From NCBI GenBank assembly GCA_024104275.1, contig JAGGHK010000002.1:109993-173992 (forward strand): 64,000 bases of DNA, written 5' to 3'. The translations under genes and the position numbers were made by a program. Below are positions 1 through 64,000 of the stretch, one piece after another; positions within the stretch are counted from its first letter, which is position 1, and every line of letters starts with the position of its first letter. Source of the stretch: Bifidobacterium sp. GTDB taxonomy: Bacteria > Actinomycetota > Actinomycetes > Actinomycetales > Bifidobacteriaceae. Under the pieces are notes generated by a model, which was not told where the DNA came from, did not search any database, and worked only from the letters and a program-made list of their open reading frames with translations.

Positions 1-2
1 CT

Positions 3-16
3 CTTGGTGCGCCAAG
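3..16. repeat. Palindrome CTTGGTGCGCCAAG, single copy at window edge
   Basis: This is a 14-bp palindrome with one mismatch (T for C at position 8) relative to CTTGGCGCGCCAAG, the motif of the three arrays at 19.66, 35.65 and 57.5 kb. The flank reads AAGAGGTA, which matches the flank of the last copy in the 35.7 kb and 57.7 kb arrays, so this is probably the right-hand end of another array that continues outside the window. That continuation is an inference. Confidence 0.7.
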
Positions 17-126
17 AGGTACTAAATAAGGCAAAAGGCTGTGCGTACCATCGATTCCTGGTATGCAGAGCCTTAGTTAATATAAATGGCGAAACGATAA
101 TCGTCTCCGCGCGAGAAAACCCAGTG

Positions 127-462
127 TTACTTGCCGGTCATTTCCTCGTAGATGCGCTTGCAATCCGGGCAAACCGGATACTGCGACGGATCGTGCTTGG
201 GAACCCAGATCTTGCCGCACAGCGCCACCACAGGTCGCCCGGTAAGCTGAGACTCGCGCATGCGGTCGCGCGAAACGTAGTGGGCGAAGCGATCGGCATC
301 GCCGTCATCGCTGCGTTTGGTCTCCTCGTCGGTTTCAGGACGTTCCAAAACCGCCGTCCCAGCTCCGGAATCCGGATCTTGGTGAGGATTTTCGAATCCA
401 GTGGCGTCACGCCAATCGCCCGACCACCTGGTGACATCAAATCCATCGAAAAAGTCAGTCAT
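127..462 (-). CDS. DUF3039 family small protein
   Basis: This encodes 111 residues. The C-terminal half (about residues 58-108) has the features of the actinobacterial DUF3039 family: a HYVSRDR segment, VVALCGKIWVP, and a second cysteine pair in YPVCPDCKRIYEE. The three cysteines C83, C98 and C101 suggest metal binding, which is inferred. The first 55 residues are acidic and low in complexity. The start at 462 is preceded on the minus strand by a GGAGACG-like ribosome binding site. The function of the family is unknown. It is divergent from coaD, with 264 bp between the starts. No operon partner is visible inside the window. Confidence 0.85.
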   Translation of the reverse strand: MTDFFDGFDVTRWSGDWRDATGFENPHQDPDSGAGTAVLERPETDEETKRSDDGDADRFAHYVSRDRMRESQLTGRPVVALCGKIWVPKHDPSQYPVCPDCKRIYEEMTGK

Positions 463-726
463 AACGTCTCCTTATCCGACTATCCGAATCCGGTCATCTT
501 AATCCGACTACCCGGCCATCCAGCTATACATCACATATCGAAATACTGCATATATCATAACGTCGGCGGTTTACCACAAGTAACGATTCACCCGTCATTC
601 ATCTCTCGGCATTACGTCCGATTCGTTCGTTGTTGATTTGGGGGAAAATCATCCGGTTGAATTCCAGTGCCACGGTGCAGACCCGAATAAAGCCCGAAAA
701 TCAGCGTCAGGCGTTATCCTTTAAAT
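463..726. other. Divergent intergenic region DUF3039/coaD
   Basis: This 264-bp stretch lies between two divergent starts, so it should hold a promoter for each. The short motif ATCCGACTA occurs twice (about 474-482 and 501-509). No convincing hairpin, RNA gene or consensus promoter was seen. The apparent ORF running rightward through this region is the shadow of the minus-strand gene. Confidence 0.4.
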
Positions 727-1221
727 ATGACTATTGCAGTGTGCCCAGGCTCGTATGATCCGGTCACGACAGGGCATTTGGACGTGATCGAACGCAGTGC
801 GCGCATTTTCGAAACGGTTCACGTCGTCGTGGCCGTAAATTCCGCGAAAACCCCGATATTTTCGGAAAAGACCCGTGTGGACGTCATCAAGCGAGCGTTG
901 GTAAAAGACGGATATCCGAATGTGATAGTAGCTTCGACCGACGGATTGATCACGGATTATTGCACCAAGGTCGGCGCATCGGTCATCGTCAAGGGCCTGC
1001 GGCAGAACGGCGACTACGAGGCCGAGCTGGGGATGGCGTTGGTCAACCGCAAACTTTCCGGCGTTGAAACCATGTTCCTGCCCGCGAACCCGATACTTGA
1101 GCACATTTCCAGCACCATCGTCAAGGACGTGGCACGTCACGGCGGCGACGTCACCGGCATGGTGCCCGATTGCGTGGTCGGCATGCTCGCCGAACAACTT
1201 CAAAAAGAAAAGAGCCAATGA
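727..1221 (+). CDS. coaD: Phosphopantetheine adenylyltransferase
   Basis: CoaD transfers AMP from ATP to 4'-phosphopantetheine, giving dephospho-CoA, the penultimate step of coenzyme A synthesis in the cytoplasm. The protein has 164 residues, normal for the family (about 160). The N-terminal nucleotidyltransferase signature [15 protein letters not shown] (residues 8-22) contains the TxGH motif. The C-terminal part has the expected [16 protein letters not shown] segment (about 128-143), matching the ISSS-R region of CoaD. Its stop codon overlaps the ATG of the next gene (ATGATG/TGA at 1218-1223), so the two are translationally coupled. Identification is firm. Confidence 0.96.
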
Positions 1222-2102
1222 TGGCGGACGACAAGAACCTCAGCGACGAGGAAGACGATACCCTTTCCAAGGTCATTCCAATCGACGACCTTTCACCGAA
1301 TCACGATGAAGAGGACGGGGACTCCAGCAAGCCCGCCGACAGCGACGAAACCAAAGATAATGCCGTCGTAGACGACAACAATAGTCCGGAAGCCGCGAAA
1401 ACCGCCAAGCCGTTTTTCGCGTCGCCAACCGAGCTTCCGGATCTGCGAGAACATCACGACGAAACGTCCGCGGATGACGACGATTCCATTGACAGTTCCG
1501 ACGATGCAGATAACGCCGAAAGCAAAAGCCGCGACGAATTCACGACGGTCTATGACATCATCGACCAGATGAGCGCCGCCGTCGAGGAGACCAAGTCGAG
1601 CATCTTCGCGCCCGGCATGGTGCGTCTCGACCGCGACGAGTTCCTCGACCAGCTTGGCCAGCTCAAAGCCATGCTCCCCGTCCAGCTCGAACGCGCGTCC
1701 TCGTTGATGCGCGAGGCCGAGCGCAGACTGCAGAACGCGCAGAGCCAGGCCCAGGCCATCGTCACCAAGGCGCAAAGCCAGGCGGCGCAGATCAGGCAGA
1801 ACGCCGAGGAACAGGCCCAGATTCTTGCCGGCCAGGAACGTGTCGTCGACATCGCGCAGCAAAAGGCCCGCGTGATCATGGACGACGCCCAAACCAAGTC
1901 GACCAAGCTCATGCAAGGCGCCAACGCCTATTGCGCCGACGTGATGAAGGCCCTGAAAGACCAAGTCAGCACTTATGACCGTGACATCCGCAATGGCATC
2001 GACGTGATCGACAAGCGCCAGCACGAGGCAGCGGCACAGCTGGAAGCAACCCAAGCCGACGCTCTCGCCAACAATCAGACGCCGTCGAAGAAAACCGAAT
2101 AA
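1218..2102 (+). CDS. SepIVA/DivIVA-like coiled-coil cell division protein
   Basis: I chose the start at 1218 (MMADDKN), or the next ATG at 1221, because it overlaps the coaD stop; the upstream in-frame codons lie inside coaD. The protein of about 294 residues has a very acidic, disordered first third. From residue 105 it contains [17 protein letters not shown] and then a long Ala/Gln/Glu coiled coil (about 145-265). In mycobacteria the gene next to the DUF177 gene and rnc is sepIVA, a DivIVA-domain protein of septation, and here the order is coaD, this gene, DUF177, rpmF, rnc. The SepIVA assignment rests on that synteny plus the coiled-coil profile. A role in septum or envelope growth is inferred. 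Confidence 0.65.
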
Positions 2103-2108
2103 CGTAAA

Positions 2109-2146
2109 CAGATACAACATATCCAGATACAAACAGACAGATACAA
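2109..2146 (+). repeat. Three near-tandem copies of CAGATACAA
   Basis: CAGATACAA begins at 2109, 2124 and 2138, giving spacings of 15 and 14 bp in the gap between the SepIVA-like gene and the DUF177 gene. No function is known. The repeats could be slippage products. Confidence 0.6.
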
Positions 2147-2177
2147 CCAGCCAGATTCGAAAGAACGATAACGATAT

Positions 2178-2801
2178 ATGAGCAGACCTGAAGATTCGCA
2201 ATGGGCCGTGAGCGTGGGCCAGATCATCTCGCGCCCCGGCCAGAGCAAAGCCGTTGACGCCGATTTTCCCGCCCCCAGCGGCATCGGAGACAACGTCGTC
2301 GGGGTGAAGGAGGGCGCGCCGGTCAAGGTGAGTGGCTCCTTCGATTCCATCGTCGACGGGCTGATTTTCACCGGACGCTTCGATGCCCCGGTTCACGCCG
2401 AATGCGTGCGCTGCCTGACCCCGATCAAGCGCGACTGGAGCATGGACGTCACCGCGTTCTTCCCCTATGATTCCGCCAAAGCGAGCGTCAACCAAGACAA
2501 CGGGCGCGGCAAGCACGACGAAGACATCGACATCATCGCCGGAGAGGACGAGTCGGAAGACACCTACCCGCTAAGTGCCGATTGCAATTTCGCCGACCTC
2601 GAAGCGCTCCTGCGCGACATATTGGTGGAGAACCTGCCGTTGCAACCGCTGTGCAAGCCGGATTGCAAGGGCCTGTGCCCGCAATGCGGAACCAATCTCA
2701 ATGAACATCCCGACCACCATCACGACGTGGTCGACAACCGTTTCGCGGCTCTGGCCGGTCTCAAGGCCGAGCTCGAAAAGGAAGAGGAAGAGCGCAAATA
2801 G
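2178..2801 (+). CDS. DUF177 (YceD-like) protein
   Basis: This 207-residue protein belongs to the DUF177/YceD family, which lies almost universally directly upstream of rpmF. In E. coli and plants the family is linked to 23S rRNA accumulation or ribosome assembly. The sequence shows the family cysteines: CVRC at about residues 75-78, and near the C-terminus CKPDCKGLCPQCGTNLNEHP (about 157-176), a likely zinc-binding site. The acidic stretch at about 105-130 is typical for actinobacterial members. It is followed 72 bp later by rpmF, which supports the call. The exact molecular function is not known. Confidence 0.9.
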   Translation: MSRPEDSQWAVSVGQIISRPGQSKAVDADFPAPSGIGDNVVGVKEGAPVKVSGSFDSIVDGLIFTGRFDAPVHAECVRCLTPIKRDWSMDVTAFFPYDSAKASVNQDNGRGKHDEDIDIIAGEDESEDTYPLSADCNFADLEALLRDILVENLPLQPLCKPDCKGLCPQCGTNLNEHPDHHHDVVDNRFAALAGLKAELEKEEEERK

Positions 2802-2873
2802 CGCTTGTACCGAGATTGCGTTAGACTTGTCTACGCTTAAGCTCAAATTGTTCGAACGAAATAGAGGAATACC

Positions 2874-3068
2874 ATGGCACTGCCAAAGTACAAGACTTCG
2901 CGAGCCAACACGCATTCGCGCCGCTCCAACTGGAAGGCCAGCGCGGCCAAGACCGTCGCCTGCCCCAATTGTGGTGCGCCGACCCTGCCGCACATGGCTT
3001 GCCCGAGCTGCGGTTCGTTCCGCGGCCGCGTCTATCGCGAGGCTATCAGCAAGTCGCTGAGCAAGTGA
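2874..3068 (+). CDS. rpmF: 50S ribosomal protein L32
   Basis: This 64-residue L32 has the standard beginning [18 protein letters not shown] and a zinc-ribbon with CPNCG (about residues 34-38) and CPSCG (about 47-51). It is therefore the cysteine-containing, zinc-binding form. A good ribosome binding site (GAGGAAT) precedes the ATG. It lies between the DUF177 gene and rnc, as in most actinobacteria. A GC-rich hairpin follows immediately, so read-through into rnc may be limited. Confidence 0.97.
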
Positions 3069-3082
3069 AACGCTAGCAAATA

Positions 3083-3114
3083 AAAGCCCTGCCATCGACG
3101 GGTGGCGGGGCTTT
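3083..3114 (+). terminator. Hairpin after rpmF
   Basis: A 12-bp arm AAAGCCCTGCCA at 3083-3094 pairs with TGGCGGGGCTTT at 3103-3114 (one G-U pair) around an 8-nt loop. The T-run is only three bases, so it may act as a partial terminator or as an mRNA 3' stabiliser between rpmF and rnc. Confidence 0.6.
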
Positions 3115-3136
3115 CGCATCTCTGAAATAAGGAATT

Positions 3137-3952
3137 ATGCCTCAAAATACCGGTACCGACACCACTTCAGAAACAGCTGAAACGGCTGATACAACCGAAA
3201 TGCCGAGTCCACAGCAGGAACTGCTCAGCCGGCTGGGGACCACACTTTCGCCGGATCTGCTGGTGCAGGCTCTCACCCATCGCTCGTTCTCGCACGAGCA
3301 CGAAGGAGCGCCGAACTACGAACGATTGGAGTTCCTCGGCGATGCCGTGCTCGAGTTCGTTTCCACCGAAACGTTGTATCGTGTCCACCCGGATATGAAC
3401 GAGGGCCAGCTGGCGAAGATGCGGGCGATGGCCGTTTCGGAAAAGGCGCTTTCGCAAATCGCACGCGAAAAGCTTCAGGTAGGCCCATATATCCTGCTTG
3501 GTCACGGTGAGGCCGAATCTGGAGGTGCCGAGAAGAGCTCGATTCTCTGCGACATCGTCGAATCGCTGATCGGAGCGACATTCGTGGAACACGGCATTGA
3601 CGAGGCTCGTAAAGTCGTGCATCATCTGGTCGACGACGAACTGAAGAAGGTTGCCACCGAGGGGCCGGCGTTGGATTGGAAGACCTCGCTGACCGTCAAG
3701 GCGCACGGTATGGGTCTCGAGGATCCGCGCTATCGCATGGCCGTTTCCGGACCGGAATATGCGCAGGTTTTCACCGCGCGCGCCGTTGTCGGAGACGATG
3801 ACGAAGTGCTCGGAGTGGGTACCGGCTCCAGCAAGCGCAAGGCCCAGCTTGCCGCCGCAAAGGTCGCTTGGACGGAATTGGACACGAATCCAAGCAAGCA
3901 TCCGGCCAAAAAGCACCATCGTCAGGGCGATGCCAAATCGCAACGAAAATAA
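3137..3952 (+). CDS. rnc: Ribonuclease III
   Basis: RNase III cuts double-stranded RNA, mainly rRNA precursors and structured mRNAs. The protein has 271 residues. The catalytic signature ERLEFLGDAVLE lies at about residues 62-73, and the second acidic motif is DIVESLIGA (about 139-147). A C-terminal double-stranded RNA binding domain starts at DWKTSLTVKAHG (about 180) and ends with KRKAQLAAAKVAW. The first 25 residues are Thr-rich and the last 20 are basic, both outside the conserved core. A ribosome binding site AAGGAA precedes the ATG. Position after rpmF is conserved in actinobacteria. Confidence 0.95.
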   Translation: MPQNTGTDTTSETAETADTTEMPSPQQELLSRLGTTLSPDLLVQALTHRSFSHEHEGAPNYERLEFLGDAVLEFVSTETLYRVHPDMNEGQLAKMRAMAVSEKALSQIAREKLQVGPYILLGHGEAESGGAEKSSILCDIVESLIGATFVEHGIDEARKVVHHLVDDELKKVATEGPALDWKTSLTVKAHGMGLEDPRYRMAVSGPEYAQVFTARAVVGDDDEVLGVGTGSSKRKAQLAAAKVAWTELDTNPSKHPAKKHHRQGDAKSQRK

Positions 3953-4020
3953 CGATTCTTCGATAATTCTCGAATCCCAAAAGTTCCCGACACCCCGCCA
4001 ATATTTGGGCAATAAGCGAT

Positions 4021-4045
4021 TTGCGCGTGCGCAAGGCATTATGAT
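4021..4045 (+). promoter_or_regulatory. Palindrome and possible -10 upstream of ilvB
   Basis: TTGCGC-GT-GCGCAA (4021-4034) is a perfect 6-bp-arm dyad. It is followed at 4040-4045 by TATGAT, a plausible -10 hexamer. If used, the leader before ilvB would be about 130 nt. I saw no T-box and no Ile/Leu/Val-rich leader peptide. The promoter role is inferred. Confidence 0.35.
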
Positions 4046-4183
4046 ATCTACCAAATCGGCATAGCGCCGCGGGCTGCCAAGAACGGTCGAAGCAAACGCC
4101 GAGCGTCATCACCATGCGGACGTACACCATACGCAGCAGGCCAGAGGACAATCCTTATAAACCCGAGCAGAGATAGAGGAACG

Positions 4184-6136
4184 ATGGTGTCACCAACGCC
4201 TTTACAGGCATTCAGCGCGGTGCCGAAAGCACCGAAAAGCAACAAGCAGACTCTCATAGACGGCGAGAAGATGACCGGCGCGCAGGCGCTGATCCGCACG
4301 CTGGAAGATTTGGGCGTACAGGACGTTTTCGGCATTCCGGGCGGCGCGATTCTGCCGGTTTATCATCAGATTCATGACGACACCAAGTTCCGTTTCGTGC
4401 TGATGCGCCACGAGCAGGCCGCCGGGCACGCCGCCGAAGGATACGCCGTGGCCACCGGGCGTGTGGGCGTGTGCATCGTCACCTCCGGGCCAGGGGCGAC
4501 CAATATGGTCACGCCTATCGCCGACGCGAATATGGATTCGGTGCCGTTGGTCGTCATTTCCGGGCAGGTCGGCGTGGATGCCATCGGCACGGATGCCTTC
4601 CAGGAGGCCGATACCGTTGGTATTACGTATCCGGTGGTGAAGCATTCCTACCTGGTCACCGACGCGCAGGACATTCCGCGCGTACTCGCCGAAGCGCACT
4701 ATATCGCGCGTACCGGCCGCCCCGGGCCTGTCGTGGTCGACGTTTCGAAAACCGCTCAGGTCGGCGACATGTATTACACATGGCCGCAAAAGCTGCTGCT
4801 TCCCGGCTATAACCCGACCACCAAACCACATGGCCACGTGCTGCACGAGGCCGCGAAACTCTTCGAGCAGTCATATCGCCCGGTGCTATACGTCGGCGGC
4901 GGCGCAGCACGTTCCAACGCCGGGGCGCAGGTCAAGGAACTGGCCGATCTGACCGACTCCCCCATCGTCACCACGCTTCCTGCCCGCGGCATCGTTCCGG
5001 ATTCCGACCCGAAAGTGCTCGGAATGCTCGGCATGCACGGCACTTTGGCCGCAACCGCAGCGACGCAGAAATGCGACCTGCTGGTGGCCATCGGCGCGCG
5101 CTTCGACGACCGAGTAACCGGCAAGATGGAGGCTTTCGCCCCCGCAGCCCGCGTCGTTCATATCGACATCGACCCCGCGGAAATCGGCAAGCGCCGTCAG
5201 CCCGACGTCCCTATCGTCGGCGATGTGGCAGAAGTGCTCGACGCGCTGAACGCCGAAATCAAGCGGGACCAGGCCATCCAAGGCAAGCCGAATCTCGCAG
5301 CCTGGTGGAAGCTTATCAACTCGTGGCGCGAAAAGTACCCGATGGAATATGACGAGAAGACACCGGACGGGTCACTTTCCCCGCAGTGGGTCGTGGAGGA
5401 GCTTTCGCGCCAGGCTGCGCCTTCCACCATTTGGGTTTCGGGCGTGGGCCAACACCAGATGTGGGCCTCGCAGCTTATCGATTTCGAAAATCCGCATTCC
5501 TGGATTTCCTCGGGAGGGCTGGGAACCATGGGCTTTGGACTGCCTGCCGCCATCGGCGCGCGCGTCGGTTCCGCTCGCGATTTCGGAGGCAAGAAGCCGG
5601 TCTGGCTCATCGACGGCGACGGCAGTTTCCAGATGACCTCCGAAGAGCTGGCGGCCGCGTTCATCGACAATGCGCCGGTGAAAATCGCGATTCTCAACAA
5701 TTCCGTTTACGGCATGGTCCGCCAGTGGCAGACGCTCTTCTACGACAGGCATTATTCGCAGACCAGCATCCAGGACGGCGAAAACACCGAAGACATCGTC
5801 AACGTCCCCGATTTCGTCAAGCTCGCCGAGGCGTATAGCTGCGTCGGCATCCGGGCCACGACGCAGGAAGAGGCGAAAGCCGCCATCAAACGTGCCAACG
5901 AAATCAACGACCGGCCGGTGCTGATCGACTTCCGCGTTTACAAGGACGCGATGGTCTGGCCGATGGTGTCCGCCGGGCAATCCAACGACACCGTGACCTA
6001 CAAACCGGGCGTGCAGCCGCTTTTGCATCATGATTCGACGGACCGCGTTGCCGATAGCGACCGAGACGATAGCGATAACGGCAGTGAAGCCAAAGCCTCC
6101 GACACTGCGGCTGGCACTGAAACATCAGAAAAGTAA
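4184..6136 (+). CDS. ilvB: Acetolactate synthase, catalytic subunit
   Basis: This is the catalytic subunit of acetohydroxyacid synthase, which condenses pyruvate with pyruvate or 2-oxobutyrate in branched-chain amino acid synthesis. It has 650 residues. The conserved glutamate lies in RHEQAAGHAAEGYA (about 74-87), the central FAD-binding region starts near residue 215, and the thiamine-diphosphate motif GDGSF...NN lies at about 475-505. The start at 4184 has a good AGAGGAACG site. The last 45 residues are an acidic Asp/Ser tail not needed for the fold. The small subunit follows after 21 bp, so the genes form an operon. Confidence 0.96.
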   Translation: MVSPTPLQAFSAVPKAPKSNKQTLIDGEKMTGAQALIRTLEDLGVQDVFGIPGGAILPVYHQIHDDTKFRFVLMRHEQAAGHAAEGYAVATGRVGVCIVTSGPGATNMVTPIADANMDSVPLVVISGQVGVDAIGTDAFQEADTVGITYPVVKHSYLVTDAQDIPRVLAEAHYIARTGRPGPVVVDVSKTAQVGDMYYTWPQKLLLPGYNPTTKPHGHVLHEAAKLFEQSYRPVLYVGGGAARSNAGAQVKELADLTDSPIVTTLPARGIVPDSDPKVLGMLGMHGTLAATAATQKCDLLVAIGARFDDRVTGKMEAFAPAARVVHIDIDPAEIGKRRQPDVPIVGDVAEVLDALNAEIKRDQAIQGKPNLAAWWKLINSWREKYPMEYDEKTPDGSLSPQWVVEELSRQAAPSTIWVSGVGQHQMWASQLIDFENPHSWISSGGLGTMGFGLPAAIGARVGSARDFGGKKPVWLIDGDGSFQMTSEELAAAFIDNAPVKIAILNNSVYGMVRQWQTLFYDRHYSQTSIQDGENTEDIVNVPDFVKLAEAYSCVGIRATTQEEAKAAIKRANEINDRPVLIDFRVYKDAMVWPMVSAGQSNDTVTYKPGVQPLLHHDSTDRVADSDRDDSDNGSEAKASDTAAGTETSEK

Positions 6137-6157
6137 GGGTACGGCGAAAGGAATATC

Positions 6158-6712
6158 ATGGCAATTTATCCCGCATCCACTCCGCATAGCGAGCGTCACA
6201 CCCTGTCCGTCCTGGTCGAGAACCGCCCCGGCGTTTTGGCACGTATAGCAGGCCTCTTCGCCCGCCGCGCCTTCAACATCAACTCCCTTTCCGTCTCTCC
6301 TACCGAGCGCCCCGACATCTCGCGCGTCACCGTGACCGCCGACGTCGAGCAGGTGCCGCTGGAGCAGATCATCAAGCAGCTCAACAAGCTGCTCCACGTC
6401 CTGAAAATCGTCGACCTCGACAATACCGACGCCGTCCAGCGCGAGCTGGTGCTGATCAAGGTCGCGGCCAACGAGACGAACCGTTCCGACGTGCTTGAGA
6501 TCGTCCGCCTCTTCCGCGTGCGCGTAGTCGACGTGCACCCCGAGTCCCTGACCATCGAGGCCACCGGCGACGAGGGCAAGATCGACGCGCTGCTCGGGCT
6601 CTTGGACGACTACGGGGTCATCGAGCTGGTCCGTTCCGGCGCCGTCGCCGTGACCCGCGGCCCGCACGCCTTGAGCGAAAAGGTGGTCGGCAGCGAGATC
6701 ACCGGAAGGTGA
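6158..6712 (+). CDS. ilvN: Acetolactate synthase, regulatory small subunit
   Basis: This regulatory subunit mediates valine feedback inhibition and raises activity of the large subunit. It has 184 residues. An ACT domain lies at about residues 10-85, beginning HTLSVLVENRPGVLARIAGLF, followed by the conserved C-terminal half (LIKVAANETNRSDVLEI and later SGAVAVTRGPHAL). The length is normal for the actinobacterial long form. It is 21 bp after ilvB with a GAAAGGAA ribosome site, and a strong terminator follows it, so ilvBN is a two-gene unit. Confidence 0.95.
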   Translation: MAIYPASTPHSERHTLSVLVENRPGVLARIAGLFARRAFNINSLSVSPTERPDISRVTVTADVEQVPLEQIIKQLNKLLHVLKIVDLDNTDAVQRELVLIKVAANETNRSDVLEIVRLFRVRVVDVHPESLTIEATGDEGKIDALLGLLDDYGVIELVRSGAVAVTRGPHALSEKVVGSEITGR

Positions 6713-6738
6713 GAAGAATAGCTCTTAACAAATAATAA

Positions 6739-6781
6739 GTGGCTGTCGCTTTATCTCGATATGAGCGGCAACCACTTTTTT
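6739..6781 (+). terminator. Rho-independent terminator of ilvBN
   Basis: The 5' arm AGTGGCTGTCGCT pairs with AGCGGCAACCACT (13 bp with two G-U pairs), and a run of six T follows at 6776-6781. It separates ilvBN from the toxin-antitoxin genes. Confidence 0.88.
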
Positions 6782-6800
6782 AATTTGCATCTCTTTATAT

Positions 6801-6825
6801 TAGTGATATCATTTTGATATCACTA
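6801..6825 (+). promoter_or_regulatory. Operator/promoter of the FitAB-like pair
   Basis: TAGTGATATC (6801-6810) and GATATCACTA (6816-6825) form a perfect 10-bp inverted repeat with a 5-bp spacer. It ends 12 bp before the antitoxin ATG. A possible promoter, TTGCAT (6785-6790) and TATCAT (6807-6812) with 16 bp between, overlaps the repeat. Binding by the ribbon-helix-helix antitoxin would therefore block transcription. Autoregulation is inferred from the family; the repeat itself is directly visible. Confidence 0.8.
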
Positions 6826-6837
6826 AAGGAGGTATAT

Positions 6838-7107
6838 ATGGGATCACTGCTTATCAGAGACATCAACGACGAAAGTCTTGCCAAGCTGAAGAAAATCGCC
6901 AAAAAGCAGCATCGTTCCACAGAAGCCGAAGCGCGTTCCCTTGTTGAGGACTTTACCGCCGGTTTGTTAGTCAGCCACGAAGTCGAAGAAACAAACTTCT
7001 ACGACGAGCTCCGCGCCTATATGGAAAAGGAAGGCATTAAAGGCATCGACGATTTCGAGCTGCCTTTACGCACTGAAACCGCTGAACCTATGACGTTTGA
7101 GGAATAA
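6838..7107 (+). CDS. FitA/VapB-type ribbon-helix-helix antitoxin
   Basis: This encodes an 89-residue antitoxin. I chose ATG 6838 because it follows an exact AAAGGAGG site (6825-6832); the upstream in-frame codons lie inside the operator. The N-terminus SLLIRDINDESLAKLKKIAKKQHRSTEAEA is typical of FitA-type ribbon-helix-helix proteins (strand RDI, then two helices with the STEAEAR region at about 28-34). The acidic C-terminal part (about 50-89) should wrap and inhibit the toxin. It overlaps the toxin by one base (TAATG), so the two are translationally coupled. Base composition is more AT-rich than the flanking housekeeping genes, which suggests transfer. Confidence 0.87.
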   Translation: MGSLLIRDINDESLAKLKKIAKKQHRSTEAEARSLVEDFTAGLLVSHEVEETNFYDELRAYMEKEGIKGIDDFELPLRTETAEPMTFEE

Positions 7108-7520
7108 TGATTATTCTCGATACCAACGTCATCAGCGAACTCTATAAGCGCGAGCCGAACACCAAAGTCGTTCATTGGCTCAAACAGCAACCGGAATCAT
7201 CGCTTCGGCTTTCTTCGATAACCGTTGCCGAACTCCTTTACGGACTCGGTCTCATGCCAAACGGGAAAAAGAAACAAGACCTTGCCCGCCTAATTTCTCT
7301 AACTCTTTTGAAATATAACGGAAGAATCTTGCCATTTGATTCCAATGCAGCGATTATGTATGCAGAAATCGCGTCACAACGAAAACGTGCCGGACATAAT
7401 GTGGGTATCTGCGATACTCAAATCGCCGGCATTGCAAAATCACGGGAGTCGGCAATCGCCACAAGGAATGTCAAAGATTTTACAGACACCGGCATAGAAA
7501 TCATCAACCCTTGGAACTAA
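7107..7520 (+). CDS. PIN-domain toxin, FitB/VapC type
   Basis: This is a 137-residue PIN-domain ribonuclease. Members of the family cut tRNA or rRNA when freed from their antitoxin. The acidic residues expected for the metal site are visible: D5 in MIILDTNVISE, E42 in TVAELLYG, the aspartate of GICDTQIAG (about 102) and that of NVKDFTDTG (about 120-124), followed by IEIINPW, the usual FitB-type ending. It starts in the TAATG overlap with the antitoxin. All catalytic positions seem present, so the pair looks intact. The target is unknown. Confidence 0.9.
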   Translation: MIILDTNVISELYKREPNTKVVHWLKQQPESSLRLSSITVAELLYGLGLMPNGKKKQDLARLISLTLLKYNGRILPFDSNAAIMYAEIASQRKRAGHNVGICDTQIAGIAKSRESAIATRNVKDFTDTGIEIINPWN

Positions 7521-7530
7521 AGGAACAAGT

Positions 7531-7713
7531 ATGAATCAACGATGATTTAAACAGAACCAAGACGGCACTTGCGACATCACTTTTGACGTCAGCGACGAAA
7601 CGTTGGCAACACTCAAATCAATCGCCGCATATCTTCACACAACTCCAGAAACAATAGCTGATTGCGCGCTCTATCAACATGACAAAAAACTACGTTATGG
7701 GAAGACGAACTAG
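7531..7713 (+). pseudogene. Broken antitoxin-like gene with in-frame TGA
   Basis: An AGGAACA site precedes ATG 7531, but codon 5 (7543-7545) is TGA. The same frame then stays open for 55 codons up to TAG 7711-7713. The product would contain CDITFDVSDETLATLKSIAA and TTPETIADCALYQHDKK, with the strand-helix-helix look of a ribbon-helix-helix antitoxin and similarity in layout to the small protein at 16571. It is therefore probably a decayed antitoxin gene, although re-initiation at a downstream codon cannot be excluded. It starts 11 bp after the FitB-like toxin, so it may be the remnant of a second module. Confidence 0.6.
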
Positions 7714-7736
7714 ACCGTTAATAACGTCCAGAGCTT

Positions 7737-9995
7737 TCATTCGACCTGCTCGGAGAGTTCCATCCACTCGGACTCCAAGGATTCGGACTCGGCGGAGTTG
7801 GCGGAGAGCTGCTCGTTGAGCTTGCCCAGGCCGACGTAATCGGACGGGTCGTGAGCGGCCATTTTTTGTTCAATCTTCGACTTTTCGGTTTCCAGCTTGG
7901 CAAGTTTACGCTCGATGGCCGAGAGACGACGAGTGGCGTCGTGGAAGGCCTTGCCGGTCAGTTTCTGCCCGCCGGATTGTGAATCGGAATCAGCATTCTT
8001 GCTGCCATCATTTGAGTTTGCATTTGATGATTGAGACCCGGAATTACTGCTCGAATTGCTCGAAGAAGAGCCCTTGCCCGACGACTTGCCGCCGCGGTTG
8101 CCACCGATAACCTCGTCAAGCGTTTCGCCGTTCTCGATTTTGCGCACCATCTCGAGGTAATCGTCAACCCCTCCGGGAAGATGGCGGACCTTGCCGCCAA
8201 TCAACGCGAACTGCTCGTCGGTCACACGTTCCAGCAGGTAACGGTCGTGGGAAACCACAATCAGCGTGCCGGGCCAGGAATCGAGCAGATCCTCCATCAC
8301 GGCCAGCATGTCGGTGTCGAGGTCGTTGCCCGGTTCGTCAAGAATCAAAACGTTAGGTTCGTCCAGCAGAATCAGTAACAGCTGCATACGACGTTTCTGG
8401 CCGCCGGAGAGGTCGGCGATCGGTGTCATCAATTGCGCAGCCGAGAAACCAAGACGTTCCATCAGCTGGCTGGTCGAAACCTCTTTGCCGTCGACCTCGT
8501 AGGTCGGTTTGTAGCGGCTCAGCACTTCCTTGATCTTGTATTTGCCGAGTTTCTCCAACTCGTCAAGCCGCTGCGAAAGCACCGCGAACTTCACGGTCTT
8601 GCCGATTTTCACGTGCCCTTTGGTCGGCGTTAACGTGCCGTCGATGATCTTCAGCAGCGTCGACTTGCCGGCACCGTTCGCCCCGACAATGCCGAACCGG
8701 TCGCCCGGCCCGATAAGCCAAGTCACATCATCAAGAATCTTGCGACCGCTGACCGTCACCTTTTGCGCCGAAGAAGTGATGGCAGGAACCGCTTGGTCGT
8801 CAGCTTTCGCATCACTATCTATGCCGTCTGTCTGACTGCCGCTATCGGAAGTCGCCGCAGCGGAATCATTGGCGATAGTGTTATCGGCCTTAATCTCAAC
8901 TGTCGAGTCTGCAGCTTCGGCTTTTTGCGCCTTCGCATCCACCAACCGGTCATCATCCAAATCGTCAACGGCCAGCTCGACGGAACCCATGACCTTCGGC
9001 TCCTCATATAAAGCCGGAACCACATCGACGCGAGATGCCGAATCATTGCCCGAACCATCAGAAGCCTCGTCAGCTGCATTGGGACTTTCGCCTTGCAGAT
9101 GCTCAAAAATCTGGGTCACATCATTCAGGTCAACGACCTGCTTGCCCAGCCGTGAAGTCGCCATCTGCTTGAGTTGCAATGTATTACGCATCGGCGGCAC
9201 GTCGGCGATCAATTCGTTGGCCTGCTTGACGTGGAACTTCTGCTTGGTGGCACGGGCGCGAGCGCCGCGGGTCAGCCACGCCAACTCCTTGCGGGCCAGA
9301 TTACGACGACGTTCCTCACGAATATCGGCCTGACGATCGCGCTCGACGCGCTGGAGCATGTAGGCGCTGTAGCCACCTTCGAACGGGTCGATCACCCCGT
9401 CGTGCACTTCCCACATCGACTCGCAGACCTCGTCCAGGAACCAGCGGTCGTGGGTGACCAGCAGCAGCGCGCCCTGCCCCGAGGCCCAACGGTTCTTCAA
9501 GTGTTCCGCAAGCCAGTGAATGGTGACGATATCCAAGTGATTCGTAGGCTCGTCGAGTGCGAGAATATCCCAATCCTTCAGCAGCAAACGGGTCAAATCC
9601 ACACGACGACGCTGCCCGCCGGAAAGCGAGCCGACCTTGGCGTCAAGGCTCAACCCGCCAAGCAACGCCTCCACGATTTCGCGCGAACGGGTGTCGGAAG
9701 CCCACTGGTAATCCTCGCGTCCTTCGAGCGCGGCTTCACGCACGGTGGCATTGTCATCAAGCGGATCACGTTGATCAAGCATGCCAAAAGTCAGTCCATT
9801 GCGAGTGGTCACCCGCCCGGAATCAGGTTGCTGCGTGCCGGCCAGCAAGTGCAACAAAGTGGACTTTCCATCACCGTTTTTACCGACAATACCAATGCGG
9901 TCACCCTCAAAGACGCCCTGAGTTACATCGGTGAAAATGGTTTTGGTGGCGAAATCAAGCGAAACGTGTTCAAGTCCCAAGTCATAAGTCGGCAT
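7737..9995 (-). CDS. ABC-F family ATPase
   Basis: This is a 752-residue ABC-F protein with two ATP-binding domains and no membrane domain. Such proteins act on ribosomes as translation factors or in antibiotic protection. Domain 1 has Walker A GKNGDGKST (about 38-46), signature LSGGQRRR (about 134-141) and Walker B LALDEPTNHLD. Domain 2 has GANGAGKST (about 438-446), LSGGQKRR and LILDEPGNDLD. An acidic linker of roughly 120 residues (about 300-415) separates the domains, longer than the usual interdomain linker. The C-terminal arm is a Ser/Gly/Asn-rich stretch followed by a coiled coil, as in Uup-type members. The substrate or subgroup cannot be fixed from the sequence alone. Confidence 0.92.
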   Translation of the reverse strand: MPTYDLGLEHVSLDFATKTIFTDVTQGVFEGDRIGIVGKNGDGKSTLLHLLAGTQQPDSGRVTTRNGLTFGMLDQRDPLDDNATVREAALEGREDYQWASDTRSREIVEALLGGLSLDAKVGSLSGGQRRRVDLTRLLLKDWDILALDEPTNHLDIVTIHWLAEHLKNRWASGQGALLLVTHDRWFLDEVCESMWEVHDGVIDPFEGGYSAYMLQRVERDRQADIREERRRNLARKELAWLTRGARARATKQKFHVKQANELIADVPPMRNTLQLKQMATSRLGKQVVDLNDVTQIFEHLQGESPNAADEASDGSGNDSASRVDVVPALYEEPKVMGSVELAVDDLDDDRLVDAKAQKAEAADSTVEIKADNTIANDSAAATSDSGSQTDGIDSDAKADDQAVPAITSSAQKVTVSGRKILDDVTWLIGPGDRFGIVGANGAGKSTLLKIIDGTLTPTKGHVKIGKTVKFAVLSQRLDELEKLGKYKIKEVLSRYKPTYEVDGKEVSTSQLMERLGFSAAQLMTPIADLSGGQKRRMQLLLILLDEPNVLILDEPGNDLDTDMLAVMEDLLDSWPGTLIVVSHDRYLLERVTDEQFALIGGKVRHLPGGVDDYLEMVRKIENGETLDEVIGGNRGGKSSGKGSSSSNSSSNSGSQSSNANSNDGSKNADSDSQSGGQKLTGKAFHDATRRLSAIERKLAKLETEKSKIEQKMAAHDPSDYVGLGKLNEQLSANSAESESLESEWMELSEQVE

Positions 9996-10100
9996 AGTGA
10001 TTCGATGGTATCGCTCGCTGCCAACACCCTTGCGCTCGGAACCGAATCAGAAGCCACGTCACCCATGCACCCCTCACAGCACCTGGCCCCAAACCAGTGC

Positions 10101-10136
10101 GAAAAGCACCATTTCAGGCATGTTTTGGTGCTTTTC
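10101..10136 (-). terminator. Terminator of the glutamine amidotransferase gene
   Basis: GAAAAGCACCA (10101-10111) and TGGTGCTTTTC (10126-10136) form a perfect 11-bp stem with a 14-nt loop. Read on the minus strand it lies 42 bp past the amidotransferase stop and ends with TTTTC. Confidence 0.75.
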
Positions 10137-10178
10137 CCACAGGTTTAGACCGCACGCGAGCACGAACTGGCTGGCCGG

Positions 10179-10901
10179 TCACTCGTTCAACGCACGGGCG
10201 CTGGCGGCGCAACGCACGGCAAATGCGGAGAAGACCTGTTCGGCAAGCGGCTGCAGCTCGACGTCGTAGCGTTTGAAATCGTCGCGGATCTTCGCGATCT
10301 CGCTTTTCTTCATGCCCTTGACCATGGAAGGCTCGCTGAGCCATTCGTCGAGCAGCGTCGGGGTAACCTCGAGATGGAATTGCAGCCCGAGCGCACTTTT
10401 GTAGCAGAACGCCTGGTTTTCGGTATATTTCGACGACGCAAGAAGCTGGCCGCCCTCGGGCACGGAAACGACGTCGTTATGCCAGTTGAGTACGTTCATC
10501 TGATCAGTCCACATCGGGAACCAATCGTTTTTGGCGACGCGCTTGATGGGCGCGAACCCGATTTCCGAGCACTTTCCGCTCTGCAACTTGCCGCCGAGCG
10601 CCGTGGAAATAATCTGGTGACCAAGGCAGATGCCGAGCACCGGCTTGCCCGCCTTCACGGCCTTGCGCACCAGTTTCGCTTCGGTTTTAAGCCCCGGATA
10701 TTCCTTGTAATCCTGCGCCCCCATCGGCCCGCCCATCACGACGAGCCCGGCGATCTCCTCGCTTTTCGGCACGTCAGGATTCGCATCAGCCGCGATACTC
10801 AACGTTTGGCTGGCCATACCGAGGTCATCAAGATTATCAAGAATACGTCCCGGCTTTTCGCAGGAGACATGTTGCAGGATAAGCACTTTCGGCATCGTCA
10901 T
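10179..10901 (-). CDS. Class I glutamine amidotransferase (GMP synthase-like)
   Basis: This is a 240-residue stand-alone class I glutamine amidotransferase. The nucleophile is in GICLGHQIIS (about residues 96-105) and the catalytic His-Glu pair in LQFHLEVTP (about 187-195). The order and the opening MPKVLILQHVSCEKPG match the GuaA-amidotransferase-like proteins that are not part of GMP synthase. I chose the start at 10901 (MTMPKV); an upstream extension of 20 codons looks non-coding. The acceptor substrate is unknown. It is divergent from cysS with about 100 bp between. Confidence 0.85.
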   Translation of the reverse strand: MTMPKVLILQHVSCEKPGRILDNLDDLGMASQTLSIAADANPDVPKSEEIAGLVVMGGPMGAQDYKEYPGLKTEAKLVRKAVKAGKPVLGICLGHQIISTALGGKLQSGKCSEIGFAPIKRVAKNDWFPMWTDQMNVLNWHNDVVSVPEGGQLLASSKYTENQAFCYKSALGLQFHLEVTPTLLDEWLSEPSMVKGMKKSEIAKIRDDFKRYDVELQPLAEQVFSAFAVRCAASARALNE

Positions 10902-11003
10902 GATTCCATTGTGACATTGCGTCACCCCAAATTCATAACGATTGACTTCAAGCGAACGCAAATTTTTGGGTTTTGTCGGCTAAAGCCAATATTCTTGAAA
11001 GTT

Positions 11004-12836
11004 ATGGGAAACGCCACAAAACCGCAGAATTCCAACCTTCCTGAATCAGCACAGTCGAAGGCCCTCGCCGAAGCCGCCAACGGGCTGAAGCTTTATAACA
11101 CGGCCACGCACGAAGTGTCCGCGTTCACGCCGATCGTGCCGGGCAAGGTCGGTATCTACGTCTGTGGCGCAACGGTGCAGAGCTCGCCGCATATCGGCCA
11201 TATCCGGGCGGCGGTCGCATTCGATATCGTCCGCCGTTGGTTGCAAAAGCTGGGTTACGACGTCACGTTCATCCGCAACGTCACGGATATCGACGACAAG
11301 ATTTTGGACAAAGCGGCGGCCGCAGGCCAGCAATGGTGGGCACGCGCCTATTACTATGAGCGCGAATTCACCCACGCCTATGAAACGCTCGGCGTGCTCG
11401 CCCCTACCTATGAACCTCGCGCCACCGGTCATATCGGCGACATGGTCGACTTGATTCAGCGCCTGATCGACCGCGGCCACGCCTACGTCATCACTGACAC
11501 CGAAGGCAAGCCGACCGGCAATGTGTTCTTCGATGTGGTCAGCTGGCCCCACTATGGCGAGCTGACCCACCAAAAGCAGAGTGCGGAAGTCGATTCCGCC
11601 GCAGCGGTGGCCGATGAAATGGGACCGAGCGTCGACCAGTCCGGCGACGACAAATACAATCCCGTTGACCCCGCCGATTACGACCCGAACAAGCACGACC
11701 CCCGCGATTTCGCGCTATGGAAAGCCAGCAAAGAAAGCGATCCTGAGACGGCGCGTTGGAAGACGCCGTTCGGCACCGGCCGTCCGGGCTGGCATATCGA
11801 ATGCTCGGCGATGAGCCACCGCTACCTCGACGGCATGTTCGACATCCACGGCGGCGGACTCGACCTTCGCTTCCCCCACCACGAAAACGAGATGGCGCAG
11901 ACCCGCGCGGCCGGATATGAATCCGCCAATGTTTGGATGCACTCAGCCTGGGTGACGGCCAAGGGCGAGAAAATGTCAAAATCCTTGGGCAACGGTCTTT
12001 CCGTGCCAAGCGTACTCGCGCAAAACTCACCTTGGGTGGTGCGTTACGCCTTGGGCGGCGTGCAGTATCGCTCGATGCTCGAGTGGAGCGATCAGACGCT
12101 CGCTGAGGCGAAGTCGGCCTACGAGCGCATCAGCAATTTCATCGATCGCGCAGGCAAGGCGCTGGGAGCCGTTGGCCAACCAAGCCACGAAGAAGTCGAA
12201 GCCGTTACGGCCGACCAATTGCCATCCGATTTTGTGGATGCGATGAACGATGACATCAACGTTTCCGGCGCCACCGCGGCGATTTTCACCGCCATCCGTC
12301 ATGGCAACACGCTGATTTCAGAGCTTGAAGCCAAACAGGCGGCGTTCAGTTCCGTAAGCGAAGTCGATTTAAATCAGTTGATGAATGAGTTCGAGACCAT
12401 CCTCGGCGAAGCGAACAAGCGCTACTCCGACATGCCTCAAGAAGCGATTCAGGAAGACGCCAAAGCCCGTTTCGCCCTGACACAAGGCAGCCTTTCCGCC
12501 GATACCATTGACGCCCTCACCTCCCGTGTCGCGTTGCGCGAGACCTTGCTTTCGGTTCGTGCCATGCTCGACACTCTGGGCCTCGACCCGCTCGCCGAGC
12601 CTTGGAATAAGGCCACCTCTGGCAGCTCCGAGGGGCAGGGAAAGCTTTTGACCAACGGCGCCGCCGAGGCTGAGCATAAGTTGCTCGACGAGATGATGCA
12701 GTACCAGCTCACCGCCCGCAACGTCGCCCGCAAGTCCAAAGACTTCGAAAAGGCCGACAAGATTCGCAACACCCTTGCCTCCATGGGAGTCACCATCACA
12801 GATTTGCCCACCGGTTCCACTTGGAAATTGGGTTAA
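11004..12836 (+). CDS. cysS: Cysteinyl-tRNA synthetase
   Basis: This enzyme charges tRNA-Cys with cysteine. It has 610 residues, longer than the 460-500 usual in other phyla. The start MGNATKPQ at 11004 is chosen because an earlier open frame runs antisense to the neighbouring gene. The zinc cysteine and HIGH motif lie in YVCGATVQSSPHIGHIRAA (about 52-70), further zinc ligands in GWHIECSAMS and the HENE region, and KMSKS at about 324-328. An inserted stretch near residues 190-230 (Asp/Ala-rich) breaks the catalytic domain. The C-terminal helical domain ends with DLPTGSTWKLG, the normal CysRS ending. Confidence 0.95.
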   Translation: MGNATKPQNSNLPESAQSKALAEAANGLKLYNTATHEVSAFTPIVPGKVGIYVCGATVQSSPHIGHIRAAVAFDIVRRWLQKLGYDVTFIRNVTDIDDKILDKAAAAGQQWWARAYYYEREFTHAYETLGVLAPTYEPRATGHIGDMVDLIQRLIDRGHAYVITDTEGKPTGNVFFDVVSWPHYGELTHQKQSAEVDSAAAVADEMGPSVDQSGDDKYNPVDPADYDPNKHDPRDFALWKASKESDPETARWKTPFGTGRPGWHIECSAMSHRYLDGMFDIHGGGLDLRFPHHENEMAQTRAAGYESANVWMHSAWVTAKGEKMSKSLGNGLSVPSVLAQNSPWVVRYALGGVQYRSMLEWSDQTLAEAKSAYERISNFIDRAGKALGAVGQPSHEEVEAVTADQLPSDFVDAMNDDINVSGATAAIFTAIRHGNTLISELEAKQAAFSSVSEVDLNQLMNEFETILGEANKRYSDMPQEAIQEDAKARFALTQGSLSADTIDALTSRVALRETLLSVRAMLDTLGLDPLAEPWNKATSGSSEGQGKLLTNGAAEAEHKLLDEMMQYQLTARNVARKSKDFEKADKIRNTLASMGVTITDLPTGSTWKLG

Positions 12837-12873
12837 AAGCGCGGAACGTTATCTCAGAGGGGAGATTTTTGGA

Positions 12874-13116
12874 ATGAGCATCAGCGATAATAAAACACAT
12901 AATCTTAAGCGGTTCGTTCATTTCATGTACTTATCCGGAAGCCGACCAACCGAAAAGGAGATTTCGGAGCTTAAGAGTGAAATTGCCCTATGGCCAGATA
13001 ATAAGCAACAACTGATGCAAAAAGTGCTCAACAAGCGACTGAAATGGGCGCGAAAATCATCTTTCAAGGTTCGTACAGTTTCGATCCCCTTCCTGCCCCT
13101 CCTCAACAGGCAATAA
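12874..13116 (+). CDS. Small orphan protein, unknown
   Basis: This encodes 80 residues (MSISDNKTHNLKR...). ATG 12874 follows a GGGGAG site. The sequence is basic, with two probable helices (about 12-30 and 33-60), and has no motif I recognise. Codon and base use is clearly more AT-rich than in cysS and ffh on either side, which suggests acquired DNA. It overlaps the next small ORF by 73 bp in another frame. The two may be one gene broken by a frameshift near 13060, because the continuation of each looks more protein-like than the overlapped ends. No function is proposed. Confidence 0.4.
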   Translation: MSISDNKTHNLKRFVHFMYLSGSRPTEKEISELKSEIALWPDNKQQLMQKVLNKRLKWARKSSFKVRTVSIPFLPLLNRQ

Positions 13117-13262
13117 TGAATGCCGTAGAACGTCTGTATAACGAATTTTCATATTGCACGGTCGCAAAAGGATTTGAGGTTGATATCATACCAGCAACCT
13201 TAAAGACTAGTAACACTTATCTTCTTTATTTGGCGGAATTGCTATATAAAACAACGCAATGA
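13044..13262 (+). CDS. Small orphan protein or frameshifted second half
   Basis: This encodes 72 residues (MGAKIIFQGSYSFDPL...). It lacks a clear ribosome binding site and begins inside the preceding ORF. The segment AIMNAVERLYNEFSYC and the following lines look like ordinary helical and strand protein sequence, but I recognise no family. It ends 72 bp before ffh. It may be the second half of the 12874 gene after a frameshift, or spurious. Confidence 0.3.
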   Translation: MGAKIIFQGSYSFDPLPAPPQQAIMNAVERLYNEFSYCTVAKGFEVDIIPATLKTSNTYLLYLAELLYKTTQ

Positions 13263-13334
13263 ATCGAATACTGCCGATTGGACAGGCCAGGTTTTGCTAT
13301 TTTTCTCCCTACGAACCGCTAGAATTGAGACATT

Positions 13335-14999
13335 ATGGCAGCATTCAGTTCTTTGACAGACAAGCTCTCCAACGCATTCAAGCACCTGAAGAGCAAAGGC
13401 AAACTTTCCGAGGCGGATATCGACGGGACGATCCGCGAGATTCGTCGCGCGTTGCTCGACGCCGATGTGGCGCTCGATGTGGTGCGCTCTTTCACTTCCC
13501 GCGTCCGCGAACGCGCCCTTGGCGAAGAGGTTTCGCAAGCGCTGAACCCGGCGCAGCAAGTGGTGAAGATCGTCAACGACGAGCTGACGCAGATTCTCGG
13601 TGCAGGCGTCGACCGCCCGTTGAACTTCGCCAAGAACCCGCCAACCATCATCATGCTGGCCGGCCTTCAAGGTGCTGGTAAGACGACATTGGCAGGCAAA
13701 CTTGGCTATTGGCTCAAGGACGCCGGACATACTCCGCTGCTGGTCGCGGCCGATCTGCAGCGCCCGAACGCCGTCACCCAGCTGCAAGTGGTCGGTGAGC
13801 GCGCCGATGTTCCTGTTTACGCTCCAGAAAAAGGCGTGCAGTCCGACGGCGGCGAAGCTGTGGCAGCCCCCGGCCAGACCAGCGGCGACCCGGTGAAGGT
13901 CGCGCGCGACTCGATCCAGTACGCCAAAGACAAATTGCATGACACTGTCATTATCGATACCGCAGGCCGCTTGGGCGTCGACGAGGAACTGATGAAGCAG
14001 GCCCGCGACATCCGAGACGCCGTTCATCCCAACGAGATCCTCTTCGTCATCGATGCGATGATCGGTCAGGACGCGGTGCAGACCGCCGAAGCGTTCAACA
14101 AAGGCGTGGACTTCACCGGCGTGGTGCTCTCCAAGCTCGACGGCGACGCCCGAGGCGGCGCGGCGCTTTCGGTGGCAAGCGTTACCGGCAAGCCGATTCT
14201 CTTCGTCTCCAACGGCGAAGGACTCAAGGACTTCGAGGTCTTCCATCCCGACCGTATGGCCTCTCGCATCCTCGATATGGGCGATATCCTCACCCTCATC
14301 GAGCAGGCGCAGAAGGAGTTCGACGAGCAGGAGGCTATGGAGTCCGCCAAGAAGATGGCGAAGGGCACCTACGGCCTCGACGACTTCATGGAGCAGCTCC
14401 AGCAGGTTCGCAAGCTCGGTTCGATGAAAAGCCTTCTGGGCATGATTCCGGGCATGGCCGCGCATCGCAAAGAACTCGAGGCACTTGACGAGCACGAGAT
14501 CGACCGCACCGAAGCCATCATCAACTCGATGACCCCAGCCGAACGCCGCGACCCCTCCATCATCGACGGCTCACGCCGCGCCCGCATCGCCTACGGTTCT
14601 GGCAACACGGTCTCCTCGGTCAACGGCTTGTTGCAACGCTTTGAGCAGGCGGCCAAGATGATGAAGCGCATGACCAACAAGGTCGGAGGCGGCATTCCCG
14701 GCATGGGCGGCCCGGCGATGGGTGGCGGCTACGGCGGCGGCAAAAAGGGCAAGAAAGGCAAGAAGAAGGGCAAGTCGAAGTCCGGCAACCCGATGAAGCG
14801 CGAGGCCGAAGAAAAAGCGTTGCGCGCCAAACTCGCCGGCAAGAAGAACTCCGGCGGCTCGGCCTTCGCCAAGAAACCGCAGAACCCCGCCCTTCCCGCA
14901 GGCTTGCAGGAGGCCATGGACGCGGCCGGCACCGACGAGAACGGCACCCCGAACCTTCCGCCGAATTTCGGCGGCGGCCTTTCCGGCCTGCTAGGCTGA
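13335..14999 (+). CDS. ffh: Signal recognition particle protein Ffh
   Basis: Ffh binds signal sequences and the 4.5S/SRP RNA and, with FtsY, brings nascent membrane proteins to SecYEG. It has 554 residues. The N domain is about 1-90. The G domain has GLQGAGKTT (about 110-118), DTAGR (about 209-213) and the TKLD-like motif SKLDGDARGG (about 262-271). The methionine-rich M domain is at about 330-460. The tail from about 465 is a Gly/Lys-rich stretch (GGGYGGGKKGKK) typical of actinobacterial Ffh. It is followed after 179 bp by a separate gene, not rpsP, so the usual ffh-rpsP link is interrupted here. Confidence 0.96.
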   Translation: MAAFSSLTDKLSNAFKHLKSKGKLSEADIDGTIREIRRALLDADVALDVVRSFTSRVRERALGEEVSQALNPAQQVVKIVNDELTQILGAGVDRPLNFAKNPPTIIMLAGLQGAGKTTLAGKLGYWLKDAGHTPLLVAADLQRPNAVTQLQVVGERADVPVYAPEKGVQSDGGEAVAAPGQTSGDPVKVARDSIQYAKDKLHDTVIIDTAGRLGVDEELMKQARDIRDAVHPNEILFVIDAMIGQDAVQTAEAFNKGVDFTGVVLSKLDGDARGGAALSVASVTGKPILFVSNGEGLKDFEVFHPDRMASRILDMGDILTLIEQAQKEFDEQEAMESAKKMAKGTYGLDDFMEQLQQVRKLGSMKSLLGMIPGMAAHRKELEALDEHEIDRTEAIINSMTPAERRDPSIIDGSRRARIAYGSGNTVSSVNGLLQRFEQAAKMMKRMTNKVGGGIPGMGGPAMGGGYGGGKKGKKGKKKGKSKSGNPMKREAEEKALRAKLAGKKNSGGSAFAKKPQNPALPAGLQEAMDAAGTDENGTPNLPPNFGGGLSGLLG

Positions 15000-15000
15000 A

Positions 15001-15030
15001 TTTCCACCCTCACAATTTCCACCCTCACAA
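15001..15030 (+). repeat. Perfect 15-bp tandem duplication after ffh
   Basis: TTTCCACCCTCACAA occurs twice back-to-back directly after the ffh stop codon. It is likely a recent slippage duplication, and no terminator hairpin was seen at this point. Confidence 0.85.
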
Positions 15031-15178
15031 TCATGACGCGCGAAACCCGCGATTCGTCTCAGAGGTTTTGCACGTCACGATTCCCGTATAGGCAACGAAA
15101 CAAACGTACCGTTGTAATACTTTCAGAATCGGCTTTTATTTACACAGCTGATCCACTGACGCACAAGGAAAATAATTC

Positions 15179-16267
15179 ATGGTAGTCACGCTCTCAATAC
15201 TGCTGGGTCTTATCGCCTTGTGGTGGATGTTGCGCTTCCTGCCGGCAGGCGCTGATGGGCACGGTCTATTACCGTATCTCATCGCTTTCGTTCGTTTTTT
15301 GTGGATCCCATCGTTGGCCATTCTGGCGGCGGCGCTTCTATCCCGCCATTGGATTCTCGCCGGCATCGCAGCGATATTGACGCTACTTACTGCCGTATTC
15401 GCCTCGCCTTGGTACCGTAAATCTCACGGTACCTCAGCCGAACAAAACCAGGCAAGGCAGGCGTCGCAAGACAAGAAAATCCAAAGTACCGATAATCCAT
15501 ATACTGTAATGACCCTGAATTGCCGTTACGGTCAGGCCGACCCACGAGCTATCGTCGACGCCGTACGCAGCAATGACGTTTCGATATTGGCCCTGCAAGA
15601 ACTCACCCCCGAACTTGTTACCGCCCTCGACGGCGCAGGAATGAACGCACTGCTCCCTTACTGCCAACTCGGCAAATCGAAGAAAAGCGACAACGGCGGC
15701 TTCAACGCCATCTTCTCGCGCACGAAACCCGACGCGCAAGCCGGCAATGCCATCGACATCCTCGCAGCCGATGTTCCGTACTGCGAAATCAAGGGGGTAG
15801 CCGTTTACAGCGCCCATCCCAAATCCCCCATGCGCGGCTGCAAGGAATGGTCACGCGGCATTATCAATCTCGCCAGCCTCGGCGGGCATGCTAAAAGTAA
15901 TACAAATGTATCCGAACCTGACAGTATAAGCAATGATGCAATAGCCGCGAGCGACGAAACCCACGAGACGCAAGGCAAAGGCTCACCGGATACAACAATC
16001 CAGCCCGGCGAAACCATCATCATGGGCGATCTCAACTCCAGCCTCGACCACCCCAGCTTCCGCAAGCTGCTCGAGGCGGGATTTGCCGACGCAGGCCTCG
16101 CCACCTCGCACGGCAACGCCGCAAATTTTCCGCAATGGCTGGTTTGGCCGCGCCTGGAACTCGACCACATCCTTGTCACTTCCGGTATCAGCGCCTCGGA
16201 GGTATGCACTTTGGCCATCCCCGGAAGCGATCATTTCGCGCTGCTCGCCCAACTGCGTCATCTATAG
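15179..16267 (+). CDS. Membrane-anchored endonuclease/exonuclease/phosphatase family protein
   Basis: This is a 362-residue protein. About residues 1-80 hold three hydrophobic segments, so it is membrane bound, and the rest forms an EEP (DNase I-like) fold. Visible EEP motifs are LNCRYGQAD (about 116-124), ILALQELTPE (about 139-148, catalytic Glu), GDLNSSLDHPSF (about 282-293) and the ending GSDHFALLAQL (about 348-358, catalytic Asp-His). It matches the large group of actinobacterial EEP proteins of unknown substrate. A low-complexity insertion lies at about 240-275. AAGGAAAA precedes the ATG. Confidence 0.85.
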   Translation: MVVTLSILLGLIALWWMLRFLPAGADGHGLLPYLIAFVRFLWIPSLAILAAALLSRHWILAGIAAILTLLTAVFASPWYRKSHGTSAEQNQARQASQDKKIQSTDNPYTVMTLNCRYGQADPRAIVDAVRSNDVSILALQELTPELVTALDGAGMNALLPYCQLGKSKKSDNGGFNAIFSRTKPDAQAGNAIDILAADVPYCEIKGVAVYSAHPKSPMRGCKEWSRGIINLASLGGHAKSNTNVSEPDSISNDAIAASDETHETQGKGSPDTTIQPGETIIMGDLNSSLDHPSFRKLLEAGFADAGLATSHGNAANFPQWLVWPRLELDHILVTSGISASEVCTLAIPGSDHFALLAQLRHL

Positions 16268-16460
16268 TCCCCGGCTACGTCATACACGGTTGGCACCGGT
16301 TTGCTATCAGCAAAACAAGAAAATCCTTCGAGAATACCTGCGTTTATTTTTCCTTGTAACGTTCCGTCGAAAACCCAAGCGATATATGGCTTTTCGGCAA
16401 CAACGTCAGATTAGCGCACCTTCTCGAAATGACTACAATTAGACAAAACATATCTGTCTA

Positions 16461-16489
16461 TTGACTTTCTGCAAGAGTGTCCATATGCT
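16461..16489 (+). promoter_or_regulatory. Sigma-70-like promoter upstream of RHH gene
   Basis: TTGACT (16461-16466) and TATGCT (16484-16489) are separated by exactly 17 bp. They lie about 80 bp before the ATG of the small ribbon-helix-helix gene. The rest of the interval 16268-16570 holds no gene. Confidence 0.6.
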
Positions 16490-16570
16490 GTCCTTTTGGT
16501 TGCTATGTAGACGACTTGAACGGATACTAAAAAGTACGAATTCAATGTCGAATGCAAAGAAGGACATATT

Positions 16571-16801
16571 ATGAACGACACACAAAATGCAGACATTCAA
16601 TTCAATATCTCCGTTAGCAAAGACCAGCTCGCACTTATGAAACGAGCTGCGGCGCTTGAGGAGAGACCAGTGAAGGACTGGGCAATGGATACATTGCTCG
16701 AGGCCGCGAGCGAGGGCGTGGAGAAAGAAGTGACGCTCCAGGAGGTCAACGAGGAGTTCGACAAGATCCTCGCGACTTTCGAGGCTCCTGCGAACGTATG
16801 A
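16571..16801 (+). CDS. Orphan ribbon-helix-helix/antitoxin-like protein
   Basis: This encodes 76 residues. ATG 16571 has a good GAAGGAC site. The segment IQFNISVSKDQLALMKRAAALEERPVKDWA (written here in order, about 10-39) has the strand-helix-helix pattern of type II antitoxins of the RHH or DUF1778 kind, followed by an acidic C-terminal helix. No toxin gene is adjacent: the next gene lies on the other strand past a terminator. It may be a solitary regulator or an antitoxin that lost its toxin. The layout resembles the broken gene at 7531. Confidence 0.6.
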   Translation: MNDTQNADIQFNISVSKDQLALMKRAAALEERPVKDWAMDTLLEAASEGVEKEVTLQEVNEEFDKILATFEAPANV

Positions 16802-16888
16802 CAATTCTTTGATCGGTTACAGAATTCCGTTTTTGCGCGCTGCTATATGCGTTTAAAACGGGTTTCGACGATAATAATAAGCATTACA

Positions 16889-16925
16889 AAAGCGGGAAAC
16901 AGATCCATACCTGTTTCCCGCTTTT
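16889..16925. terminator. Bidirectional terminator
   Basis: AAAGCGGGAAACAG (16889-16902) pairs with CTGTTTCCCGCTTT (14 bp) around an 8-nt loop. It has T/A runs on both sides, so it can serve both the RHH gene on the plus strand and the dehydrogenase on the minus strand. Confidence 0.85.
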
Positions 16926-16958
16926 CGTATATCCGAACGATCGTCTCCGAATTTCAGA

Positions 16959-17903
16959 TCACTGATTGCTGTCCCGGCTCAACGCTTCAAGTAGCTGGTC
17001 ATCACGCGACTGAACGGTCTGGGCGGCCTGCTCGCCCTGCCAGTCATAGAAGCCCTTGCCGCTCTTCGAGCCCAGCTCGCCGGCGTCCACCTTGGCCTTA
17101 AGCGCGGTGTCCTCGCCTGTTTCGTTTGCCAGATCGTCGTAAAGGTACTTGGAGATATTGTCAAAAACGTCAAGCCCGCCGAGGTCGGCGCTGGCGATCG
17201 GGCCAAGAATCGCCCACCTGCGGCCGAGACTGTATTTGACGATGTCATCGACGGCTTCGGGCGTGGCAATGCCGCGCTCGACGATGTTCAGACATTCGCG
17301 GATGACCGCCAGCTGAATGCGGTTGCCGACGAATCCCAGAGATTCGGTTTTGAGCGGGACGGCGTGCTTGCCGATGTGGTTCATCAGCTCCACCGTGACG
17401 TCCACAGTCTCCTGATCGGTCTTCTCGCCGGGCACCACCTCGACCAACGGCATAAGCTGGGCTGGGTTCCAGAAGTGCGCAACCACGAAGCGGCCGGGAT
17501 TCTGCAAACCGGAAGCGATGGCGGACGGGCTCAGACCCGAGGTATTGGTGGCCAGAATGGTCTGCTCGGAGACGATGCCTTCGACCTTCTTCCAGACATC
17601 GTGCTTGACTTCCAGATTCTCAAGCACCGATTCAATGATGAAATCGACGTCTGCAAGCGCCTCGTAATCGGTGGTCATCGAAATGCGCCCGAGCACGGCG
17701 TCTTTGTCCGCAGCTTTGACCATACCGGATTTGATGAACGTGTCGAGGTCGCGCTCGATGAGTTTGCGACCACGATCCAACGCCGGCTGCGCCGTATCGA
17801 CTACGGTCACCGCATAGCCCTTCATCGCGAATTGCAGCGCGGTGGCATGCCCCATCGTACCAGCACCAAGGTTGCCGATCCTCTTAATATCCGTCATTTT
17901 CAT
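16959..17903 (-). CDS. 3-hydroxyacyl-CoA dehydrogenase family protein
   Basis: This is a 314-residue NAD-dependent dehydrogenase of the 3-hydroxybutyryl-CoA / L-gulonate dehydrogenase group. The Rossmann motif is GAGTMG (about 13-18). The catalytic region is ILATNTSGLSPS followed by VVAHFWNPAQLMPLVEVVPG (about 139-158), and the C-terminal domain has ESLGFVGNRIQ and the ending SGKGFYDW. AAGGAG precedes the ATG at 17903. No other beta-oxidation or butyrate genes lie nearby, so the physiological substrate is open; a hydroxy acid rather than an acyl-CoA is possible. It stands alone, divergent from rpsP. Confidence 0.88.
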   Translation of the reverse strand: MKMTDIKRIGNLGAGTMGHATALQFAMKGYAVTVVDTAQPALDRGRKLIERDLDTFIKSGMVKAADKDAVLGRISMTTDYEALADVDFIIESVLENLEVKHDVWKKVEGIVSEQTILATNTSGLSPSAIASGLQNPGRFVVAHFWNPAQLMPLVEVVPGEKTDQETVDVTVELMNHIGKHAVPLKTESLGFVGNRIQLAVIRECLNIVERGIATPEAVDDIVKYSLGRRWAILGPIASADLGGLDVFDNISKYLYDDLANETGEDTALKAKVDAGELGSKSGKGFYDWQGEQAAQTVQSRDDQLLEALSRDSNQ

Positions 17904-18119
17904 AGATATATCTCCTTGAAAGCAGCATCAGGGTGCGGCTTCGTTTTTCAAGGATATAACGGAACCGGAATCTATCCAGCGGGCGCGATATAGTTGAAAA
18001 GTTATTCACGGGTGCGGGGCCCTCTCAATCCCGCAGGTCGTGAGGGACAACGCGGATTCAAGCAAGTATGCCCCACATACGAGTTCGAAACCGCAATGAT
18101 ACCTACAAGGAGAGCCACA

Positions 18120-18608
18120 ATGGCTACCAAGATTCGTCTGAAGCGCATGGGCAAGAAGTTCTATGCCTTCTACCGCATTGTCGTCATGGATGAGCGCAAG
18201 AAGCGTGACGGCAAGTCGATCGAAGAGATCGGCCTGTACGATCCGAACCAACAGCCTTCGATGATCAAGATCGATTCCGATCGTGCTCAGTACTGGCTTG
18301 GCGTCGGCGCACAGCCGAGCGAACCGGTCCTGAATCTTTTGAAGATCACCGGCGACTGGCAGAAGTTCAAGGGTCTGCCGGGTGCCGAGGGCACGCTCAA
18401 GACCGCGCAAGACGGCCCGGATGCCGCTGCCCGCGTCGAAGCCGCTGAGGCCGACGCGCAGAAGCTCAAGGCCAAGCAGTCCGAAGCCAAGGCGAAGGCC
18501 GAGGCCGAGAAGGCCGCGGAAGCCGCCAAGGCCGACGAGGAGAAAGCTGCGGAAGACGGCGCCGAAGAGGCCAAGGCAGAAGCTGCTGAAACCGAGAAGG
18601 CTGAGTAA
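18120..18608 (+). CDS. rpsP: 30S ribosomal protein S16
   Basis: The start [13 protein letters not shown] at 18120 follows an AAGGAGAG site; upstream in-frame codons are leader. The protein has 162 residues. The conserved S16 core occupies about 1-85 ([31 protein letters not shown]). The rest is an Ala/Glu/Lys-rich tail of about 75 residues, typical of actinobacterial S16 and probably disordered. Two bases separate it from khpA. It begins the conserved rpsP-khpA-rimM-trmD cluster. Confidence 0.96.
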
Positions 18609-18610
18609 TC

Positions 18611-18844
18611 ATGCTCGCACAAGCTGTGGAACATCTCATTTCCAATATCGTCGACTTTCCCGATGATGTGTCGGTGAAGTCCCACGAAAACGCCCGCGGC
18701 GAGCTGTTGCGGGTGCGTGTGAATCCTGAAGACATCGGGCGCGTGATCGGTCGTTCCGGCCGCACCGCCAATGCGATTCGTACCGTAGTGCAGGCGTTGT
18801 CCGACCACAAGGTGCGCGTCGACATCATGGATGTTCGCAAGTGA
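18611..18844 (+). CDS. khpA: KH-domain RNA-binding protein KhpA
   Basis: This 77-residue protein has a single KH domain with the nucleic-acid loop GRVIGRSGRTANAIRT (about 44-59, the GxxG element). KhpA-type proteins bind RNA and, in Gram-positive bacteria, partner with KhpB/Jag to affect cell elongation and division. Position between rpsP and rimM is conserved. Its TGA overlaps the GTG start of rimM (GTGA at 18841-18844), so the genes are coupled. Confidence 0.93.
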   Translation: MLAQAVEHLISNIVDFPDDVSVKSHENARGELLRVRVNPEDIGRVIGRSGRTANAIRTVVQALSDHKVRVDIMDVRK

Positions 18845-19587
18845 ATCGCGACGAAACCATTTCGCAGCAGACAGACCCTCAGCAGCGTGAACTGTTGAGG
18901 GTCTGCCGTATCGGGCGTGCGCAAGGGCTCAAGGGCGAGGTCAACGTCCGCGCGTTCACCGACGAACCGGAGCTGCGGTTTGCCCCTGGCGCTGTCTTGT
19001 ATGCCAAAGACGGCTCGCGAACCTACACCATCGCTCATTCCCGCACGTTTAAAGACCGTTGGATTCTGCATTTCAAGGGCGTTGACAATCGTGACGCTTC
19101 CGAGGCGCTGAACGGCTTGGAACTTTACGTCGAAGCCGATGACCCCGAAGAAATGGCCGAGGAAGACGCCTGGTATCCCAAGGATCTTATCGGGCTCGAG
19201 GCACATGTCGCAGAGAATCCTGCCAACGGAATTGATACAGGCAAATCCGGCAATGTCATTGGCAAGGTCGTTGACGTCATCGACGGCCCGGCGCAATCCC
19301 TGCTGAAAATCCGCTTGGCCACGCCGGTTATCGAACAGAAAGATGGCAATTTTGTTGCCGCCCCTGCTGCTGGAGCCGACACGAATAATGACAATTCCAA
19401 CGATTCTGGAAACATCGGCAAACATAATGGTTCTAAGGCTTCCGGCAACAGAGCATCCAAAAACGATGCGGATAAGGTCATCAAAACGGCCCTGGTGCCA
19501 TTTGTCGATGAACTCGTGCCGGATATCGACTTGGATGAGCACCATCTCACGCTCGACCCTCCGATCGGCTTGGTTCCCGGACTCTGA
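18841..19587 (+). CDS. rimM: Ribosome maturation factor RimM
   Basis: RimM helps assemble the head of the 30S subunit and binds S19. It has 248 residues against about 170 usually. The GTG start overlaps the khpA stop. The N-terminal domain begins LLRVCRIGRAQGLKGEVNVRAFTDEPE (two blocks, about 18-44), and the PRC-barrel has WYPKDLIGLEA and GNVIGKVVDV (about 139-148). A Asn/Ser/Asp-rich insertion of about 45 residues (about 178-220) sits inside the PRC domain, before the final VPFVDELVPDIDL. The insertion is unusual, but the frame is intact. Confidence 0.94.
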   Translation: MNRDETISQQTDPQQRELLRVCRIGRAQGLKGEVNVRAFTDEPELRFAPGAVLYAKDGSRTYTIAHSRTFKDRWILHFKGVDNRDASEALNGLELYVEADDPEEMAEEDAWYPKDLIGLEAHVAENPANGIDTGKSGNVIGKVVDVIDGPAQSLLKIRLATPVIEQKDGNFVAAPAAGADTNNDNSNDSGNIGKHNGSKASGNRASKNDADKVIKTALVPFVDELVPDIDLDEHHLTLDPPIGLVPGL

Positions 19588-19651
19588 CCGCTCATTCTCG
19601 CCGAAGACATTTCAATAATTTTTCATCGTTGCGGCAATCATTATATTGTTG

Positions 19652-19858
19652 GGGGGTTCTTGGCGCGCCAAGAACCCCCTTTTCTCTAAAATGATGGGTA
19701 ATTCTGCCAAAAAACGCCCTCTTGGCGCACCAAGACCCCCAAAATCATAAAAATGAGATCTGATTCTTCGATTTTTGACCCACTTGGCGCGCCAAGAACC
19801 CTTAGAATCGAAGAATTGAGCCTCAATCTTTCATTTTTAGCCCACTTGGCGCGCCAAG
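19652..19858. repeat. 62-bp-period palindrome array A (4 copies)
   Basis: The palindrome CTTGGCGCGCCAAG lies at 19659-19672, 19721-19734 (one mismatch), 19783-19796 and 19845-19858: three steps of exactly 62 bp. The first copy is extended to a perfect 28-bp palindrome (19652-19679) followed by TTTT, so it also resembles the terminator of rimM. The 48-bp spacers differ but share aligned positions, for example ATTCT/AATCT at spacer positions 29-33, and show a weaker second dyad at their middle (clear in 19811-19830). The whole gap between rimM and trmD (19588-19978) contains no gene. Confidence 0.95.
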
Positions 19859-19978
19859 AGTGTCCCTGTATCAACACTTGCATGCTGCTGAACAATACAG
19901 GGACGCAATTCTCAATCCTTCTTATTGATGCCTTGCTTCAGCTTTTACTGACGGATGGGGTCACGATATGGTTGAACC

Positions 19979-20866
19979 ATGAAGATCGATATCGTGTCCG
20001 TGTTTCCCGAGTATTTCGAAGCCCTCAATGTCGGCCTGTTTGGCAAGGCCATCGAGCATGGGCTGCTCGACGTGAAAACGCACGATTTGCGCGACTGGAC
20101 CCACGACGTGCACCATTCCGTCGACGATACGCCGGTCGGCGGCGGCGCCGGCATGGTGATGAAACCCGAGGTCTGGGCCGAGTGCCTCGATGATTTGCTC
20201 GAGCTAGAACCTGTCGAAATCGCGGATACTAACGATGTGGCAGACTCATCGAAGCAATCAGAATCCGATGATGACAGCGAAAATCCTGATTTATCTGAAG
20301 CCAACCCCGCTAAACCGATCCTGATTTTCCCGAACCCTTCGGCACCATTGTTTACCCAGCGCGACGCAACCGAACTTTCGCGAGCCGACCACCTTCTGTT
20401 CGGTTGCGGACGTTACGAAGGATACGACGCACGCATTCCCCGCTACTACCGCGCGCAAGGCGTTGACGTGCGCGAATACTCCATCGGCGACTATGTGCTG
20501 AACGGCGGCGAGGTGGCCGTCTCGGTGATGCTGGAGGCCATCACCCGTCTGATGCCCGGATTCATGGGCAACCCCGACTCCATCGTGGAGGAATCATACA
20601 CTGGCCAGAACGCGCTGCTGGAACACTACCAATACACAAAACCAGCCATCTGGCGCGGCATGGGCGTCCCCGACGTGCTCACGAGTGGCGACCATGGCAA
20701 TGTCAACCGTTTCCGCCGCGACGAGGCCATCGCCCACACCGATCGCCTTCGCCCCGACCTCATCGCGCAGCTCGATTGCAAGTCCCTCGACAAGGCCGAC
20801 CGCAAAACCCTGATGTCCTTGGGCTGGGAGGTCTCCGGTTCGCATCCGCGCAAGTTGAATGACTGA
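19979..20866 (+). CDS. trmD: tRNA (guanine-N1-)-methyltransferase
   Basis: TrmD methylates G37 of tRNAs reading CNN/GGN codons, preventing +1 frameshifts. It has 295 residues, against about 240-260. It begins MKIDIVSVFPEYFEAL and has GGGAGMVMKPEV (about 52-63), the trefoil-knot SAM site LLFGCGRYEGYDARI and YSIGDYVLNGGE (about 165-176), and the C-terminal WEVSGSHPRKLND. An acidic Ser/Asp insertion at about 80-115 lies before the knot. It is separated from rimM by repeat array A, whereas in most bacteria rimM and trmD are adjacent. Confidence 0.95.
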   Translation: MKIDIVSVFPEYFEALNVGLFGKAIEHGLLDVKTHDLRDWTHDVHHSVDDTPVGGGAGMVMKPEVWAECLDDLLELEPVEIADTNDVADSSKQSESDDDSENPDLSEANPAKPILIFPNPSAPLFTQRDATELSRADHLLFGCGRYEGYDARIPRYYRAQGVDVREYSIGDYVLNGGEVAVSVMLEAITRLMPGFMGNPDSIVEESYTGQNALLEHYQYTKPAIWRGMGVPDVLTSGDHGNVNRFRRDEAIAHTDRLRPDLIAQLDCKSLDKADRKTLMSLGWEVSGSHPRKLND

Positions 20867-20898
20867 TTTATTGCCAGAACTAAAAGCGCCAGCAGCGC

Positions 20899-21474
20899 TT
20901 ACTCATGGTCGATGTAGTAGACCTCGGTTTCGCCGTAGTGACGCTGGTCGGAGACTTGCCAGTCTTTCGGCATCACCAGCGGATCGGAACGTGTTGAACG
21001 CTCGAAAACCACGACCGTCTGATCGTCTGCGACCGGAGACGCGACCAAATCGGCGATGAGCTGGTTGCATTCCTCGGTGGTGAGCGCATATGGAGGGTCA
21101 GCGAAAATCACGTCGAAGGCGGGGCCATCGTAGCCCGAAGCGATGCGTTCGGCACGTTTACGCATCACACGGGCTTTCATTACGCGCGAATCCCATGCAC
21201 GGTTGCGCTTGAGATTCTTGAGTTCCTTGTCGATCAGCGCCGCCGCCGGGCCGGCCAATTCAACGGCGACCAGCTCGTCGGCACCGCGCGAAAGCGCCTC
21301 GATGCCCAGAGCTCCGGTTCCAGCGAACAAGTCAAGCACGCGAGCGCCATCCAGCACTCCCCACGCTTCCAGCTTCGAGAAAATGGCCTCTTTCGTCCGG
21401 TCGGTCGTCGGCCGGGTGCCCGGCTTGGCCTTGGCAAGCTCAAATCCCTTGAATCGTCCCGCAATCACACGCAC
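20899..21474 (-). CDS. rsmD: 16S rRNA (guanine966-N2)-methyltransferase RsmD
   Basis: This 191-residue SAM-dependent enzyme methylates G966 of 16S rRNA. It begins MRVIAGRFKGFELAKAKPGTRP (two blocks), with the SAM motif VLDLFAGTGALGIEALSRGA at about 42-61 and the catalytic motif IFADPPYAL (DPPY) at about 123-131. The length is normal. Its start lies 28 bp past the recG stop, so recG and rsmD are probably co-transcribed on the minus strand, a common pairing in actinobacteria. It converges with trmD. Confidence 0.93.
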   Translation of the reverse strand: MRVIAGRFKGFELAKAKPGTRPTTDRTKEAIFSKLEAWGVLDGARVLDLFAGTGALGIEALSRGADELVAVELAGPAAALIDKELKNLKRNRAWDSRVMKARVMRKRAERIASGYDGPAFDVIFADPPYALTTEECNQLIADLVASPVADDQTVVVFERSTRSDPLVMPKDWQVSDQRHYGETEVYYIDHE

Positions 21475-21502
21475 AGTTCTACCTTATAGCTATATAAAGA
21501 GC

Positions 21503-24403
21503 TCAGTTACTCAGAATCTCGGACTCGCCGCCACGCGTGAAGTCGAGGACAGCACCAGCGAGTTGAGGTTGGTCGCCCAACGTTGAGTCACGCTTGAGCA
21601 AGGCTTCCGCCTGTTCGCGGGCATCGGCGATGATCTTGGCATCCTTCACCACACGAAGCAGCTTCAAGCCCGATTTGCCGCCGGACTGGGCGTCGCCCAA
21701 CACGTCGCCGGCGCCACGCAGCTCAAGATCGGCCTGTGCGATTTCGGCACCGTCGAGCGAGCCTTCGATAACCTTCAAGCGTTGTTCAGCAATGCTCCCA
21801 GGCTCGGCGCGAGACACGAGGAACGCCCAAGAATCGGTACCACCTCGACCAACTCGTCCACGTAACTGATGCAGTTGTGAAAGGCCGTAACGATCGGCAT
21901 CAAAAACGGTAATACAACTTGCCTGCGGCACATCTACACCGACCTCGATAACCGTTGTCGCCACCAGAATCGGCGTTTTTCCAGACTCGAAATCAGCCAT
22001 CACCTGCCGCTTGGTTTCGTCGTCGTCACGTCCGGTCAACGTCGCGAATTTTATGCCAGCAAATTGCGGCAAAGACGAAAGCCGGTGCGCGATTTCCTCG
22101 ACGGCATGCAGCGGCGGCTTAGGCTCACGCGGCGAGCCGTCATCATTTTCGTCGCCATAATCGGAGACCTCAATAAAGTCGTCATTGTTTACTTCTTCAA
22201 CACGACTGGACTTTGTACGCTTCGAAAAGCTTTGTGCCGCCAGTTCGGCATCGGCTTCATCCGCATCGATCCTCGGGCAGACAACGTACGCACGCTCCCC
22301 TGCGTCGATGCGCCGACGAATATGCACGAACATCTGTGCCATCATGCTGCCGTCAGCCTCGGGCACGATGAACGTGCGGATCGGCTTGCGTCCGCCGGGC
22401 AGCTCAGTGAGCCACGAGATATCGAGGTCGCCGAACCACGTCATCGCCGCGGTGCGCGGAATCGGGGTCGCCGTCATAACAAGGAGGTGTGGGGTCCGCT
22501 CGCCTTTCGAACGCAGAATCTCGCGCTGCTCAACACCGAACCGATGCTGCTCGTCGATGACCACCAGCGCAAGGTTGGGTGCCTGGAACATCTTTGAAAA
22601 TGCCGCGTGTGTGGCGATGATGATGCCGGGTTCGCCGCTGGCCGCCGCAGCAAGCGCCTTGCGCCGGGCCGCCAGTTTCATTCCCCCGGTCAACAGCGTC
22701 ACCGGGATGGTTGAAGACTGGTTATCAGGCTTTTTCTTGCTCTTACTTGTGCCGTTATCTTCGACATCGAAAGCCATTATTTTATCGGCACTATCACCAG
22801 CAATCTTGGCCACCATGCCGCTGATGGTCTCGAAATGCTGCTCGGCGAGCACCTGCGTCGGTGCCACCAAAACGGCCTGGTTGCCGGATCCGACAGCCTG
22901 CAGCATGGCCGCGAGCGCCACGACGGTTTTGCCGGAGCCAACCTCGCCTTGAAGCAGTCGTTGCATCGGGTAGCTCCGAGCCATGTCCTCGCAGATGGTG
23001 TCGATGACGTCTTGCTGGCCGTGAGTCAGATCAAACGGTAACGATTCAACGAACCGCTCTCGCAGCTCGGAATCCTTGCATTCGAAAGTCTCGGCCTTAC
23101 GCGAGTTCTCACGTTCCTGCAGCACGGAAACCTGCGAGACAAACGCTTCCTCGTAACGTAACGTCGCCAACGCCGCGTGAAACGCCTTGGTTGATTGCGG
23201 ATCATGAATGGCGGCGAACGCGTCAGCCCGGTGCATGAGATGCTTGGACTCAATCACATCCCGCGGCAGCACGTCGTCAATCGCAGCGCGCAATGCCAGT
23301 ACGTTTGCCTTGTTGTCAGCGGCATCGGAATCAGCAACTTCAGGGACGTCATTGCCATTATTGCCATTCCCGCCATCACTTTCCGATAACCCGCCATCTT
23401 CGGCGACAGAACCGTTATCCTCTCCGGCCATCTCCCCTTCAGAGCTGGCTCCACGATTATTCTTCCGTGATGACTCGGCAGGAAAACCGTCACCGGCATT
23501 GACGCTTTCCCTCAGCGCCGCTTCCCCGCTGGCACGCAAAGCATCGAGCATCGCGACAATGGATTCGTGGATATGCTCGGTCGAAATGCGCGAGGTGGCG
23601 TGGTAGACCGGGCGCGGACGGCAGACGTGCCGCAGCGCCTCGTAGGCGGTTGAGGCGTCGAATTTCAGGGCATTCGCAGCCTGCGTTTGCGTGTACACGC
23701 TGCGATTTTGCGTCGCCGCACCCTGGGATTTATTCGACATGAATGAAGCAGCACCCGCAAGATTCTGCGGTTGGGCAGTCTGCTCTGGCTGGAAATGCGA
23801 AGTGGGGACACCAACGGTGGGGACTACGCCACTTTGCAATGAAGCCTGTGCATCGGTCTGGCTGGAAATATCATCGAAAGAAAATTCGCCGGCACTTACG
23901 GAACCCGACGCTGCCGCCGGATTGGCGAAAACGCTGGCACCTTGCGGCATCACCGTGAGCACTTCGGGATGGGTGAACTGTAGCTGGCCGTTGAACTCGG
24001 TCGGCGTGCCAGCGAGAACGACGTCGGCGCCCGAATGCAGACGGCCGCTCATCCAGTCCATATATTGCTTTTTATGCGAGAAAAAGACCAACCGGCAATT
24101 CGCGCCCGCAACCTGGCGACTCGCAGCGAACGCAGCGTCACCGACAACGGCTTCCAGCCGGTACCCGCGTCTGCCGCCCATCGGAATGACCCGAGCAAAG
24201 CGCACCACGGCTGCGAACGCCATCGGCATACCGACCTTCGCCTCACGGATGGCCCGCAGCGGCACAGGCTCGGTGACGCGGAACGGATAGTAGGTCAGAG
24301 CGTCGCCTACCGTGACCATACCAAGCCCTTTGAGCGCGCTGACCCGCCGTTTATTGGCGATCAGCGCGGAAATCGGAGTGGTAAGGGTGACGGTATTGCT
24401 CAT
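21503..24403 (-). CDS. recG: ATP-dependent DNA helicase RecG
   Basis: RecG remodels stalled forks and branched DNA. It has 966 residues, far more than the usual 700-750. The N-terminal wedge (OB-fold) domain is at about 60-140. The helicase core has Walker A GEVGSGKT (about 492-499), a DEQH box in VVIDEQHRFGVEQRE (about 618-632), TATPIPRT, and motif VI QLRGRVGRGG. Two low-complexity insertions explain the size: a Gln/Ala/Ser stretch at about 160-240 and an acidic Ser/Glu/Asn stretch at about 310-365. A smaller insert is at about 735-765. The frame is unbroken, so the gene should be functional. Confidence 0.95.
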   Translation of the reverse strand: MSNTVTLTTPISALIANKRRVSALKGLGMVTVGDALTYYPFRVTEPVPLRAIREAKVGMPMAFAAVVRFARVIPMGGRRGYRLEAVVGDAAFAASRQVAGANCRLVFFSHKKQYMDWMSGRLHSGADVVLAGTPTEFNGQLQFTHPEVLTVMPQGASVFANPAAASGSVSAGEFSFDDISSQTDAQASLQSGVVPTVGVPTSHFQPEQTAQPQNLAGAASFMSNKSQGAATQNRSVYTQTQAANALKFDASTAYEALRHVCRPRPVYHATSRISTEHIHESIVAMLDALRASGEAALRESVNAGDGFPAESSRKNNRGASSEGEMAGEDNGSVAEDGGLSESDGGNGNNGNDVPEVADSDAADNKANVLALRAAIDDVLPRDVIESKHLMHRADAFAAIHDPQSTKAFHAALATLRYEEAFVSQVSVLQERENSRKAETFECKDSELRERFVESLPFDLTHGQQDVIDTICEDMARSYPMQRLLQGEVGSGKTVVALAAMLQAVGSGNQAVLVAPTQVLAEQHFETISGMVAKIAGDSADKIMAFDVEDNGTSKSKKKPDNQSSTIPVTLLTGGMKLAARRKALAAAASGEPGIIIATHAAFSKMFQAPNLALVVIDEQHRFGVEQREILRSKGERTPHLLVMTATPIPRTAAMTWFGDLDISWLTELPGGRKPIRTFIVPEADGSMMAQMFVHIRRRIDAGERAYVVCPRIDADEADAELAAQSFSKRTKSSRVEEVNNDDFIEVSDYGDENDDGSPREPKPPLHAVEEIAHRLSSLPQFAGIKFATLTGRDDDETKRQVMADFESGKTPILVATTVIEVGVDVPQASCITVFDADRYGLSQLHQLRGRVGRGGTDSWAFLVSRAEPGSIAEQRLKVIEGSLDGAEIAQADLELRGAGDVLGDAQSGGKSGLKLLRVVKDAKIIADAREQAEALLKRDSTLGDQPQLAGAVLDFTRGGESEILSN

Positions 24404-24835
24404 ATTCCCATTCTATTGAAGGCCTACGAACGGTTGGAAAGATCAAATTTATACATGGCCCAACGGATCACCGTATCAGCACGTCACATTCAGTAATCGA
24501 CCCATTCAAGGCCATTTGCATTACATATACGTTCGCCGCCAAGGCCCCGAACAGACCCAGAACTTGTGCCAGCAGACCAACAACATGTCGGATTTTTACA
24601 TTCTGTCGATTGCCTACCAAGCAATATCGACCGGCGAGCAGCCGCGCACGACGAATTCCGAATTCGTTGCGACACCAATCCACCAACGCAAAAATCCCGC
24701 ACAAGTCAACAAATACGTTTCCTTAAATGGCCATATTCAGGCAATTCGCAAAACCCATTTGTCGACTTGTGCGGGATTCATCGGTTGAAGCCGCTTACTT
24801 ACGCAACGACTTCCCGACGGTCGTTCACAGACGCA
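24404..24835. other. Intergenic region MFS 3' end / recG start
   Basis: These 432 bp hold the leader of recG (minus strand) and the terminator of the downstream MFS gene (24693-24778). Several short open frames cross it, but none has a ribosome site or protein-like composition. Confidence 0.5.
24693..24778 (-). terminator. Long-armed hairpin, terminator of MFS gene
   Basis: Arms of 22 bp (24693-24714 and 24757-24778) pair with one mismatch across a 42-nt loop. The core is AATCCCGCACAAGTC and its complement. On the minus strand the second arm is followed by TTTTT, giving a terminator 57 bp past the MFS stop. The arms are unusually long for a terminator, so a small inverted-repeat element (MITE-like) is an alternative. 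Confidence 0.65.
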
Positions 24836-26572
24836 TCAACGCTTCGAGGCATCGTCCGTCGAGGTCTGCTTGGCCAGACCGAAGGAGATGATGAACGCGA
24901 TGATGGCGAGCACCAGCGCAAAGGTGAAGCCCCAGCGCGAGCCGGTGACGAAGGCCATGGCCTTGCCGCCGGAGTGGGAGGCGGCCTGGCCGGCACCCAA
25001 CAGAATCGTGGCGACGGCGGTGATGACCGCGCCGAGCACCTGCTGCATCGTGTTGAGGATAGTGGAGCCGTCGGTCGAAAGATGCTGCGGCAGCGAGGCG
25101 AGCGCGGAGGACTGGGCCGGGCTCATGGCCATCGGGATGCCGATCATCAGGATGACGTGCGCGCAGATGATGTATGCCACGGAAGTCGACGGGCCTGCCA
25201 GCATCAGCAGGACGACGCCGATCATGGAAAGCACCAATCCGCCGCGCACGAGCCATTTCGCGCCGACGATGTCGTAGAGACGGCCGGCGAACATGGAGAC
25301 CAACGCATTGACCACGCCGCCTGGCAGCATGACGAGGCCGGTGAGCGCGACCTTGACGCCGAGGCCGTTCTGCAGTTCCTGAGGCATCAGGTACATCGTC
25401 GCCAGCGTGATGCCGAAGTTCATCATCACGATGAGCGCGCCGACGGTGAACTGGCGGATGCCCAGCGCATGCAGGTCGATGACCGGGTTGCTCATGTGCA
25501 GCTGGCGGTAGCTGTAGCAGGCGATGGCCGCGATGCCGACCACCAAAATGGCGATAACCGGCAGCGAGAAACCGAAATCGCTGATGAGGCTCACGCCGAG
25601 TACGAACCCGCCGAAGCCCAAAATCGAGGTGATGCAGGAAAGCGCGTCGATATGCGGCTTGGTGAGCTTGTATGCGTTGACCATCCAGATCGAAGCGCAA
25701 ACGAACGCGACCAACGCGATGGCGGCGAAGAAGAAGAAAATCGCACGCCACGAGAACGCGCCAATCAAGCCGCCGGCGAGGGTCGGGCCGATGGCCGGGG
25801 CAAACATGACCACAAGACCCGCGGTACCCATAGCGGCACCGATTTTGTTCAAGGGGAAGACCTCAAGGATGACGGAGAACATCATCGGCAGCGCCAAACC
25901 TGTCGAGATGCCCTGAATCATACGGCCCGCAAGCAGCACGCCGAACGAAGTACCGGGCGCGAAACCTGAAATCAAGGAGCCCACGAAGAACATCGCCAGC
26001 GCGAACAGCAGCAGGGGCTTCGACGGAATCCACTTCAAGAGCAGGCTGGTGAACGGCAGCACGATGCCGATGACGAGCATGTAGCCCACCACCATCCACT
26101 GCGCGGTGCCGGAACCGATATGGAAGCTCGTCATCAGGTCGGGCAGCGCGATGTTCATTGCGGTTTCGCTGAGCATGCCGAGGAACGCGCCAAGGTAAAG
26201 GCCAAGCATCGTCAGATTCGGATGCTTCACATCCACGCGTGCCTTCAACGGGTTGCGCTCTCCCGAAGCTGAGTCATTATGACCGGTATGTGGTTGCTCC
26301 GTCACGTCATTTTGATGTAACAGCGACGTTTTCGCGTCACTTTGCGATGACAGCTCATCCGCCGTAAGCGGTTTCACATCGGCAACTTTCTGCGCCGATT
26401 GCGCCAGACTGCCTGTGGGCGACAAAGGCGCCTCACGCTTCCTCGCCGACATCGAAGCATTGCTCCTTTTGTGCGCAGACGCTTTCGCGCTTCCGTTTTG
26501 CTGCGACATCCCGTTTTCAGACGCAGTAGACCTAGACATGGCAGAGCCCATGTTTTTCTTTCTCCATTTCAT
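24836..26572 (-). CDS. MFS drug exporter, DHA2 (EmrB/QacA) type
   Basis: This is a 578-residue multidrug:proton antiporter with about 14 membrane segments from residue 120 on. It begins the membrane part with MLGLYLGAFLGMLSETAMNIALPDLM (two blocks), and has the loop region QWMVVGYMLVIGI and the motif C-like GPTLAGGLIGAFSWRAIFF (about 264-282), typical of DHA2. The first 115 residues are a long Ser/Ala/Lys-rich cytoplasmic extension; a shorter product from a later ATG is possible. No regulator is adjacent, and substrates cannot be predicted. Confidence 0.88.
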   Translation of the reverse strand: MKWRKKNMGSAMSRSTASENGMSQQNGSAKASAHKRSNASMSARKREAPLSPTGSLAQSAQKVADVKPLTADELSSQSDAKTSLLHQNDVTEQPHTGHNDSASGERNPLKARVDVKHPNLTMLGLYLGAFLGMLSETAMNIALPDLMTSFHIGSGTAQWMVVGYMLVIGIVLPFTSLLLKWIPSKPLLLFALAMFFVGSLISGFAPGTSFGVLLAGRMIQGISTGLALPMMFSVILEVFPLNKIGAAMGTAGLVVMFAPAIGPTLAGGLIGAFSWRAIFFFFAAIALVAFVCASIWMVNAYKLTKPHIDALSCITSILGFGGFVLGVSLISDFGFSLPVIAILVVGIAAIACYSYRQLHMSNPVIDLHALGIRQFTVGALIVMMNFGITLATMYLMPQELQNGLGVKVALTGLVMLPGGVVNALVSMFAGRLYDIVGAKWLVRGGLVLSMIGVVLLMLAGPSTSVAYIICAHVILMIGIPMAMSPAQSSALASLPQHLSTDGSTILNTMQQVLGAVITAVATILLGAGQAASHSGGKAMAFVTGSRWGFTFALVLAIIAFIISFGLAKQTSTDDASKR

Positions 26573-26775
26573 TCCCGCGTCTTATCACCATTTAGGTCGC
26601 GCGGGAGATTCGTATATCGCGCATTCAAGCGCATTCCATTATGCAAGGGTGACGCAGGAACGCGTCTACTTTCTATTGAAGGAACCCCTCATATTCCAAA
26701 GCGAGACCTTATTATTAGCACCTCGCTGGACAACGCTGTTACGCCGCATGCAGAAATCGGGATCAAGGCACGAAA

Positions 26776-26808
26776 AAACCTCCGACGCCGAACGACGTAC
26801 GGAGGTTT
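26776..26808 (-). terminator. Terminator of rpmB
   Basis: AAACCTCCG (26776-26784) pairs with CGGAGGTTT (26800-26808). On the minus strand it ends with six T, 27 bp past the rpmB stop. Confidence 0.88.
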
Positions 26809-26834
26809 GAAAATTGCTTTCGCTACTTGCTTTT

Positions 26835-27029
26835 TCACGCAACCACGCGCTGAACCTTGCCGGCCTTAAGGCATTTGGCGCACACACGAATGCGGACGTT
26901 CTGTCCGTCGATCGTGGTGCGAACCGGCTGGAGGTTCGGGTTGAAGGTGCGCTTATTGCGGATATGTGAATGCGAAACGCTGTAACCGGTCTGCGGTCCC
27001 TTGCCGCACACTGCGCAACGAGCTGCCAT
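26835..27029 (-). CDS. rpmB: 50S ribosomal protein L28
   Basis: This 64-residue L28 starts [22 protein letters not shown] chose the ATG at 27029 because the upstream frame has no L28 similarity. Cysteines C5, C8 and the VCAKC pair (about 52-55) show the zinc-ribbon form. It also carries [10 protein letters not shown] and the C-terminal AGKVQRVVA. It stands alone between its own promoter region and a strong terminator. Confidence 0.95.
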
Positions 27030-27785
27030 AATGGACTCCCTATACTGTTTTGACTTGCAAGTCTTGATGCCGTCATTCTGCGTTTTGGCGCACAACAGCG
27101 ACACACAACTTACCAAGTATACAACCGGGGCCGACCAAGGGCAACTGCCTTCCACTTTCGATTACATTGAACGGACTGAATGTCAAGATGAACGGCTCGG
27201 CGATCGCGGCGAAAAATAATTTTATCCGCGAATAGGCTGTCTAATTTATTATAAATTCGGCCTGTAGCATATTTTTTTGAATCGTTTTTTTAAAAATTTT
27301 CCGCACATTCTCATCAAAAATAACATTAATAATATACATTACAATGTTTTTATTCTATTAATGTTGCTATTTGCATTGCGAATATACGATGAACAGCCAA
27401 GCACATTCGCAGTCTCAATAAATGGGACCGAAGTTTTATGCAGCTGTCAGCCAAGAACACGGCGCACTTGGCACAAACAGCCCGAACGCGACAGACAATT
27501 TTCTGCATTCATCATGGCTTTTTAACCGTTCAACCTCAAATACCAACCGCTGGTAACGTTTCACATTCCACGATTATGTCAATAGCAATACTTCAATTAC
27601 GTCAAATCAGAAACAGCAAAACTTACGATTTCATTTGACATAAAACATCGTTTTTCGCTCCAACACGACAGCTAAAACAGACGGCTTTCAACAATATGCG
27701 AAATAAACATAATATTCATACGGTGCCACCTGTTACCCGTCCAATCTCCTTGCCGAAGATCGCAAGATTTCAAAGCCGACCCGGT
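27030..27785. other. Long AT-rich intergenic region
   Basis: These 756 bp contain no gene I can support. The first part holds the promoter and leader of rpmB and includes a perfect 12-bp palindrome GACTTGCAAGTC (27052-27063) about 25 bp before the start. A weak dyad CGCGG...CCGCG surrounds AAAAT-A-ATTTT at 27205-27230. From about 27230 to 27720 the sequence is clearly AT-rich compared with the flanks. The short plus-strand open frames there lack ribosome sites. Confidence 0.5.
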
Positions 27786-29159
27786 TTAGATCCCGGTCAA
27801 AGGCAGAACAACCGTCGGCGATCCCGCCTTATAGTCCCCGAGATGTACCGGTTCGCCGTCATCGGATACCCGGAAAAGACTCAGGTTGTCGCTGACCTCG
27901 TTGGCCACGACGAGCATGTTGCCTATGGCCTTGATATGCCGCGGGCGCTTGCCGCCACTGGAGACACCGCGACCTTCCCAACCGCGCTCCCCTTCCGGGG
28001 CCAGGCGGCTCAGCTTTCTGCCGTCCCAATACAAGGTCACCATACGCTCGGAACCACGTAGCCCGACGTAGACGAAACCGCGAGAGAACGGCGAGACCGT
28101 GCTGTCTTGGGTTTCATCCGGATTGGCGAGGCAAAAGGCGTCAGGCACAAAGGCCAGAGAAGCGGCCTGATCTGGGTGATCCCCCTTATCCCCGCCAAGG
28201 TCGACGGTCTGCGAGACCCAGAATTCTTCGCTCTGCCCTTTATCTTTATGCCTACTAACAGCATTTTCGGTATTGCCGGCACGAGAAGAATCCAAACCGA
28301 CAGGCTCAAGGATGGTCACGGTGCATCCCCACTCATCGACGACGGCGATACGCCAGTCGCCGCTGACGCCGAACTCACCGGAAGGCCCCGGCAAAACATG
28401 CATATCGCGTGGGCCGGTGCCGGGTGCAAGCGAAACAAAGCCGGTACGAACCAGACGCGAACCTTCCCAGCGATGGATGTAGATGCGGTCGACCCCCAGA
28501 TCGGTGGTCAGTACGCGCCCATCAACCAAAGGAAGAATCCAATGGGCATGCGGTCCCTCCTGCGCCGGCAACGGACCATGATGCTCCGGGTCCCCATGAA
28601 GCACCTGCGCCACCGTGCCCAGCACATCGCCAGCGCCAATCGGCAGAACGCAAACCGTGCCATCTGCGTAGTCAGCGGTCACCAAATGACGGCCAAGCTT
28701 GGGGTCAACGGCAATCGCCGCATGGGTCGGGCCGGACTTGGCAGGCAACTTCACCCGCGATATTTCCTCGAGTCTCGGCTCGTCGCCTGCGGCTGAACCA
28801 TCACTCGAACTGTCGCTCGAACCCGATTCCTTATATATAAGTCGCAGTGAGGCCACCTCATCGGTGTCCTCAAGAACCGCGAAAACCGTGTCACCTTCAC
28901 GCAGCAACCAGGAGGGGGAAGGAATATCCGAAGCAACGCCAGCGGAAATAATCGCCGGCAAATCGCCCGACATCTTGCTCTCGGGAATTTCTCCTTCGAC
29001 TTTGACGGAAACCGAGTCTGTCAAAGACTTGTTTACGTCAAAGGTTTTCATGTCCATAGAATTAGGCATCCTCAACACATAGCATTCGACACCTTTGCTC
29101 TGTTCGTGATGTAACGAACCAAAACCGCCTACCAGCAATTGATAACCTTCGATATTCAT
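27786..29159 (-). CDS. Beta-propeller lactonase family protein (6-phosphogluconolactonase-like)
   Basis: This is a 457-residue protein of the YbhE/Pgl lactonase family, a seven-bladed propeller. Family features are GPTHAAIAVDPKLGRHLVTADYADGTV (two blocks, about 160-186), APHAHWI-type segment GPHAHWILP (about 221-229), TGPRDMHVLPG (about 266-276), GKRPRHIKAIGNMLVVANE (about 408-426) and SDNLSLFRV. In bifidobacteria such proteins could hydrolyse 6-phosphogluconolactone, but the fructose-6-phosphate shunt makes that role uncertain. No signal peptide is visible. It is divergent from the TetR gene at 29449. Confidence 0.85.
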   Translation of the reverse strand: MNIEGYQLLVGGFGSLHHEQSKGVECYVLRMPNSMDMKTFDVNKSLTDSVSVKVEGEIPESKMSGDLPAIISAGVASDIPSPSWLLREGDTVFAVLEDTDEVASLRLIYKESGSSDSSSDGSAAGDEPRLEEISRVKLPAKSGPTHAAIAVDPKLGRHLVTADYADGTVCVLPIGAGDVLGTVAQVLHGDPEHHGPLPAQEGPHAHWILPLVDGRVLTTDLGVDRIYIHRWEGSRLVRTGFVSLAPGTGPRDMHVLPGPSGEFGVSGDWRIAVVDEWGCTVTILEPVGLDSSRAGNTENAVSRHKDKGQSEEFWVSQTVDLGGDKGDHPDQAASLAFVPDAFCLANPDETQDSTVSPFSRGFVYVGLRGSERMVTLYWDGRKLSRLAPEGERGWEGRGVSSGGKRPRHIKAIGNMLVVANEVSDNLSLFRVSDDGEPVHLGDYKAGSPTVVLPLTGI

Positions 29160-29218
29160 ATTTTCAATCTATCGCGCTTAATTGTTCACCTCAACTGTAA
29201 AAGCGGATTTTTAATTAA

Positions 29219-29234
29219 TGTGATATTCGTCACA
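29219..29234. promoter_or_regulatory. CRP-like palindrome TGTGA-N6-TCACA
   Basis: TGTGATATTCGTCACA exactly fits the TGTGA-N6-TCACA half-sites bound by CRP/GlxR-type regulators. It lies in the AT-rich 289-bp gap between two divergent genes, about 60 bp upstream of the lactonase start. Whether the host has such a regulator is not visible here. Confidence 0.5.
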
Positions 29235-29448
29235 TTTTAATTTATGATATTGCAAATAATCGAGTAAAGAAATAGATTATATCTTGGATTTAACTAGATT
29301 AATATGCACTTGCATATTTATACTGGAAAGCCGAAAAATTGTCTCTACGCGATAATCGTAATTTAATGAAAATCGTCAACCGTTATCCTTTAGAATCAAT
29401 ACAGAAATTCTTCACATAGAATTTTCTCAATCATCAGGAGGCATCAGA

Positions 29449-30243
29449 ATGTCTAGACCCCGACAAGACTCAAATCAATTGCCGGCTACGACGCGCATGG
29501 AGAATGCGTTCTGGAAGTTGCTTGAGGAGCGGGATTATCCCAAAATCACCGTCACTGACATAGTCAATCTGGCGGGCGTCAACCGTAACTCTTTCTACTA
29601 CCACTACTGCAAGCTCAACAATCTCGCCGAAACCGCGGTCCAGCACGCCGTCGAAGGAATCAGCAGGGCTCTGCCCGAGTTCACCATCGACCCGGCCAAA
29701 GCGTGGAACGGCATCGTCATGCAGCTCGTCGGCGTACCGGCCAACCGCGTTTATCTTGACCGCATCGCGCTGACGGTAAGCTCTCACGGCTCCCCGTTCC
29801 TGCTCTTCACGGTGCACGACGCGATCCGCGACGGCTTGATCGAGTGGCAGCACCTCGATCGCGACATGAACATCACCCAGAATTGCCTTTTGGAATTCTC
29901 GGTGGGCGGTCTGCTCTCGATTTCCGCTAAGTGGCCCAAGCTTTCCAAGGAGACGACGGTCGAACAGTGGAGCAATTTCGACGCGGCTGTGGTCGCTCGT
30001 ACGCTCTACATGGCTGTTTCCGGCGACAGCATGCCCGGCTTCTGGGTGCAGGTGTTCCGCAGCGCGCTCGAGAAGGGCGACAGCTCGCTACTCAAGAGCA
30101 TCGCAGAAGCCGAAAGCCAAGACAAGGATTTCAAGCATGAGGTTGATGCCCTGCTTGATGACCTTCACACTATGCAGCATCAACATGCCGACGGTTTCAG
30201 GGGGAACGCCGCGCTTATGGGTGGCATCAGCCACACCGCTTGA
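29449..30243 (+). CDS. TetR/AcrR-family regulator
   Basis: This is a 264-residue TetR-type repressor. The N-terminal helix-turn-helix is ITVTDIVNLAGVNRNSFYYHYCKLNNL (about 34-60), with the typical NRNSFYYHY recognition segment. The C-terminal ligand domain (about 70-250) has no recognised specificity. A strong AGGAGG site precedes ATG 29449. It is divergent from the lactonase gene and 56 bp upstream of the MscS gene, which it may control, but no clear operator was identified apart from the CRP-like site at 29219. Confidence 0.87.
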   Translation: MSRPRQDSNQLPATTRMENAFWKLLEERDYPKITVTDIVNLAGVNRNSFYYHYCKLNNLAETAVQHAVEGISRALPEFTIDPAKAWNGIVMQLVGVPANRVYLDRIALTVSSHGSPFLLFTVHDAIRDGLIEWQHLDRDMNITQNCLLEFSVGGLLSISAKWPKLSKETTVEQWSNFDAAVVARTLYMAVSGDSMPGFWVQVFRSALEKGDSSLLKSIAEAESQDKDFKHEVDALLDDLHTMQHQHADGFRGNAALMGGISHTA

Positions 30244-30299
30244 TTCTTGTTTTCAGCCGGTCCGACAGGTCGAAGCCTACGGGGGTAAGCTAAAGCCTT

Positions 30300-31052
30300 A
30301 TGGAAACATTGCTGGACTGGCTCAAGGCGCACGATAGTCGCATCCTATTTCTGGTTATCGTGCTCGCCATCGCCTTTGTGACTACCAAAGCCGTTTCGCG
30401 ATGGCTCAAAAAACTTCTCAATCATTCCGGCATTCCCAATGCGTCGATTTTCGTCAACCTTTCTTTGGTGGCGATCTGGACCATCGCCGTGGCCATGGTG
30501 CTCCAGCCTGTTTTCGGCATCAACCCGACCACCATCGTCACGGCGCTTGGCGTCGGCGGCGTCGCTATTTCGCTGGGTTTGAAGGACACCATAGCCAACA
30601 TCATCTCCGGATTCGGACTGATGATCGGCCATGTCATTCACCCTGGCGACCATGTGCGCATCCAAAACATCACCGGCACCGTCGAGGACATCACTTGGCG
30701 GCAAACGGTGGTGCGCGAACGCAATGGCAATCAGCTCATCATCCCCAATTCGGTGCTCAACACCTCTTCGCTGGAACGTCTTACCCGTGAGGGGGAGGCG
30801 TGCGTCAGCGTCGCTTTCGCAGTGAAACCGGGCACCGATATCAAGATGGCGGCCAAGCGTATAGCAGGTGTGCTCAAAGCGGCTACCGTCGACCTCACCG
30901 ACCGCAAAAACCCTCCGCAAATCAACTTCACCGGCTTCTCGGCCGACGGGGTTCAGGGCGAAGCGCTCCTTTTTGCCAATCCCGATATCAATCAGGACAG
31001 GGTGCGCGATTGCGCCGTCCGTGCGTTGGCCAAAGAGGACTTTATTATCTGA
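30300..31052 (+). CDS. Small-conductance mechanosensitive channel (MscS family)
   Basis: This is a 250-residue MscS-type channel that releases solutes on hypo-osmotic shock. Membrane segments are seen at about 14-30, 52-70 and 78-100. The pore-lining helix region is ATALGVGGVAISLGLKDTIANIISG (about 82-104, shown in part) with the Gly/Ala packing typical of TM3. The beta domain has GDHVRIQNITGTVEDITWRQT (two blocks, about 115-135) and IIPNSVL. The length is short for MscS (286 in E. coli) but fits small actinobacterial forms. It ends just before the 62-bp-period hairpin pair. Confidence 0.9.
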   Translation: METLLDWLKAHDSRILFLVIVLAIAFVTTKAVSRWLKKLLNHSGIPNASIFVNLSLVAIWTIAVAMVLQPVFGINPTTIVTALGVGGVAISLGLKDTIANIISGFGLMIGHVIHPGDHVRIQNITGTVEDITWRQTVVRERNGNQLIIPNSVLNTSSLERLTREGEACVSVAFAVKPGTDIKMAAKRIAGVLKAATVDLTDRKNPPQINFTGFSADGVQGEALLFANPDINQDRVRDCAVRALAKEDFII

Positions 31053-31103
31053 ACCTGGCTGCAACACTGCAACATCACGTTTCGTTTTTCTCACTCACCG
31101 CCC

Positions 31104-31215
31104 CGCGTCGGAAAGCAGAATCAAACGGGCGTTATTCTGCTTTTCAACGCAACAAGCGACAAAGCCGCGTTCAAAAGCAGTATTTCGGGACCTATTTTCT
31201 GCTTTCCGACGCGGT
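31104..31215. repeat. 62-bp-period hairpin array (family 3, 2 copies)
   Basis: Two consecutive hairpins contain GAAAGCAGAAT/ATTCTGCTTT-type arms. AAAGCAG occurs at 31113 and 31175, and CTGCTTT at 31138 and 31200, both steps exactly 62 bp. The outermost arms CCGCGTCGGAAAGCAGA (31104-31120) and its perfect complement (31199-31215) also pair, so the dyads lie 31 bp apart. It sits between the convergent mscS and CPBP genes and may act as a terminator (TTTT at 31216-31219). The sequence is unrelated to the CTTGGCGCGCCAAG family. Confidence 0.9.
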
Positions 31216-31241
31216 TTTGCGGGACTCTGATGGCGCAACCG

Positions 31242-32855
31242 TCAGCTGGCGAACAGCGCCATAATCATCTCGAGAACGCACAGCACGATGAAAACGACGA
31301 TGCCGGGATTGCCGAGCACCGTCTTGACCCGCGTGCCTCTGGGCAGTTCCTCAGGTGCACGATAGAACACCAGCTTCTTGCGCTCGAGGATGGCAACGAC
31401 AATGCCGACGATGAACATCACGATGTCGAAGATCAGGTAAATCAGGAACGGCGTGACTTCACCGCCATGCCCCGCCGCGAACGCCTTCTTCATACCGCCG
31501 ACGATGTCGCTGTTGACCGCATTCGCTGTGGACTTGCTCATGGCCAGGAACGTCATCTGCGGCAGGAACCCGCCGAAGAAATTGAACGTCATATGCATGG
31601 CGATGGTATAGCGCAGCTTGCCGGTGCGCACGTAGGCGTAGGCCAGCAGCAGGCCGAAACCGAAGGCGTAGAAGAACTGGAACAGGTTGCCGTGGAACAT
31701 GCCAAAGGCGAAGGCGGAAAGCAGGATTGCGGTTTTCTCGCCATATTGCTGGGTGTGGTCAATCAGCAGGCGACGGAAGAGCCATTCCTCGAAAATCGGG
31801 GCGATGATGACGGTGAACAGCAACAGGCTCACCGGGTCAAGGCTTTGCGTCAGCTCATCGATGCTGTTCTGAGCCTTCCCGTTGGAAAACAGATCCGAAA
31901 GAATACTGCCGATGAAATTGCCGATATCCGCAAGCGGGAACGACATCGCCATGAGCGACAGAAACATGCCGATGCCCATATCACTCGTCTTGCGCTTCAC
32001 CTTCGGCATCGAACGGAAAATGAGCAACGAAAGCGGGATGGCGATGACATAGAGCGGCCCGTTGCCCATCAGCAGTTCGGCCCACATCGGGAGTTTCTTC
32101 GGGTTGATGAACACGGTCGAAAGCTGCGAAATGCCCAACGCAAGAACGTTCCAGACCAGAATCACCATGGCCAAGGTGAAGCCGATATTCGAGAAACGCT
32201 TGCGGGCGTTGGCCAGCCAGCGAGACATTGCCGCCCGCCAAGGAGAGATGGGCCGGTACCAGTAGTTGTTGGAAGCCGGACGCGCATATTGAGGCTGCTG
32301 GGCATACGGAAGCTGCGACGGATATTGGTATTGCGTTCCGTTCTGATATTGGGGCTGGGGCTGCTGGGCTTGATACGGCTGATACTGAGACTGCGATCCG
32401 AACCGCTGCGCCTGATAGGAAGAATATTGGTAATCCTGATATTGCGGTTGCGGATATTGCTGCGCCGAGTATTGGCCAGGCTGCTGGTATTGCGGCTGGG
32501 ATTGGTGCGGCTGATACTGCTGGTATTGCAGCTGGGATTGAGGCGCTTGATACTGAGGTTGTGAATAACCAGACTGCGGCCGGTATGCCTGGTACGACTG
32601 CGGCTGAGTCTGCTGATATGGCTGGCCTTGATATTGGGCTGAGTATGTCTGAGGTCGATACGTCGGCTGAGCCGGTTGATCCGGCTGAGATTGGGGTTGC
32701 TGCCCGAATGGCTGACGTTGCTGCGGAGAATATTGCTGATAGCGAGCTTCAGGCTGCGTTTGACTCGGCCGATCTCGAGACTGCCGCGACGAAGCCGATC
32801 CCTCGTGTTCGACCGATTGCGGGGTTTGTTCTTCGGAACGGTTATCGTCGTTCAT
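31242..32855 (-). CDS. CPBP-family intramembrane glutamic endopeptidase with Q/Y/P-rich N-terminus
   Basis: This protein has about 537 residues, counting from ATG 32855 (a GTG 12 bp upstream is the alternative). About residues 15-205 form a striking low-complexity tract of Tyr-Gln-Pro repeats (YQxYQxQQ type). Then follow about eight membrane segments. The CPBP/Rce1 motifs are complete: EEWLFRR (EExxxR), FGMFHGN (FxxxH) and HMTFNF (HxxxN/F). CPBP proteins are linked to prenyl-protein processing, bacteriocin immunity or anti-sigma cleavage; which applies here is unknown. The Gln-rich cytoplasmic arm is unusual. Confidence 0.88.
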   Translation of the reverse strand: MNDDNRSEEQTPQSVEHEGSASSRQSRDRPSQTQPEARYQQYSPQQRQPFGQQPQSQPDQPAQPTYRPQTYSAQYQGQPYQQTQPQSYQAYRPQSGYSQPQYQAPQSQLQYQQYQPHQSQPQYQQPGQYSAQQYPQPQYQDYQYSSYQAQRFGSQSQYQPYQAQQPQPQYQNGTQYQYPSQLPYAQQPQYARPASNNYWYRPISPWRAAMSRWLANARKRFSNIGFTLAMVILVWNVLALGISQLSTVFINPKKLPMWAELLMGNGPLYVIAIPLSLLIFRSMPKVKRKTSDMGIGMFLSLMAMSFPLADIGNFIGSILSDLFSNGKAQNSIDELTQSLDPVSLLLFTVIIAPIFEEWLFRRLLIDHTQQYGEKTAILLSAFAFGMFHGNLFQFFYAFGFGLLLAYAYVRTGKLRYTIAMHMTFNFFGGFLPQMTFLAMSKSTANAVNSDIVGGMKKAFAAGHGGEVTPFLIYLIFDIVMFIVGIVVAILERKKLVFYRAPEELPRGTRVKTVLGNPGIVVFIVLCVLEMIMALFAS

Positions 32856-32902
32856 ATTGCGGCACACGCCCTCTCAGACTATTGATCAACCTATTATGTT
32901 TA

Positions 32903-32977
32903 TCCATTATATGAATGGAATACCTAATACTATTTATAGCTACGTTATCTATATTAAATTAAAATTAATACTATTTA
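32903..32977. promoter_or_regulatory. AT-rich control region upstream of CPBP gene
   Basis: It holds the inverted repeat TCCATT-N5-AATGGA (32903-32919) and two copies of AATACTATTTA (32926-32936 and 32967-32977, 41 bp apart). On the minus strand TATAAT (complement of 32906-32911) lies inside the inverted repeat, suggesting a repressible promoter for the CPBP gene. This is an inference. Confidence 0.45.
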
Positions 32978-32987
32978 ATATACAAGT

Positions 32988-34136
<1,149 letters not shown>

Positions 34137-34488
34137 ATTCCCTCGCTTTGCTTGGTCCAAAACCGAATCTGAACCCAAGCGTACACGGCAGGCAGGCGAC
34201 ACTCCGAAGCCCACTGCTCTCATTCACAAAGCCGATGCAGACCCGGCGCACGTACGTTGACTGGTGGATAGATTTGCTTTTGCCAGATGCATGATAATTC
34301 CATTAGTCACGGCAGAACCAATCATCAGGATTTGGTGGCTTTTAAAGCTCTTATCTGGTGAGGCCACAACTGATAAGGGACATTCTATGAGCTCCTTCTT
34401 TTTATGCCACAGGCCCCGGCGCTTTTGCAACTAAGCACCGGGGCCGAGGTTTATATAGTGACGACTTTACGCACAGCAGCGCAAGGCG
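34137..34488. other. Intergenic region ddl/gpsA with GC-rich hairpin
   Basis: These 352 bp contain no gene. A strong hairpin at 34412-34445 (GGCCCCGG...CCGGGGCC, 12 of 13 pairs when extended) lies just past the gpsA stop but has no long T-run on either side. The rest is the leader of ddl. Confidence 0.55.
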
Positions 34489-35487
34489 TCACTCTTCGGT
34501 GACGTCGCCTTTCACCAACTCATGAAGCATCTGTTCGCAGGTCAGGCCGTGCTTCAAGACGTCATTCATCGTGCTGGCAAGCGGGGTGGGCACGCCGAGC
34601 TGCTCGCCCATGCGCACCACGGCTTCCGTCGTGGGCACACCTTCGGCGACGCCGTTGCTGACTTTCGTCGCTTCCTCGACGCTCATGCCACGGCCGAGAT
34701 TCGCGCCAAAGGTGTAATTGCGGCTCAGCGGCGAGCCGCAGGTGGCGATCAGGTCGCCGACACCTGCCAGACCGTGGAAGGTCTTGGCTTCGGCGTGCGC
34801 GGCCTTCCCGAGTGCCGCAAGTTCCGCAAGACCGCGCGTCTCGATCATCGCGGCCGTGTTTTCGCCGTAACCGGCGCCGCGAGCCATACCAACCGCGAGC
34901 GCCACGACGTTTTTGAGAGACCCGCACATCTCCACACCGACGACATCAGTGGTGACAAACGCCTTGAAATATGGGGTCTTGCAGGCAAGTGCCACGGTTT
35001 TGGCGTTGTCGATATCCTCGCAGGCAACCACCGTTGCGCTTGGCTGGCGGTCGGCCACTTCCTTGCTGAGATTCGGCCCGGAAATCGCAACGAAACGCTC
35101 AACCGGCAAACCGCCCAACGCCTCACGCACTACTTCGTCCATTCGCTTGCCGGTAGTGCGTTCGATGCCCTTCATCAGCGACACCACAATGGCTTTGGAA
35201 TCAATGAGCGGCGCAAAAAGCTCCAGCGCCTCGCGTGCATGCTGGGCCGCGATGGCGACGACGACGATCTGCGCCTCTTTCACCGCCTCGGCCCGATCAC
35301 CGGTGGCGGTCATATTGTCGGGAAGGCGCTTGACGCTGGGAAGACGCACCCCGTTGTAGTGGTGGTCGCGGATGCCTTCGACGATTTCAGGTTCGCGCGC
35401 CCACATCGTCACGTCGTTGCCTGCGTCCGCAAGCACCTGGCCGAACGCCGTCCCCCAAGCACCAGCCCCAAGTACGCTCACCTTCAT
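34489..35487 (-). CDS. gpsA: Glycerol-3-phosphate dehydrogenase [NAD(P)+]
   Basis: GpsA reduces dihydroxyacetone phosphate to sn-glycerol-3-phosphate for phospholipids. I set the start at 35487 (MKVSVLGAGAWG) with an AAGGAG site; 17 upstream codons are non-conserved. It has 332 residues, normal for the family. The Rossmann motif GAGAWGTAFG lies at about 7-16, KGIE at about 107-110, and the catalytic C-terminal domain has the CGSLKN motif (about 193-198) and the LAGVGDLIATC signature (about 249-259). The acyltransferase gene upstream on the same strand belongs to the same pathway. Confidence 0.95.
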   Translation of the reverse strand: MKVSVLGAGAWGTAFGQVLADAGNDVTMWAREPEIVEGIRDHHYNGVRLPSVKRLPDNMTATGDRAEAVKEAQIVVVAIAAQHAREALELFAPLIDSKAIVVSLMKGIERTTGKRMDEVVREALGGLPVERFVAISGPNLSKEVADRQPSATVVACEDIDNAKTVALACKTPYFKAFVTTDVVGVEMCGSLKNVVALAVGMARGAGYGENTAAMIETRGLAELAALGKAAHAEAKTFHGLAGVGDLIATCGSPLSRNYTFGANLGRGMSVEEATKVSNGVAEGVPTTEAVVRMGEQLGVPTPLASTMNDVLKHGLTCEQMLHELVKGDVTEE

Positions 35488-35653
35488 AATCTGCTCCTTC
35501 GCACCGCTAGCTTCCTCCATAATAGTGGCGATTATCACCTTCCGTTATGGATTCGCCGAGCGCACGCCCTGCCGTCAAGAACTCAACCATTGTGCCCCAT
35601 CACCGGCAACTACGTCAACTCCATAGCTCGTCGTATCCCATCGAATTCAACCT

Positions 35654-35729
35654 CTTGGCGCGCCAAGTGGCCTATTTTAACGACATTGATGCTCAATTCT
35701 GCGATTTCCGAGCCTCTTGGCGCGCCAAG
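35654..35729. repeat. 62-bp-period palindrome array B (2 copies)
   Basis: CTTGGCGCGCCAAG lies at 35654-35667 and 35716-35729, exactly 62 bp apart. The second copy extends to the perfect 20-bp palindrome CCTCTTGGCGCGCCAAGAGG. The 48-bp spacer has ATTGA-tgc-TCAAT at its middle and GGC/GCC at its ends, so it is a weak dyad. It has ATTCT at spacer positions 29-33 like array A. The array lies between plsC (ends 35749) and gpsA (starts 35487), both on the minus strand. Confidence 0.93.
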
Positions 35730-35748
35730 AGGTCCAAAAAATGAATAA

Positions 35749-36636
35749 TCAGCGGCGCGGCTTACGGCTCATCGTCCGGAAATCCCAATAGCCCTCGGCG
35801 GGCGGCTGCTCTCCGCGAATCTCGGCCATAATGGTTTCCATACGCTCGCGGATGCGCGTGGTGAGCTCCGTGACCAGTTCCATAGGCGGCTCGACACCCC
35901 ACGAATCGCTGCTTTTGAGTAGGTCGCCATAATCCAACGCGTCGTCATAGCACATCACCACGTTCTTGCGCGGCCACGGCCACCAATGATTGATGCTCGC
36001 CGCACCCCACGTCACCGCACAATAGAGCGGTATCTGGTAACCAAGCCGGCGCGAGGACTCAAGCGCGATGATGCCGACGCCGTCCTTAAGACTCATCGGC
36101 CACTTGAGCGGATCGCGCGAAAGCGTGCCTTCCGGCCAGACCGTCAGCGGACGACCGGAGGTGAGGATGTCGATGGATTCCTTCTCGATTTCGATGGCCT
36201 TGCCGCTGCGGCGTGGCACGGGCTGCATACCTACCAGCTGGAACCAACGCCCGATAATCGGCCAGTGCGCCATCTCGGCCTTGGCCATGTAACGCGGGCG
36301 GCGACCCATATGGAATAGTGCGTCCATCGGAATGAAAACGTCATACATTGTCACGTGCGTCGCTGCCGTAATGAACGGGCCGGTTTCGGGAACGTGCTCA
36401 AGCCCCCACGCATAGACTTTGCTATGTACGCGAAGCACCATGGAAACGGCGTCGAGCAAACGCTTGGTACCCTTGGGATTCTGTGCCTCGATCTCCGCGG
36501 TGTTCACCTTGCGAGGGCCGGTCGGGAGATATTGCGTCGGATCGACCAAATGGTGACGACGCCCCAGAAGCTCCACTTGCGCATCGCTCAAGGGCTTGAC
36601 AGCCGAACGCGGCGACGGTTTTCCTTTGGAAGTCAT
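35749..36636 (-). CDS. plsC: 1-acyl-sn-glycerol-3-phosphate acyltransferase
   Basis: This is a 295-residue acyltransferase of the PlsC type that makes phosphatidic acid at the membrane. I chose the start MTSKGKPSPRS at 36636; the 64 upstream codons are not protein-like. The catalytic HxxxxD motif is HVTMYD (about 104-109), followed by the glycerol-phosphate binding region with RRSGKAIE and the WPEGTLSRD motif (EGT, about 172-180). No N-terminal membrane anchor is obvious. It lies directly upstream of gpsA on the same strand, so both are phospholipid genes, but repeat array B separates them. Confidence 0.88.
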   Translation of the reverse strand: MTSKGKPSPRSAVKPLSDAQVELLGRRHHLVDPTQYLPTGPRKVNTAEIEAQNPKGTKRLLDAVSMVLRVHSKVYAWGLEHVPETGPFITAATHVTMYDVFIPMDALFHMGRRPRYMAKAEMAHWPIIGRWFQLVGMQPVPRRSGKAIEIEKESIDILTSGRPLTVWPEGTLSRDPLKWPMSLKDGVGIIALESSRRLGYQIPLYCAVTWGAASINHWWPWPRKNVVMCYDDALDYGDLLKSSDSWGVEPPMELVTELTTRIRERMETIMAEIRGEQPPAEGYWDFRTMSRKPRR

Positions 36637-36975
36637 GCCCCTATTGTGCCTCGGGGCGGCGAACTCGGGAATGCGACCTATCCTCGCTTGCATCGATAGC
36701 ATACCTATTTGCGACTTTTTACTTGCTTGCTCGGACCGACTAAGCGAAAAGGCAAAAAACATACAGATACCAGTTAAAACATCATTGTTGGAGGAAAGTC
36801 GCTTTATATATACAAAACCATTATGCAAACGACTTATCTTGCGGACGCCTTATCCGATTCCTGAAACCAACAGCGCCACAGTAATCACGGCGTTATTCCT
36901 CCACCTCCAAAACACTTCTTGGCGGTTGGTCGGTTCGCGTAATCGTCGTCCTATTATTTTCGACACACCTACTCA

Positions 36976-36999
36976 ATACCGACCGTTGGTATGTATAAT
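36976..36999 (+). promoter_or_regulatory. TetR operator with overlapping -10
   Basis: ATACCGACCGTTGGTAT (36976-36992) is a near-perfect 17-bp dyad followed by TATAAT at 36994-36999. The same motif recurs at 37900, before the MFS gene, giving the consensus ATACCGACCGTCGGTAT. It lies about 115 bp upstream of the TetR gene. The 471-bp gap 36637-37107 holds no other recognisable feature. Confidence 0.75.
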
Positions 37000-37107
37000 G
37001 ATGACAACAAGATTGAATTGGTTCCGAACGAAGTGAAATAGCTCTATTTATGAGTCTGCCGCATATCGGATATCACGAATTCGACACGCTTATCAAGGAG
37101 ACACCGC

Positions 37108-37818
37108 ATGGCACGCAACGCACATCCCGAGGTGACCAGGCGCCGCATACTCGACGCGGCGCAGAAACTGTTTGCCACCAAAGGTTACGAAAACACCTCA
37201 ATCCAAGACATCCTCGACGAACTCGGCGACCTCTCCAAAGGCGCGATCTACCACCACTTCAAGTCCAAACTGGACATTCTCGACGCCATCAGCGACGAAG
37301 ACAACCGAAAAGCCTCCGCCCAGTATGACGCCCTTCTGAATCGCAAAGACCTCAACGGCCTACAGAAGATCCGTGAACTGTTCCTCGGCACGATCACCGA
37401 CACGGAACACGTCGAGCGCCTGAAAGGCCTGCTCCCAACCATCGACGACCCGCAGAATCTCGCCGAAAGCATCGGGACATGGACACACACCCTACCCGGC
37501 GACCTGCGCAAGCTCATCGATTCTGGTATCGTCGACGGCTCCATCATCACGGATTACCCGCAGGAGGCCGCTGAGCTCATCACACTGCTGATGAACATGT
37601 GGTTCATGCCCAATTTCTACCCTGGTACCCGCAGCGTTTTGCGGCACCGCGCACAATGTCTGGCCACCATCTGCGTCTCCATCGGAGTGCCGGTGCTCAC
37701 CAACGACATGATCGACCAGCTAGCCGATTTCTACTCGCAGATTCAGGCTTCCGATTCCCCGAACAATTCCAAAGGCGGAAACACAAAACGTAGAAAGGCC
37801 GGAAGTAAGGAAGCCTAG
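37108..37818 (+). CDS. TetR/AcrR-family repressor of adjacent MFS exporter
   Basis: This is a 236-residue TetR regulator. Its DNA-binding region is very standard: RRRILDAAQKLFATKGYENTS (about 10-30, in two blocks), IQDILDELGDLSKGAIYHHFKSK (about 31-53). The C-terminal ligand domain (about 60-220) is unassigned, and the tail is basic. AAGGAGA precedes the ATG. The gene is 127 bp upstream of an MFS exporter, and both promoters carry the same 17-bp dyad, so it should repress itself and the exporter. The inducer is unknown. Confidence 0.92.
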   Translation: MARNAHPEVTRRRILDAAQKLFATKGYENTSIQDILDELGDLSKGAIYHHFKSKLDILDAISDEDNRKASAQYDALLNRKDLNGLQKIRELFLGTITDTEHVERLKGLLPTIDDPQNLAESIGTWTHTLPGDLRKLIDSGIVDGSIITDYPQEAAELITLLMNMWFMPNFYPGTRSVLRHRAQCLATICVSIGVPVLTNDMIDQLADFYSQIQASDSPNNSKGGNTKRRKAGSKEA

Positions 37819-37899
37819 AAATAACGCTTCTTAACCGCAGGCTTAATAAGCAAACAATTTCTCACCGACAATACCATAATCAATCATTATCAATTTTAC

Positions 37900-37916
37900 A
37901 TACCGTCGGTCGGTAT
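37900..37916 (+). promoter_or_regulatory. TetR operator before MFS gene
   Basis: ATACCGTCGGTCGGTAT is a 17-bp dyad that differs in only three positions from the copy at 36976. It ends 30 bp before the ATG of the exporter and so would block transcription or the start region. It supports a two-promoter repressor circuit. Confidence 0.75.
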
Positions 37917-37945
37917 TTAAATTAAAAGCTTCCTAAGGACGAAAT

Positions 37946-39388
37946 ATGGCTGACCTCGATAACGCAAAAGACCAGAAACATATCAACGAAACAGAGCTTG
38001 AAAATTCCGTTCCCATCAACGAATCCGCGCAAGCGAGGGCAGAGCAAACGCATGGCGCACAGGGCGATAACAAAACTAGACAACTCCACCTTCGGGTTGC
38101 GTCACCGTTGCGTTCCGGCAACTTCATCCTGCTCATCGCCGGACAGGGGCTCTCGCTGTTCGGCAACACGATGCTGCGCTTCGCGATGTCGATGTGGGTG
38201 CTCGACAAAACCGGCTCAGCCACCGTCTTCGCTACGATGCTTTCCGTCTCCATCGTTCCGACCATCCTGCTCATGCCGTTCGGCGGGGTGGTCGCCGACC
38301 GTGTCAACCGTCGGACCATGATGGTCGCGCTCGATGCCGTCAGCGGATGCGTGGTGCTGGCCGCAACCCTCGCGTTTGGCCTTATGGAAACCCACACCAT
38401 CGTTTCGATCGCGGTTCTGCTCATCACCCTCTCTGCACTCGACGCGCTCGAGTCCCCCACCGTCAGCGCCGCCATTCCCCAAATGCTCGGACGGAAGGAC
38501 ACCGTGCTGCTGCGCCGCGCCCAAGCGATTTCCAGCCAAGTCAACGCCATCATGCAAATTGTCCCGACCTTCGCCGGCGGTGCGCTTTATGCCCTAATCG
38601 GCATCCGCACTATGCTCGGCGCCACGACCGTTTGCTTCTTCGCCACCGCCGGTTTGGAATGTTTTATCAAGCTCAGTACGATACATCATCATGGAACAAT
38701 AAAAACGGATAATCTGAAATCCACGTCCAACAAACAGAGCATGCTCAAGGTGTTCCTCGCCGACATCCGCGACGCCGCGGCGTTCTTTAAAGCCAACCCG
38801 ACACTGCTGGAACTCGTTGCCGTCACGGCCGCACTCAACTTCTTCCTCAACGGGGTCTCATCCGTCGGCTCACCATATATCATCCGCACAGCGCTTGGTT
38901 TCGGAGCCGACATCTACGGCTATTCGGACGGCATCATGAGCCTCGTCTCGCTGCTCGACACCCTGTTGACCACCGCGGTGGCCGCGAAACTGTTCATGCG
39001 CCACATGCCGGCAACCATCTATGCCGCAGCCCTCTGTTTCGCGCCGATCGCCATGGTCTTCGCGCTGCCGGTAAGCAGGTGGGCGAAACTGGTCACGTTC
39101 ATTGCCGCATTCTGCCTGATCACGCTTTGCATCGACTTCACCAACATCATCGCGACTCCGACGTTTATGACGCTTATCCCTGACGAGCTGATGGGCAAAA
39201 TCGGTGCGTTCATTTCAGCCGTCAGCCTTTGCGCGGCGCCACTGGGACAAATGGCTTACGGCCTGCTGTTCGACCGCGTCTCGGTTGCACCGATTATGGC
39301 CGGCACCGGCGTCTGTCTGGCGATCGGCGCGTTGGTCCTCACACCGATGTGCAGAAAATTCAAAGACGAAAAAGCCACGAAACAGTAA
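37946..39388 (+). CDS. MFS exporter (MFS_3/enterobactin-exporter-like)
   Basis: This is a 480-residue major facilitator protein with about 12 membrane segments from residue 60. The first segment (FILLIAGQGLSLFGNTMLRFA, in part) and the loop GGVVADRVNRRTMMVALDAVSG (about 112-133, in two blocks) are typical of the MFS_3 group, which exports drugs, macrolides or siderophores. The loop near 245-265 is hydrophilic and cytoplasmic. A TAAGGACG site precedes the ATG. It is preceded by a TetR operator and a TetR gene, so it is probably induced by its substrate. Confidence 0.88.
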   Translation: MADLDNAKDQKHINETELENSVPINESAQARAEQTHGAQGDNKTRQLHLRVASPLRSGNFILLIAGQGLSLFGNTMLRFAMSMWVLDKTGSATVFATMLSVSIVPTILLMPFGGVVADRVNRRTMMVALDAVSGCVVLAATLAFGLMETHTIVSIAVLLITLSALDALESPTVSAAIPQMLGRKDTVLLRRAQAISSQVNAIMQIVPTFAGGALYALIGIRTMLGATTVCFFATAGLECFIKLSTIHHHGTIKTDNLKSTSNKQSMLKVFLADIRDAAAFFKANPTLLELVAVTAALNFFLNGVSSVGSPYIIRTALGFGADIYGYSDGIMSLVSLLDTLLTTAVAAKLFMRHMPATIYAAALCFAPIAMVFALPVSRWAKLVTFIAAFCLITLCIDFTNIIATPTFMTLIPDELMGKIGAFISAVSLCAAPLGQMAYGLLFDRVSVAPIMAGTGVCLAIGALVLTPMCRKFKDEKATKQ

Positions 39389-39442
39389 CAGATAAAGTAA
39401 TACAGATTTTATACGAAAGAAAATCCTAAAAATCCATATCAA

Positions 39443-40966
39443 TCATTCTGATGGCGGGGCCGGAGGCGCGCCGACCAACCCAAGCCGTGTCAACGGGGAG
39501 GCAGTCAGCTGACGTACGGCAAGCGTAAGTCCGGAGATGAGGCAACCGACACCGATGATGGCGGCCATGGTCAACGCGCACGCGCAATTCTTGGCCCACA
39601 TAGCCATCATGCCGAGCCCAGGGTAAATCTGCCAGAACATATAGCCAGCGTAAACACAGGAAACCACGCCGAAAGTAATCATAATGCTGCCGACAATCTG
39701 GATGCTGGCCGATGACATACGGCTGCCAGGGCTGTCCATGCCGGATTTGCGCGTAAACGCGAGTGCAAGCATCATCAGTCCGCCGCCAATCAAGAGTGAC
39801 ATCAGCACGTCGGATGGGCGATGCCAGCGACAAACAACCAGAGACACTGCGACAAGGATGCCATACGCTCCCCCAAGCACCGCGACCAGCGCACGCCAGA
39901 CGCGCGGGACCACGACAAGCAATGCCAGCACACAAGCAATGGCAAGCAGCGCATGTCCCGACGGAGCCGTGTTGCTGTGCGAGGAAGCGATACGCGTGAT
40001 CATCGGACGTGGCAAAAGGCGCTTGAGCCACGAGGCACCGTAAGCGACAATGCCAAACACCGCCACCTGCCCCAACAGCCACCAACGCTTGCGAACCACG
40101 ACAACGACAAGGGCGAGCAAAGCTATCAACAAACTGATTATGGGAATCGTGGCTCGGTAACTCAATGCCCGAGAGACCACGACAATCCAAGACGGAACAG
40201 CACCTTCAAGATTTTGCCATACAATTTCATCGAAATTCTGGCCTTGCAAGGTATGCACGCCGAACCAATAAACCCCAGCAGCGGCCGCGAGGCAAATTAA
40301 GGCGAGCACCACGGCGAGCACACAGCTGGATACCCTGGGGCGAACGGTCAGCGGGTCAATCTGGGCAAGTCCCTTTTCGACCTCGGCTTCGTCTTCGGAA
40401 ACGGTTCCGGAAACGGTTTCGGAAACGGTTTCGGAAACGTCCCCGTTCGAGATTGCAGCGGAAAATTCGACATCGGACTTGCCTGAACTTGCGTCGGCGA
40501 CCAAGGCGCTATCGACCGAAACCTTGTCGCCACCGTCGAACGCCGCGTTTTCGCTGCCGAAAGCCACAAAGTTCACCGGTTCGGGCTGGCCGGATCCGGC
40601 AGGTGCAGTGGACGAATCATTGACAGGCTGAGCTTCGTTTGAAGATGAAGAGTTATGCAACGGTTCATCCGTAGGCCGGTTGCGGCTCAAGGAGCCATTG
40701 GGTTCGACCTCGGGCGCGGATAGAGGTTTCCCGGAGAGGTGGCCATCTCTAAATTGGCCACCTATGGATTGTCCACCCGCGGATGGGCCCGTTTGTCCCA
40801 GTTTCGCGTCAGAGGCCGGGCTGGCGCTCTGAGGAGAAGCCGGCGTTGCGGCCTGAACTCGAGGAGGTACGGGAATCTGGATTTTGGCCTGATTACGCTG
40901 CTTGGGTTCGTCGGAATTACCGTTCGGTACAGCCTTCGGGACCTGCCCATTGGAATCGTCAGTCAT
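39443..40966 (-). CDS. PAP2-superfamily membrane phosphatase
   Basis: This protein of about 507 residues is counted from ATG 40966; a GTG 21 bp upstream is the alternative. About residues 1-215 are a hydrophilic, Pro/Ser/Asp-rich cytoplasmic arm. The rest has about eight membrane segments. The PAP2 motifs are KRLLPRP (about 319-325), PSGHALL (about 340-346) and CRWHRPSDV (about 383-391), corresponding to KX6RP, PSGH and R-H-D. Substrates could be undecaprenyl pyrophosphate or phosphatidic acid. The arm contains an in-frame 12-bp repeat (SETV units). Confidence 0.87.
   Translation of the reverse strand: MTDDSNGQVPKAVPNGNSDEPKQRNQAKIQIPVPPRVQAATPASPQSASPASDAKLGQTGPSAGGQSIGGQFRDGHLSGKPLSAPEVEPNGSLSRNRPTDEPLHNSSSSNEAQPVNDSSTAPAGSGQPEPVNFVAFGSENAAFDGGDKVSVDSALVADASSGKSDVEFSAAISNGDVSETVSETVSGTVSEDEAEVEKGLAQIDPLTVRPRVSSCVLAVVLALICLAAAAGVYWFGVHTLQGQNFDEIVWQNLEGAVPSWIVVVSRALSYRATIPIISLLIALLALVVVVVRKRWWLLGQVAVFGIVAYGASWLKRLLPRPMITRIASSHSNTAPSGHALLAIACVLALLVVVPRVWRALVAVLGGAYGILVAVSLVVCRWHRPSDVLMSLLIGGGLMMLALAFTRKSGMDSPGSRMSSASIQIVGSIMITFGVVSCVYAGYMFWQIYPGLGMMAMWAKNCACALTMAAIIGVGCLISGLTLAVRQLTASPLTRLGLVGAPPAPPSE
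40397..40439 (-). repeat. In-frame 12-bp tandem repeat in PAP2 gene
   Basis: GGAAACG recurs at 40397, 40409, 40421 and 40433, a 12-bp period of four copies. It encodes VSETVSETVSGTVSED in the N-terminal arm of the PAP2 protein. Because the unit is a multiple of three, copy changes would alter the length of the disordered arm without breaking the frame. Confidence 0.85.
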
Positions 40967-41112
40967 GGTTTTCAGTTTAGATGGCACAGACTACGAGCGT
41001 GCCTCCTCGCGAATCTCAGGCCGGAATATCTACAAGTCGTTCAAAATAGACACGCACGACACTAAGACTCACTAAGACTGATGCGACGCATGAAATTGCG
41101 CCGAACGTAAAA

Positions 41113-41136
41113 GGAGACCCGCCGAAACGGGTCTCC
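41113..41136 (-). terminator. Orphan minus-strand terminator
   Basis: GGAGACCCG (41113-41121) pairs with CGGGTCTCC (41128-41136) around CCGAAA. On the minus strand it ends TTTTACG. No intact minus-strand gene lies upstream of it, which fits the idea of a decayed gene at 41166-41279. Confidence 0.6.
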
Positions 41137-41165
41137 CGACAAGTCCAACTGAAAAGCAGATAACT

Positions 41166-41279
41166 TCACAACTCCATCGTCGTAACGGTAAGCTTTATCA
41201 TCGGCCCGTTCAACGTAATAGCCATCGAGACCTTGTCTTTTTGTGGATCTGCCCTGTTCAGTTTTGCTTGTAGTTCATA
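41166..41279 (-). pseudogene. Possible decayed C-terminal gene fragment
   Basis: On the minus strand about 37 codons read ELQAKLNRADPQKDKVS followed by MAITLNGPMIKLTVTTMEL and TGA (41166-41168). The composition looks protein-like and a terminator follows, but the frame is closed upstream by TAA and there is no start. It is probably the remnant of a lost gene. I recognise no family. Confidence 0.3.
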
Positions 41280-41596
41280 TTATGTATCATCAGCCCGGCA
41301 GATACAAATCGGAAAGGCCGTTTGTGCGCTAATGGTAGCTAACGTTTTCTTTCTGCTTGTAATGCACATAAAATGTTATGTTCTGGCCTGTTCTATGAGC
41401 CGATTGTGCGTTTTTGTCGTTTCGTTGTTCCTGCAGCGTAACCACTAGTAATACATACAGCAAACGTCGAAATAATGCCCTGCGTTTATGCACATTCCGG
41501 GCCAATCACGGTGTACAAAAAATTAGTTATCCACAATATGGTGAATTCTGCGTTTCTTGCCTTCCATAGCTCTATGGCAATGCTTAGAGTAGGTAT

Positions 41597-43825
41597 ATGG
41601 CACAGATTTTTGACGCACCCTCGAAGGCGCTGCTCCGCAGCCAGATCGCCGAGCATATCGCCGAGACCGAGAAGTCCGACAAGCGCAAGGCGCTGCCGGA
41701 AGAGCAACCGTTGCCCGCGGACCGCTACTTCGATCGCGAGCTGAGCTGGCTCAAATTCAACAAGCGCGTACTCGAGATGGCGGAGGACCCTGAAGTCCCG
41801 CTGCTGGAACGCGCCAATTTCGCAGGCATCTTCGCCTCGAACCTTGACGAGTACTTCATGGTGCGCGTCGCCGGTCTCAAGCGTCGCATCGACACCGGCA
41901 TCGCGGTGACCTCGGCCTCCGGGCTGAGCCCGCGCCAGCAGCTACGCTCCATCAGCGAGACCGCTCACGAGCTGCAGGCCGAGCACGCCAACGAAGCCAT
42001 CAAACATATTCTTCCCGAACTGGCGAAGGAACATATCGTCTTGCTGAGCTGGGACAGGCTCACCAGCGCCGAGCAGGAACGCCTTTCGCGCTATTACCGT
42101 CAGCAGGTCTTCCCGGTTCTGACGCCGCTCGCCTTCGACCCGGCGCACCCGTTCCCCTACATTTCCGGCGGATCGCTGAACCTTGCGGTCTTGGTGGAGA
42201 ACCCGAACAGCGGCAAGACGCATTTCGCGCGCGTCAAGGTTCCCGACAACCTGAACCGTTTGGTGCCCGTCGATGACCTGACCGACGAGGAAAGCCGCGA
42301 GGAACGCTATGGCTTCATCACCATGGAGAACCTCATCATCGCCCACCTCGAATCGCTTTTCCCGGGCATGATCATCAAGGAGGCGCGCTCGTTCCGCGTC
42401 ACCCGTAACGAGGACATCGACGTCGAGGAGGATGACGCCGAGAACCTCTTGAACGCAATGGAGAAGGAACTGCTTCGCCGTCGTTTCGGGCCGCCGATTC
42501 GCCTTGAAATCAGCGATGCCACGAGCCCGTTCCTCTCCCAGCTTCTTGCACGCCGTCTGCGCGTCAATGAAGAAGAGATTTTCCGTCTGCCCGCGCCGCT
42601 GGACATGAAGCTGATGTTCGAGCTGCAGGACATCGACCGGCCGGACCTCAAAAACAAGCCGTTCATTCCGACCACGAACCGGCAGATCGCCACCGTCGAA
42701 TCGAGCCGTGCGCAGGACATCTTCGCCGCCATCCGCGAGCGCGATATCCTTCTGCACCACCCTTACGATTCGTTCTCCACATCGGTGCAGGCCTTCCTGG
42801 CCCAGGCCGCAGCCGACCCGAAGGTGCTGGCCATCAAGCAGACGCTTTACCGCACCTCCAGCAATTCGCCGATCATTGACGCGCTGGTCGATGCCGCGCA
42901 CGCCGGCAAGCAGGTCTTGGCGCTGGTCGAGATCAAGGCACGTTTCGACGAGGACGCCAACATCGCCTGGGCCCGCAAACTCGAACGCGCCGGCGTCCAC
43001 GTCGTCTACGGCATCGTCGGTCTGAAGACGCACTGCAAGCTTTCTCTGGTCGTGCGCCAGGAAGCGGATGGCCTGCGTCGTTATTGCCACGTGGGCACCG
43101 GCAATTACAACCCGAAGACCGCTCGTCAATATACCGACCTCGGCCTGCTGACCTGCGATCCGGTGGTCGGGCAGGATCTGACACGCCTGTTCAACCAGCT
43201 TTCCGGCTATGCGCCGCGCTCCAGCTTCCATCGCCTGCTGGTCGCCCCGCGCACCTGCCGCAGCGGACTCATCCAGCGTATTCGCCGCGAGGAGGACGCC
43301 GCACGCGCCGGCCACGAATCCTGGATCAAGATCAAGGTCAATTCCATCGTCGATGAAAAGACCATTGACGCCCTCTACCGCGCCAGCCAGGCCGGAGTGA
43401 AAGTCGACCTCGTCGTACGTGGTATCTGTGGCCTGAAGCCTGGGGTTCCGGGCCTGAGCGAGAACATCCGCGTCCATTCCATCCTCGGCCGTTTCCTCGA
43501 GCACAGCCGCATCTACGCCTTCGCGAATTCCGCAGGTCCGCAAATCGGCGAAGGTCCGGCCTCCGGCCCAGAAGTCTGGATCGGTTCGGCCGACCTCATG
43601 CACCGCAACCTCGACCGCCGCGTGGAGGCTTTGGTGCGCATTACCGACCCTGAGGAAATCACCTCGCTCATCGATTACGTCGATCTGCAAATGGCCGATA
43701 CCACTTCGTCCTGGCACATGCAGCCGGACGGCACCTACATCCGTCATTCGCACGATAAGGATGGCAAGCCTCTGGTCGATTGCCAAGAGCTGCTGATCAA
43801 GACCCACCAGCGTGGTCGTAAATAA
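41597..43825 (+). CDS. ppk: Polyphosphate kinase 1
   Basis: PPK1 reversibly polymerises the gamma-phosphate of ATP into polyphosphate. It has 742 residues, normal for actinobacteria. The N domain opens with [19 protein letters not shown] (about 42-60). The middle part has [16 protein letters not shown]. The catalytic domain has [16 protein letters not shown] (about 411-426), the phosphorylated histidine in [12 protein letters not shown] (about 471-482), and [16 protein letters not shown] (about 500-515). The C-terminal phospholipase-D-like part ends with LIKTHQRG. It is followed after 21 bp by a Nudix gene, the order also found in mycobacteria. Confidence 0.96.
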
Positions 43826-43846
43826 CAATCGAGAAGTGGGCGGTAG

Positions 43847-45229
43847 ATGACCTCCGAGATTAAACCATCACATGTCGTTGAATCGGCGGGGGGCATACCC
43901 TACCGCTGGATTGCCGAAGGCAAGGCCACAAGCGTCGACGCGCGAGCGGAAAAGGCGACCAAATTCGCCGAAGCCCGCGCGTCCCACGGCACCAGCAAAC
44001 GCAAGCGTCAGAAGTACAAGCTGCCATTGACCGAGGCCGAAATTCATTTCCGGGCCATCATCACCCAGCTTGAAGTCTGCCTGGTGCACCGCCCGAAATA
44101 CGACGATTGGAGCTGGCCGAAAGGCAAGCTCGAAGAGCACGAATCCAGCCGCCATGCCGCGATACGCGAGATGGAAGAGGAAACCGGCGTACTCGTGGCC
44201 TTGGGGCCGAGCATCGGCGAAGTCGAGTACCCGCTCAACAACGAGGGCAAAAGCTCGAAGCACGCCAAAAGCGGCAGCAAGACCAGCGGAACGATTTATA
44301 CCAAGCATGTCGTCTACTGGATGGCGCATCCGATTTCGACAGAAGCCGCAAAACGCCGGGAACACGCGATAGGTACCATCAAGCCGGCAAAAACCAGCGA
44401 AATCGACGAAGTGCGATGGCTGACCATCCCGCAGGCCCGCAAGTTGCTTTCTCATCCACTCGATCGCGATATCCTCGACCAATTCGTCGATCGCATCCAG
44501 GAAGGCGCGCTCAAGGCGCAGAAGCTGATCATCGTCCGTCACAGCAAGGCGGTCGCCCGAAAACGCTGGAACGGAACCGACGCAAACCGCCCGATTATTC
44601 CTCGCGGTGCAGCGGCAAGTTTCGCTCTGGACCAAGAACTGGGTTGTTATGCTCCGGAGAAACTCACTTCCTCCCCTTGGTTGCGTTGCATGGAGACACT
44701 GGAACCATACGCATGGCATACCGGGCTTGAAATCACGCAACTGCCGGCGCTCACCGAAGACGCCTTCGCATCAGACCCCGATGCGGCATGGCAATGTGTC
44801 TCGACTGTCATCGATGACCTGTTCGCCGAAACCGACGGTACAACCGCCGCAAAATACGCTGTGCAGGCTGGCACCAAGGCCGTGGTCAAAATCAGCGACA
44901 ACGGTGATACCGCCAATGAATCGGGCAGCACAAGCGATAAGGCCGACAACGCCAAGGTCCTCTCAGAAGAGAGCCAAAAGGCAGTTCCCGCACCGGAAAA
45001 CACACCGAAACAATACAGCCGAACCACGGCGATCTGCATGCATCGTCCCGTCATCGGTGGTATTTTCGAGCATCTACGAGCCATGTGCGCCTCGAAGTCA
45101 CTGGCCAAACAGCTCATCGCAAAGTCGCCTTACATGCCCACAGGCAATGCGGTAGCATTGTTCATCGTGAAAGACGCGGAAGGCCCGCGCATCATCGATA
45201 TTCAAAGAATGGCTCCAGTTGTCTACTAA
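43847..45229 (+). CDS. Nudix hydrolase fused to histidine phosphatase (MutT1-like)
   Basis: This 460-residue two-domain protein is like mycobacterial MutT1. The Nudix domain (about 10-215) has the box GKLEEHESSRHAAIREMEEE plus TG (about 91-112, in order G-x5-E-x7-R-E-x2-E-E-x-G). A histidine-phosphatase domain starts at LIIVRHSKA (about 225-233) with the RHS catalytic motif and TSSPWLRCMETLEPY (about 274-288). A Ser/Asn/Asp-rich insertion at about 345-385 interrupts the phosphatase half. MutT1 removes 8-oxo-(d)GTP and diadenosine polyphosphates. Location directly after ppk is conserved in actinobacteria. Confidence 0.9.
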   Translation: MTSEIKPSHVVESAGGIPYRWIAEGKATSVDARAEKATKFAEARASHGTSKRKRQKYKLPLTEAEIHFRAIITQLEVCLVHRPKYDDWSWPKGKLEEHESSRHAAIREMEEETGVLVALGPSIGEVEYPLNNEGKSSKHAKSGSKTSGTIYTKHVVYWMAHPISTEAAKRREHAIGTIKPAKTSEIDEVRWLTIPQARKLLSHPLDRDILDQFVDRIQEGALKAQKLIIVRHSKAVARKRWNGTDANRPIIPRGAAASFALDQELGCYAPEKLTSSPWLRCMETLEPYAWHTGLEITQLPALTEDAFASDPDAAWQCVSTVIDDLFAETDGTTAAKYAVQAGTKAVVKISDNGDTANESGSTSDKADNAKVLSEESQKAVPAPENTPKQYSRTTAICMHRPVIGGIFEHLRAMCASKSLAKQLIAKSPYMPTGNAVALFIVKDAEGPRIIDIQRMAPVVY

Positions 45230-46304
45230 TCCAGTGCATTACAGTTCCGGTTCCGTCAATTCCGCCCACCCTGGCTTTGCCCCTGCCCGCACGGGTTCCT
45301 CGCGCCCAGCCCGTCCGGCACAGCTCGACCCGGCGTTGACCGAAAAAATGGCCGGGGGCATGGACCCAGAGGAAATCAACGAGATGAGCCACGCCTCGGC
45401 ACAAGCCATGCTCGACCGCGTGCACCATACGCAGGATCCGCAAATTGTTGAGCGCGTCTTGACATTGGTCGACCGAGAAGGCGTCGATATCATTGCGGAA
45501 CTCTGGAGCAGGTCGGAACCGGATTCCCTGCCCGGCATCCTTTGGCGGCTTTACCTGCTGCGCACCTGGATGCGCAAAAACCAGCGGTCGCTGGCGAGCC
45601 TGTACCGCATCGCCGAGCCCGAGGACACGGCAGCTTCCGCCATCGCCGGCGTCGACACTCCCCCTACGGCTGAAGACATCGTTCATACCGCCGATTCCAT
45701 ACTTTCCGGCGCATTCACCGGCGATTTCGCCGTCGCACTCGAACGCGCCTCCGCCTTTATCGACGTCATCGCCAGAGGTCTCGCGATCCGCGCGAAAATG
45801 TTGACCGGCCAGGCGCGCAAGGTGGAAGCTGCCGAAGCAGCCCGCCGCGAGGCGCATATGCGCGACCTGCAACGCGAGGTCGAGGCAGCGGAGGCAGCGC
45901 AACTGGTTGCCAATGAAGCCGCCGACAACGGTGAAAATAAAAACAGCGATACTAATCTCGCCAACGACTCGAACGTGACCAATCAGTCAACTGCGGACGA
46001 TACACATGGCAATAGCTCCTCAGACTACGACGAGCACAATCGCCACAACGGTCAAGGCGACCATAGCATGACTTACGGCGAGCGCGACCGCAATGACCCC
46101 ACGGCCAATCGTTACAATTCCGCTCTGCACGACGCTGACAGTCGTTACCGTGCAGGCAAAGGCCCGGCGAGTTCGGCCGGCCCGGCGTCCAACGACCCGC
46201 GCACCGTCGCCGCACGTTTGCTCCACACCGGCAGCAATCTCATGACGACTTCCGCGGATTTCCGCCACGGCGCAAGCCTTTGGCGCCAAGGCAAACTCGA
46301 GTAA
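45219..46304 (+). CDS. Conserved hypothetical actinobacterial protein
   Basis: This encodes about 361 residues from TTG 45219, overlapping the Nudix stop by 11 bp; a GTG at 45234 is the other possible start. About residues 40-215 look alpha-helical and conserved (NEMSHASAQAMLDRVHHTQD, then SLPGILWRLYLLRTWMRKN and DFAVALERASAFIDVIARGL). A coiled coil at about 200-235 follows, then a long Asn/Asp/Ser-rich tail up to about 325, and a short ordered end (VAARLLHTGSNLMTTSADFRH). I know of no function. Coupling to the Nudix gene suggests co-expression. Confidence 0.7.
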   Translation: MSTNPVHYSSGSVNSAHPGFAPARTGSSRPARPAQLDPALTEKMAGGMDPEEINEMSHASAQAMLDRVHHTQDPQIVERVLTLVDREGVDIIAELWSRSEPDSLPGILWRLYLLRTWMRKNQRSLASLYRIAEPEDTAASAIAGVDTPPTAEDIVHTADSILSGAFTGDFAVALERASAFIDVIARGLAIRAKMLTGQARKVEAAEAARREAHMRDLQREVEAAEAAQLVANEAADNGENKNSDTNLANDSNVTNQSTADDTHGNSSSDYDEHNRHNGQGDHSMTYGERDRNDPTANRYNSALHDADSRYRAGKGPASSAGPASNDPRTVAARLLHTGSNLMTTSADFRHGASLWRQGKLE

Positions 46305-46720
46305 TTCCGTTTATTGATAATTCAGACGGAATAAAACATGCCGTCTTTTGCTTCTTGCCTATAGATGAGGTTCGCCGTCTTAAATGGTTATCGAATGCAA
46401 GGTTCAGAGAATTACCTGAAGTCTTGATTCCTTTGCGGTTACATGGGTTTGCGAAGAGTCATCTGGGGCGACGCACACTGCAATGCCCTGCGTTTACGCG
46501 CTCGGCGTGTAAACGCAGGATGACCAGTTATACTTAGAGACGCGCTGGACCGTGCTTAAGCCCCGGGCTTCATTTTTTGCCGCTGCGAGCGGCGTTCGCG
46601 CCGACAGGCGCTTTCACGGTTCAGCGTTTTACTTTTCATTTTTGAACGTCTTATTGCGCTGCCATAAACAATATCGGTTTTCGATTTTAAAAAAACCATG
46701 GCAGGGCATATCCTAGAAGT
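46305..46720. other. Intergenic region with hairpin before upp
   Basis: These 416 bp contain no gene. At 46487-46519 CCTGCGTTTAC and GTAAACGCAGG form a perfect 11-bp stem with an 11-nt loop, without T-run. Its left side AATGCCCTGCGTTTA (46482-46496) also occurs at 41474-41488, upstream of ppk, so a dispersed element is possible. Confidence 0.5.
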
Positions 46721-47359
46721 ATGCAACTTCAAGTTTTGGATCACCCGCTGGTCGAGCACAAACTCACCGTTCTGCGGGATAAGAACACACCCTCCAACAT
46801 CTTCCGCGAACTCGTCAGTGAGCTCGTCACCCTCGAAGCCTATGAAGCGACGCGCAACCTCGACGTCGTCGACAAGGACATCGAGACCCCGATCTGCAAG
46901 ATGACCGGCAAGCATCTCGCCTCCCCGCGCCCGATGGTCGTTCCGATTCTGCGCGCCGGCCTCGGCATGCTCGACGGCATGACCAAGCTTCTGCCCACCG
47001 CCGAAGTCGGCTTCCTCGGCATGCGCCGCGACGAAGACACGCTTGACATCATCACTTACGCGAACCGTCTGCCCGAAGACCTGACCGGCCGCCAGGTCTT
47101 CCTCTTGGACCCGATGCTCGCCACCGGCGGCACCACCATCGCGGCCACGCACTACCTGATCGAGCGCGGTGCGAAGGACATCACCTCCATCAACATCATC
47201 GCCGCCCCCGAAGGCCTCAAGCGTGTCGAAGACACCCTCGACCCCAGCGTCAACCTGAAAGTCGTGGTCTGCGGCGTCGATGACCACCTCAACGAGCACG
47301 GCTACATCGTCCCCGGACTCGGTGACGCCGGCGACCGTCTCTACGGCCTCATCGACTAA
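46721..47359 (+). CDS. upp: Uracil phosphoribosyltransferase
   Basis: This salvage enzyme makes UMP from uracil and PRPP. It has 212 residues, normal length. It begins MQLQVLDHPLVEHKLTVLRD, with RDKNTPSNIFRELV typical of the family. It carries the substrate motif VPILRAGLGMLDGM (about 75-88), the PRPP loop LLDPMLATGGT (about 127-137) and the C-terminal uracil-binding region PGLGDAGDRLYG (about 197-208). It is a single-gene unit with a clear terminator. Confidence 0.97.
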   Translation: MQLQVLDHPLVEHKLTVLRDKNTPSNIFRELVSELVTLEAYEATRNLDVVDKDIETPICKMTGKHLASPRPMVVPILRAGLGMLDGMTKLLPTAEVGFLGMRRDEDTLDIITYANRLPEDLTGRQVFLLDPMLATGGTTIAATHYLIERGAKDITSINIIAAPEGLKRVEDTLDPSVNLKVVVCGVDDHLNEHGYIVPGLGDAGDRLYGLID

Positions 47360-47388
47360 TCTGGTCTGAATAGGTAAACTCATTTTCC

Positions 47389-47421
47389 ATTCGTCCCCAA
47401 AATTTCATGGGGACGAATTTT
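47389..47421 (+). terminator. Terminator of upp
   Basis: ATTCGTCCCCA (47389-47399) and TGGGGACGAAT (47408-47418) form a perfect 11-bp stem with an 8-nt loop, followed by TTTT. Confidence 0.88.
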
Positions 47422-47540
47422 CATATCAGCAGACAGAATGTACGACGATTATTGGGAATGAAGACATACAGTAATCTCATTACCCTACTTCCCTTACATA
47501 AAACATCTACTACACCTTACAATTTAATCTTAAATTGATA

Positions 47541-47603
47541 AATTGTATATTATACTTTACAATTATTAAAAATAAACAGTAATTGTATGTTATACTGGAC
47601 AAT
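47541..47603 (+). promoter_or_regulatory. Duplicated 23-bp promoter element, likely leaderless start
   Basis: AATTGTATATTATACTTTAC plus AAT (47541-47563) recurs with three changes at 47581-47603, 40 bp later. Each contains TATACT, and in the second copy this -10 (47591-47596) ends 7 bp before ATG 47604, so the mRNA would be leaderless; no ribosome site is visible. Each copy is also a weak dyad (ATTGTA...TACAAT), so a repressor could bind both. Confidence 0.6.
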
Positions 47604-48875
47604 ATGAAACAACAGGCAGAATCAGCTCATGCCATCAACGTGCCTCGTAAAGCATTGCTCCAAAGCTTGGAATCGCACGATTACACTGATCAGATCAAAG
47701 TGCTTGTTGGCGTGAGACGCTGCGGCAAATCGACATTATTGCAGCAATATAAGCAACAAGTTTCTGGCAGCGGTATACCAGACACCAACCTCTTCTTTAA
47801 ACGTTTCGATAGCTTCAGCATACCAATCGGCTACGATGCCCAAAATCTTTATGACGAACTCGCAAAAGCGATACAAAAGCTCGACGAGAAATACCCGTTT
47901 TATGTCTTTCTCGATGAAATCCAGGATGTACCCGGCTGGGAGAAAGTGGTGCGACGGCTGCATACACGGGAAAACACCCACGTCTACATCACTGGTTCCA
48001 ACGCTCAGTTGCTTTCAGGCGATCTGGCTACTTATCTGGCTGGCAGATATCTCACCATACCCGTGTATCCTCTGTCGTTCAATGAATACCTTGAATATCG
48101 TCGCATGCTCGGTGAGGTTCCCAAGCCAACCACTGACTATCTCGGGGATTATCTTCACTTCGGCGGCATGCCAGGGCTCCTGAAATACGGTCTGCCAAGC
48201 GAAAGCCAGGCACGCGAGACCTTGGAAGACATTTATCAGTCCATAGTGGTCAAGGACGCGGCCGGGCACAACGGAATCCGCGATATTCCAACCCTTACGA
48301 CGATAAGCCATTACCTGTTTTCCACTTCCGGCAACCTTTTTTCCCTTCGTAAAGTAACCAACACACTACGCAACACAGGACTCAACGTCTCCCCGATGAC
48401 CGTCAACGCCCACATCACTGCACTGACGGAGGCACTGGTTATCTACCGCGCCGAGCAGGAAGGAATATCAGGCAAGCAGATTCTACGACCGACGAGTAAG
48501 TATTATCCGGTTGACAATGGTTTCCGAAATCTTGTGAACGGCTTTAGCAACAAGGATCTCGGACTCCAGCTCGAAGGCGTTGTATACATGGAGCTTCGTA
48601 GGCGCGGATACATAGTTACCGTGGGAACAGGCGAGCATGGCGAAGTCGACTTTGTGGCAAGAAAAGGCAGCGAAAAACAATATATCCAAGTCACGTTGTC
48701 AATGCTTGAGGAATCCACGCACGAGCGCGAGCTAAGTTCACTGCAAGCGCTGACCGACGCTTTCCCACGCATGGTCATCACCATGGATCCGGTTTCGGCG
48801 GGAGTGACGGACGAGGGCATCCGTATCGTCCACGCCCCGCAATGGCTGGCCGGAGATGACAAAGGCAATATGTAA
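47604..48875 (+). CDS. AAA-type ATPase with DUF4143
   Basis: This 423-residue ATPase belongs to the common AAA_14/DUF4143 group. Walker A is GVRRCGKSTLL (about 33-43), Walker B is YVFLDEIQDVPGWE (about 97-110), and an arginine-containing segment ITGSNAQLLSGDLATYLAGRY (two blocks, about 130-150) follows. The C-terminal half (about 200-420) is DUF4143 with the PD-(D/E)xK-like region EVDFVARKG (about 349-357). The function of the family is unknown, although it is often found in variable regions and near toxin-antitoxin genes. AT-rich flanks and a leaderless duplicated promoter suggest it was acquired. Confidence 0.85.
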   Translation: MKQQAESAHAINVPRKALLQSLESHDYTDQIKVLVGVRRCGKSTLLQQYKQQVSGSGIPDTNLFFKRFDSFSIPIGYDAQNLYDELAKAIQKLDEKYPFYVFLDEIQDVPGWEKVVRRLHTRENTHVYITGSNAQLLSGDLATYLAGRYLTIPVYPLSFNEYLEYRRMLGEVPKPTTDYLGDYLHFGGMPGLLKYGLPSESQARETLEDIYQSIVVKDAAGHNGIRDIPTLTTISHYLFSTSGNLFSLRKVTNTLRNTGLNVSPMTVNAHITALTEALVIYRAEQEGISGKQILRPTSKYYPVDNGFRNLVNGFSNKDLGLQLEGVVYMELRRRGYIVTVGTGEHGEVDFVARKGSEKQYIQVTLSMLEESTHERELSSLQALTDAFPRMVITMDPVSAGVTDEGIRIVHAPQWLAGDDKGNM

Positions 48876-48924
48876 TTGGCGACGCTAGGTTGCCTCATGC
48901 AAGTTTCCACTAGTCCACAAGCCG

Positions 48925-50976
48925 TTACTTGTTCTTGGCGGCTTTTTTGGCTTTGCGGCCTTTGAAGTAGATATCGAAGACGATCCAGGCACCGAGGATG
49001 AACGCGACGACGTAGCCCATGAAACCGACCACCGGAATGCCGAAGACGATGGGTTTCATTCCGGCGTAATAGACGATGGACGAGCCGACGAACAAGCCGA
49101 CCACGATCAGTGCCATCGTGAGGCGATTGGTCATGTCGGAAATCTGCTTCAGCGGCTCCTCACTGCCGACGATCTCCATATTGAAGCGCATCTGGCCGCG
49201 CGTCAACATGCGCATGGCAATCTTGCTTTCGGCAAGCGCATCGAGAGAACCGTGCAACGCCTTGTTGCCCTCGATGCCCAGCGACTTGATTTCTTCCTCA
49301 GCCACCTCATCCAGACGCTTGCTCCGTGTGGCGTGGTTGGTGATGATTTCGATCATGTTGACGTCGGGGATGAATTCGTCGAGCAGACCTTCCAGCGTGA
49401 CCAGCGCGCGGCTCATCGTGGTGATGGTCGAAGGAACCTCGATGCCATGGCGCTGCGCGAGATTGGTCAGGGACATCGCGAACTCGGCGATGTTGAGGTC
49501 AGCCAGGTCGACCTTGCCGTATTCCTCCACGATGACGTCGAGGTCTCTCAAAAGATGTGGATAATCCTCGGAATCGGGCTGGACGTCGGCGAACCGTAGC
49601 AACCCGTCGGCTAGCGCCGGCGAATCCTGCTTGCCGACGGCGAAAATCATCTGCCTCAGCAACCCGCGGGTCTTGCGGTCGAGACGACCGACCATACCCA
49701 GATCGATCAGTACGATCTTGCCACCGGAAATGATGACGTTGCCCGGATGCGGATCGGCATGGAAGAACCCGTTGTCAAGAATCTGAGCGGCGTAATTGTC
49801 GACCAGCTTGGTGCCGATTTCCTTGAGGTCGTAGCCTTCCGCAATGAGTTTGCCCGTATGGTTGAGCGAAATGCCCTCGATATAATCCATCACCACAACG
49901 TGCTGGGTGCAGAGGTCCATATACGGCTTCGGGCAGTCCATATAGCGGTACGGTTCGCAGAAACGCTTGAATTCGGCGAGGTGCTGGGCTTCCTTCATGA
50001 AGTCCGTCTCGTCCTCGAAGGTGTCCCACAGTTCCTCGACCACACCGCTGAGGTCGACCACCTGCATGCTGGAACCCATGAACTTTGTGGCGGCCTTGGC
50101 GATCGAGCGCATGATGGAGACGTCCTGGGCCATCGTCTGCCGCACGCCCGGCCGTTGCACTTTCACCGCCACGTCCTCGCCGGTGACCAGCGTGGCGCGA
50201 TGGACCTGAGCCAGCGAAGCGGAACCCAAGGGTTTGGGGTCGATATTCGCGAAAATCTCGTCTACCGGCCGTCCGTACTCCTGCTCCAACGTTTCAACCA
50301 CGGTCTGATAGGGCATCGGGTCGGCATCCGCGCGAAGTTTCGCCAGCTCGTCACAATATTGCTGCGGCAGAATCTCCGAACGCATCGAAAGCATCTGCCC
50401 GACTTTGACAAAAGTAGGCCCGAGCGCCTCGAGCATCAGCCGCATTTTGCGCGGAGTAAGGCCCTTGGTGATGTCGAACTGACTCATGATGCGCACGATC
50501 TGGCCGAGCCGCTTGGCCTTCCCGCGCCGGGTCAGATGGTAACGTTGCGCAAACGATTCGCGGCGACGACCGAACAGGCTGAATTCGCCAGCATCGTCAG
50601 ACCCGCCGGCACCATTGGCCTCGTCAGGCCTGTCGGTTCCATCGCCCTCATGAGACCCATCAGCCTCGTTGGCCTTATCACACCCGTCAGAGCCTTCGGT
50701 CTCGTGGGTTCCGTCAGTCTCTTCAGTTCCGTCGGTCTGACCGATCCCACCAGTGGCATTGTCGGCATCTGCGGAACTATCAGCAGTCTCAGCGTTATCA
50801 GCACGACCAAGTTTGCCGGCGTTGTCGGCATTTTCAGCGTTCCCCGCTTCGGCAACGCCATCCGATGCAACAGTTGTTGAGGCTGCATCGGACACGACAG
50901 CTTCTTCACTGTCACTTGTCGCGGATTTTTGGGCATAGTCACCCTTCAGAGCGGCATTGCGCACTGTATCGGCCAT
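48925..50976 (-). CDS. ABC1/AarF (UbiB-family) atypical kinase
   Basis: This protein has about 683 residues, starting at ATG 50976 with an AGGTGAC site. About residues 1-150 are very acidic and contain degenerate Gly-Thr-Asp-Glu repeats (GTEETDGTHETEGSDG). The kinase core has the KxGQ motif KVGQMLSMRSE (about 194-204), the Ala-rich loop GSASLAQVHRA (about 254-264), DPHPGNVII (about 409-417) and the DFG-like LIDLGMVGR. Two membrane segments end the protein. UbiB proteins support isoprenoid or quinone lipid metabolism, but bifidobacteria lack quinones, so its target is open. Confidence 0.88.
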   Translation of the reverse strand: MADTVRNAALKGDYAQKSATSDSEEAVVSDAASTTVASDGVAEAGNAENADNAGKLGRADNAETADSSADADNATGGIGQTDGTEETDGTHETEGSDGCDKANEADGSHEGDGTDRPDEANGAGGSDDAGEFSLFGRRRESFAQRYHLTRRGKAKRLGQIVRIMSQFDITKGLTPRKMRLMLEALGPTFVKVGQMLSMRSEILPQQYCDELAKLRADADPMPYQTVVETLEQEYGRPVDEIFANIDPKPLGSASLAQVHRATLVTGEDVAVKVQRPGVRQTMAQDVSIMRSIAKAATKFMGSSMQVVDLSGVVEELWDTFEDETDFMKEAQHLAEFKRFCEPYRYMDCPKPYMDLCTQHVVVMDYIEGISLNHTGKLIAEGYDLKEIGTKLVDNYAAQILDNGFFHADPHPGNVIISGGKIVLIDLGMVGRLDRKTRGLLRQMIFAVGKQDSPALADGLLRFADVQPDSEDYPHLLRDLDVIVEEYGKVDLADLNIAEFAMSLTNLAQRHGIEVPSTITTMSRALVTLEGLLDEFIPDVNMIEIITNHATRSKRLDEVAEEEIKSLGIEGNKALHGSLDALAESKIAMRMLTRGQMRFNMEIVGSEEPLKQISDMTNRLTMALIVVGLFVGSSIVYYAGMKPIVFGIPVVGFMGYVVAFILGAWIVFDIYFKGRKAKKAAKNK

Positions 50977-51076
50977 TGTCACCTGAAATCAAACGTAGAC
51001 ATACGGCACATCGCCGCCACGCTGTTGCTATAACAAATAAAGAAAGCAAAAACGAAAAACGGCAATGATGCAAAAA

Positions 51077-51367
51077 TCACTCGGCTTTGTCGCCGCTTTC
51101 TTTGGTGTCATCGTCGGAAGCATCCCCGGCTGCAGGCTTCATGTCTTTAGCCTCAGGCTTAGCGTCATCAGCCTTCAAATCATCCTTGACTTCCTGCGCC
51201 TTGTGCTTGAGCTCGGTATTCAGGGTCTTGCCCTGCTCGACGGTCAGCTCGCCCTTCTTGACCAGTTCGTCGACGATTTGCTGCCCTTTCTCGGCGGTTG
51301 TCGCCAATGCTCCGATGCCGGCCAAGAATACGGTGCGTAGCCCGTCGCCCAGTTTGTAATCAGCCAT
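51077..51367 (-). CDS. Phasin-like small coiled-coil protein
   Basis: This 96-residue protein begins MADYKLGDGLRTVFLAGIGALATTAEK, and then forms an amphipathic helix (about 25-65) followed by an acidic Asp/Lys tail. The pattern LFLAGIGA...EK...VDELVKKGELT matches PhaF/PhaI-like phasin proteins, which coat lipid or polyester granules or act as regulators; no polyester genes are present here. It lies directly upstream of the AarF gene on the same strand, 100 bp apart, and AarF and phasin-like proteins often occur together. AAAGAGG precedes the ATG. Confidence 0.65.
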   Translation of the reverse strand: MADYKLGDGLRTVFLAGIGALATTAEKGQQIVDELVKKGELTVEQGKTLNTELKHKAQEVKDDLKADDAKPEAKDMKPAAGDASDDDTKESGDKAE

Positions 51368-51380
51368 GATTCCTCTTTCG

Positions 51381-51405
51381 TTAGTAGTGATACCCGTACT
51401 ACTAA
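51381..51405 (-). promoter_or_regulatory. Inverted repeat upstream of phasin-like gene
   Basis: TTAGTAGT (51381-51388) and ACTACTAA (51398-51405) form a perfect 8-bp inverted repeat with a 9-bp spacer, starting 13 bp before the start codon. It may be an operator or a 5' hairpin of the transcript. Confidence 0.5.
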
Positions 51406-51611
51406 TTTAGCCTACATTACGCCACTACCCTAGCCGCGAAAATACAGCAACAATAGGAGTATTTGTCCCCTCAAAACATTCAAAACATCATAAGGAAACC
51501 GCTTTAACCGCGGACGCTTACAGACTGGCATTCTGCGGATTCGGGTCGAACCAGCTTTGACCCTGCTGTTCCTCAGTTCGTCGCATAATCGCCGAAACGT
51601 TTCTTTTTTTC

Positions 51612-52409
51612 TTACCTTGGGCGCGTTGCCGCCACGCGACGTGCATTGGCTGCTAACTCGTCGATATGGGCGAGTTCGGCTTTCTGCGCATCGCTTTGCC
51701 GCGGCTGGAATTCGCCGTAGCGATGGGTGGCGGCGGCGCGGATGAGGAAGTCGGAGACCTCGGGGTTCTTGGGTAGGAGCGGGCCGTGCATGTAGGTGCC
51801 GATGACGTTGTGGACGCGGGCGCCCTCCGTGCCATCCTTGCCGTTGTTGCCCCAGCCCTCGTGGTCAACGTGGCCGAATGGCGCAACGCCCTCGCGCAGG
51901 AACGTCTGACCGGAATGGTTCTCGTAGCCGATAACGTCGCCGAACTGGTCGGAATGTTCCAGAAGGTTACCAATCATGCGAGTTTCGCGGCCTTCGGTAT
52001 AGACGCCAAAGATGCCGATGCCGTCAAGTTTGGTGCCGTCAATGGTCTCGAAATACTCGCCGAAAAGCTGGTACATGCCGCAGATCATCAGCATCGGTAC
52101 GTCCTCTTGCACCAGCGTTCGCAGGATGTCCGCCCGCTTGAAGAAATCGTCGGAAATTTTCTTCTGGCCGTTGTCCTGCCCGCCGCCGCCGAGAATCATG
52201 TCGACGTGTTCTGGCCACGGGTCGCCTTGGTTATAGGTGTGAATCACCGGCTCGTAGCCGTAGAGCGCAAGCCGCCGCTTGATGGTGAGCACGTTGCCCC
52301 AGTCGCCGTAGATGTTCATATCCTTCGGGTAGATGGACATCACGTCGATGGGACAGGCGGCTTGCGAGGGCTGATAGGTCTGCATGTTATCATTACGATT
52401 TTCGCTCAT
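51612..52409 (-). CDS. gatD: Lipid II isoglutaminyl synthase, glutaminase subunit
   Basis: GatD supplies ammonia to MurT, which amidates D-isoglutamate of lipid II. It has 265 residues and is of CobB/CobQ amidotransferase type. It starts MSENRND at 52409, 5 bp past the murT stop, with a GGGGAAG site. Features are IYGDWGNVLTIKRRLALYGYE (two blocks, about 34-54), DMILGGGGQDNGQKKI (about 73-88), the nucleophile cysteine in LMICGMYQLFGEYF (about 114-127) and the histidine of IGTYMHGPLLPKNP (about 213-226). All catalytic residues are visible. Confidence 0.93.
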   Translation of the reverse strand: MSENRNDNMQTYQPSQAACPIDVMSIYPKDMNIYGDWGNVLTIKRRLALYGYEPVIHTYNQGDPWPEHVDMILGGGGQDNGQKKISDDFFKRADILRTLVQEDVPMLMICGMYQLFGEYFETIDGTKLDGIGIFGVYTEGRETRMIGNLLEHSDQFGDVIGYENHSGQTFLREGVAPFGHVDHEGWGNNGKDGTEGARVHNVIGTYMHGPLLPKNPEVSDFLIRAAATHRYGEFQPRQSDAQKAELAHIDELAANARRVAATRPR

Positions 52410-52414
52410 GACAT

Positions 52415-53950
52415 TCACTTCCCCACCCCGGCGTCGGCGACCTTGGCGTATTTGCCGAGCTCCGAGCGCACTTTGAGCATCGCGGTATAGGTGCAATAGA
52501 TATGTTTCGGCTTGCCTGGATCTGCCGTGACGAACTGGCGCACGGCTTCTTCGATATTCGTATCGGTTTTCGCGACTTTAACACCCTCGTATTCCAAGCG
52601 CAAAGCCATATCCCAAGCCCGTACGCCGGAAACCATTTCGACGCCGGTGCCTCGCAGCGAAGTGAAATCGACATCCCACAGCCAGCTCATGTCACGGCCG
52701 TCGGCATATTCGTCATTGATGACAATCATCGTATCGTGACCATCGGGTGCGAAGCTCGCCAGCGACATCCTGAATCCCATCGGGTTCTTGACCAGCAACA
52801 GCTCGACCGGGGCCTTGCCCACGGTAATGACCTCGCCGCGTCCGAATGCCGGAGTGACATGCGAAAGCGCCCGCATCAACCGTTCGTCGCGCGCCCTGGG
52901 CAGGGTGACGTCGGCGTTTTTGATTTCCTTGGTGACCGCACGAACCACGGCGAGCGCCGCTGCCGCGTTGAACAGGTTATAGACGCCCTCGAGCTGGACT
53001 TTCGTCTCGAATTCGGCATCGTCCATCACGAATTCCGCCTCGTGGTCACCCACGCGGTTCAGCACCACGTCCGCGAGACGCTGCGATGCCAGCGAATCTG
53101 CCATGGCCAAGGATGCTGAAACGGTCTCCCGCGCATCGAGTTTGGGAATGATCCTGTTACCTTCGGAATCGAATATGTCGTGCGAAGCCGCCATATCGAC
53201 TTTTGCAGCGGTTGCAGGCGCGACGGCACTGGCCAATGCCGTGTTGACGCCTTCCACCTTCGCCGCGGCCTTTTCGGCGGCAGACAGATCGCCGGCATGC
53301 ATGTCATCGTCGGAGGGGAACAGCTTGCGCAATTCGTCGGAAAGCCCGAAATACCTGACCTGCGTACCCTCTGGCACCACGTTCGCGAGCGCGGCTATCC
53401 GCCGGTCCTCACGATTCAAGACCACCGTTCCCGTCGTCGCTTCGGCAACGTGGCTCAAAAGCCGAGCGGTGTTGTCGATCTCGCCAAAACGGTCGAGCTG
53501 ATCACGCATAACGTTCAACAACAAGGAATACCGCGGCCTGACCTGATGCACAAAATGCACCGCGTACGCCTCGTCCAGCTCCAAGACCGCGATGTCCGCG
53601 TCGAGCTTGCCGGAAGCCGAAACTTCGGTGAGCAGCGCCGAGACGACCCCGCGAGTGAAGTTGGAGCCGGTGGGGTTGGTGAACACCTTCAGATTGAGGT
53701 CTTTGAGCATCGAGGCAATCATGCGGGTGGTCGTGGTCTTGCCGTTCGTACCGGAAACCAGCACAACGCCGTAAGGCAACTGACCAAGCGTGCGCGCCAA
53801 AAATCCGGGATCGATCGTCTCGACCACTTTGCCGGGGAATGCGCTGCCGCCATGACGCAGCAGGCGCGAAAGCCCACGAACCGCCTTGCCGATGGTCGGA
53901 GTGGCAAACGCGTTCCACGGCCTGCGAGGCGTTGAAGCAACCTTCGCCAT
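52415..53950 (-). CDS. murT: Lipid II isoglutaminyl synthase, MurT subunit
   Basis: MurT is the Mur-ligase-like partner of GatD. I set the start at 53950 (MAKVASTPRR, AAGGAAC site); upstream open codons are not conserved. It has 511 residues. The ATP loop SGTNGKTTTTRMI lies at about 70-82, the central domain has AVLELDEAY and LLLNVMRDQLDRFGE (about 140-154), and the C-terminal DUF1727 domain has LLLVKNPMGFR and VINDEYADGRDMSWLWDVDF. The zinc-ribbon cysteines found in the middle of MurT from staphylococci are absent; an Ala/Asp-rich insertion (about 205-250) occupies that place. Only one cysteine remains, near the C-terminus. Confidence 0.92.
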   Translation of the reverse strand: MAKVASTPRRPWNAFATPTIGKAVRGLSRLLRHGGSAFPGKVVETIDPGFLARTLGQLPYGVVLVSGTNGKTTTTRMIASMLKDLNLKVFTNPTGSNFTRGVVSALLTEVSASGKLDADIAVLELDEAYAVHFVHQVRPRYSLLLNVMRDQLDRFGEIDNTARLLSHVAEATTGTVVLNREDRRIAALANVVPEGTQVRYFGLSDELRKLFPSDDDMHAGDLSAAEKAAAKVEGVNTALASAVAPATAAKVDMAASHDIFDSEGNRIIPKLDARETVSASLAMADSLASQRLADVVLNRVGDHEAEFVMDDAEFETKVQLEGVYNLFNAAAALAVVRAVTKEIKNADVTLPRARDERLMRALSHVTPAFGRGEVITVGKAPVELLLVKNPMGFRMSLASFAPDGHDTMIVINDEYADGRDMSWLWDVDFTSLRGTGVEMVSGVRAWDMALRLEYEGVKVAKTDTNIEEAVRQFVTADPGKPKHIYCTYTAMLKVRSELGKYAKVADAGVGK

Positions 53951-54080
53951 ATTGCGTTCCTTATTGCCGGGATGGTTGGTTGCGTTAGTGTTGCCTTGAG
54001 TATTCATGATTACCGGCCTTGTGCGAACGATGATTGGATGATTCGTTGAAAGCCCATTGACCCTGTAGACTGCGTCAGCA

Positions 54081-55514
54081 TCAGACCCCCTGGTTGTAAT
54101 CCTGCGGCATATCGCGGAAACGAGAGTATTCACCTTGGAAGGCGAGCGGGAATGTGCCGGTTTTGCCGTTGCGGTGCTTGGCAAGGATGATGTCGGCCTC
54201 GCCCGGCCGGTCCTCTTCATTGTAGAAATCGGGACGATGGACGAGGAAGACGACGTCGGCGTCCTGCTCGATGGAACCGGACTCACGCAGATCGGCGAGT
54301 TGCGGCTTCTTGTCGTTACGCATCTCGGGGCCGCGGTTGAGCTGGGAAAGCGCGACCACAGGCACCTCAAGCTCCTTGGCCAGAAGCTTCAGCGCACGCG
54401 AAAATCCCGAGACCTCTTGCTGACGGCTTTCCTCCTGCTTGCCAGAGCTCATGAGCTGCAGGTAATCGATGATGACCAGTTTCAGGTCGTTGGTCTGTTT
54501 CAAACGGCGGCATTTCGCACGGATTTCCATCAGGCTCATGTTCGGGCTGTCGTCAAGGAACAGCGGCGCGTTTTGCATGGCCGTCCAGAAATCGTTCAGG
54601 GTGTTCCAGCGTTCCGGGGTCAGGCTGTCGTTGTCCGCGCGGCGCAAGGCGACCAGCGGGATGCCGGTTTCGGCGGAGATGATACGTTGCGCCAGCTCGG
54701 TTTTGCTCATCTCGAGCGAGAAGATGACGGTGGTCAGATTGTTGTGCAGCGCGGCAGAACGCGCGAAATCCACGCCCAAGGTCGACTTTCCCATCGCCGG
54801 GCGACCCGCCACCACGATCATCTGCCCGGGCTGCAGGCCTTGCGTTTCGTCGTCGATGCCTTTGAAGCCCGTCGGCACGCCTTTCTCTATGGTTCCGTTC
54901 TGCAAGGCGTCGAGCTGGTCGAGCGCATCGTGGACCACTGGACCGATGGCCTCGTAATCCTGCCGTACTTTGCCCACACTCATTTCGTAGACCTCGGACT
55001 GGGCCAGATTCACCACATCCTCGGCCTGCGAGCCTTCGGCGGAATAGCCGAGCTGCGCGATTTTCGTACCGGCGGCGATGACGTTGCGCAGAATGGCTCG
55101 TTGGTGAACAATCTCAGCATAATACGTTGCGTTAGCTGCGGTCGGCACCGAAGCCACCAAACTGTGCAGGTAATCAACGCCGCCCGCTTTTTCAAGGTTG
55201 CCGTCCTTCAGAAGTGCGTTGGCAACGAGAACAGCATCTACCGGTTCCGAAGCGGAGAACAATGTGATGATCGCTTCGTAGATGGTTTGGTGCTTGGGTT
55301 GGTAGAAATCGGTGACGTCGATCATCTGCGAGACTTCGCCGATGGCGTCCTTGCTCATGAGCATGCCACCCAATACCGCCATTTCCGCGTCGTCGTCGTG
55401 CGGGGGAACGCGGTCAAACAACGTCGCGTTATTTGCGGAAGTATCACTGTTGAACGTGCCTGTGTTGAAGTCGCTGTTTGTACGCGTTGAGTCCCAAGAT
55501 TTTCCGTCTGCCAT
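54081..55514 (-). CDS. dnaB: Replicative DNA helicase DnaB
   Basis: DnaB is the hexameric fork helicase. I chose the start MADGKSWDS at 55514; the 26 upstream codons look like leader. It has 477 residues, with no intein. The N-terminal domain begins RVPPHDDDAEMAVLGGMLMS (about 35-54). The RecA-like domain has GRPAMGKSTLGVDFAR (Walker A, about 232-247), VIIDYLQLM (Walker B, about 340-348) and SQLNRGPEMR...KPQLADLRESGSIEQDADVV. A cluster of DnaA boxes lies just upstream. murT and gatD follow on the same strand after 130 bp. Confidence 0.96.
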   Translation of the reverse strand: MADGKSWDSTRTNSDFNTGTFNSDTSANNATLFDRVPPHDDDAEMAVLGGMLMSKDAIGEVSQMIDVTDFYQPKHQTIYEAIITLFSASEPVDAVLVANALLKDGNLEKAGGVDYLHSLVASVPTAANATYYAEIVHQRAILRNVIAAGTKIAQLGYSAEGSQAEDVVNLAQSEVYEMSVGKVRQDYEAIGPVVHDALDQLDALQNGTIEKGVPTGFKGIDDETQGLQPGQMIVVAGRPAMGKSTLGVDFARSAALHNNLTTVIFSLEMSKTELAQRIISAETGIPLVALRRADNDSLTPERWNTLNDFWTAMQNAPLFLDDSPNMSLMEIRAKCRRLKQTNDLKLVIIDYLQLMSSGKQEESRQQEVSGFSRALKLLAKELEVPVVALSQLNRGPEMRNDKKPQLADLRESGSIEQDADVVFLVHRPDFYNEEDRPGEADIILAKHRNGKTGTFPLAFQGEYSRFRDMPQDYNQGV

Positions 55515-55647
55515 GCCGTCAAGCTTAACCAAATCACCGTAAAAAATCAGCGTTTCGTGCGCGCTTCCTCCCAAAGCTCTACAACGCAACAATGAAAATG
55601 TTCATTTCACTTTCTACCTCACATGGCGACACGCACGGGCTTTTATC

Positions 55648-55751
55648 TGTGGATAAGAAAATATGTTATCCACATTTTGGGCGTGTCATTGGGGACAATG
55701 CGCAAAGTTATCCACACCATGGGGATAACTCTGTGTACAACGTGGGGATAG
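55648..55751. promoter_or_regulatory. DnaA-box cluster upstream of dnaB
   Basis: Three perfect TTATCCACA boxes lie at 55648-55656 (minus orientation), 55666-55674 and 55708-55716 (plus). One-mismatch copies TGGGGATAA (55720-55728) and a weaker TGGGGATAG (55743-55751) follow. AT-rich DNA (about 55800-55920) lies next to them. The gap 55515-55975 has no gene. DnaA-controlled dnaB expression, a DnaA titration site or an origin-like element are possible; which one is not decidable from sequence. Confidence 0.8.
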
Positions 55752-55919
55752 CGACCTCGTTATCGATTTGCGATTTGCGTAAAATCTCATCTTGTGATAG
55801 CTCGTTCATCTTTTGAACTGACGCCCAACGAACATTTTCTTATATGGTTTTTAGAGACGAAATATATTGGTTTTGTCTCAAAAATACAATCGAAAGATAT
55901 ACGCATTGTTAAAATAAAA

Positions 55920-55952
55920 AATCTCCCCGCCGGCACACCCAGCGAGGAGATT
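55920..55952 (-). terminator. Terminator of murA
   Basis: AATCTCC-CCGC and GCG-GGAGATT form a stem around CGGCACACCCA. On the minus strand it ends with TTTTTTATTTT, 24 bp past the murA stop. Confidence 0.85.
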
Positions 55953-55975
55953 GAAAAGTCGGAAATACGAAACCG

Positions 55976-57301
55976 TCAGTCGAAATCGGCACCGAGGGCG
56001 GCAAGTTTGCCACGGAAGTCGGCGTAGCCGCGGTCGATGAGGCTAATGCCTTGCACGTTCGACGGGCCGTTGGCCGCGAGCGCCGCGATCAGGTGGCTGA
56101 AGCCACCGCGCAGATCCGGCACGTCGATGTCACGTCCTTCGAGCGGCGTGGGCCCGAAGATGACGGCGGAGTGCTTGTAATTGCGCTGCTGGAAACGGCA
56201 CGGCAGACTGCCAAGGCATTCGCGGTAGAGCTGGATGGTCGCGCCCATCTGCACCAGCGGCTTGGTGAAGCCGAAGCGGTTCTCGTAGACGGTTTCATGC
56301 ACGATCGAGAGACCGTTGGCCTGCGTCAGCGCGACGACGAGCGGCTGCTGCCAGTCGGTCATGAAGCCGGGGTGCACGTCGGTCTCGATGGCCACGGGCT
56401 TCAAATCCCCACCCGGATGCCAGAAACGGATGCCGTCGTCGGTGACATCGAACTCGCCGCCGATCTTGCGGTAGACGTTCAGGAACGTCATCATCTCGGG
56501 CTGCGTGGCACCTTTCACGAAGATGTCGCCGTGAGTCGCGAGCGCGGCGGAGGCCCAGGAAGCGGCCTCGATGCGGTCGGTCAGCGCGGTGTGTGTGAAG
56601 CCTTTGAGCGTCTTGACGCCCTCAATGCGGAAGGTACGGTCGACGTCGACGGAAATCAATGCACCCATCTTCTGCAGCACGGCGACCAAGTCCATGATCT
56701 CGGGCTCGGTGGCGGCACCGGAAAGTTCGGTCTTGCCCTCGGCCTGAACCGCGGCCAGAAGCGTCTGCTCGGTCGCGCCTACGGACGGATACGGAAGGTG
56801 AATCTTCGCGCCGTGCAGGCCGTTGGGAGCGGTGATATGGATGCCGTCGCTATGCTCCTTGTCGACGTTGGCGCCGAGCTTGCGCAGCGTCTCCAGATGG
56901 AAGTCGATCGGCCGGCCGCCGATGTTGCATCCGCCGAGCTGCGGAATGAACGCCTCGCCCAAGCGGTGCAGCAGTGGGCCCGAGAACAGAATCGGGATGC
57001 GCGATGAGCCGGAAAGGGTGTCCACGTCGGCCACGTCGGCAAGCCGGACATTGCTCGCGTCGATCTTCAACGTGCCTTTGGAATCGTCCCAATCCACGGT
57101 CGCGCCATGCAGACGCAGCAGGTCGGAGACGACGTGGACATCACGGATCTCAGGGACATTTTTCAAGACGGAAACGCCGGGCGCGAGCAGCGCGGCCACC
57201 ATGGCCTTGCTTACGAAATTCTTGGCTCCGCGCACCTTGATCGTACCGTTGAGCGGTTTGCCGCCTTCGACGTGCAGGACGTCTTGTGTAGTATCTGCCA
57301 A
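55976..57301 (-). CDS. murA: UDP-N-acetylglucosamine 1-carboxyvinyltransferase
   Basis: MurA starts peptidoglycan synthesis by adding enolpyruvate to UDP-GlcNAc. I favour TTG 57301 (reading MADTTQDVLHV) because AGAGG lies six bases upstream; TTG 57307 is the alternative. It has about 441 residues, normal length. The N-terminal lysine is in KVRGAKNFVSKAM (about 22-34). The fosfomycin-target loop keeps its cysteine (QLGGCNIGGRPIDFH, about 126-140). VHETVYENRF and the DLRGGF segment near the C-terminus complete the family pattern. It is monocistronic on the minus strand with its own terminator. Confidence 0.95.
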   Translation of the reverse strand: MADTTQDVLHVEGGKPLNGTIKVRGAKNFVSKAMVAALLAPGVSVLKNVPEIRDVHVVSDLLRLHGATVDWDDSKGTLKIDASNVRLADVADVDTLSGSSRIPILFSGPLLHRLGEAFIPQLGGCNIGGRPIDFHLETLRKLGANVDKEHSDGIHITAPNGLHGAKIHLPYPSVGATEQTLLAAVQAEGKTELSGAATEPEIMDLVAVLQKMGALISVDVDRTFRIEGVKTLKGFTHTALTDRIEAASWASAALATHGDIFVKGATQPEMMTFLNVYRKIGGEFDVTDDGIRFWHPGGDLKPVAIETDVHPGFMTDWQQPLVVALTQANGLSIVHETVYENRFGFTKPLVQMGATIQLYRECLGSLPCRFQQRNYKHSAVIFGPTPLEGRDIDVPDLRGGFSHLIAALAANGPSNVQGISLIDRGYADFRGKLAALGADFD

Positions 57302-57795
57302 AATCAACCTCTTTCGTCGGCCCTCTACTAAGCGAGCTCACTACTACATAGTGTGCCACAGCGGTTGTGGTGGCTCGGTGAAGCTCGGCCCAAAATGCGC
57401 CCGAGGCCGAACGGACATCCAGTCTGGCCATAACCAAACAGACGCGTCCATCTGCCCAAATCCACCAATAGTGTCCCGAATCCCTCAAATATCTCTCTCA
57501 GGACACTGTTGGCGCGCCAAGCAGGGCCTTATATCCTAATTATCAATAGAATCTCGCGTTGAAGAACATGTTGGCGCGCCAAGTTAGCCCTTTTAGGCAG
57601 AAATCTCGTCTATTTGCAAATTTTCGATAGTCTTGGCGCGCCAAGTAGACCGTTAAAAGACGATTACGAGCAAAATCTTCCGTTTTCGGGCAACTTGGCG
57701 CGCCAAGAGGTAGCATTTATACCGAATTTCACATCATATATCGCTTATTTTGGGCACATGACTACGCCCGCGAAAGAACCGATGCGGATTCCGGA
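57302..57795. other. Intergenic region leuD/murA with array C
   Basis: These 494 bp carry the murA leader (57302-57507), which contains the small hairpin CCACA...TGTGG near 57356-57371, and then array C. No gene or clear terminator for leuD was seen. Confidence 0.5.
57508..57707. repeat. 62-bp-period palindrome array C (4 copies)
   Basis: The core TTGGCGCGCCAA lies in 57508-57521, 57570-57583, 57632-57645 and 57694-57707, with every step exactly 62 bp. The first two copies have G instead of C at the outer left position. The three 48-bp spacers differ but keep AATCT/ATTTG at spacer positions 29-33 and a mid-spacer dyad (GATT...AATC in the third). The last copy is followed by AGGTA, as in array B and at the window start. 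The array lies between the 3' end of leuD and the start region of murA. Confidence 0.95.
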
Positions 57796-58476
57796 CTACG
57801 CATCGATGGGCCCAGCCCACGCGCTATCGTCCACCGGACGGGCGGACCTGACCGGCTCTTCGGGGGCATGCTTGGCAGGGAGGGTCTTGGGCTTGAAGGG
57901 GAAGCGCTGAGCGCGCATCTTTTCGTAGTCGGCGATGGCGTCCTCGTGCTGCAGCGTCAGGTCGATGTCGTCGTAGCCGTTCATCAGGCGCCAGCGCGTG
58001 TAATCGTTGACCTCGAAGGGCAGGGTGACGTCACCGCAGGTCACAGTGCGCTCCTTGAGATCAACGGTCATATCGCGGCCGGGCTCTTCTTCCAACAACT
58101 TCCAAAGCAGCTCGACGCTTTCCTGCGGCATGATGGCGGCCAGCACACCGTTCTTGGCGGTGTTGCCATAGAAGATGTCCGCAAAACGAGGGCTGATGAT
58201 GACGCGGAATCCGTAATCCCGCAGCGCCCAAACCGCGTGCTCACGCGACGAACCTATGCCGAAATCTGGACCGGCGACAAGAATCTTGCCCTTGTTCTGA
58301 TACTCGGGCTTGTTCAGGATGAAGTCCGGGTCACGTCGCCACGCATAGAACAGCGCGTCCTCGAAGCCCGTCTTGGTGACGCGCTTCAAAAAGACCGCGG
58401 GGATAATCTGGTCGGTGTCAACGTTCGAACGCCGAAGCGGGACACCGACGCCGGTGACCTGCGTAAGTTTCTCCAT
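57796..58476 (-). CDS. leuD: 3-isopropylmalate dehydratase, small subunit
   Basis: LeuD completes the leucine-pathway isomerase with LeuC. It has 226 residues, within the family range. It begins [20 protein letters not shown], then [13 protein letters not shown]. It carries the swivel-domain motif [17 protein letters not shown] (about 69-85) and the ending with [24 protein letters not shown] precedes the ATG. It is separated from leuC by 288 bp carrying a 62-bp-period hairpin array, whereas leuC and leuD are usually almost adjacent, so differential expression is likely. Confidence 0.95.
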
Positions 58477-58557
58477 AATGTTGCTTCCTTATATTCCTAA
58501 AAGTTCCTCATGTTCCAAATGCTAAATTCGCCTGGTCGGCAAGCCATCCCACGGCCT

Positions 58558-58672
58558 AATTGTGTCTTTTTACTTGCGCTGAAAGCCGTTCCAAGTAAAA
58601 AGACACATTTGGCGGGTCTATTTATGCCTTTTTACTTAGATGCCGTCAGCAAGCAAGTAAAAAGACACAATT
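58558..58672. repeat. 62-bp-period hairpin array (family 2, 2 copies) between leuC and leuD
   Basis: TGTGTCTTTTTACTTG (58561-58576) and CAAGTAAAAAGACACA (58592-58607) form a perfect 16-bp stem with a 15-nt loop. A second unit repeats both arms exactly 62 bp later: CTTTTTACTT at 58628 and CAAGTAAAAAGACACA at 58654-58669. Its left arm has changed at two or three positions. The outermost arms (58558-58576 and 58654-58672) are perfect complements over 19 bp. The dyads are 31 bp apart. It lies in the leuC-leuD gap and could act as attenuator or RNA-processing site. Confidence 0.93.
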
Positions 58673-58764
58673 GGCTTGGCCATTAGCTGCTTGCATTGCT
58701 TACGTCGCTACCGAACGAACACGGATAGCCACACCAAGCAATACGAGCAGCCGCAGGCATTGCG

Positions 58765-60168
58765 TTACAGGTCGGCGGGGCTGGAAATCGTGCCGCGGAT
58801 GGCGGTGGCGGCGGCGACCAGCGGCGAGGCCAGATGCGTGCGCCCGCCCTTGCCCTGACGGCCTTCGAAGTTACGGTTGGAGGTCGAAACCGAGCGTTCG
58901 CCGGACACGAGCTTGTCCGGGTTCATCCCGAGACACATCGAGCAGCCGGCGTTGCGCCATTCCGCGCCGAAATCCTCGAAGACCTTGTCAAGCCCTTCGT
59001 CCTCGGCCTGCAGGCGGGCGCGGGACGAGGCCGGCACGACCAGCACGCGGTGGATGGAATCGGCCTTGTGATGGCCCTTCATCACCGACGCGGCGGCACG
59101 AAGGTCCTCGATGCGGCCGTTGGTGCAGGAGCCGATGAAGACGGTATCTACCGGAATCGACTTGATCGGCGTTCCGGGCTTCAGACCCATATATTCCAAC
59201 GCGGATTGCGTGGCCTGACGCTGCTCGGCGTCGGCGATATCGGCCGGGTCGGGCACATTGGCGCTAATCGGCGCGCCTTGGCCGGGGTTGGTGCCCCACG
59301 TGACGTAAGGCACGAGGTCGGCGGCATTGATGGTGACTTCCTTATCGAACGTTGCGTCGTCGTCGGTTTTGAGGGTCTTCCAATAGGCCACGGCCTTGTC
59401 CCACATCTCGCCGGTCGGCGCGTAGGGGCGGCCCTTCAAGTACTCGAAGGTGGTCTCGTCGGGGGCGATCATGCCTGCGCGGGCACCGGCCTCGATGGAC
59501 ATGTTGCAGATGGTCATGCGGGCATCCATGGAAAGTGAACGGATCGCGGAACCGCGGTATTCGATGACGTGGCCCTGCCCGCCGCCGATACCGATTTTGG
59601 CGATGATGGCCAGAATGATGTCTTTGGCAGTCACGCCTTTGGGCAGTTCGCCTTCGACGTTGACGGCCATGGTCTTGAACGGCTTGAGCGACAAGGTCTG
59701 CGTGGCCATGACGTGCTCGACCTCGGAGGTGCCGATGCCGAAGGCGAGCGCCCCGAACGCGCCGTGCGTGGAGGTGTGGGAGTCGCCGCAGACAATGGTC
59801 ATGCCCGGCTGCGTCAGGCCGAGGTTCGGCGCGAAAGCGTGGACGATGCCCTGGTCAGCGTCGCCGAGCGGATGAAGCAGCACCCCGAATTCCTTGCAGT
59901 TCTTCTCCAACGTGCTCAGCTGCTTGGCGGAGGTCTTGTCCGGATTGGGCTTGTCGATGTCGACCGTAGGCGTGTTGTGGTCTTCGGTGGCGATCAGCAG
60001 GTCGGTGTGGCGCGGCTTGCGCCCGGCCAGTCGCAGGCCCTCGAACGCCTGTGGACTGGTGACCTCGTGCATGAGCATGAGGTCGATATAAATCAGGTCC
60101 GGGGCACCGTCTTTGCCCTGGTACACCAGGTGATCGGCCCAGACTTTTTGCGCCAATGTGCTTGCCAT
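58765..60168 (-). CDS. leuC: 3-isopropylmalate dehydratase, large subunit
   Basis: LeuC isomerises 2- to 3-isopropylmalate in leucine synthesis and carries a 4Fe-4S cluster. It has 467 residues, normal length. It begins [15 protein letters not shown]. Visible are [20 protein letters not shown] (about 131-150), the cluster ligands [13 protein letters not shown] (about 347-359) and [11 protein letters not shown] (about 408-418), and [24 protein letters not shown] precedes the ATG. It is divergent from an IclR regulator of the LtbR/NdgR type, which normally controls leuCD in actinobacteria. Confidence 0.96.
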
Positions 60169-60238
60169 ACGACCTCCTATCGTCGGTTTTGGAGCCGCCG
60201 CTCCGTCAATACTTCGGCCATGCGGATTTTTGTGGTGA

Positions 60239-60268
60239 TGTGTAGTTCTGAGTATCGGTGTTTGTCAA
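60239..60268 (-). promoter_or_regulatory. leuC promoter
   Basis: On the minus strand TTGACA (complement of 60263-60268) is followed after 18 bp by TACACA (complement of 60239-60244). The -35 touches the inverted repeat at 60268-60296, so a regulator bound there would interfere with polymerase. Confidence 0.6.
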
Positions 60269-60296
60269 CAATATGGACATCTTTGTTTCATATTGT
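60268..60296. promoter_or_regulatory. Inverted repeat between leuC and iclR
   Basis: ACAATATG (60268-60275) and CATATTGT (60289-60296) form a perfect 8-bp inverted repeat with a 13-bp spacer in the divergent promoter region. It is a candidate operator for the IclR protein. This is inferred from position and from the known LtbR-leuCD arrangement in corynebacteria. Confidence 0.6.
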
Positions 60297-60324
60297 GAGA
60301 TGAATGAAATGATAGACCCCACTG

Positions 60325-60330
60325 TATAAT
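60325..60330 (+). promoter_or_regulatory. -10 box of iclR gene, near-leaderless mRNA
   Basis: TATAAT ends only 8 bp before the ATG at 60339. Transcription should start at or one or two bases before the start codon, and no ribosome site is present, so the mRNA is probably leaderless. Confidence 0.6.
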
Positions 60331-60338
60331 ATTCATGT

Positions 60339-61163
60339 ATGGACTCAGTATCAAAGGATTCCCAAGCGGCGCGGACCATACGCGCGCCCCAAGCAACAGG
60401 CAATGCTGCCCAAAACTCGAATCGCGCCCCTATTCGCGATGAGATTCATTCCGGGGTCGGGGTCCTCGATAAGACGGTCAAGATTCTTAAGGCCCTGGAG
60501 AGCGGGCCGTCCACATTAGGCCAGCTCGTTGCGGCAACCGGACTTGCTCGTCCTACCGCACATCGCCTGGCCATTGCGCTGGAACGTCATCGTTTCGTCC
60601 TACGCGACCAACATGGGCGCTTCATCCTAGGTTCGCGGTTCGCCGAACTGGCAATCGCCGCCGGCGAAGACCGCTTGCTGACGGCCGCCGGACCAATCCT
60701 TCAAACACTTTTAGATCGCACCGGCGAATCCGCGCAAATCTACCGCCGCCAAGGCGACCAGCGCGTCTGCATCGCCGCCGTCGAACGCGCCAGCGGGCTG
60801 CACGATTCCATCCCCGTGGGCGCCATTCTTTCGATGCAGGCCGGCAGCGCCGCGCAGATACTCGTCGCCTGGGAAGATTCCGAACGGTTGCATCAGGGTC
60901 TGCGCCACGCCAAATTCACGACTTCCACGCTGGCGACCGTCCGTCGCCGCGGCTGGGCCGATTCCGTCAACGAACGCGAGGAAGGCGTCTGCTCGGTCTC
61001 CGCGCCGATCCGCAACTCCTCCGGCCAGGTCATCGCTGCCATCTCCATCTCCGGCCCCTCCGGCCGCATGGGCTCCTCCCCGGGCCGCCGCTACGCCCCA
61101 TACGTCATGGCCGGCGGCAAATACCTGACCAACGCCCTGATGAAGGCCAGCGCCGGACGTTAA
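60339..61163 (+). CDS. IclR-family regulator (LtbR/NdgR-like)
   Basis: This is a 274-residue IclR-type regulator. The first 35 residues are a variable Ala/Asn-rich arm. The winged helix is at about 36-95 (GVLDKTVKILKALESGPSTLGQLVAATGLARPTAHRLAIALE, in order). The effector domain follows, with GESAQIYRRQGDQRVCIAAVERASGLHDSIPVG (two blocks) and EREEGVCSVSAPIRNSSGQVIAAISISGPSGRM at the end. Divergent position next to leuC is that of LtbR (Corynebacterium) and NdgR (Streptomyces), repressors of leucine genes. The same role is inferred here. Confidence 0.9.
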   Translation: MDSVSKDSQAARTIRAPQATGNAAQNSNRAPIRDEIHSGVGVLDKTVKILKALESGPSTLGQLVAATGLARPTAHRLAIALERHRFVLRDQHGRFILGSRFAELAIAAGEDRLLTAAGPILQTLLDRTGESAQIYRRQGDQRVCIAAVERASGLHDSIPVGAILSMQAGSAAQILVAWEDSERLHQGLRHAKFTTSTLATVRRRGWADSVNEREEGVCSVSAPIRNSSGQVIAAISISGPSGRMGSSPGRRYAPYVMAGGKYLTNALMKASAGR

Positions 61164-61185
61164 ACGCCTTCACCGTTTATGCAAT

Positions 61186-61226
61186 AAAAATCCGGATACC
61201 CACTGCAAGCGGGCACCCGGATTTTT
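61186..61226 (+). terminator. Terminator of iclR gene
   Basis: AAAAATCCGG (61186-61195) pairs with CCGGATTTTT (61217-61226), with partial extension inward. The symmetric A/T ends make it usable from both sides. The 378-bp gap up to 61541 otherwise holds the 23-bp repeat block. Confidence 0.85.
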
Positions 61227-61347
61227 CAAAGGTATACCGACGAATATACGTTTCTATCGACGCCCTCGAAATTGTCTTGTACCGAGTTCATTGACTGAAT
61301 CGACACGCCTTAAATAATAAATCCTGATTATTTATATCCGAATTTGC

Positions 61348-61484
61348 CCGTAATCTCCGGTTAGGATTTGCCATAATTTACGGTTAAAAAATACCATAAC
61401 TTCCTATTAGGATTTACCATAATCCCTAAGTAGAAAAACCATAATCTGTAAGTAGGCTTTACCATAATCCTTAAGTAGACAACG
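61348..61484. repeat. 23-bp minisatellite, six units
   Basis: CCATAAT-like units start at 61348, 61371, 61394, 61417, 61439 and 61462 (steps 23, 23, 23, 22, 23). The consensus is close to CCATAATCCNTAAGTAGGAT plus TTA. It lies between the convergent iclR and phosphoesterase genes. The units have diverged, so it is not a very recent expansion. Confidence 0.9.
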
Positions 61485-61541
61485 CAATGACGCCCGAAAA
61501 TACCGAAATATCAGCGAAAATAGGACTTTATTAGCCGTCAC

Positions 61542-62945
61542 TTACTTCTTCAGATGCATCTTGCGTAGGATCCGAGCCAGGAGACGCGGGCGACGAAGGA
61601 GGTTCGTGCCTTCCTTTGCGGCATCGGGGGTGCCGTTGAGCGCGTATGTGTAGGCCTTGTTGGAGCTTGCCTTGCCGACCAGGTCGCCAAATTCGAGCAG
61701 CTGGGTGCGTGGCTCGTAGGGATGGCGGATGTCAAATTCAAGAAGACGCGCGGCACGCTGGGCGGGCGCCGGGCCGTAGGAGCCGAAGCCGCAGGTCGGG
61801 GTGGCCACAAGCGTCAGTCCGTCGGTGGTGCCGACGAAGCGGTTGCGATGGTCGTGGCCCGCGAGCAACGCGAAGTAGCCGTCGGTCGTCTTCAAAATGT
61901 CGAACTCGCCGGTGTCGGCGTCGGGGCAACTGATGCCTTCCCCAAGGAAGCTACCAGGCAGCGTCTTGGACTCGTCGATGACGTAATTGTGGCCGGCGAA
62001 GGTGCGATAGCCCTCCACGGCGTGCGCGGCGGTGGCCGGCACCTCCTTAAGCAAATCGTAATACTGCGGCACCGGAATATGCTGGAACACCATCGATTTG
62101 GCGCCAATAAGCCCCGGCGCGGCCTTCAGGAAATCGAGCGCGCGCTGGCTGGGCGCCCCGTAGCCGCCGAGCTTGCCGTAATCGCCGGAGTTGAAGAGCA
62201 CGAGGCCGAGCACATTGTCACTCTTCTTATCATTCTGCTCGCCGCCGGCGCCGCCATTCCGGTAATCCCAGTCATCGCGGCGGTCTCGCCCGTCGCGCGC
62301 GACCGGCAGCACGAACGTGCCCGGCTCGCAAGGGTAGATGTATTGCTCAGGCAAACCACTTCCCGGCTGTTTGCGCGGCCGGTCCGAGCGTTTGACGCTG
62401 GGCTCCGGGTTCAGGCATCCGGGGAATTCGCGGTAGATCTCGTCCAGCTCCGCGTCGGAAAGCCCGCACTGGAAATCGTGGTTGCCGTAAGTCACGGCCC
62501 AGGGGATCTTGCGCTCGATCAGTGGGGAGACGAACTGTGAAATGCAACCGCGCACCAGCTCGCGCGTGTGTTCCAGCTCGGCGTCGCGCTGGTTGCTGGC
62601 CGCCGCCCCCATCGACCATTTCTGCGGCGTCCACGTGCGCTTGCGGAAGGTCTTGGCGTAGGCCTTGTCGTACCCGGCGATCTGGTTGCCGGGGAAAATC
62701 ACGATATCGGGACGCGAACTGTCGAGCGCGGCCTCGATAAGCCTGATGGTGTCCTTATTAATCTTGGGACCATCCTGGATATCGGCCAGAACGAGCACGC
62801 GGAACTTGCCGGAATCGTGGAACTGCAAGCGCCCGAGGCGCGCCGAGACGGACACCGGACGGGTGTCGCCCGGATGGACCGGCTGGATGCGCGGCTTGGA
62901 CTCGAAATCCGCGGAATCCTTGGCCGCATGCGTAAGTTCAGTCAT
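61542..62945 (-). CDS. Metallophosphoesterase (calcineurin-like)
   Basis: This 467-residue phosphoesterase has metal motifs in order: VLADIQDGP (about 49-57, D-x-Q in place of the usual D-x-H), IFPGNQIAGYD (about 79-89, GN in place of GD), YGNHDFQCG (about 150-158), FQHIPVPQYY (about 288-297) and LLAGHDHRNRFVG (about 362-374). The two substitutions are seen in some relatives and may reflect a distinct metal site. No signal peptide is visible, and the substrate is unknown. The N-terminal 40 residues are polar. It converges with the IclR gene. Confidence 0.85.
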   Translation of the reverse strand: MTELTHAAKDSADFESKPRIQPVHPGDTRPVSVSARLGRLQFHDSGKFRVLVLADIQDGPKINKDTIRLIEAALDSSRPDIVIFPGNQIAGYDKAYAKTFRKRTWTPQKWSMGAAASNQRDAELEHTRELVRGCISQFVSPLIERKIPWAVTYGNHDFQCGLSDAELDEIYREFPGCLNPEPSVKRSDRPRKQPGSGLPEQYIYPCEPGTFVLPVARDGRDRRDDWDYRNGGAGGEQNDKKSDNVLGLVLFNSGDYGKLGGYGAPSQRALDFLKAAPGLIGAKSMVFQHIPVPQYYDLLKEVPATAAHAVEGYRTFAGHNYVIDESKTLPGSFLGEGISCPDADTGEFDILKTTDGYFALLAGHDHRNRFVGTTDGLTLVATPTCGFGSYGPAPAQRAARLLEFDIRHPYEPRTQLLEFGDLVGKASSNKAYTYALNGTPDAAKEGTNLLRRPRLLARILRKMHLKK

Positions 62946-63074
62946 CGCTCAACCTTTTCCTTGGCGCTAGCACCTGTTACCTTTCATCACCATACATCAG
63001 CACGCGGCCTCGTCACCTTCCAGCAACGCGCCTCGCGACATGGCATCGCATCGCGCAACCGAATCGGACAACGA

Positions 63075-63105
63075 AAAAGCCCCGCAACCTAAGCTGCGAG
63101 GCTTT
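63075..63105 (-). terminator. Terminator after tRNA-Gln
   Basis: AAAGCC-CGCA pairs with TGCG-GGCTTT on a stem at 63076-63105. On the minus strand it ends in TTTTT, 12 bp past the tRNA-Gln 3' end, closing the gltX-tRNA transcript. Confidence 0.85.
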
Positions 63106-63116
63106 CTGCATCTTTG

Positions 63117-63188
63117 CTGGGGTACCTGGACTCGAACCAAGAACAACTGAACCAGAATCAGCCGTGTTGCCAATTACACCATACCCCA
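63117..63188 (-). tRNA. tRNA-Gln (CTG anticodon)
   Basis: On the minus strand TGGGGTA pairs with TACCCCA as acceptor stem, the anticodon loop is TTCTGGT (CTG), and the T-loop is TTCGAGTC. The discriminator is G, as expected for tRNA-Gln. The CCA end is not fully encoded. It lies downstream of tRNA-Glu. Confidence 0.93.
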
Positions 63189-63230
63189 ATTGGCTTGGTG
63201 CTGTAGCCGATAAACAACTATAGCACTTCG

Positions 63231-63303
63231 TACCTCCAATCGGATTTGAACCGATGTTGGCGCCGTGAGAGGGCGTAGTCCTAGACCGCTAGACGATGGA
63301 GGC
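63231..63303 (-). tRNA. tRNA-Glu (CTC anticodon)
   Basis: On the minus strand GCCTCCA pairs with TGGAGGT (one G-U). The D-arm has GTCTAGCGGTCTAGGAC, the anticodon loop CTCTCAC (CTC) is closed by ACGCC/GGCGC, and the T-loop is TTCAAATC. It lies between gltX and tRNA-Gln on the same strand. Confidence 0.93.
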
Positions 63304-63442
63304 TAACTGTTCTGCTGCCCTTCCCAAGGCAACAAGTTAGTAGTTTATAGGAAAACCCGAATAACCGCAACCCGGCGTGTTGACTTTGCTTGAAGCCAAA
63401 TGCCGGATTGCGCTTTCCGAAACTTGCCGAATGGGCCTTGCT

Positions 63443-64000
63443 TTACAGGTGCTGCTTGAGACCCTTGAGACGGGCGAGGGTCAGGGGTTTGCCGACGATT
63501 TCCATGGACTCGAAAAGCGGCGGGGAGACACGGCGGCCGGACATGGCCACGCGCACCGGGCCGAACGCCAGACGCGGCTTGAAACCACCATCCTCGACCA
63601 GCGCCTTGTTGAGCGTCTCGTGGAGGTTGTCGGTCTTCCAATCAGACTCGTCAACCGCATCCAGCGCGGAGATGGCCTTGTCGAGCACCTCGGGTACGGA
63701 ATCCTTGAGGGTCTTGCGCGCGTCGTCCTCGGGTTCGATGTATTCATCTTCGCTCAGAAGGCTTCCGGCCATGCCGGCCACCTCGCCAAGCAAGCGCACG
63801 CGCGGCTGGACCAGAGGCGCGGCAACGGTGAGGATCGTGCGTTCGCGGTCGGTTAGCTTGTCCCACGAATCGGCGGAAACCACGCCGTCGCGGTGCAGGT
63901 ACGGCACGGAACGGTTGAGGAAGTCCTGCGGCTCAAGCATGCGGATGTGCTCGGCGTTGATGGAGATGGCCTTGTCGATGTCGAAGTGGGCCGGGTTGGC
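63443..64000 (-). CDS. gltX: Glutamyl-tRNA synthetase, C-terminal part
   Basis: The gene runs off the right edge of the window; about 185 C-terminal codons are visible, without the HIGH and KMSKS motifs. The segment FDIDKAISINAEHIRML (upstream of 63940), then EPQDFLNRSVPYL and a helical anticodon-binding domain ending with FGPVRVAMSGRRVSPPLFES and LTLARLKGL, is characteristic of GltX. It is followed on the same strand by tRNA-Glu and tRNA-Gln. In actinobacteria lacking GlnRS, this enzyme charges both tRNAs and GatCAB corrects Glu-tRNA-Gln; that applies here only by inference. Confidence 0.92.
   Translation of the reverse strand, partial: ANPAHFDIDKAISINAEHIRMLEPQDFLNRSVPYLHRDGVVSADSWDKLTDRERTILTVAAPLVQPRVRLLGEVAGMAGSLLSEDEYIEPEDDARKTLKDSVPEVLDKAISALDAVDESDWKTDNLHETLNKALVEDGGFKPRLAFGPVRVAMSGRRVSPPLFESMEIVGKPLTLARLKGLKQHL

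What the first reader, a model, noticed from the sequence alone, without database searches (positions are those of the whole stretch)
19652..58672. Three unrelated palindromic sequences all repeated at exactly 62 bp, with dyads every 31 bp
Arrays at 19.66, 35.65 and 57.5 kb (CTTGGCGCGCCAAG), at 31.1 kb (GAAAGCAG hairpins) and at 58.6 kb (CAAGTAAAAAGACACA hairpins) share no sequence, yet every centre-to-centre step I measured is 62 bp. In each family a second dyad lies midway, so symmetry centres recur every 31 bp, about three helical turns. The same period in different sequences suggests a common mechanism or constraint: a protein polymer reading one DNA face, an RNA-hairpin element of fixed length, or a shared amplification process. 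I do not recognise this as a described element. The function is unknown.
Basis: partly seen in the sequence, partly recalled or inferred. Interest (0 to 1): 0.92.

Follow-up and report, generated by a model that had tools for sequence, protein, structure and literature searches.

The report
Nuclease genes with phased palindrome arrays
Bifidobacterial genomes carry many short palindrome arrays whose spacing follows whole turns of the DNA helix, and at least one array here has the motif that brackets a little-studied family of likely DNA-cutting enzymes, which suggests an unrecognised repeat-and-enzyme system.

Summary
The arrays are real and far beyond chance. In the window's genome TTGGCGCGCCAA occurs 47 times against 0 for its reversed control, and 31 pairs (up to 2 mismatches) sit exactly 62 bp apart. 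The 31-bp dyad step follows from any tandem inverted repeat. 62 is not unique: bifidobacterial intergenic arrays have periods near 42, 52, 62 and 72 bp, whole helical turns; eight arrays from other families of the order show no phasing. Covariation tests in two families argue against RNA.

One family flanks a gene for an AbiEi-like winged-helix protein with a PD-(D/E)XK nuclease signature. Relatives occur in 93 of 112 genus genomes. Upstream and downstream flanks share a segment at 43 of 54 genus nuclease loci and 16 of 23 outside the genus, against 3 of 175 and 0 of 69 control genes. Array motif follows protein relatedness. The window's 31.1-kb array has the motif of nuclease loci L222 and L223. 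Published AbiEi-family operators imply 63- and 52-bp repeats.

I read the arrays as operator-type sites of this family and its relics. No cognate gene was found for the CTTGGCGCGCCAAG or 58.6-kb families.

The parts
3..16 (.). CTTGGTGCGCCAAG site, right end of an array that starts left of the window (the stretch between it and the next exact site is partly masked)
   Evidence: locus L017; flank-matched arrays in G029 and G120
10101..10136 (.). single dyad of the GAAAAGCACC-N16-GGTGCTTTTC family
   Evidence: genome-wide 28 copies with up to 3 mismatches, control 0
19659..19858 (.). CTTGGCGCGCCAAG array, 4 sites at 62 bp, between rimM and trmD
   Evidence: flank-matched array in G116
31103..31212 (.). 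GCGTTGAAAAGCAG-type array, period 62, between an MscS-like gene and a CAAX-protease-like gene (convergent); same motif as the arrays beside nuclease genes of G120 (L222) and G034 (L223)
35654..35729 (.). CTTGGCGCGCCAAG array, 2 sites at 62 bp, between glycerol-3-phosphate dehydrogenase-like and acyltransferase-like genes
   Evidence: no flank-matched array by the criterion
57508..57707 (.). CTTGGCGCGCCAAG array, 4 sites at 62 bp, between an EPSP-synthase-family gene and an aconitase C-terminal-domain gene (leuD-like)
   Evidence: no flank-matched array found
58553..58684 (.). CAAGTAAAAAGACACAA array, period 62, between the aconitase C-terminal-domain gene and the aconitase-family gene (leuD/leuC-like)

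Best explanation
The arrays are tandem, helically phased binding sites (operators) of the AbiEi type. Their makers are a family of proteins with an N-terminal AbiEi-like winged helix and a C-terminal PD-(D/E)XK, Vsr-like nuclease. Shown here: the nuclease genes are bracketed by matched palindromes or arrays, related proteins have related array motifs, and arrays of one motif lie dispersed mainly in genomes that carry the matching nuclease. Inferred: the protein binds its half-sites cooperatively and bends DNA, which forces whole-turn spacing. Inferred: the nuclease cuts array DNA, and repair from bracketed copies inserts, deletes and spreads arrays and gene, as a homing or REP-like element does; specificity drifts, leaving orphan arrays. 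Window status: the 31.1-kb array belongs to this system by motif; the CTTGGCGCGCCAAG and CAAGTAAAAAGACACAA arrays are placed here by architecture only, and may be orphans or have passed to another DNA-binding protein.
For: Phasing: 58 bifidobacterial array periods between 36 and 76 (own genome and one tRNA-pair row left out) cluster at 10.4-bp multiples, R=0.76, 0 of 20000 uniform draws; other families of the order n=8, R=0.11. Association: phased array within 700 bp of the gene in 40 of 50 nuclease rows (39 of 49 after removing one locus present twice), both sides in 24; controls 41 of 321 and 1 of 321. Matched flanks 43 of 54 in the genus and 16 of 23 outside it (16 of 22 in other families) against 3 of 175 and 0 of 69. 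Pairs of loci sharing array 9-mers: 15 of 18 at 70% protein identity or more, 5 of 1027 below 48%, 0 of 5000 permutations. One syntenic locus in eight genomes has four motif classes. TGCAGAGATAATCACA half-sites: 89, 67 and 28 in the three genomes with that nuclease, 22 in G116, 0-4 in the other 12 of 16; reversed control 0-1. Same junction empty (30 bp), solo remnant, or full element; arrays present or absent as blocks. Active-site residues invariant in 34 of 34; dN/dS 0.08-0.34 in 7 pairs. Geometry: 23+13+23+4=63 (Rv2827c) and twice 23+3=52 (AbiEi), my sums from PMC7319586 (abstract and found passages).
Against: No binding, cutting or movement was tested. No nuclease of the family was found in 58 sources with CTTGGCGCGCCAAG-type arrays (profile search, about 1-2 kb each side), nor a CAAGTAAAAAGACACAA motif beside a nuclease. 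The own genome has only two family members, one with an in-frame TAG. Orphan arrays are common: 24 GAAAAGCACC dyads in G118, whose copy of the locus lacks the nuclease, and 44 in G116, whose locus has another motif. 10 of 50 nuclease rows lack a phased array; nuclease loci were the best matches or hand-picked relatives, not a random sample. 13 of 22 own CTTGGCGCGCCAAG arrays have a flank-matched counterpart in another species, pointing to vertical retention for that family. The nuclease assignment rests on invariant residues and weak profile hits; no structure could be predicted. Motif-protein coupling may partly reflect shared ancestry of flanks, and arrays of related species are not independent in the phasing test. 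In one array pair (L065/L081) inner-stem changes look compensatory.
Confidence: 0.62

Rival explanations
1. The arrays are host regulatory or chromosome-organising sites of a conserved DNA-wrapping or nucleoid protein, and the nuclease genes merely use the same kind of site for autoregulation.
For: 13 of 22 own CTTGGCGCGCCAAG arrays have a flank-matched array in another species, and the core is GGCGCGCC in most own sites but GGTGCACC in nearly all listed G029 and G117 sites, as expected for sites that follow a trans-acting factor. AT/GC alternation about every 10 bp. No nuclease found beside this family.
Against: Motifs are numerous and differ between species; some arrays come and go as blocks between species about 87-94% identical over the locus; nuclease genes are bracketed downstream as well as upstream, also in other families of the order, which autoregulation does not need.
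Confidence: 0.22
2. REP-like repeats mobilised by an unrelated transposase (RAYT/Y1 or a MITE helper), with the nuclease as a frequent passenger.
For: Inverted half-sites, dispersed intergenic copies, lower frequency in divergent gaps: convergent 19 of 144, codirectional 30 of 369, divergent 9 of 173 (crude gene calls); gene bracketed by repeats.
Against: Units differ at most positions outside the consensus, helical phasing is not needed for hairpin transposition, and no Y1 match appears among the nuclease hits. A search for RAYT genes in the genome was not made.
Confidence: 0.07
3. RNA hairpin elements (terminators or structured transcripts) of fixed length.
For: Long inverted repeats; GAAAAGCACC-N16-GGTGCTTTTC resembles a two-way terminator; apparent compensatory changes in L065/L081.
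Against: No covariation in n=32, 51 and 31 units; inner W-tracts anti-complementary; periods near whole DNA helical turns; no Rfam match in the window besides tRNAs.
Confidence: 0.04
4. Coincidence or an amplification artefact of tandem slippage with no function.
For: Tandem repeats arise by slippage; some arrays hold near-identical copies (e.g. L097).
Against: Quantised periods, conserved consensus with variable spacers, matched flanks of nuclease genes.
Confidence: 0.02

Closest known systems
AbiE type IV toxin-antitoxin operators (AbiEi of Streptococcus agalactiae; Rv2827c of M. tuberculosis), PMC7319586
   Same: N-terminal winged helix of AbiEi kind; inverted half-sites; the published gaps give a 63-bp repeat for the two Rv2827c pairs and 52 bp for two AbiEi half-steps; cooperative binding (positive for AbiEi, negative for Rv2827c), DNA bending reported for AbiEi.
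   Different: C-terminal part carries a nuclease signature; matched arrays or palindromes also lie downstream of the gene and arrays are dispersed through the genome. A neighbouring toxin gene was not looked for.
RAYT transposases with REP/REPIN/BIME repeats (recalled)
   Same: Single gene bracketed by inverted repeats, family-specific repeats dispersed between genes, orphan repeats.
   Different: Enzyme has a PD-(D/E)XK signature and no Y1 match; repeats are phased to helical turns and vary outside short motifs.
Free-standing homing endonucleases, including Vsr-fold EDxHD enzymes (recalled)
   Same: Selfish-looking nuclease, presence/absence at one junction, an interrupted copy in the own genome, changing specificity.
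   Different: Putative target is a palindrome array that brackets the gene and also occurs at other loci without the gene.
MTES_1575 Vsr-like REase domain (PF18741), described in PMC3710099
   Same: Weak profile match (E 0.24); a Vsr-like REase fused with winged helices there too (found passages read).
   Different: That protein is a very large fusion with HEPN and helicase domains; no repeats are described in the passages read.

Membership tests
AbiE type IV toxin-antitoxin | AbiEi-type winged helix | tested here: met
   PADLOC AbiEi profile PDLC02228 in 30 of 34 members and Pfam AbiEi_4 in 9 of 34 at E<=0.01, all weak; PF09407 over its cut-off in the L070 relative
AbiE type IV toxin-antitoxin | adjacent DUF1814 nucleotidyltransferase toxin | not tested
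   neighbours were not scanned for it
AbiE type IV toxin-antitoxin | operator geometry of paired 23-bp inverted repeats | tested here: inconclusive
   array periods cluster at 60-64 and 50-53, as 63 and 52 from PMC7319586 predict; half-site length and borders were not mapped
RAYT/REP | Y1 (HUH) transposase | tested here: not met
   the bracketed gene has no Y1 match in Pfam; the whole genome was not searched for RAYT
PD-(D/E)XK nuclease | conserved acidic residues and lysine | tested here: met
   E204, D240, E254, D256, K260 invariant in 34 of 34; their reading as an active site is mine
PD-(D/E)XK nuclease | restriction-enzyme-like fold | not tested
   structure job was interrupted and a new one was not accepted; no PDB sequence relative
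Homing endonuclease | cleaves the empty site and copies itself | not testable with these tools
   only presence/absence seen
Rfam RNA families | match at gathering score | tested here: not met
   only two tRNAs in the window

The most novel reading that the evidence does not exclude
A new kind of selfish or domesticated drive system in Actinomycetales: an AbiEi-type winged-helix nuclease whose phased palindrome arrays serve both as its landing sites and as recombination ends, with PRDM9-like turnover of specificity at a fixed locus, and in bifidobacteria co-option of orphan arrays (such as CTTGGCGCGCCAAG) as genome-wide nucleoprotein sites.
Probability: 0.35. Interest if true: 0.93.

Novelty: categorically new. 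Interest (0 to 1): 0.86.

Why it matters
It would explain a common class of bifidobacterial intergenic repeats: in the trmD sample 53 of 686 intergenic segments of at least 90 bp carry a significant tandem array with period 36 or more. It would suggest a role for a protein family found in 88 of 149 genomes of the order, and give a bacterial system in which a DNA-binding specificity and its genomic sites can be compared at one syntenic locus. It is directly testable with one purified protein and one array.

Tried and rejected
RNA hairpins: rejected for the two families tested. Promoter operators: arrays are less frequent in divergent gaps (crude gene calls). Paralogue clustering of own proteins to find the binder led nowhere. 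Conserved junction placement across species was inconclusive: 13 junctions, 13 hits in 110 segments. A PF13338 search in ten genomes gave no candidate for the CTTGGCGCGCCAAG binder; 13 of 14 control genomes also ring at that permissive cut-off, so it is weak evidence. A first GAAAAGCACC pattern had the wrong gap and found one chance match; corrected, whose 31 units include some chance matches and the window's own 31.1-kb site. Literature: searches for TTGGCGCGCCAA, Bifidobacterium palindromes, RAYT, helical arrays, DUF559, MTES_1575 and AbiEi; judged from listings, plus found passages of two papers, none describes the arrays or this gene with repeats. The library holds open-licence papers only.
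Full report
WHAT WAS CLAIMED AND WHAT IS THERE. The three families and their 62-bp steps are in the window at the stated places. In the whole genome (G000, 2,164,548 bp, 19 contigs, 94.85% complete) TTGGCGCGCCAA occurs 47 times against 0 for the reversed pattern, and 31 pairs with up to 2 mismatches lie exactly 62 bp apart against 0. In the 19 further loci fetched most steps are 62, with a few of 60, 61 and 63. The 31-bp dyad step is automatic for a tandem of inverted half-sites. The genome holds more families of the same format, among them GAAAAGCACC-N16-GGTGCTTTTC (28 dyads, control 0) and ATGCGAGnAAAATCAGG.

THE PERIOD IS HELICAL. I scanned intergenic segments de novo for tandem lag repeats. 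In 80 named Bifidobacteriaceae loci around trmD, 102 of 686 segments exceed a score that 3 of 2058 dinucleotide shuffles reach (53 of the 102 have period 36 or more); in 20 further genus stretches 15 of 140 (0 of 420); in 40 stretches of other families of the order 30 of 255 (12 of 765), with no peak at 52 or 62 and many periods divisible by three, as missed coding sequence would give. One of the 20 genus stretches (L193) had been chosen because it holds a CTTGGCGCGCCAAG-type array; the rest were taken at contig starts. Periods from 36 to 76 bp in the two bifidobacterial samples (n=58; one row, two tRNA-like units in L191, and the own genome left out) cluster at 10.4-bp multiples with R=0.76, reached by 0 of 20000 uniform draws; other families n=8, R=0.11. 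Rows with period under 36 or over 76 were not used. Some of the species are close relatives, so the arrays are not all independent.

NOT RNA. Across 32 units (midway dyad) and 51 units (core dyad) of the CTTGGCGCGCCAAG family, complementary pairs per unit are 17.50 and 16.12 against 17.74 and 16.70 when arms are re-dealt. In 31 GAAAAGCACC units the total is 15.55 against 15.76, and inner W-tract positions are complementary in only 0.10-0.19 of units against 0.40-0.46 expected, because both are A-tracts or both T-tracts. The first family alternates AT-rich and GC-rich about every 10 bp over the 62-bp unit, the pattern of bent or wrapped DNA (recalled). A result the other way: between L065 and L081 some inner-stem changes look compensatory.

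THE CANDIDATE PROTEIN. Among the own-genome stretches read, ATGCGAGnAAAATCAGG arrays were found at one locus only, around an open frame that looks like a nuclease (L166:12368-13081; the partial whole-genome list agrees). Relatives occur in 93 of 112 genus genomes, 1 to 10 matches each. An alignment of 34 shows invariant G203-E204-S205, D240, E254-x-D256-G and K260, which I read as a PD-(D/E)XK active site. Pfam AbiEi_4 matches 9 of 34 and a PADLOC AbiEi profile 30 of 34, all weakly; NCBIfam and PDB sequences give nothing. PF18741, the MTES_1575 Vsr-like domain, is only a hint (E 0.24). Seven close pairs have dN/dS from 0.08 to 0.34.

ASSOCIATION WITH ARRAYS. The loci tested are the best matches and hand-picked relatives, not a random draw. 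Of 50 nuclease rows (L216 and L247 are one locus), 40 have a phased array within 700 bp and 24 on both sides; of 321 control genes of similar size 41 and 1. The 400-bp flanks upstream and downstream share a segment scoring 20 or more in 43 of 54 genus loci and 16 of 23 loci outside the genus; shuffled flanks 0; control genes 3 of 175 and 0 of 69 (77 of 79 distinct loci had usable flanks; one of the 23, L276, is from another genus of the same family). In the 22 loci from other families 16 reach 20 (two of them, L284 and L288, barely above their shuffles); L277, L280, L282, L283, L287 and L298 do not. There the bracket is typically one palindromic element of about 50-75 bp on each side rather than an array.

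MOTIF FOLLOWS PROTEIN. Pairs of loci sharing at least two repeated 9-mers: 15 of 18 at 70% protein identity or more, 5 of 40 at 55-70, 5 of 91 at 48-55, 5 of 1027 below; 0 of 5000 permutations (49 of 55 loci had enough repeats). Shared ancestry of flanks may account for part of this. At one locus, between a dinB-like gene and an aminotransferase-like gene (my reading of the frames), eight genomes (own, G116, G029, G121, G120, G034, G119, G025) carry the nuclease with four motif classes: GCGAGnAAAATC or GCGATGAAAATC; CGACGAAAAGC; CGTTGAAAAGC; GTGAGAAAAGCAC or GTGGGAAAAGCAC. The window's 31.1-kb array has the third motif: GCGTTGAAAAGCAG with up to 2 mismatches occurs 6 times at L222, 5 at L223 and 2 at L217. 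The own GAAAAGCACC family has the fourth.

DISPERSAL, GAIN AND LOSS. TGCAGAGATAATCACA half-sites with up to 2 mismatches (both strands summed): G029 89, G117 67, G034 28, all with a nuclease bracketed by that motif; G116 22 without one seen; the other 12 of 16 genomes 0 to 4; reversed control 0 or 1. GAAAAGCACC dyads: G025 51, G119 46 (matching nuclease), but also G116 44, own 28, G118 24, G121 22, G002 15, G034 11, G004 10, G120 8, G117 5, G029 3 without a matching one seen; 0 in G015, G011, G028, G008; reversed control 0 to 2. The dinB junction is 30 bp in G015, a solo array remnant in G004, CAAX gene with two half-sites but no nuclease in G118, nuclease without CAAX gene in G119 and G025, and array-CAAX-array-nuclease-array in own, G116 and G029; anchors failed in G028 and G011. 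Whole arrays are present or absent between close species elsewhere.

THE CTTGGCGCGCCAAG FAMILY IS AN OPEN POINT. As 62-bp pairs (TTGGYGCRCCAA, up to 2 mismatches) it occurs in 7 of 112 genus genomes (own 34, G120 47, G121 49, G029 21, G117 20, G116 1, G002 1; control 0). The core is GGCGCGCC in most own sites, GGTGCACC in nearly all listed G117 and G029 sites, mixed in G120 and in the few listed G121 sites: two symmetric C-to-T type changes. 13 of 22 own arrays have a flank-matched array in another species (criterion, counted). None of 50 nuclease loci carries it, and a profile search found no nuclease in 58 sources with such arrays. It may be an orphan family, or one taken over by another protein.

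MECHANISM. AbiEi monomers bind two 23-bp inverted repeats 3 bp apart cooperatively and bend DNA; Rv2827c binds four, with 13-bp gaps within and 4-bp gaps between pairs (PMC7319586, abstract and found passages). Those figures give repeats of 52 and 63 bp, close to the two main periods here. I therefore infer tandem AbiEi-type operators read by the winged helix, with cooperativity setting whole-turn spacing. That the nuclease cuts arrays and spreads by repair is inference from bracketing, presence/absence and conserved residues. It would work like a RAYT-REP or homing system; I do not file it as a member of either.

GENE CONTEXT IN THE WINDOW. Arrays lie between rimM and trmD, between MscS-like and CAAX-protease-like genes, between glycerol-3-phosphate dehydrogenase-like and acyltransferase-like genes, beside an EPSP-synthase-family gene, and between the two aconitase-family genes.

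Noticed in passing
L246, L249, L254, L256, L259, L262, just upstream of the nuclease ORF: A shared leader with a TTATCCACa/c box (DnaA-box-like, recalled) followed by CACGCCG and TTCGACCACA precedes these six nuclease genes, hinting at coupling to replication.
   Followed up: no
window 55637-55744: TTATCCACA/TGTGGATAA boxes at about 42-bp spacing next to a dnaB gene; could be a DnaA-box cluster.
   Followed up: no
window 47498-47596: About 40-bp spaced repeats with AATTGTATrTTATAC-like units at the start of the frame at 47583-48875, whose start codon is uncertain.
   Followed up: no
CTTGGCGCGCCAAG arrays in G000, G120, G029, G117: Core shifts between species by symmetric CpG-to-TpG type changes; could be a specificity change or methylation-driven deamination.
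   Followed up: partly
L166:10588-13136 and window 31103-31212: CAAX-protease (Rce1-like) genes lie beside these arrays in both places; in the first the gene is itself bracketed by arrays.
   Followed up: partly
G000:C13:42097-43065: The own copy of the array-bracketed nuclease has an in-frame TAG, so only the C16 copy looks intact.
   Followed up: no
GAAAAGCACC units in L156-L172: Inside the symmetric arms the inner 16 bp tends to be asymmetric and occurs in both orientations (AAAA..AAAA or TTTT..TTTT).
   Followed up: partly
window 61351-61486: Short-period (22-23 bp) tandem repeats between two genes.
   Followed up: no
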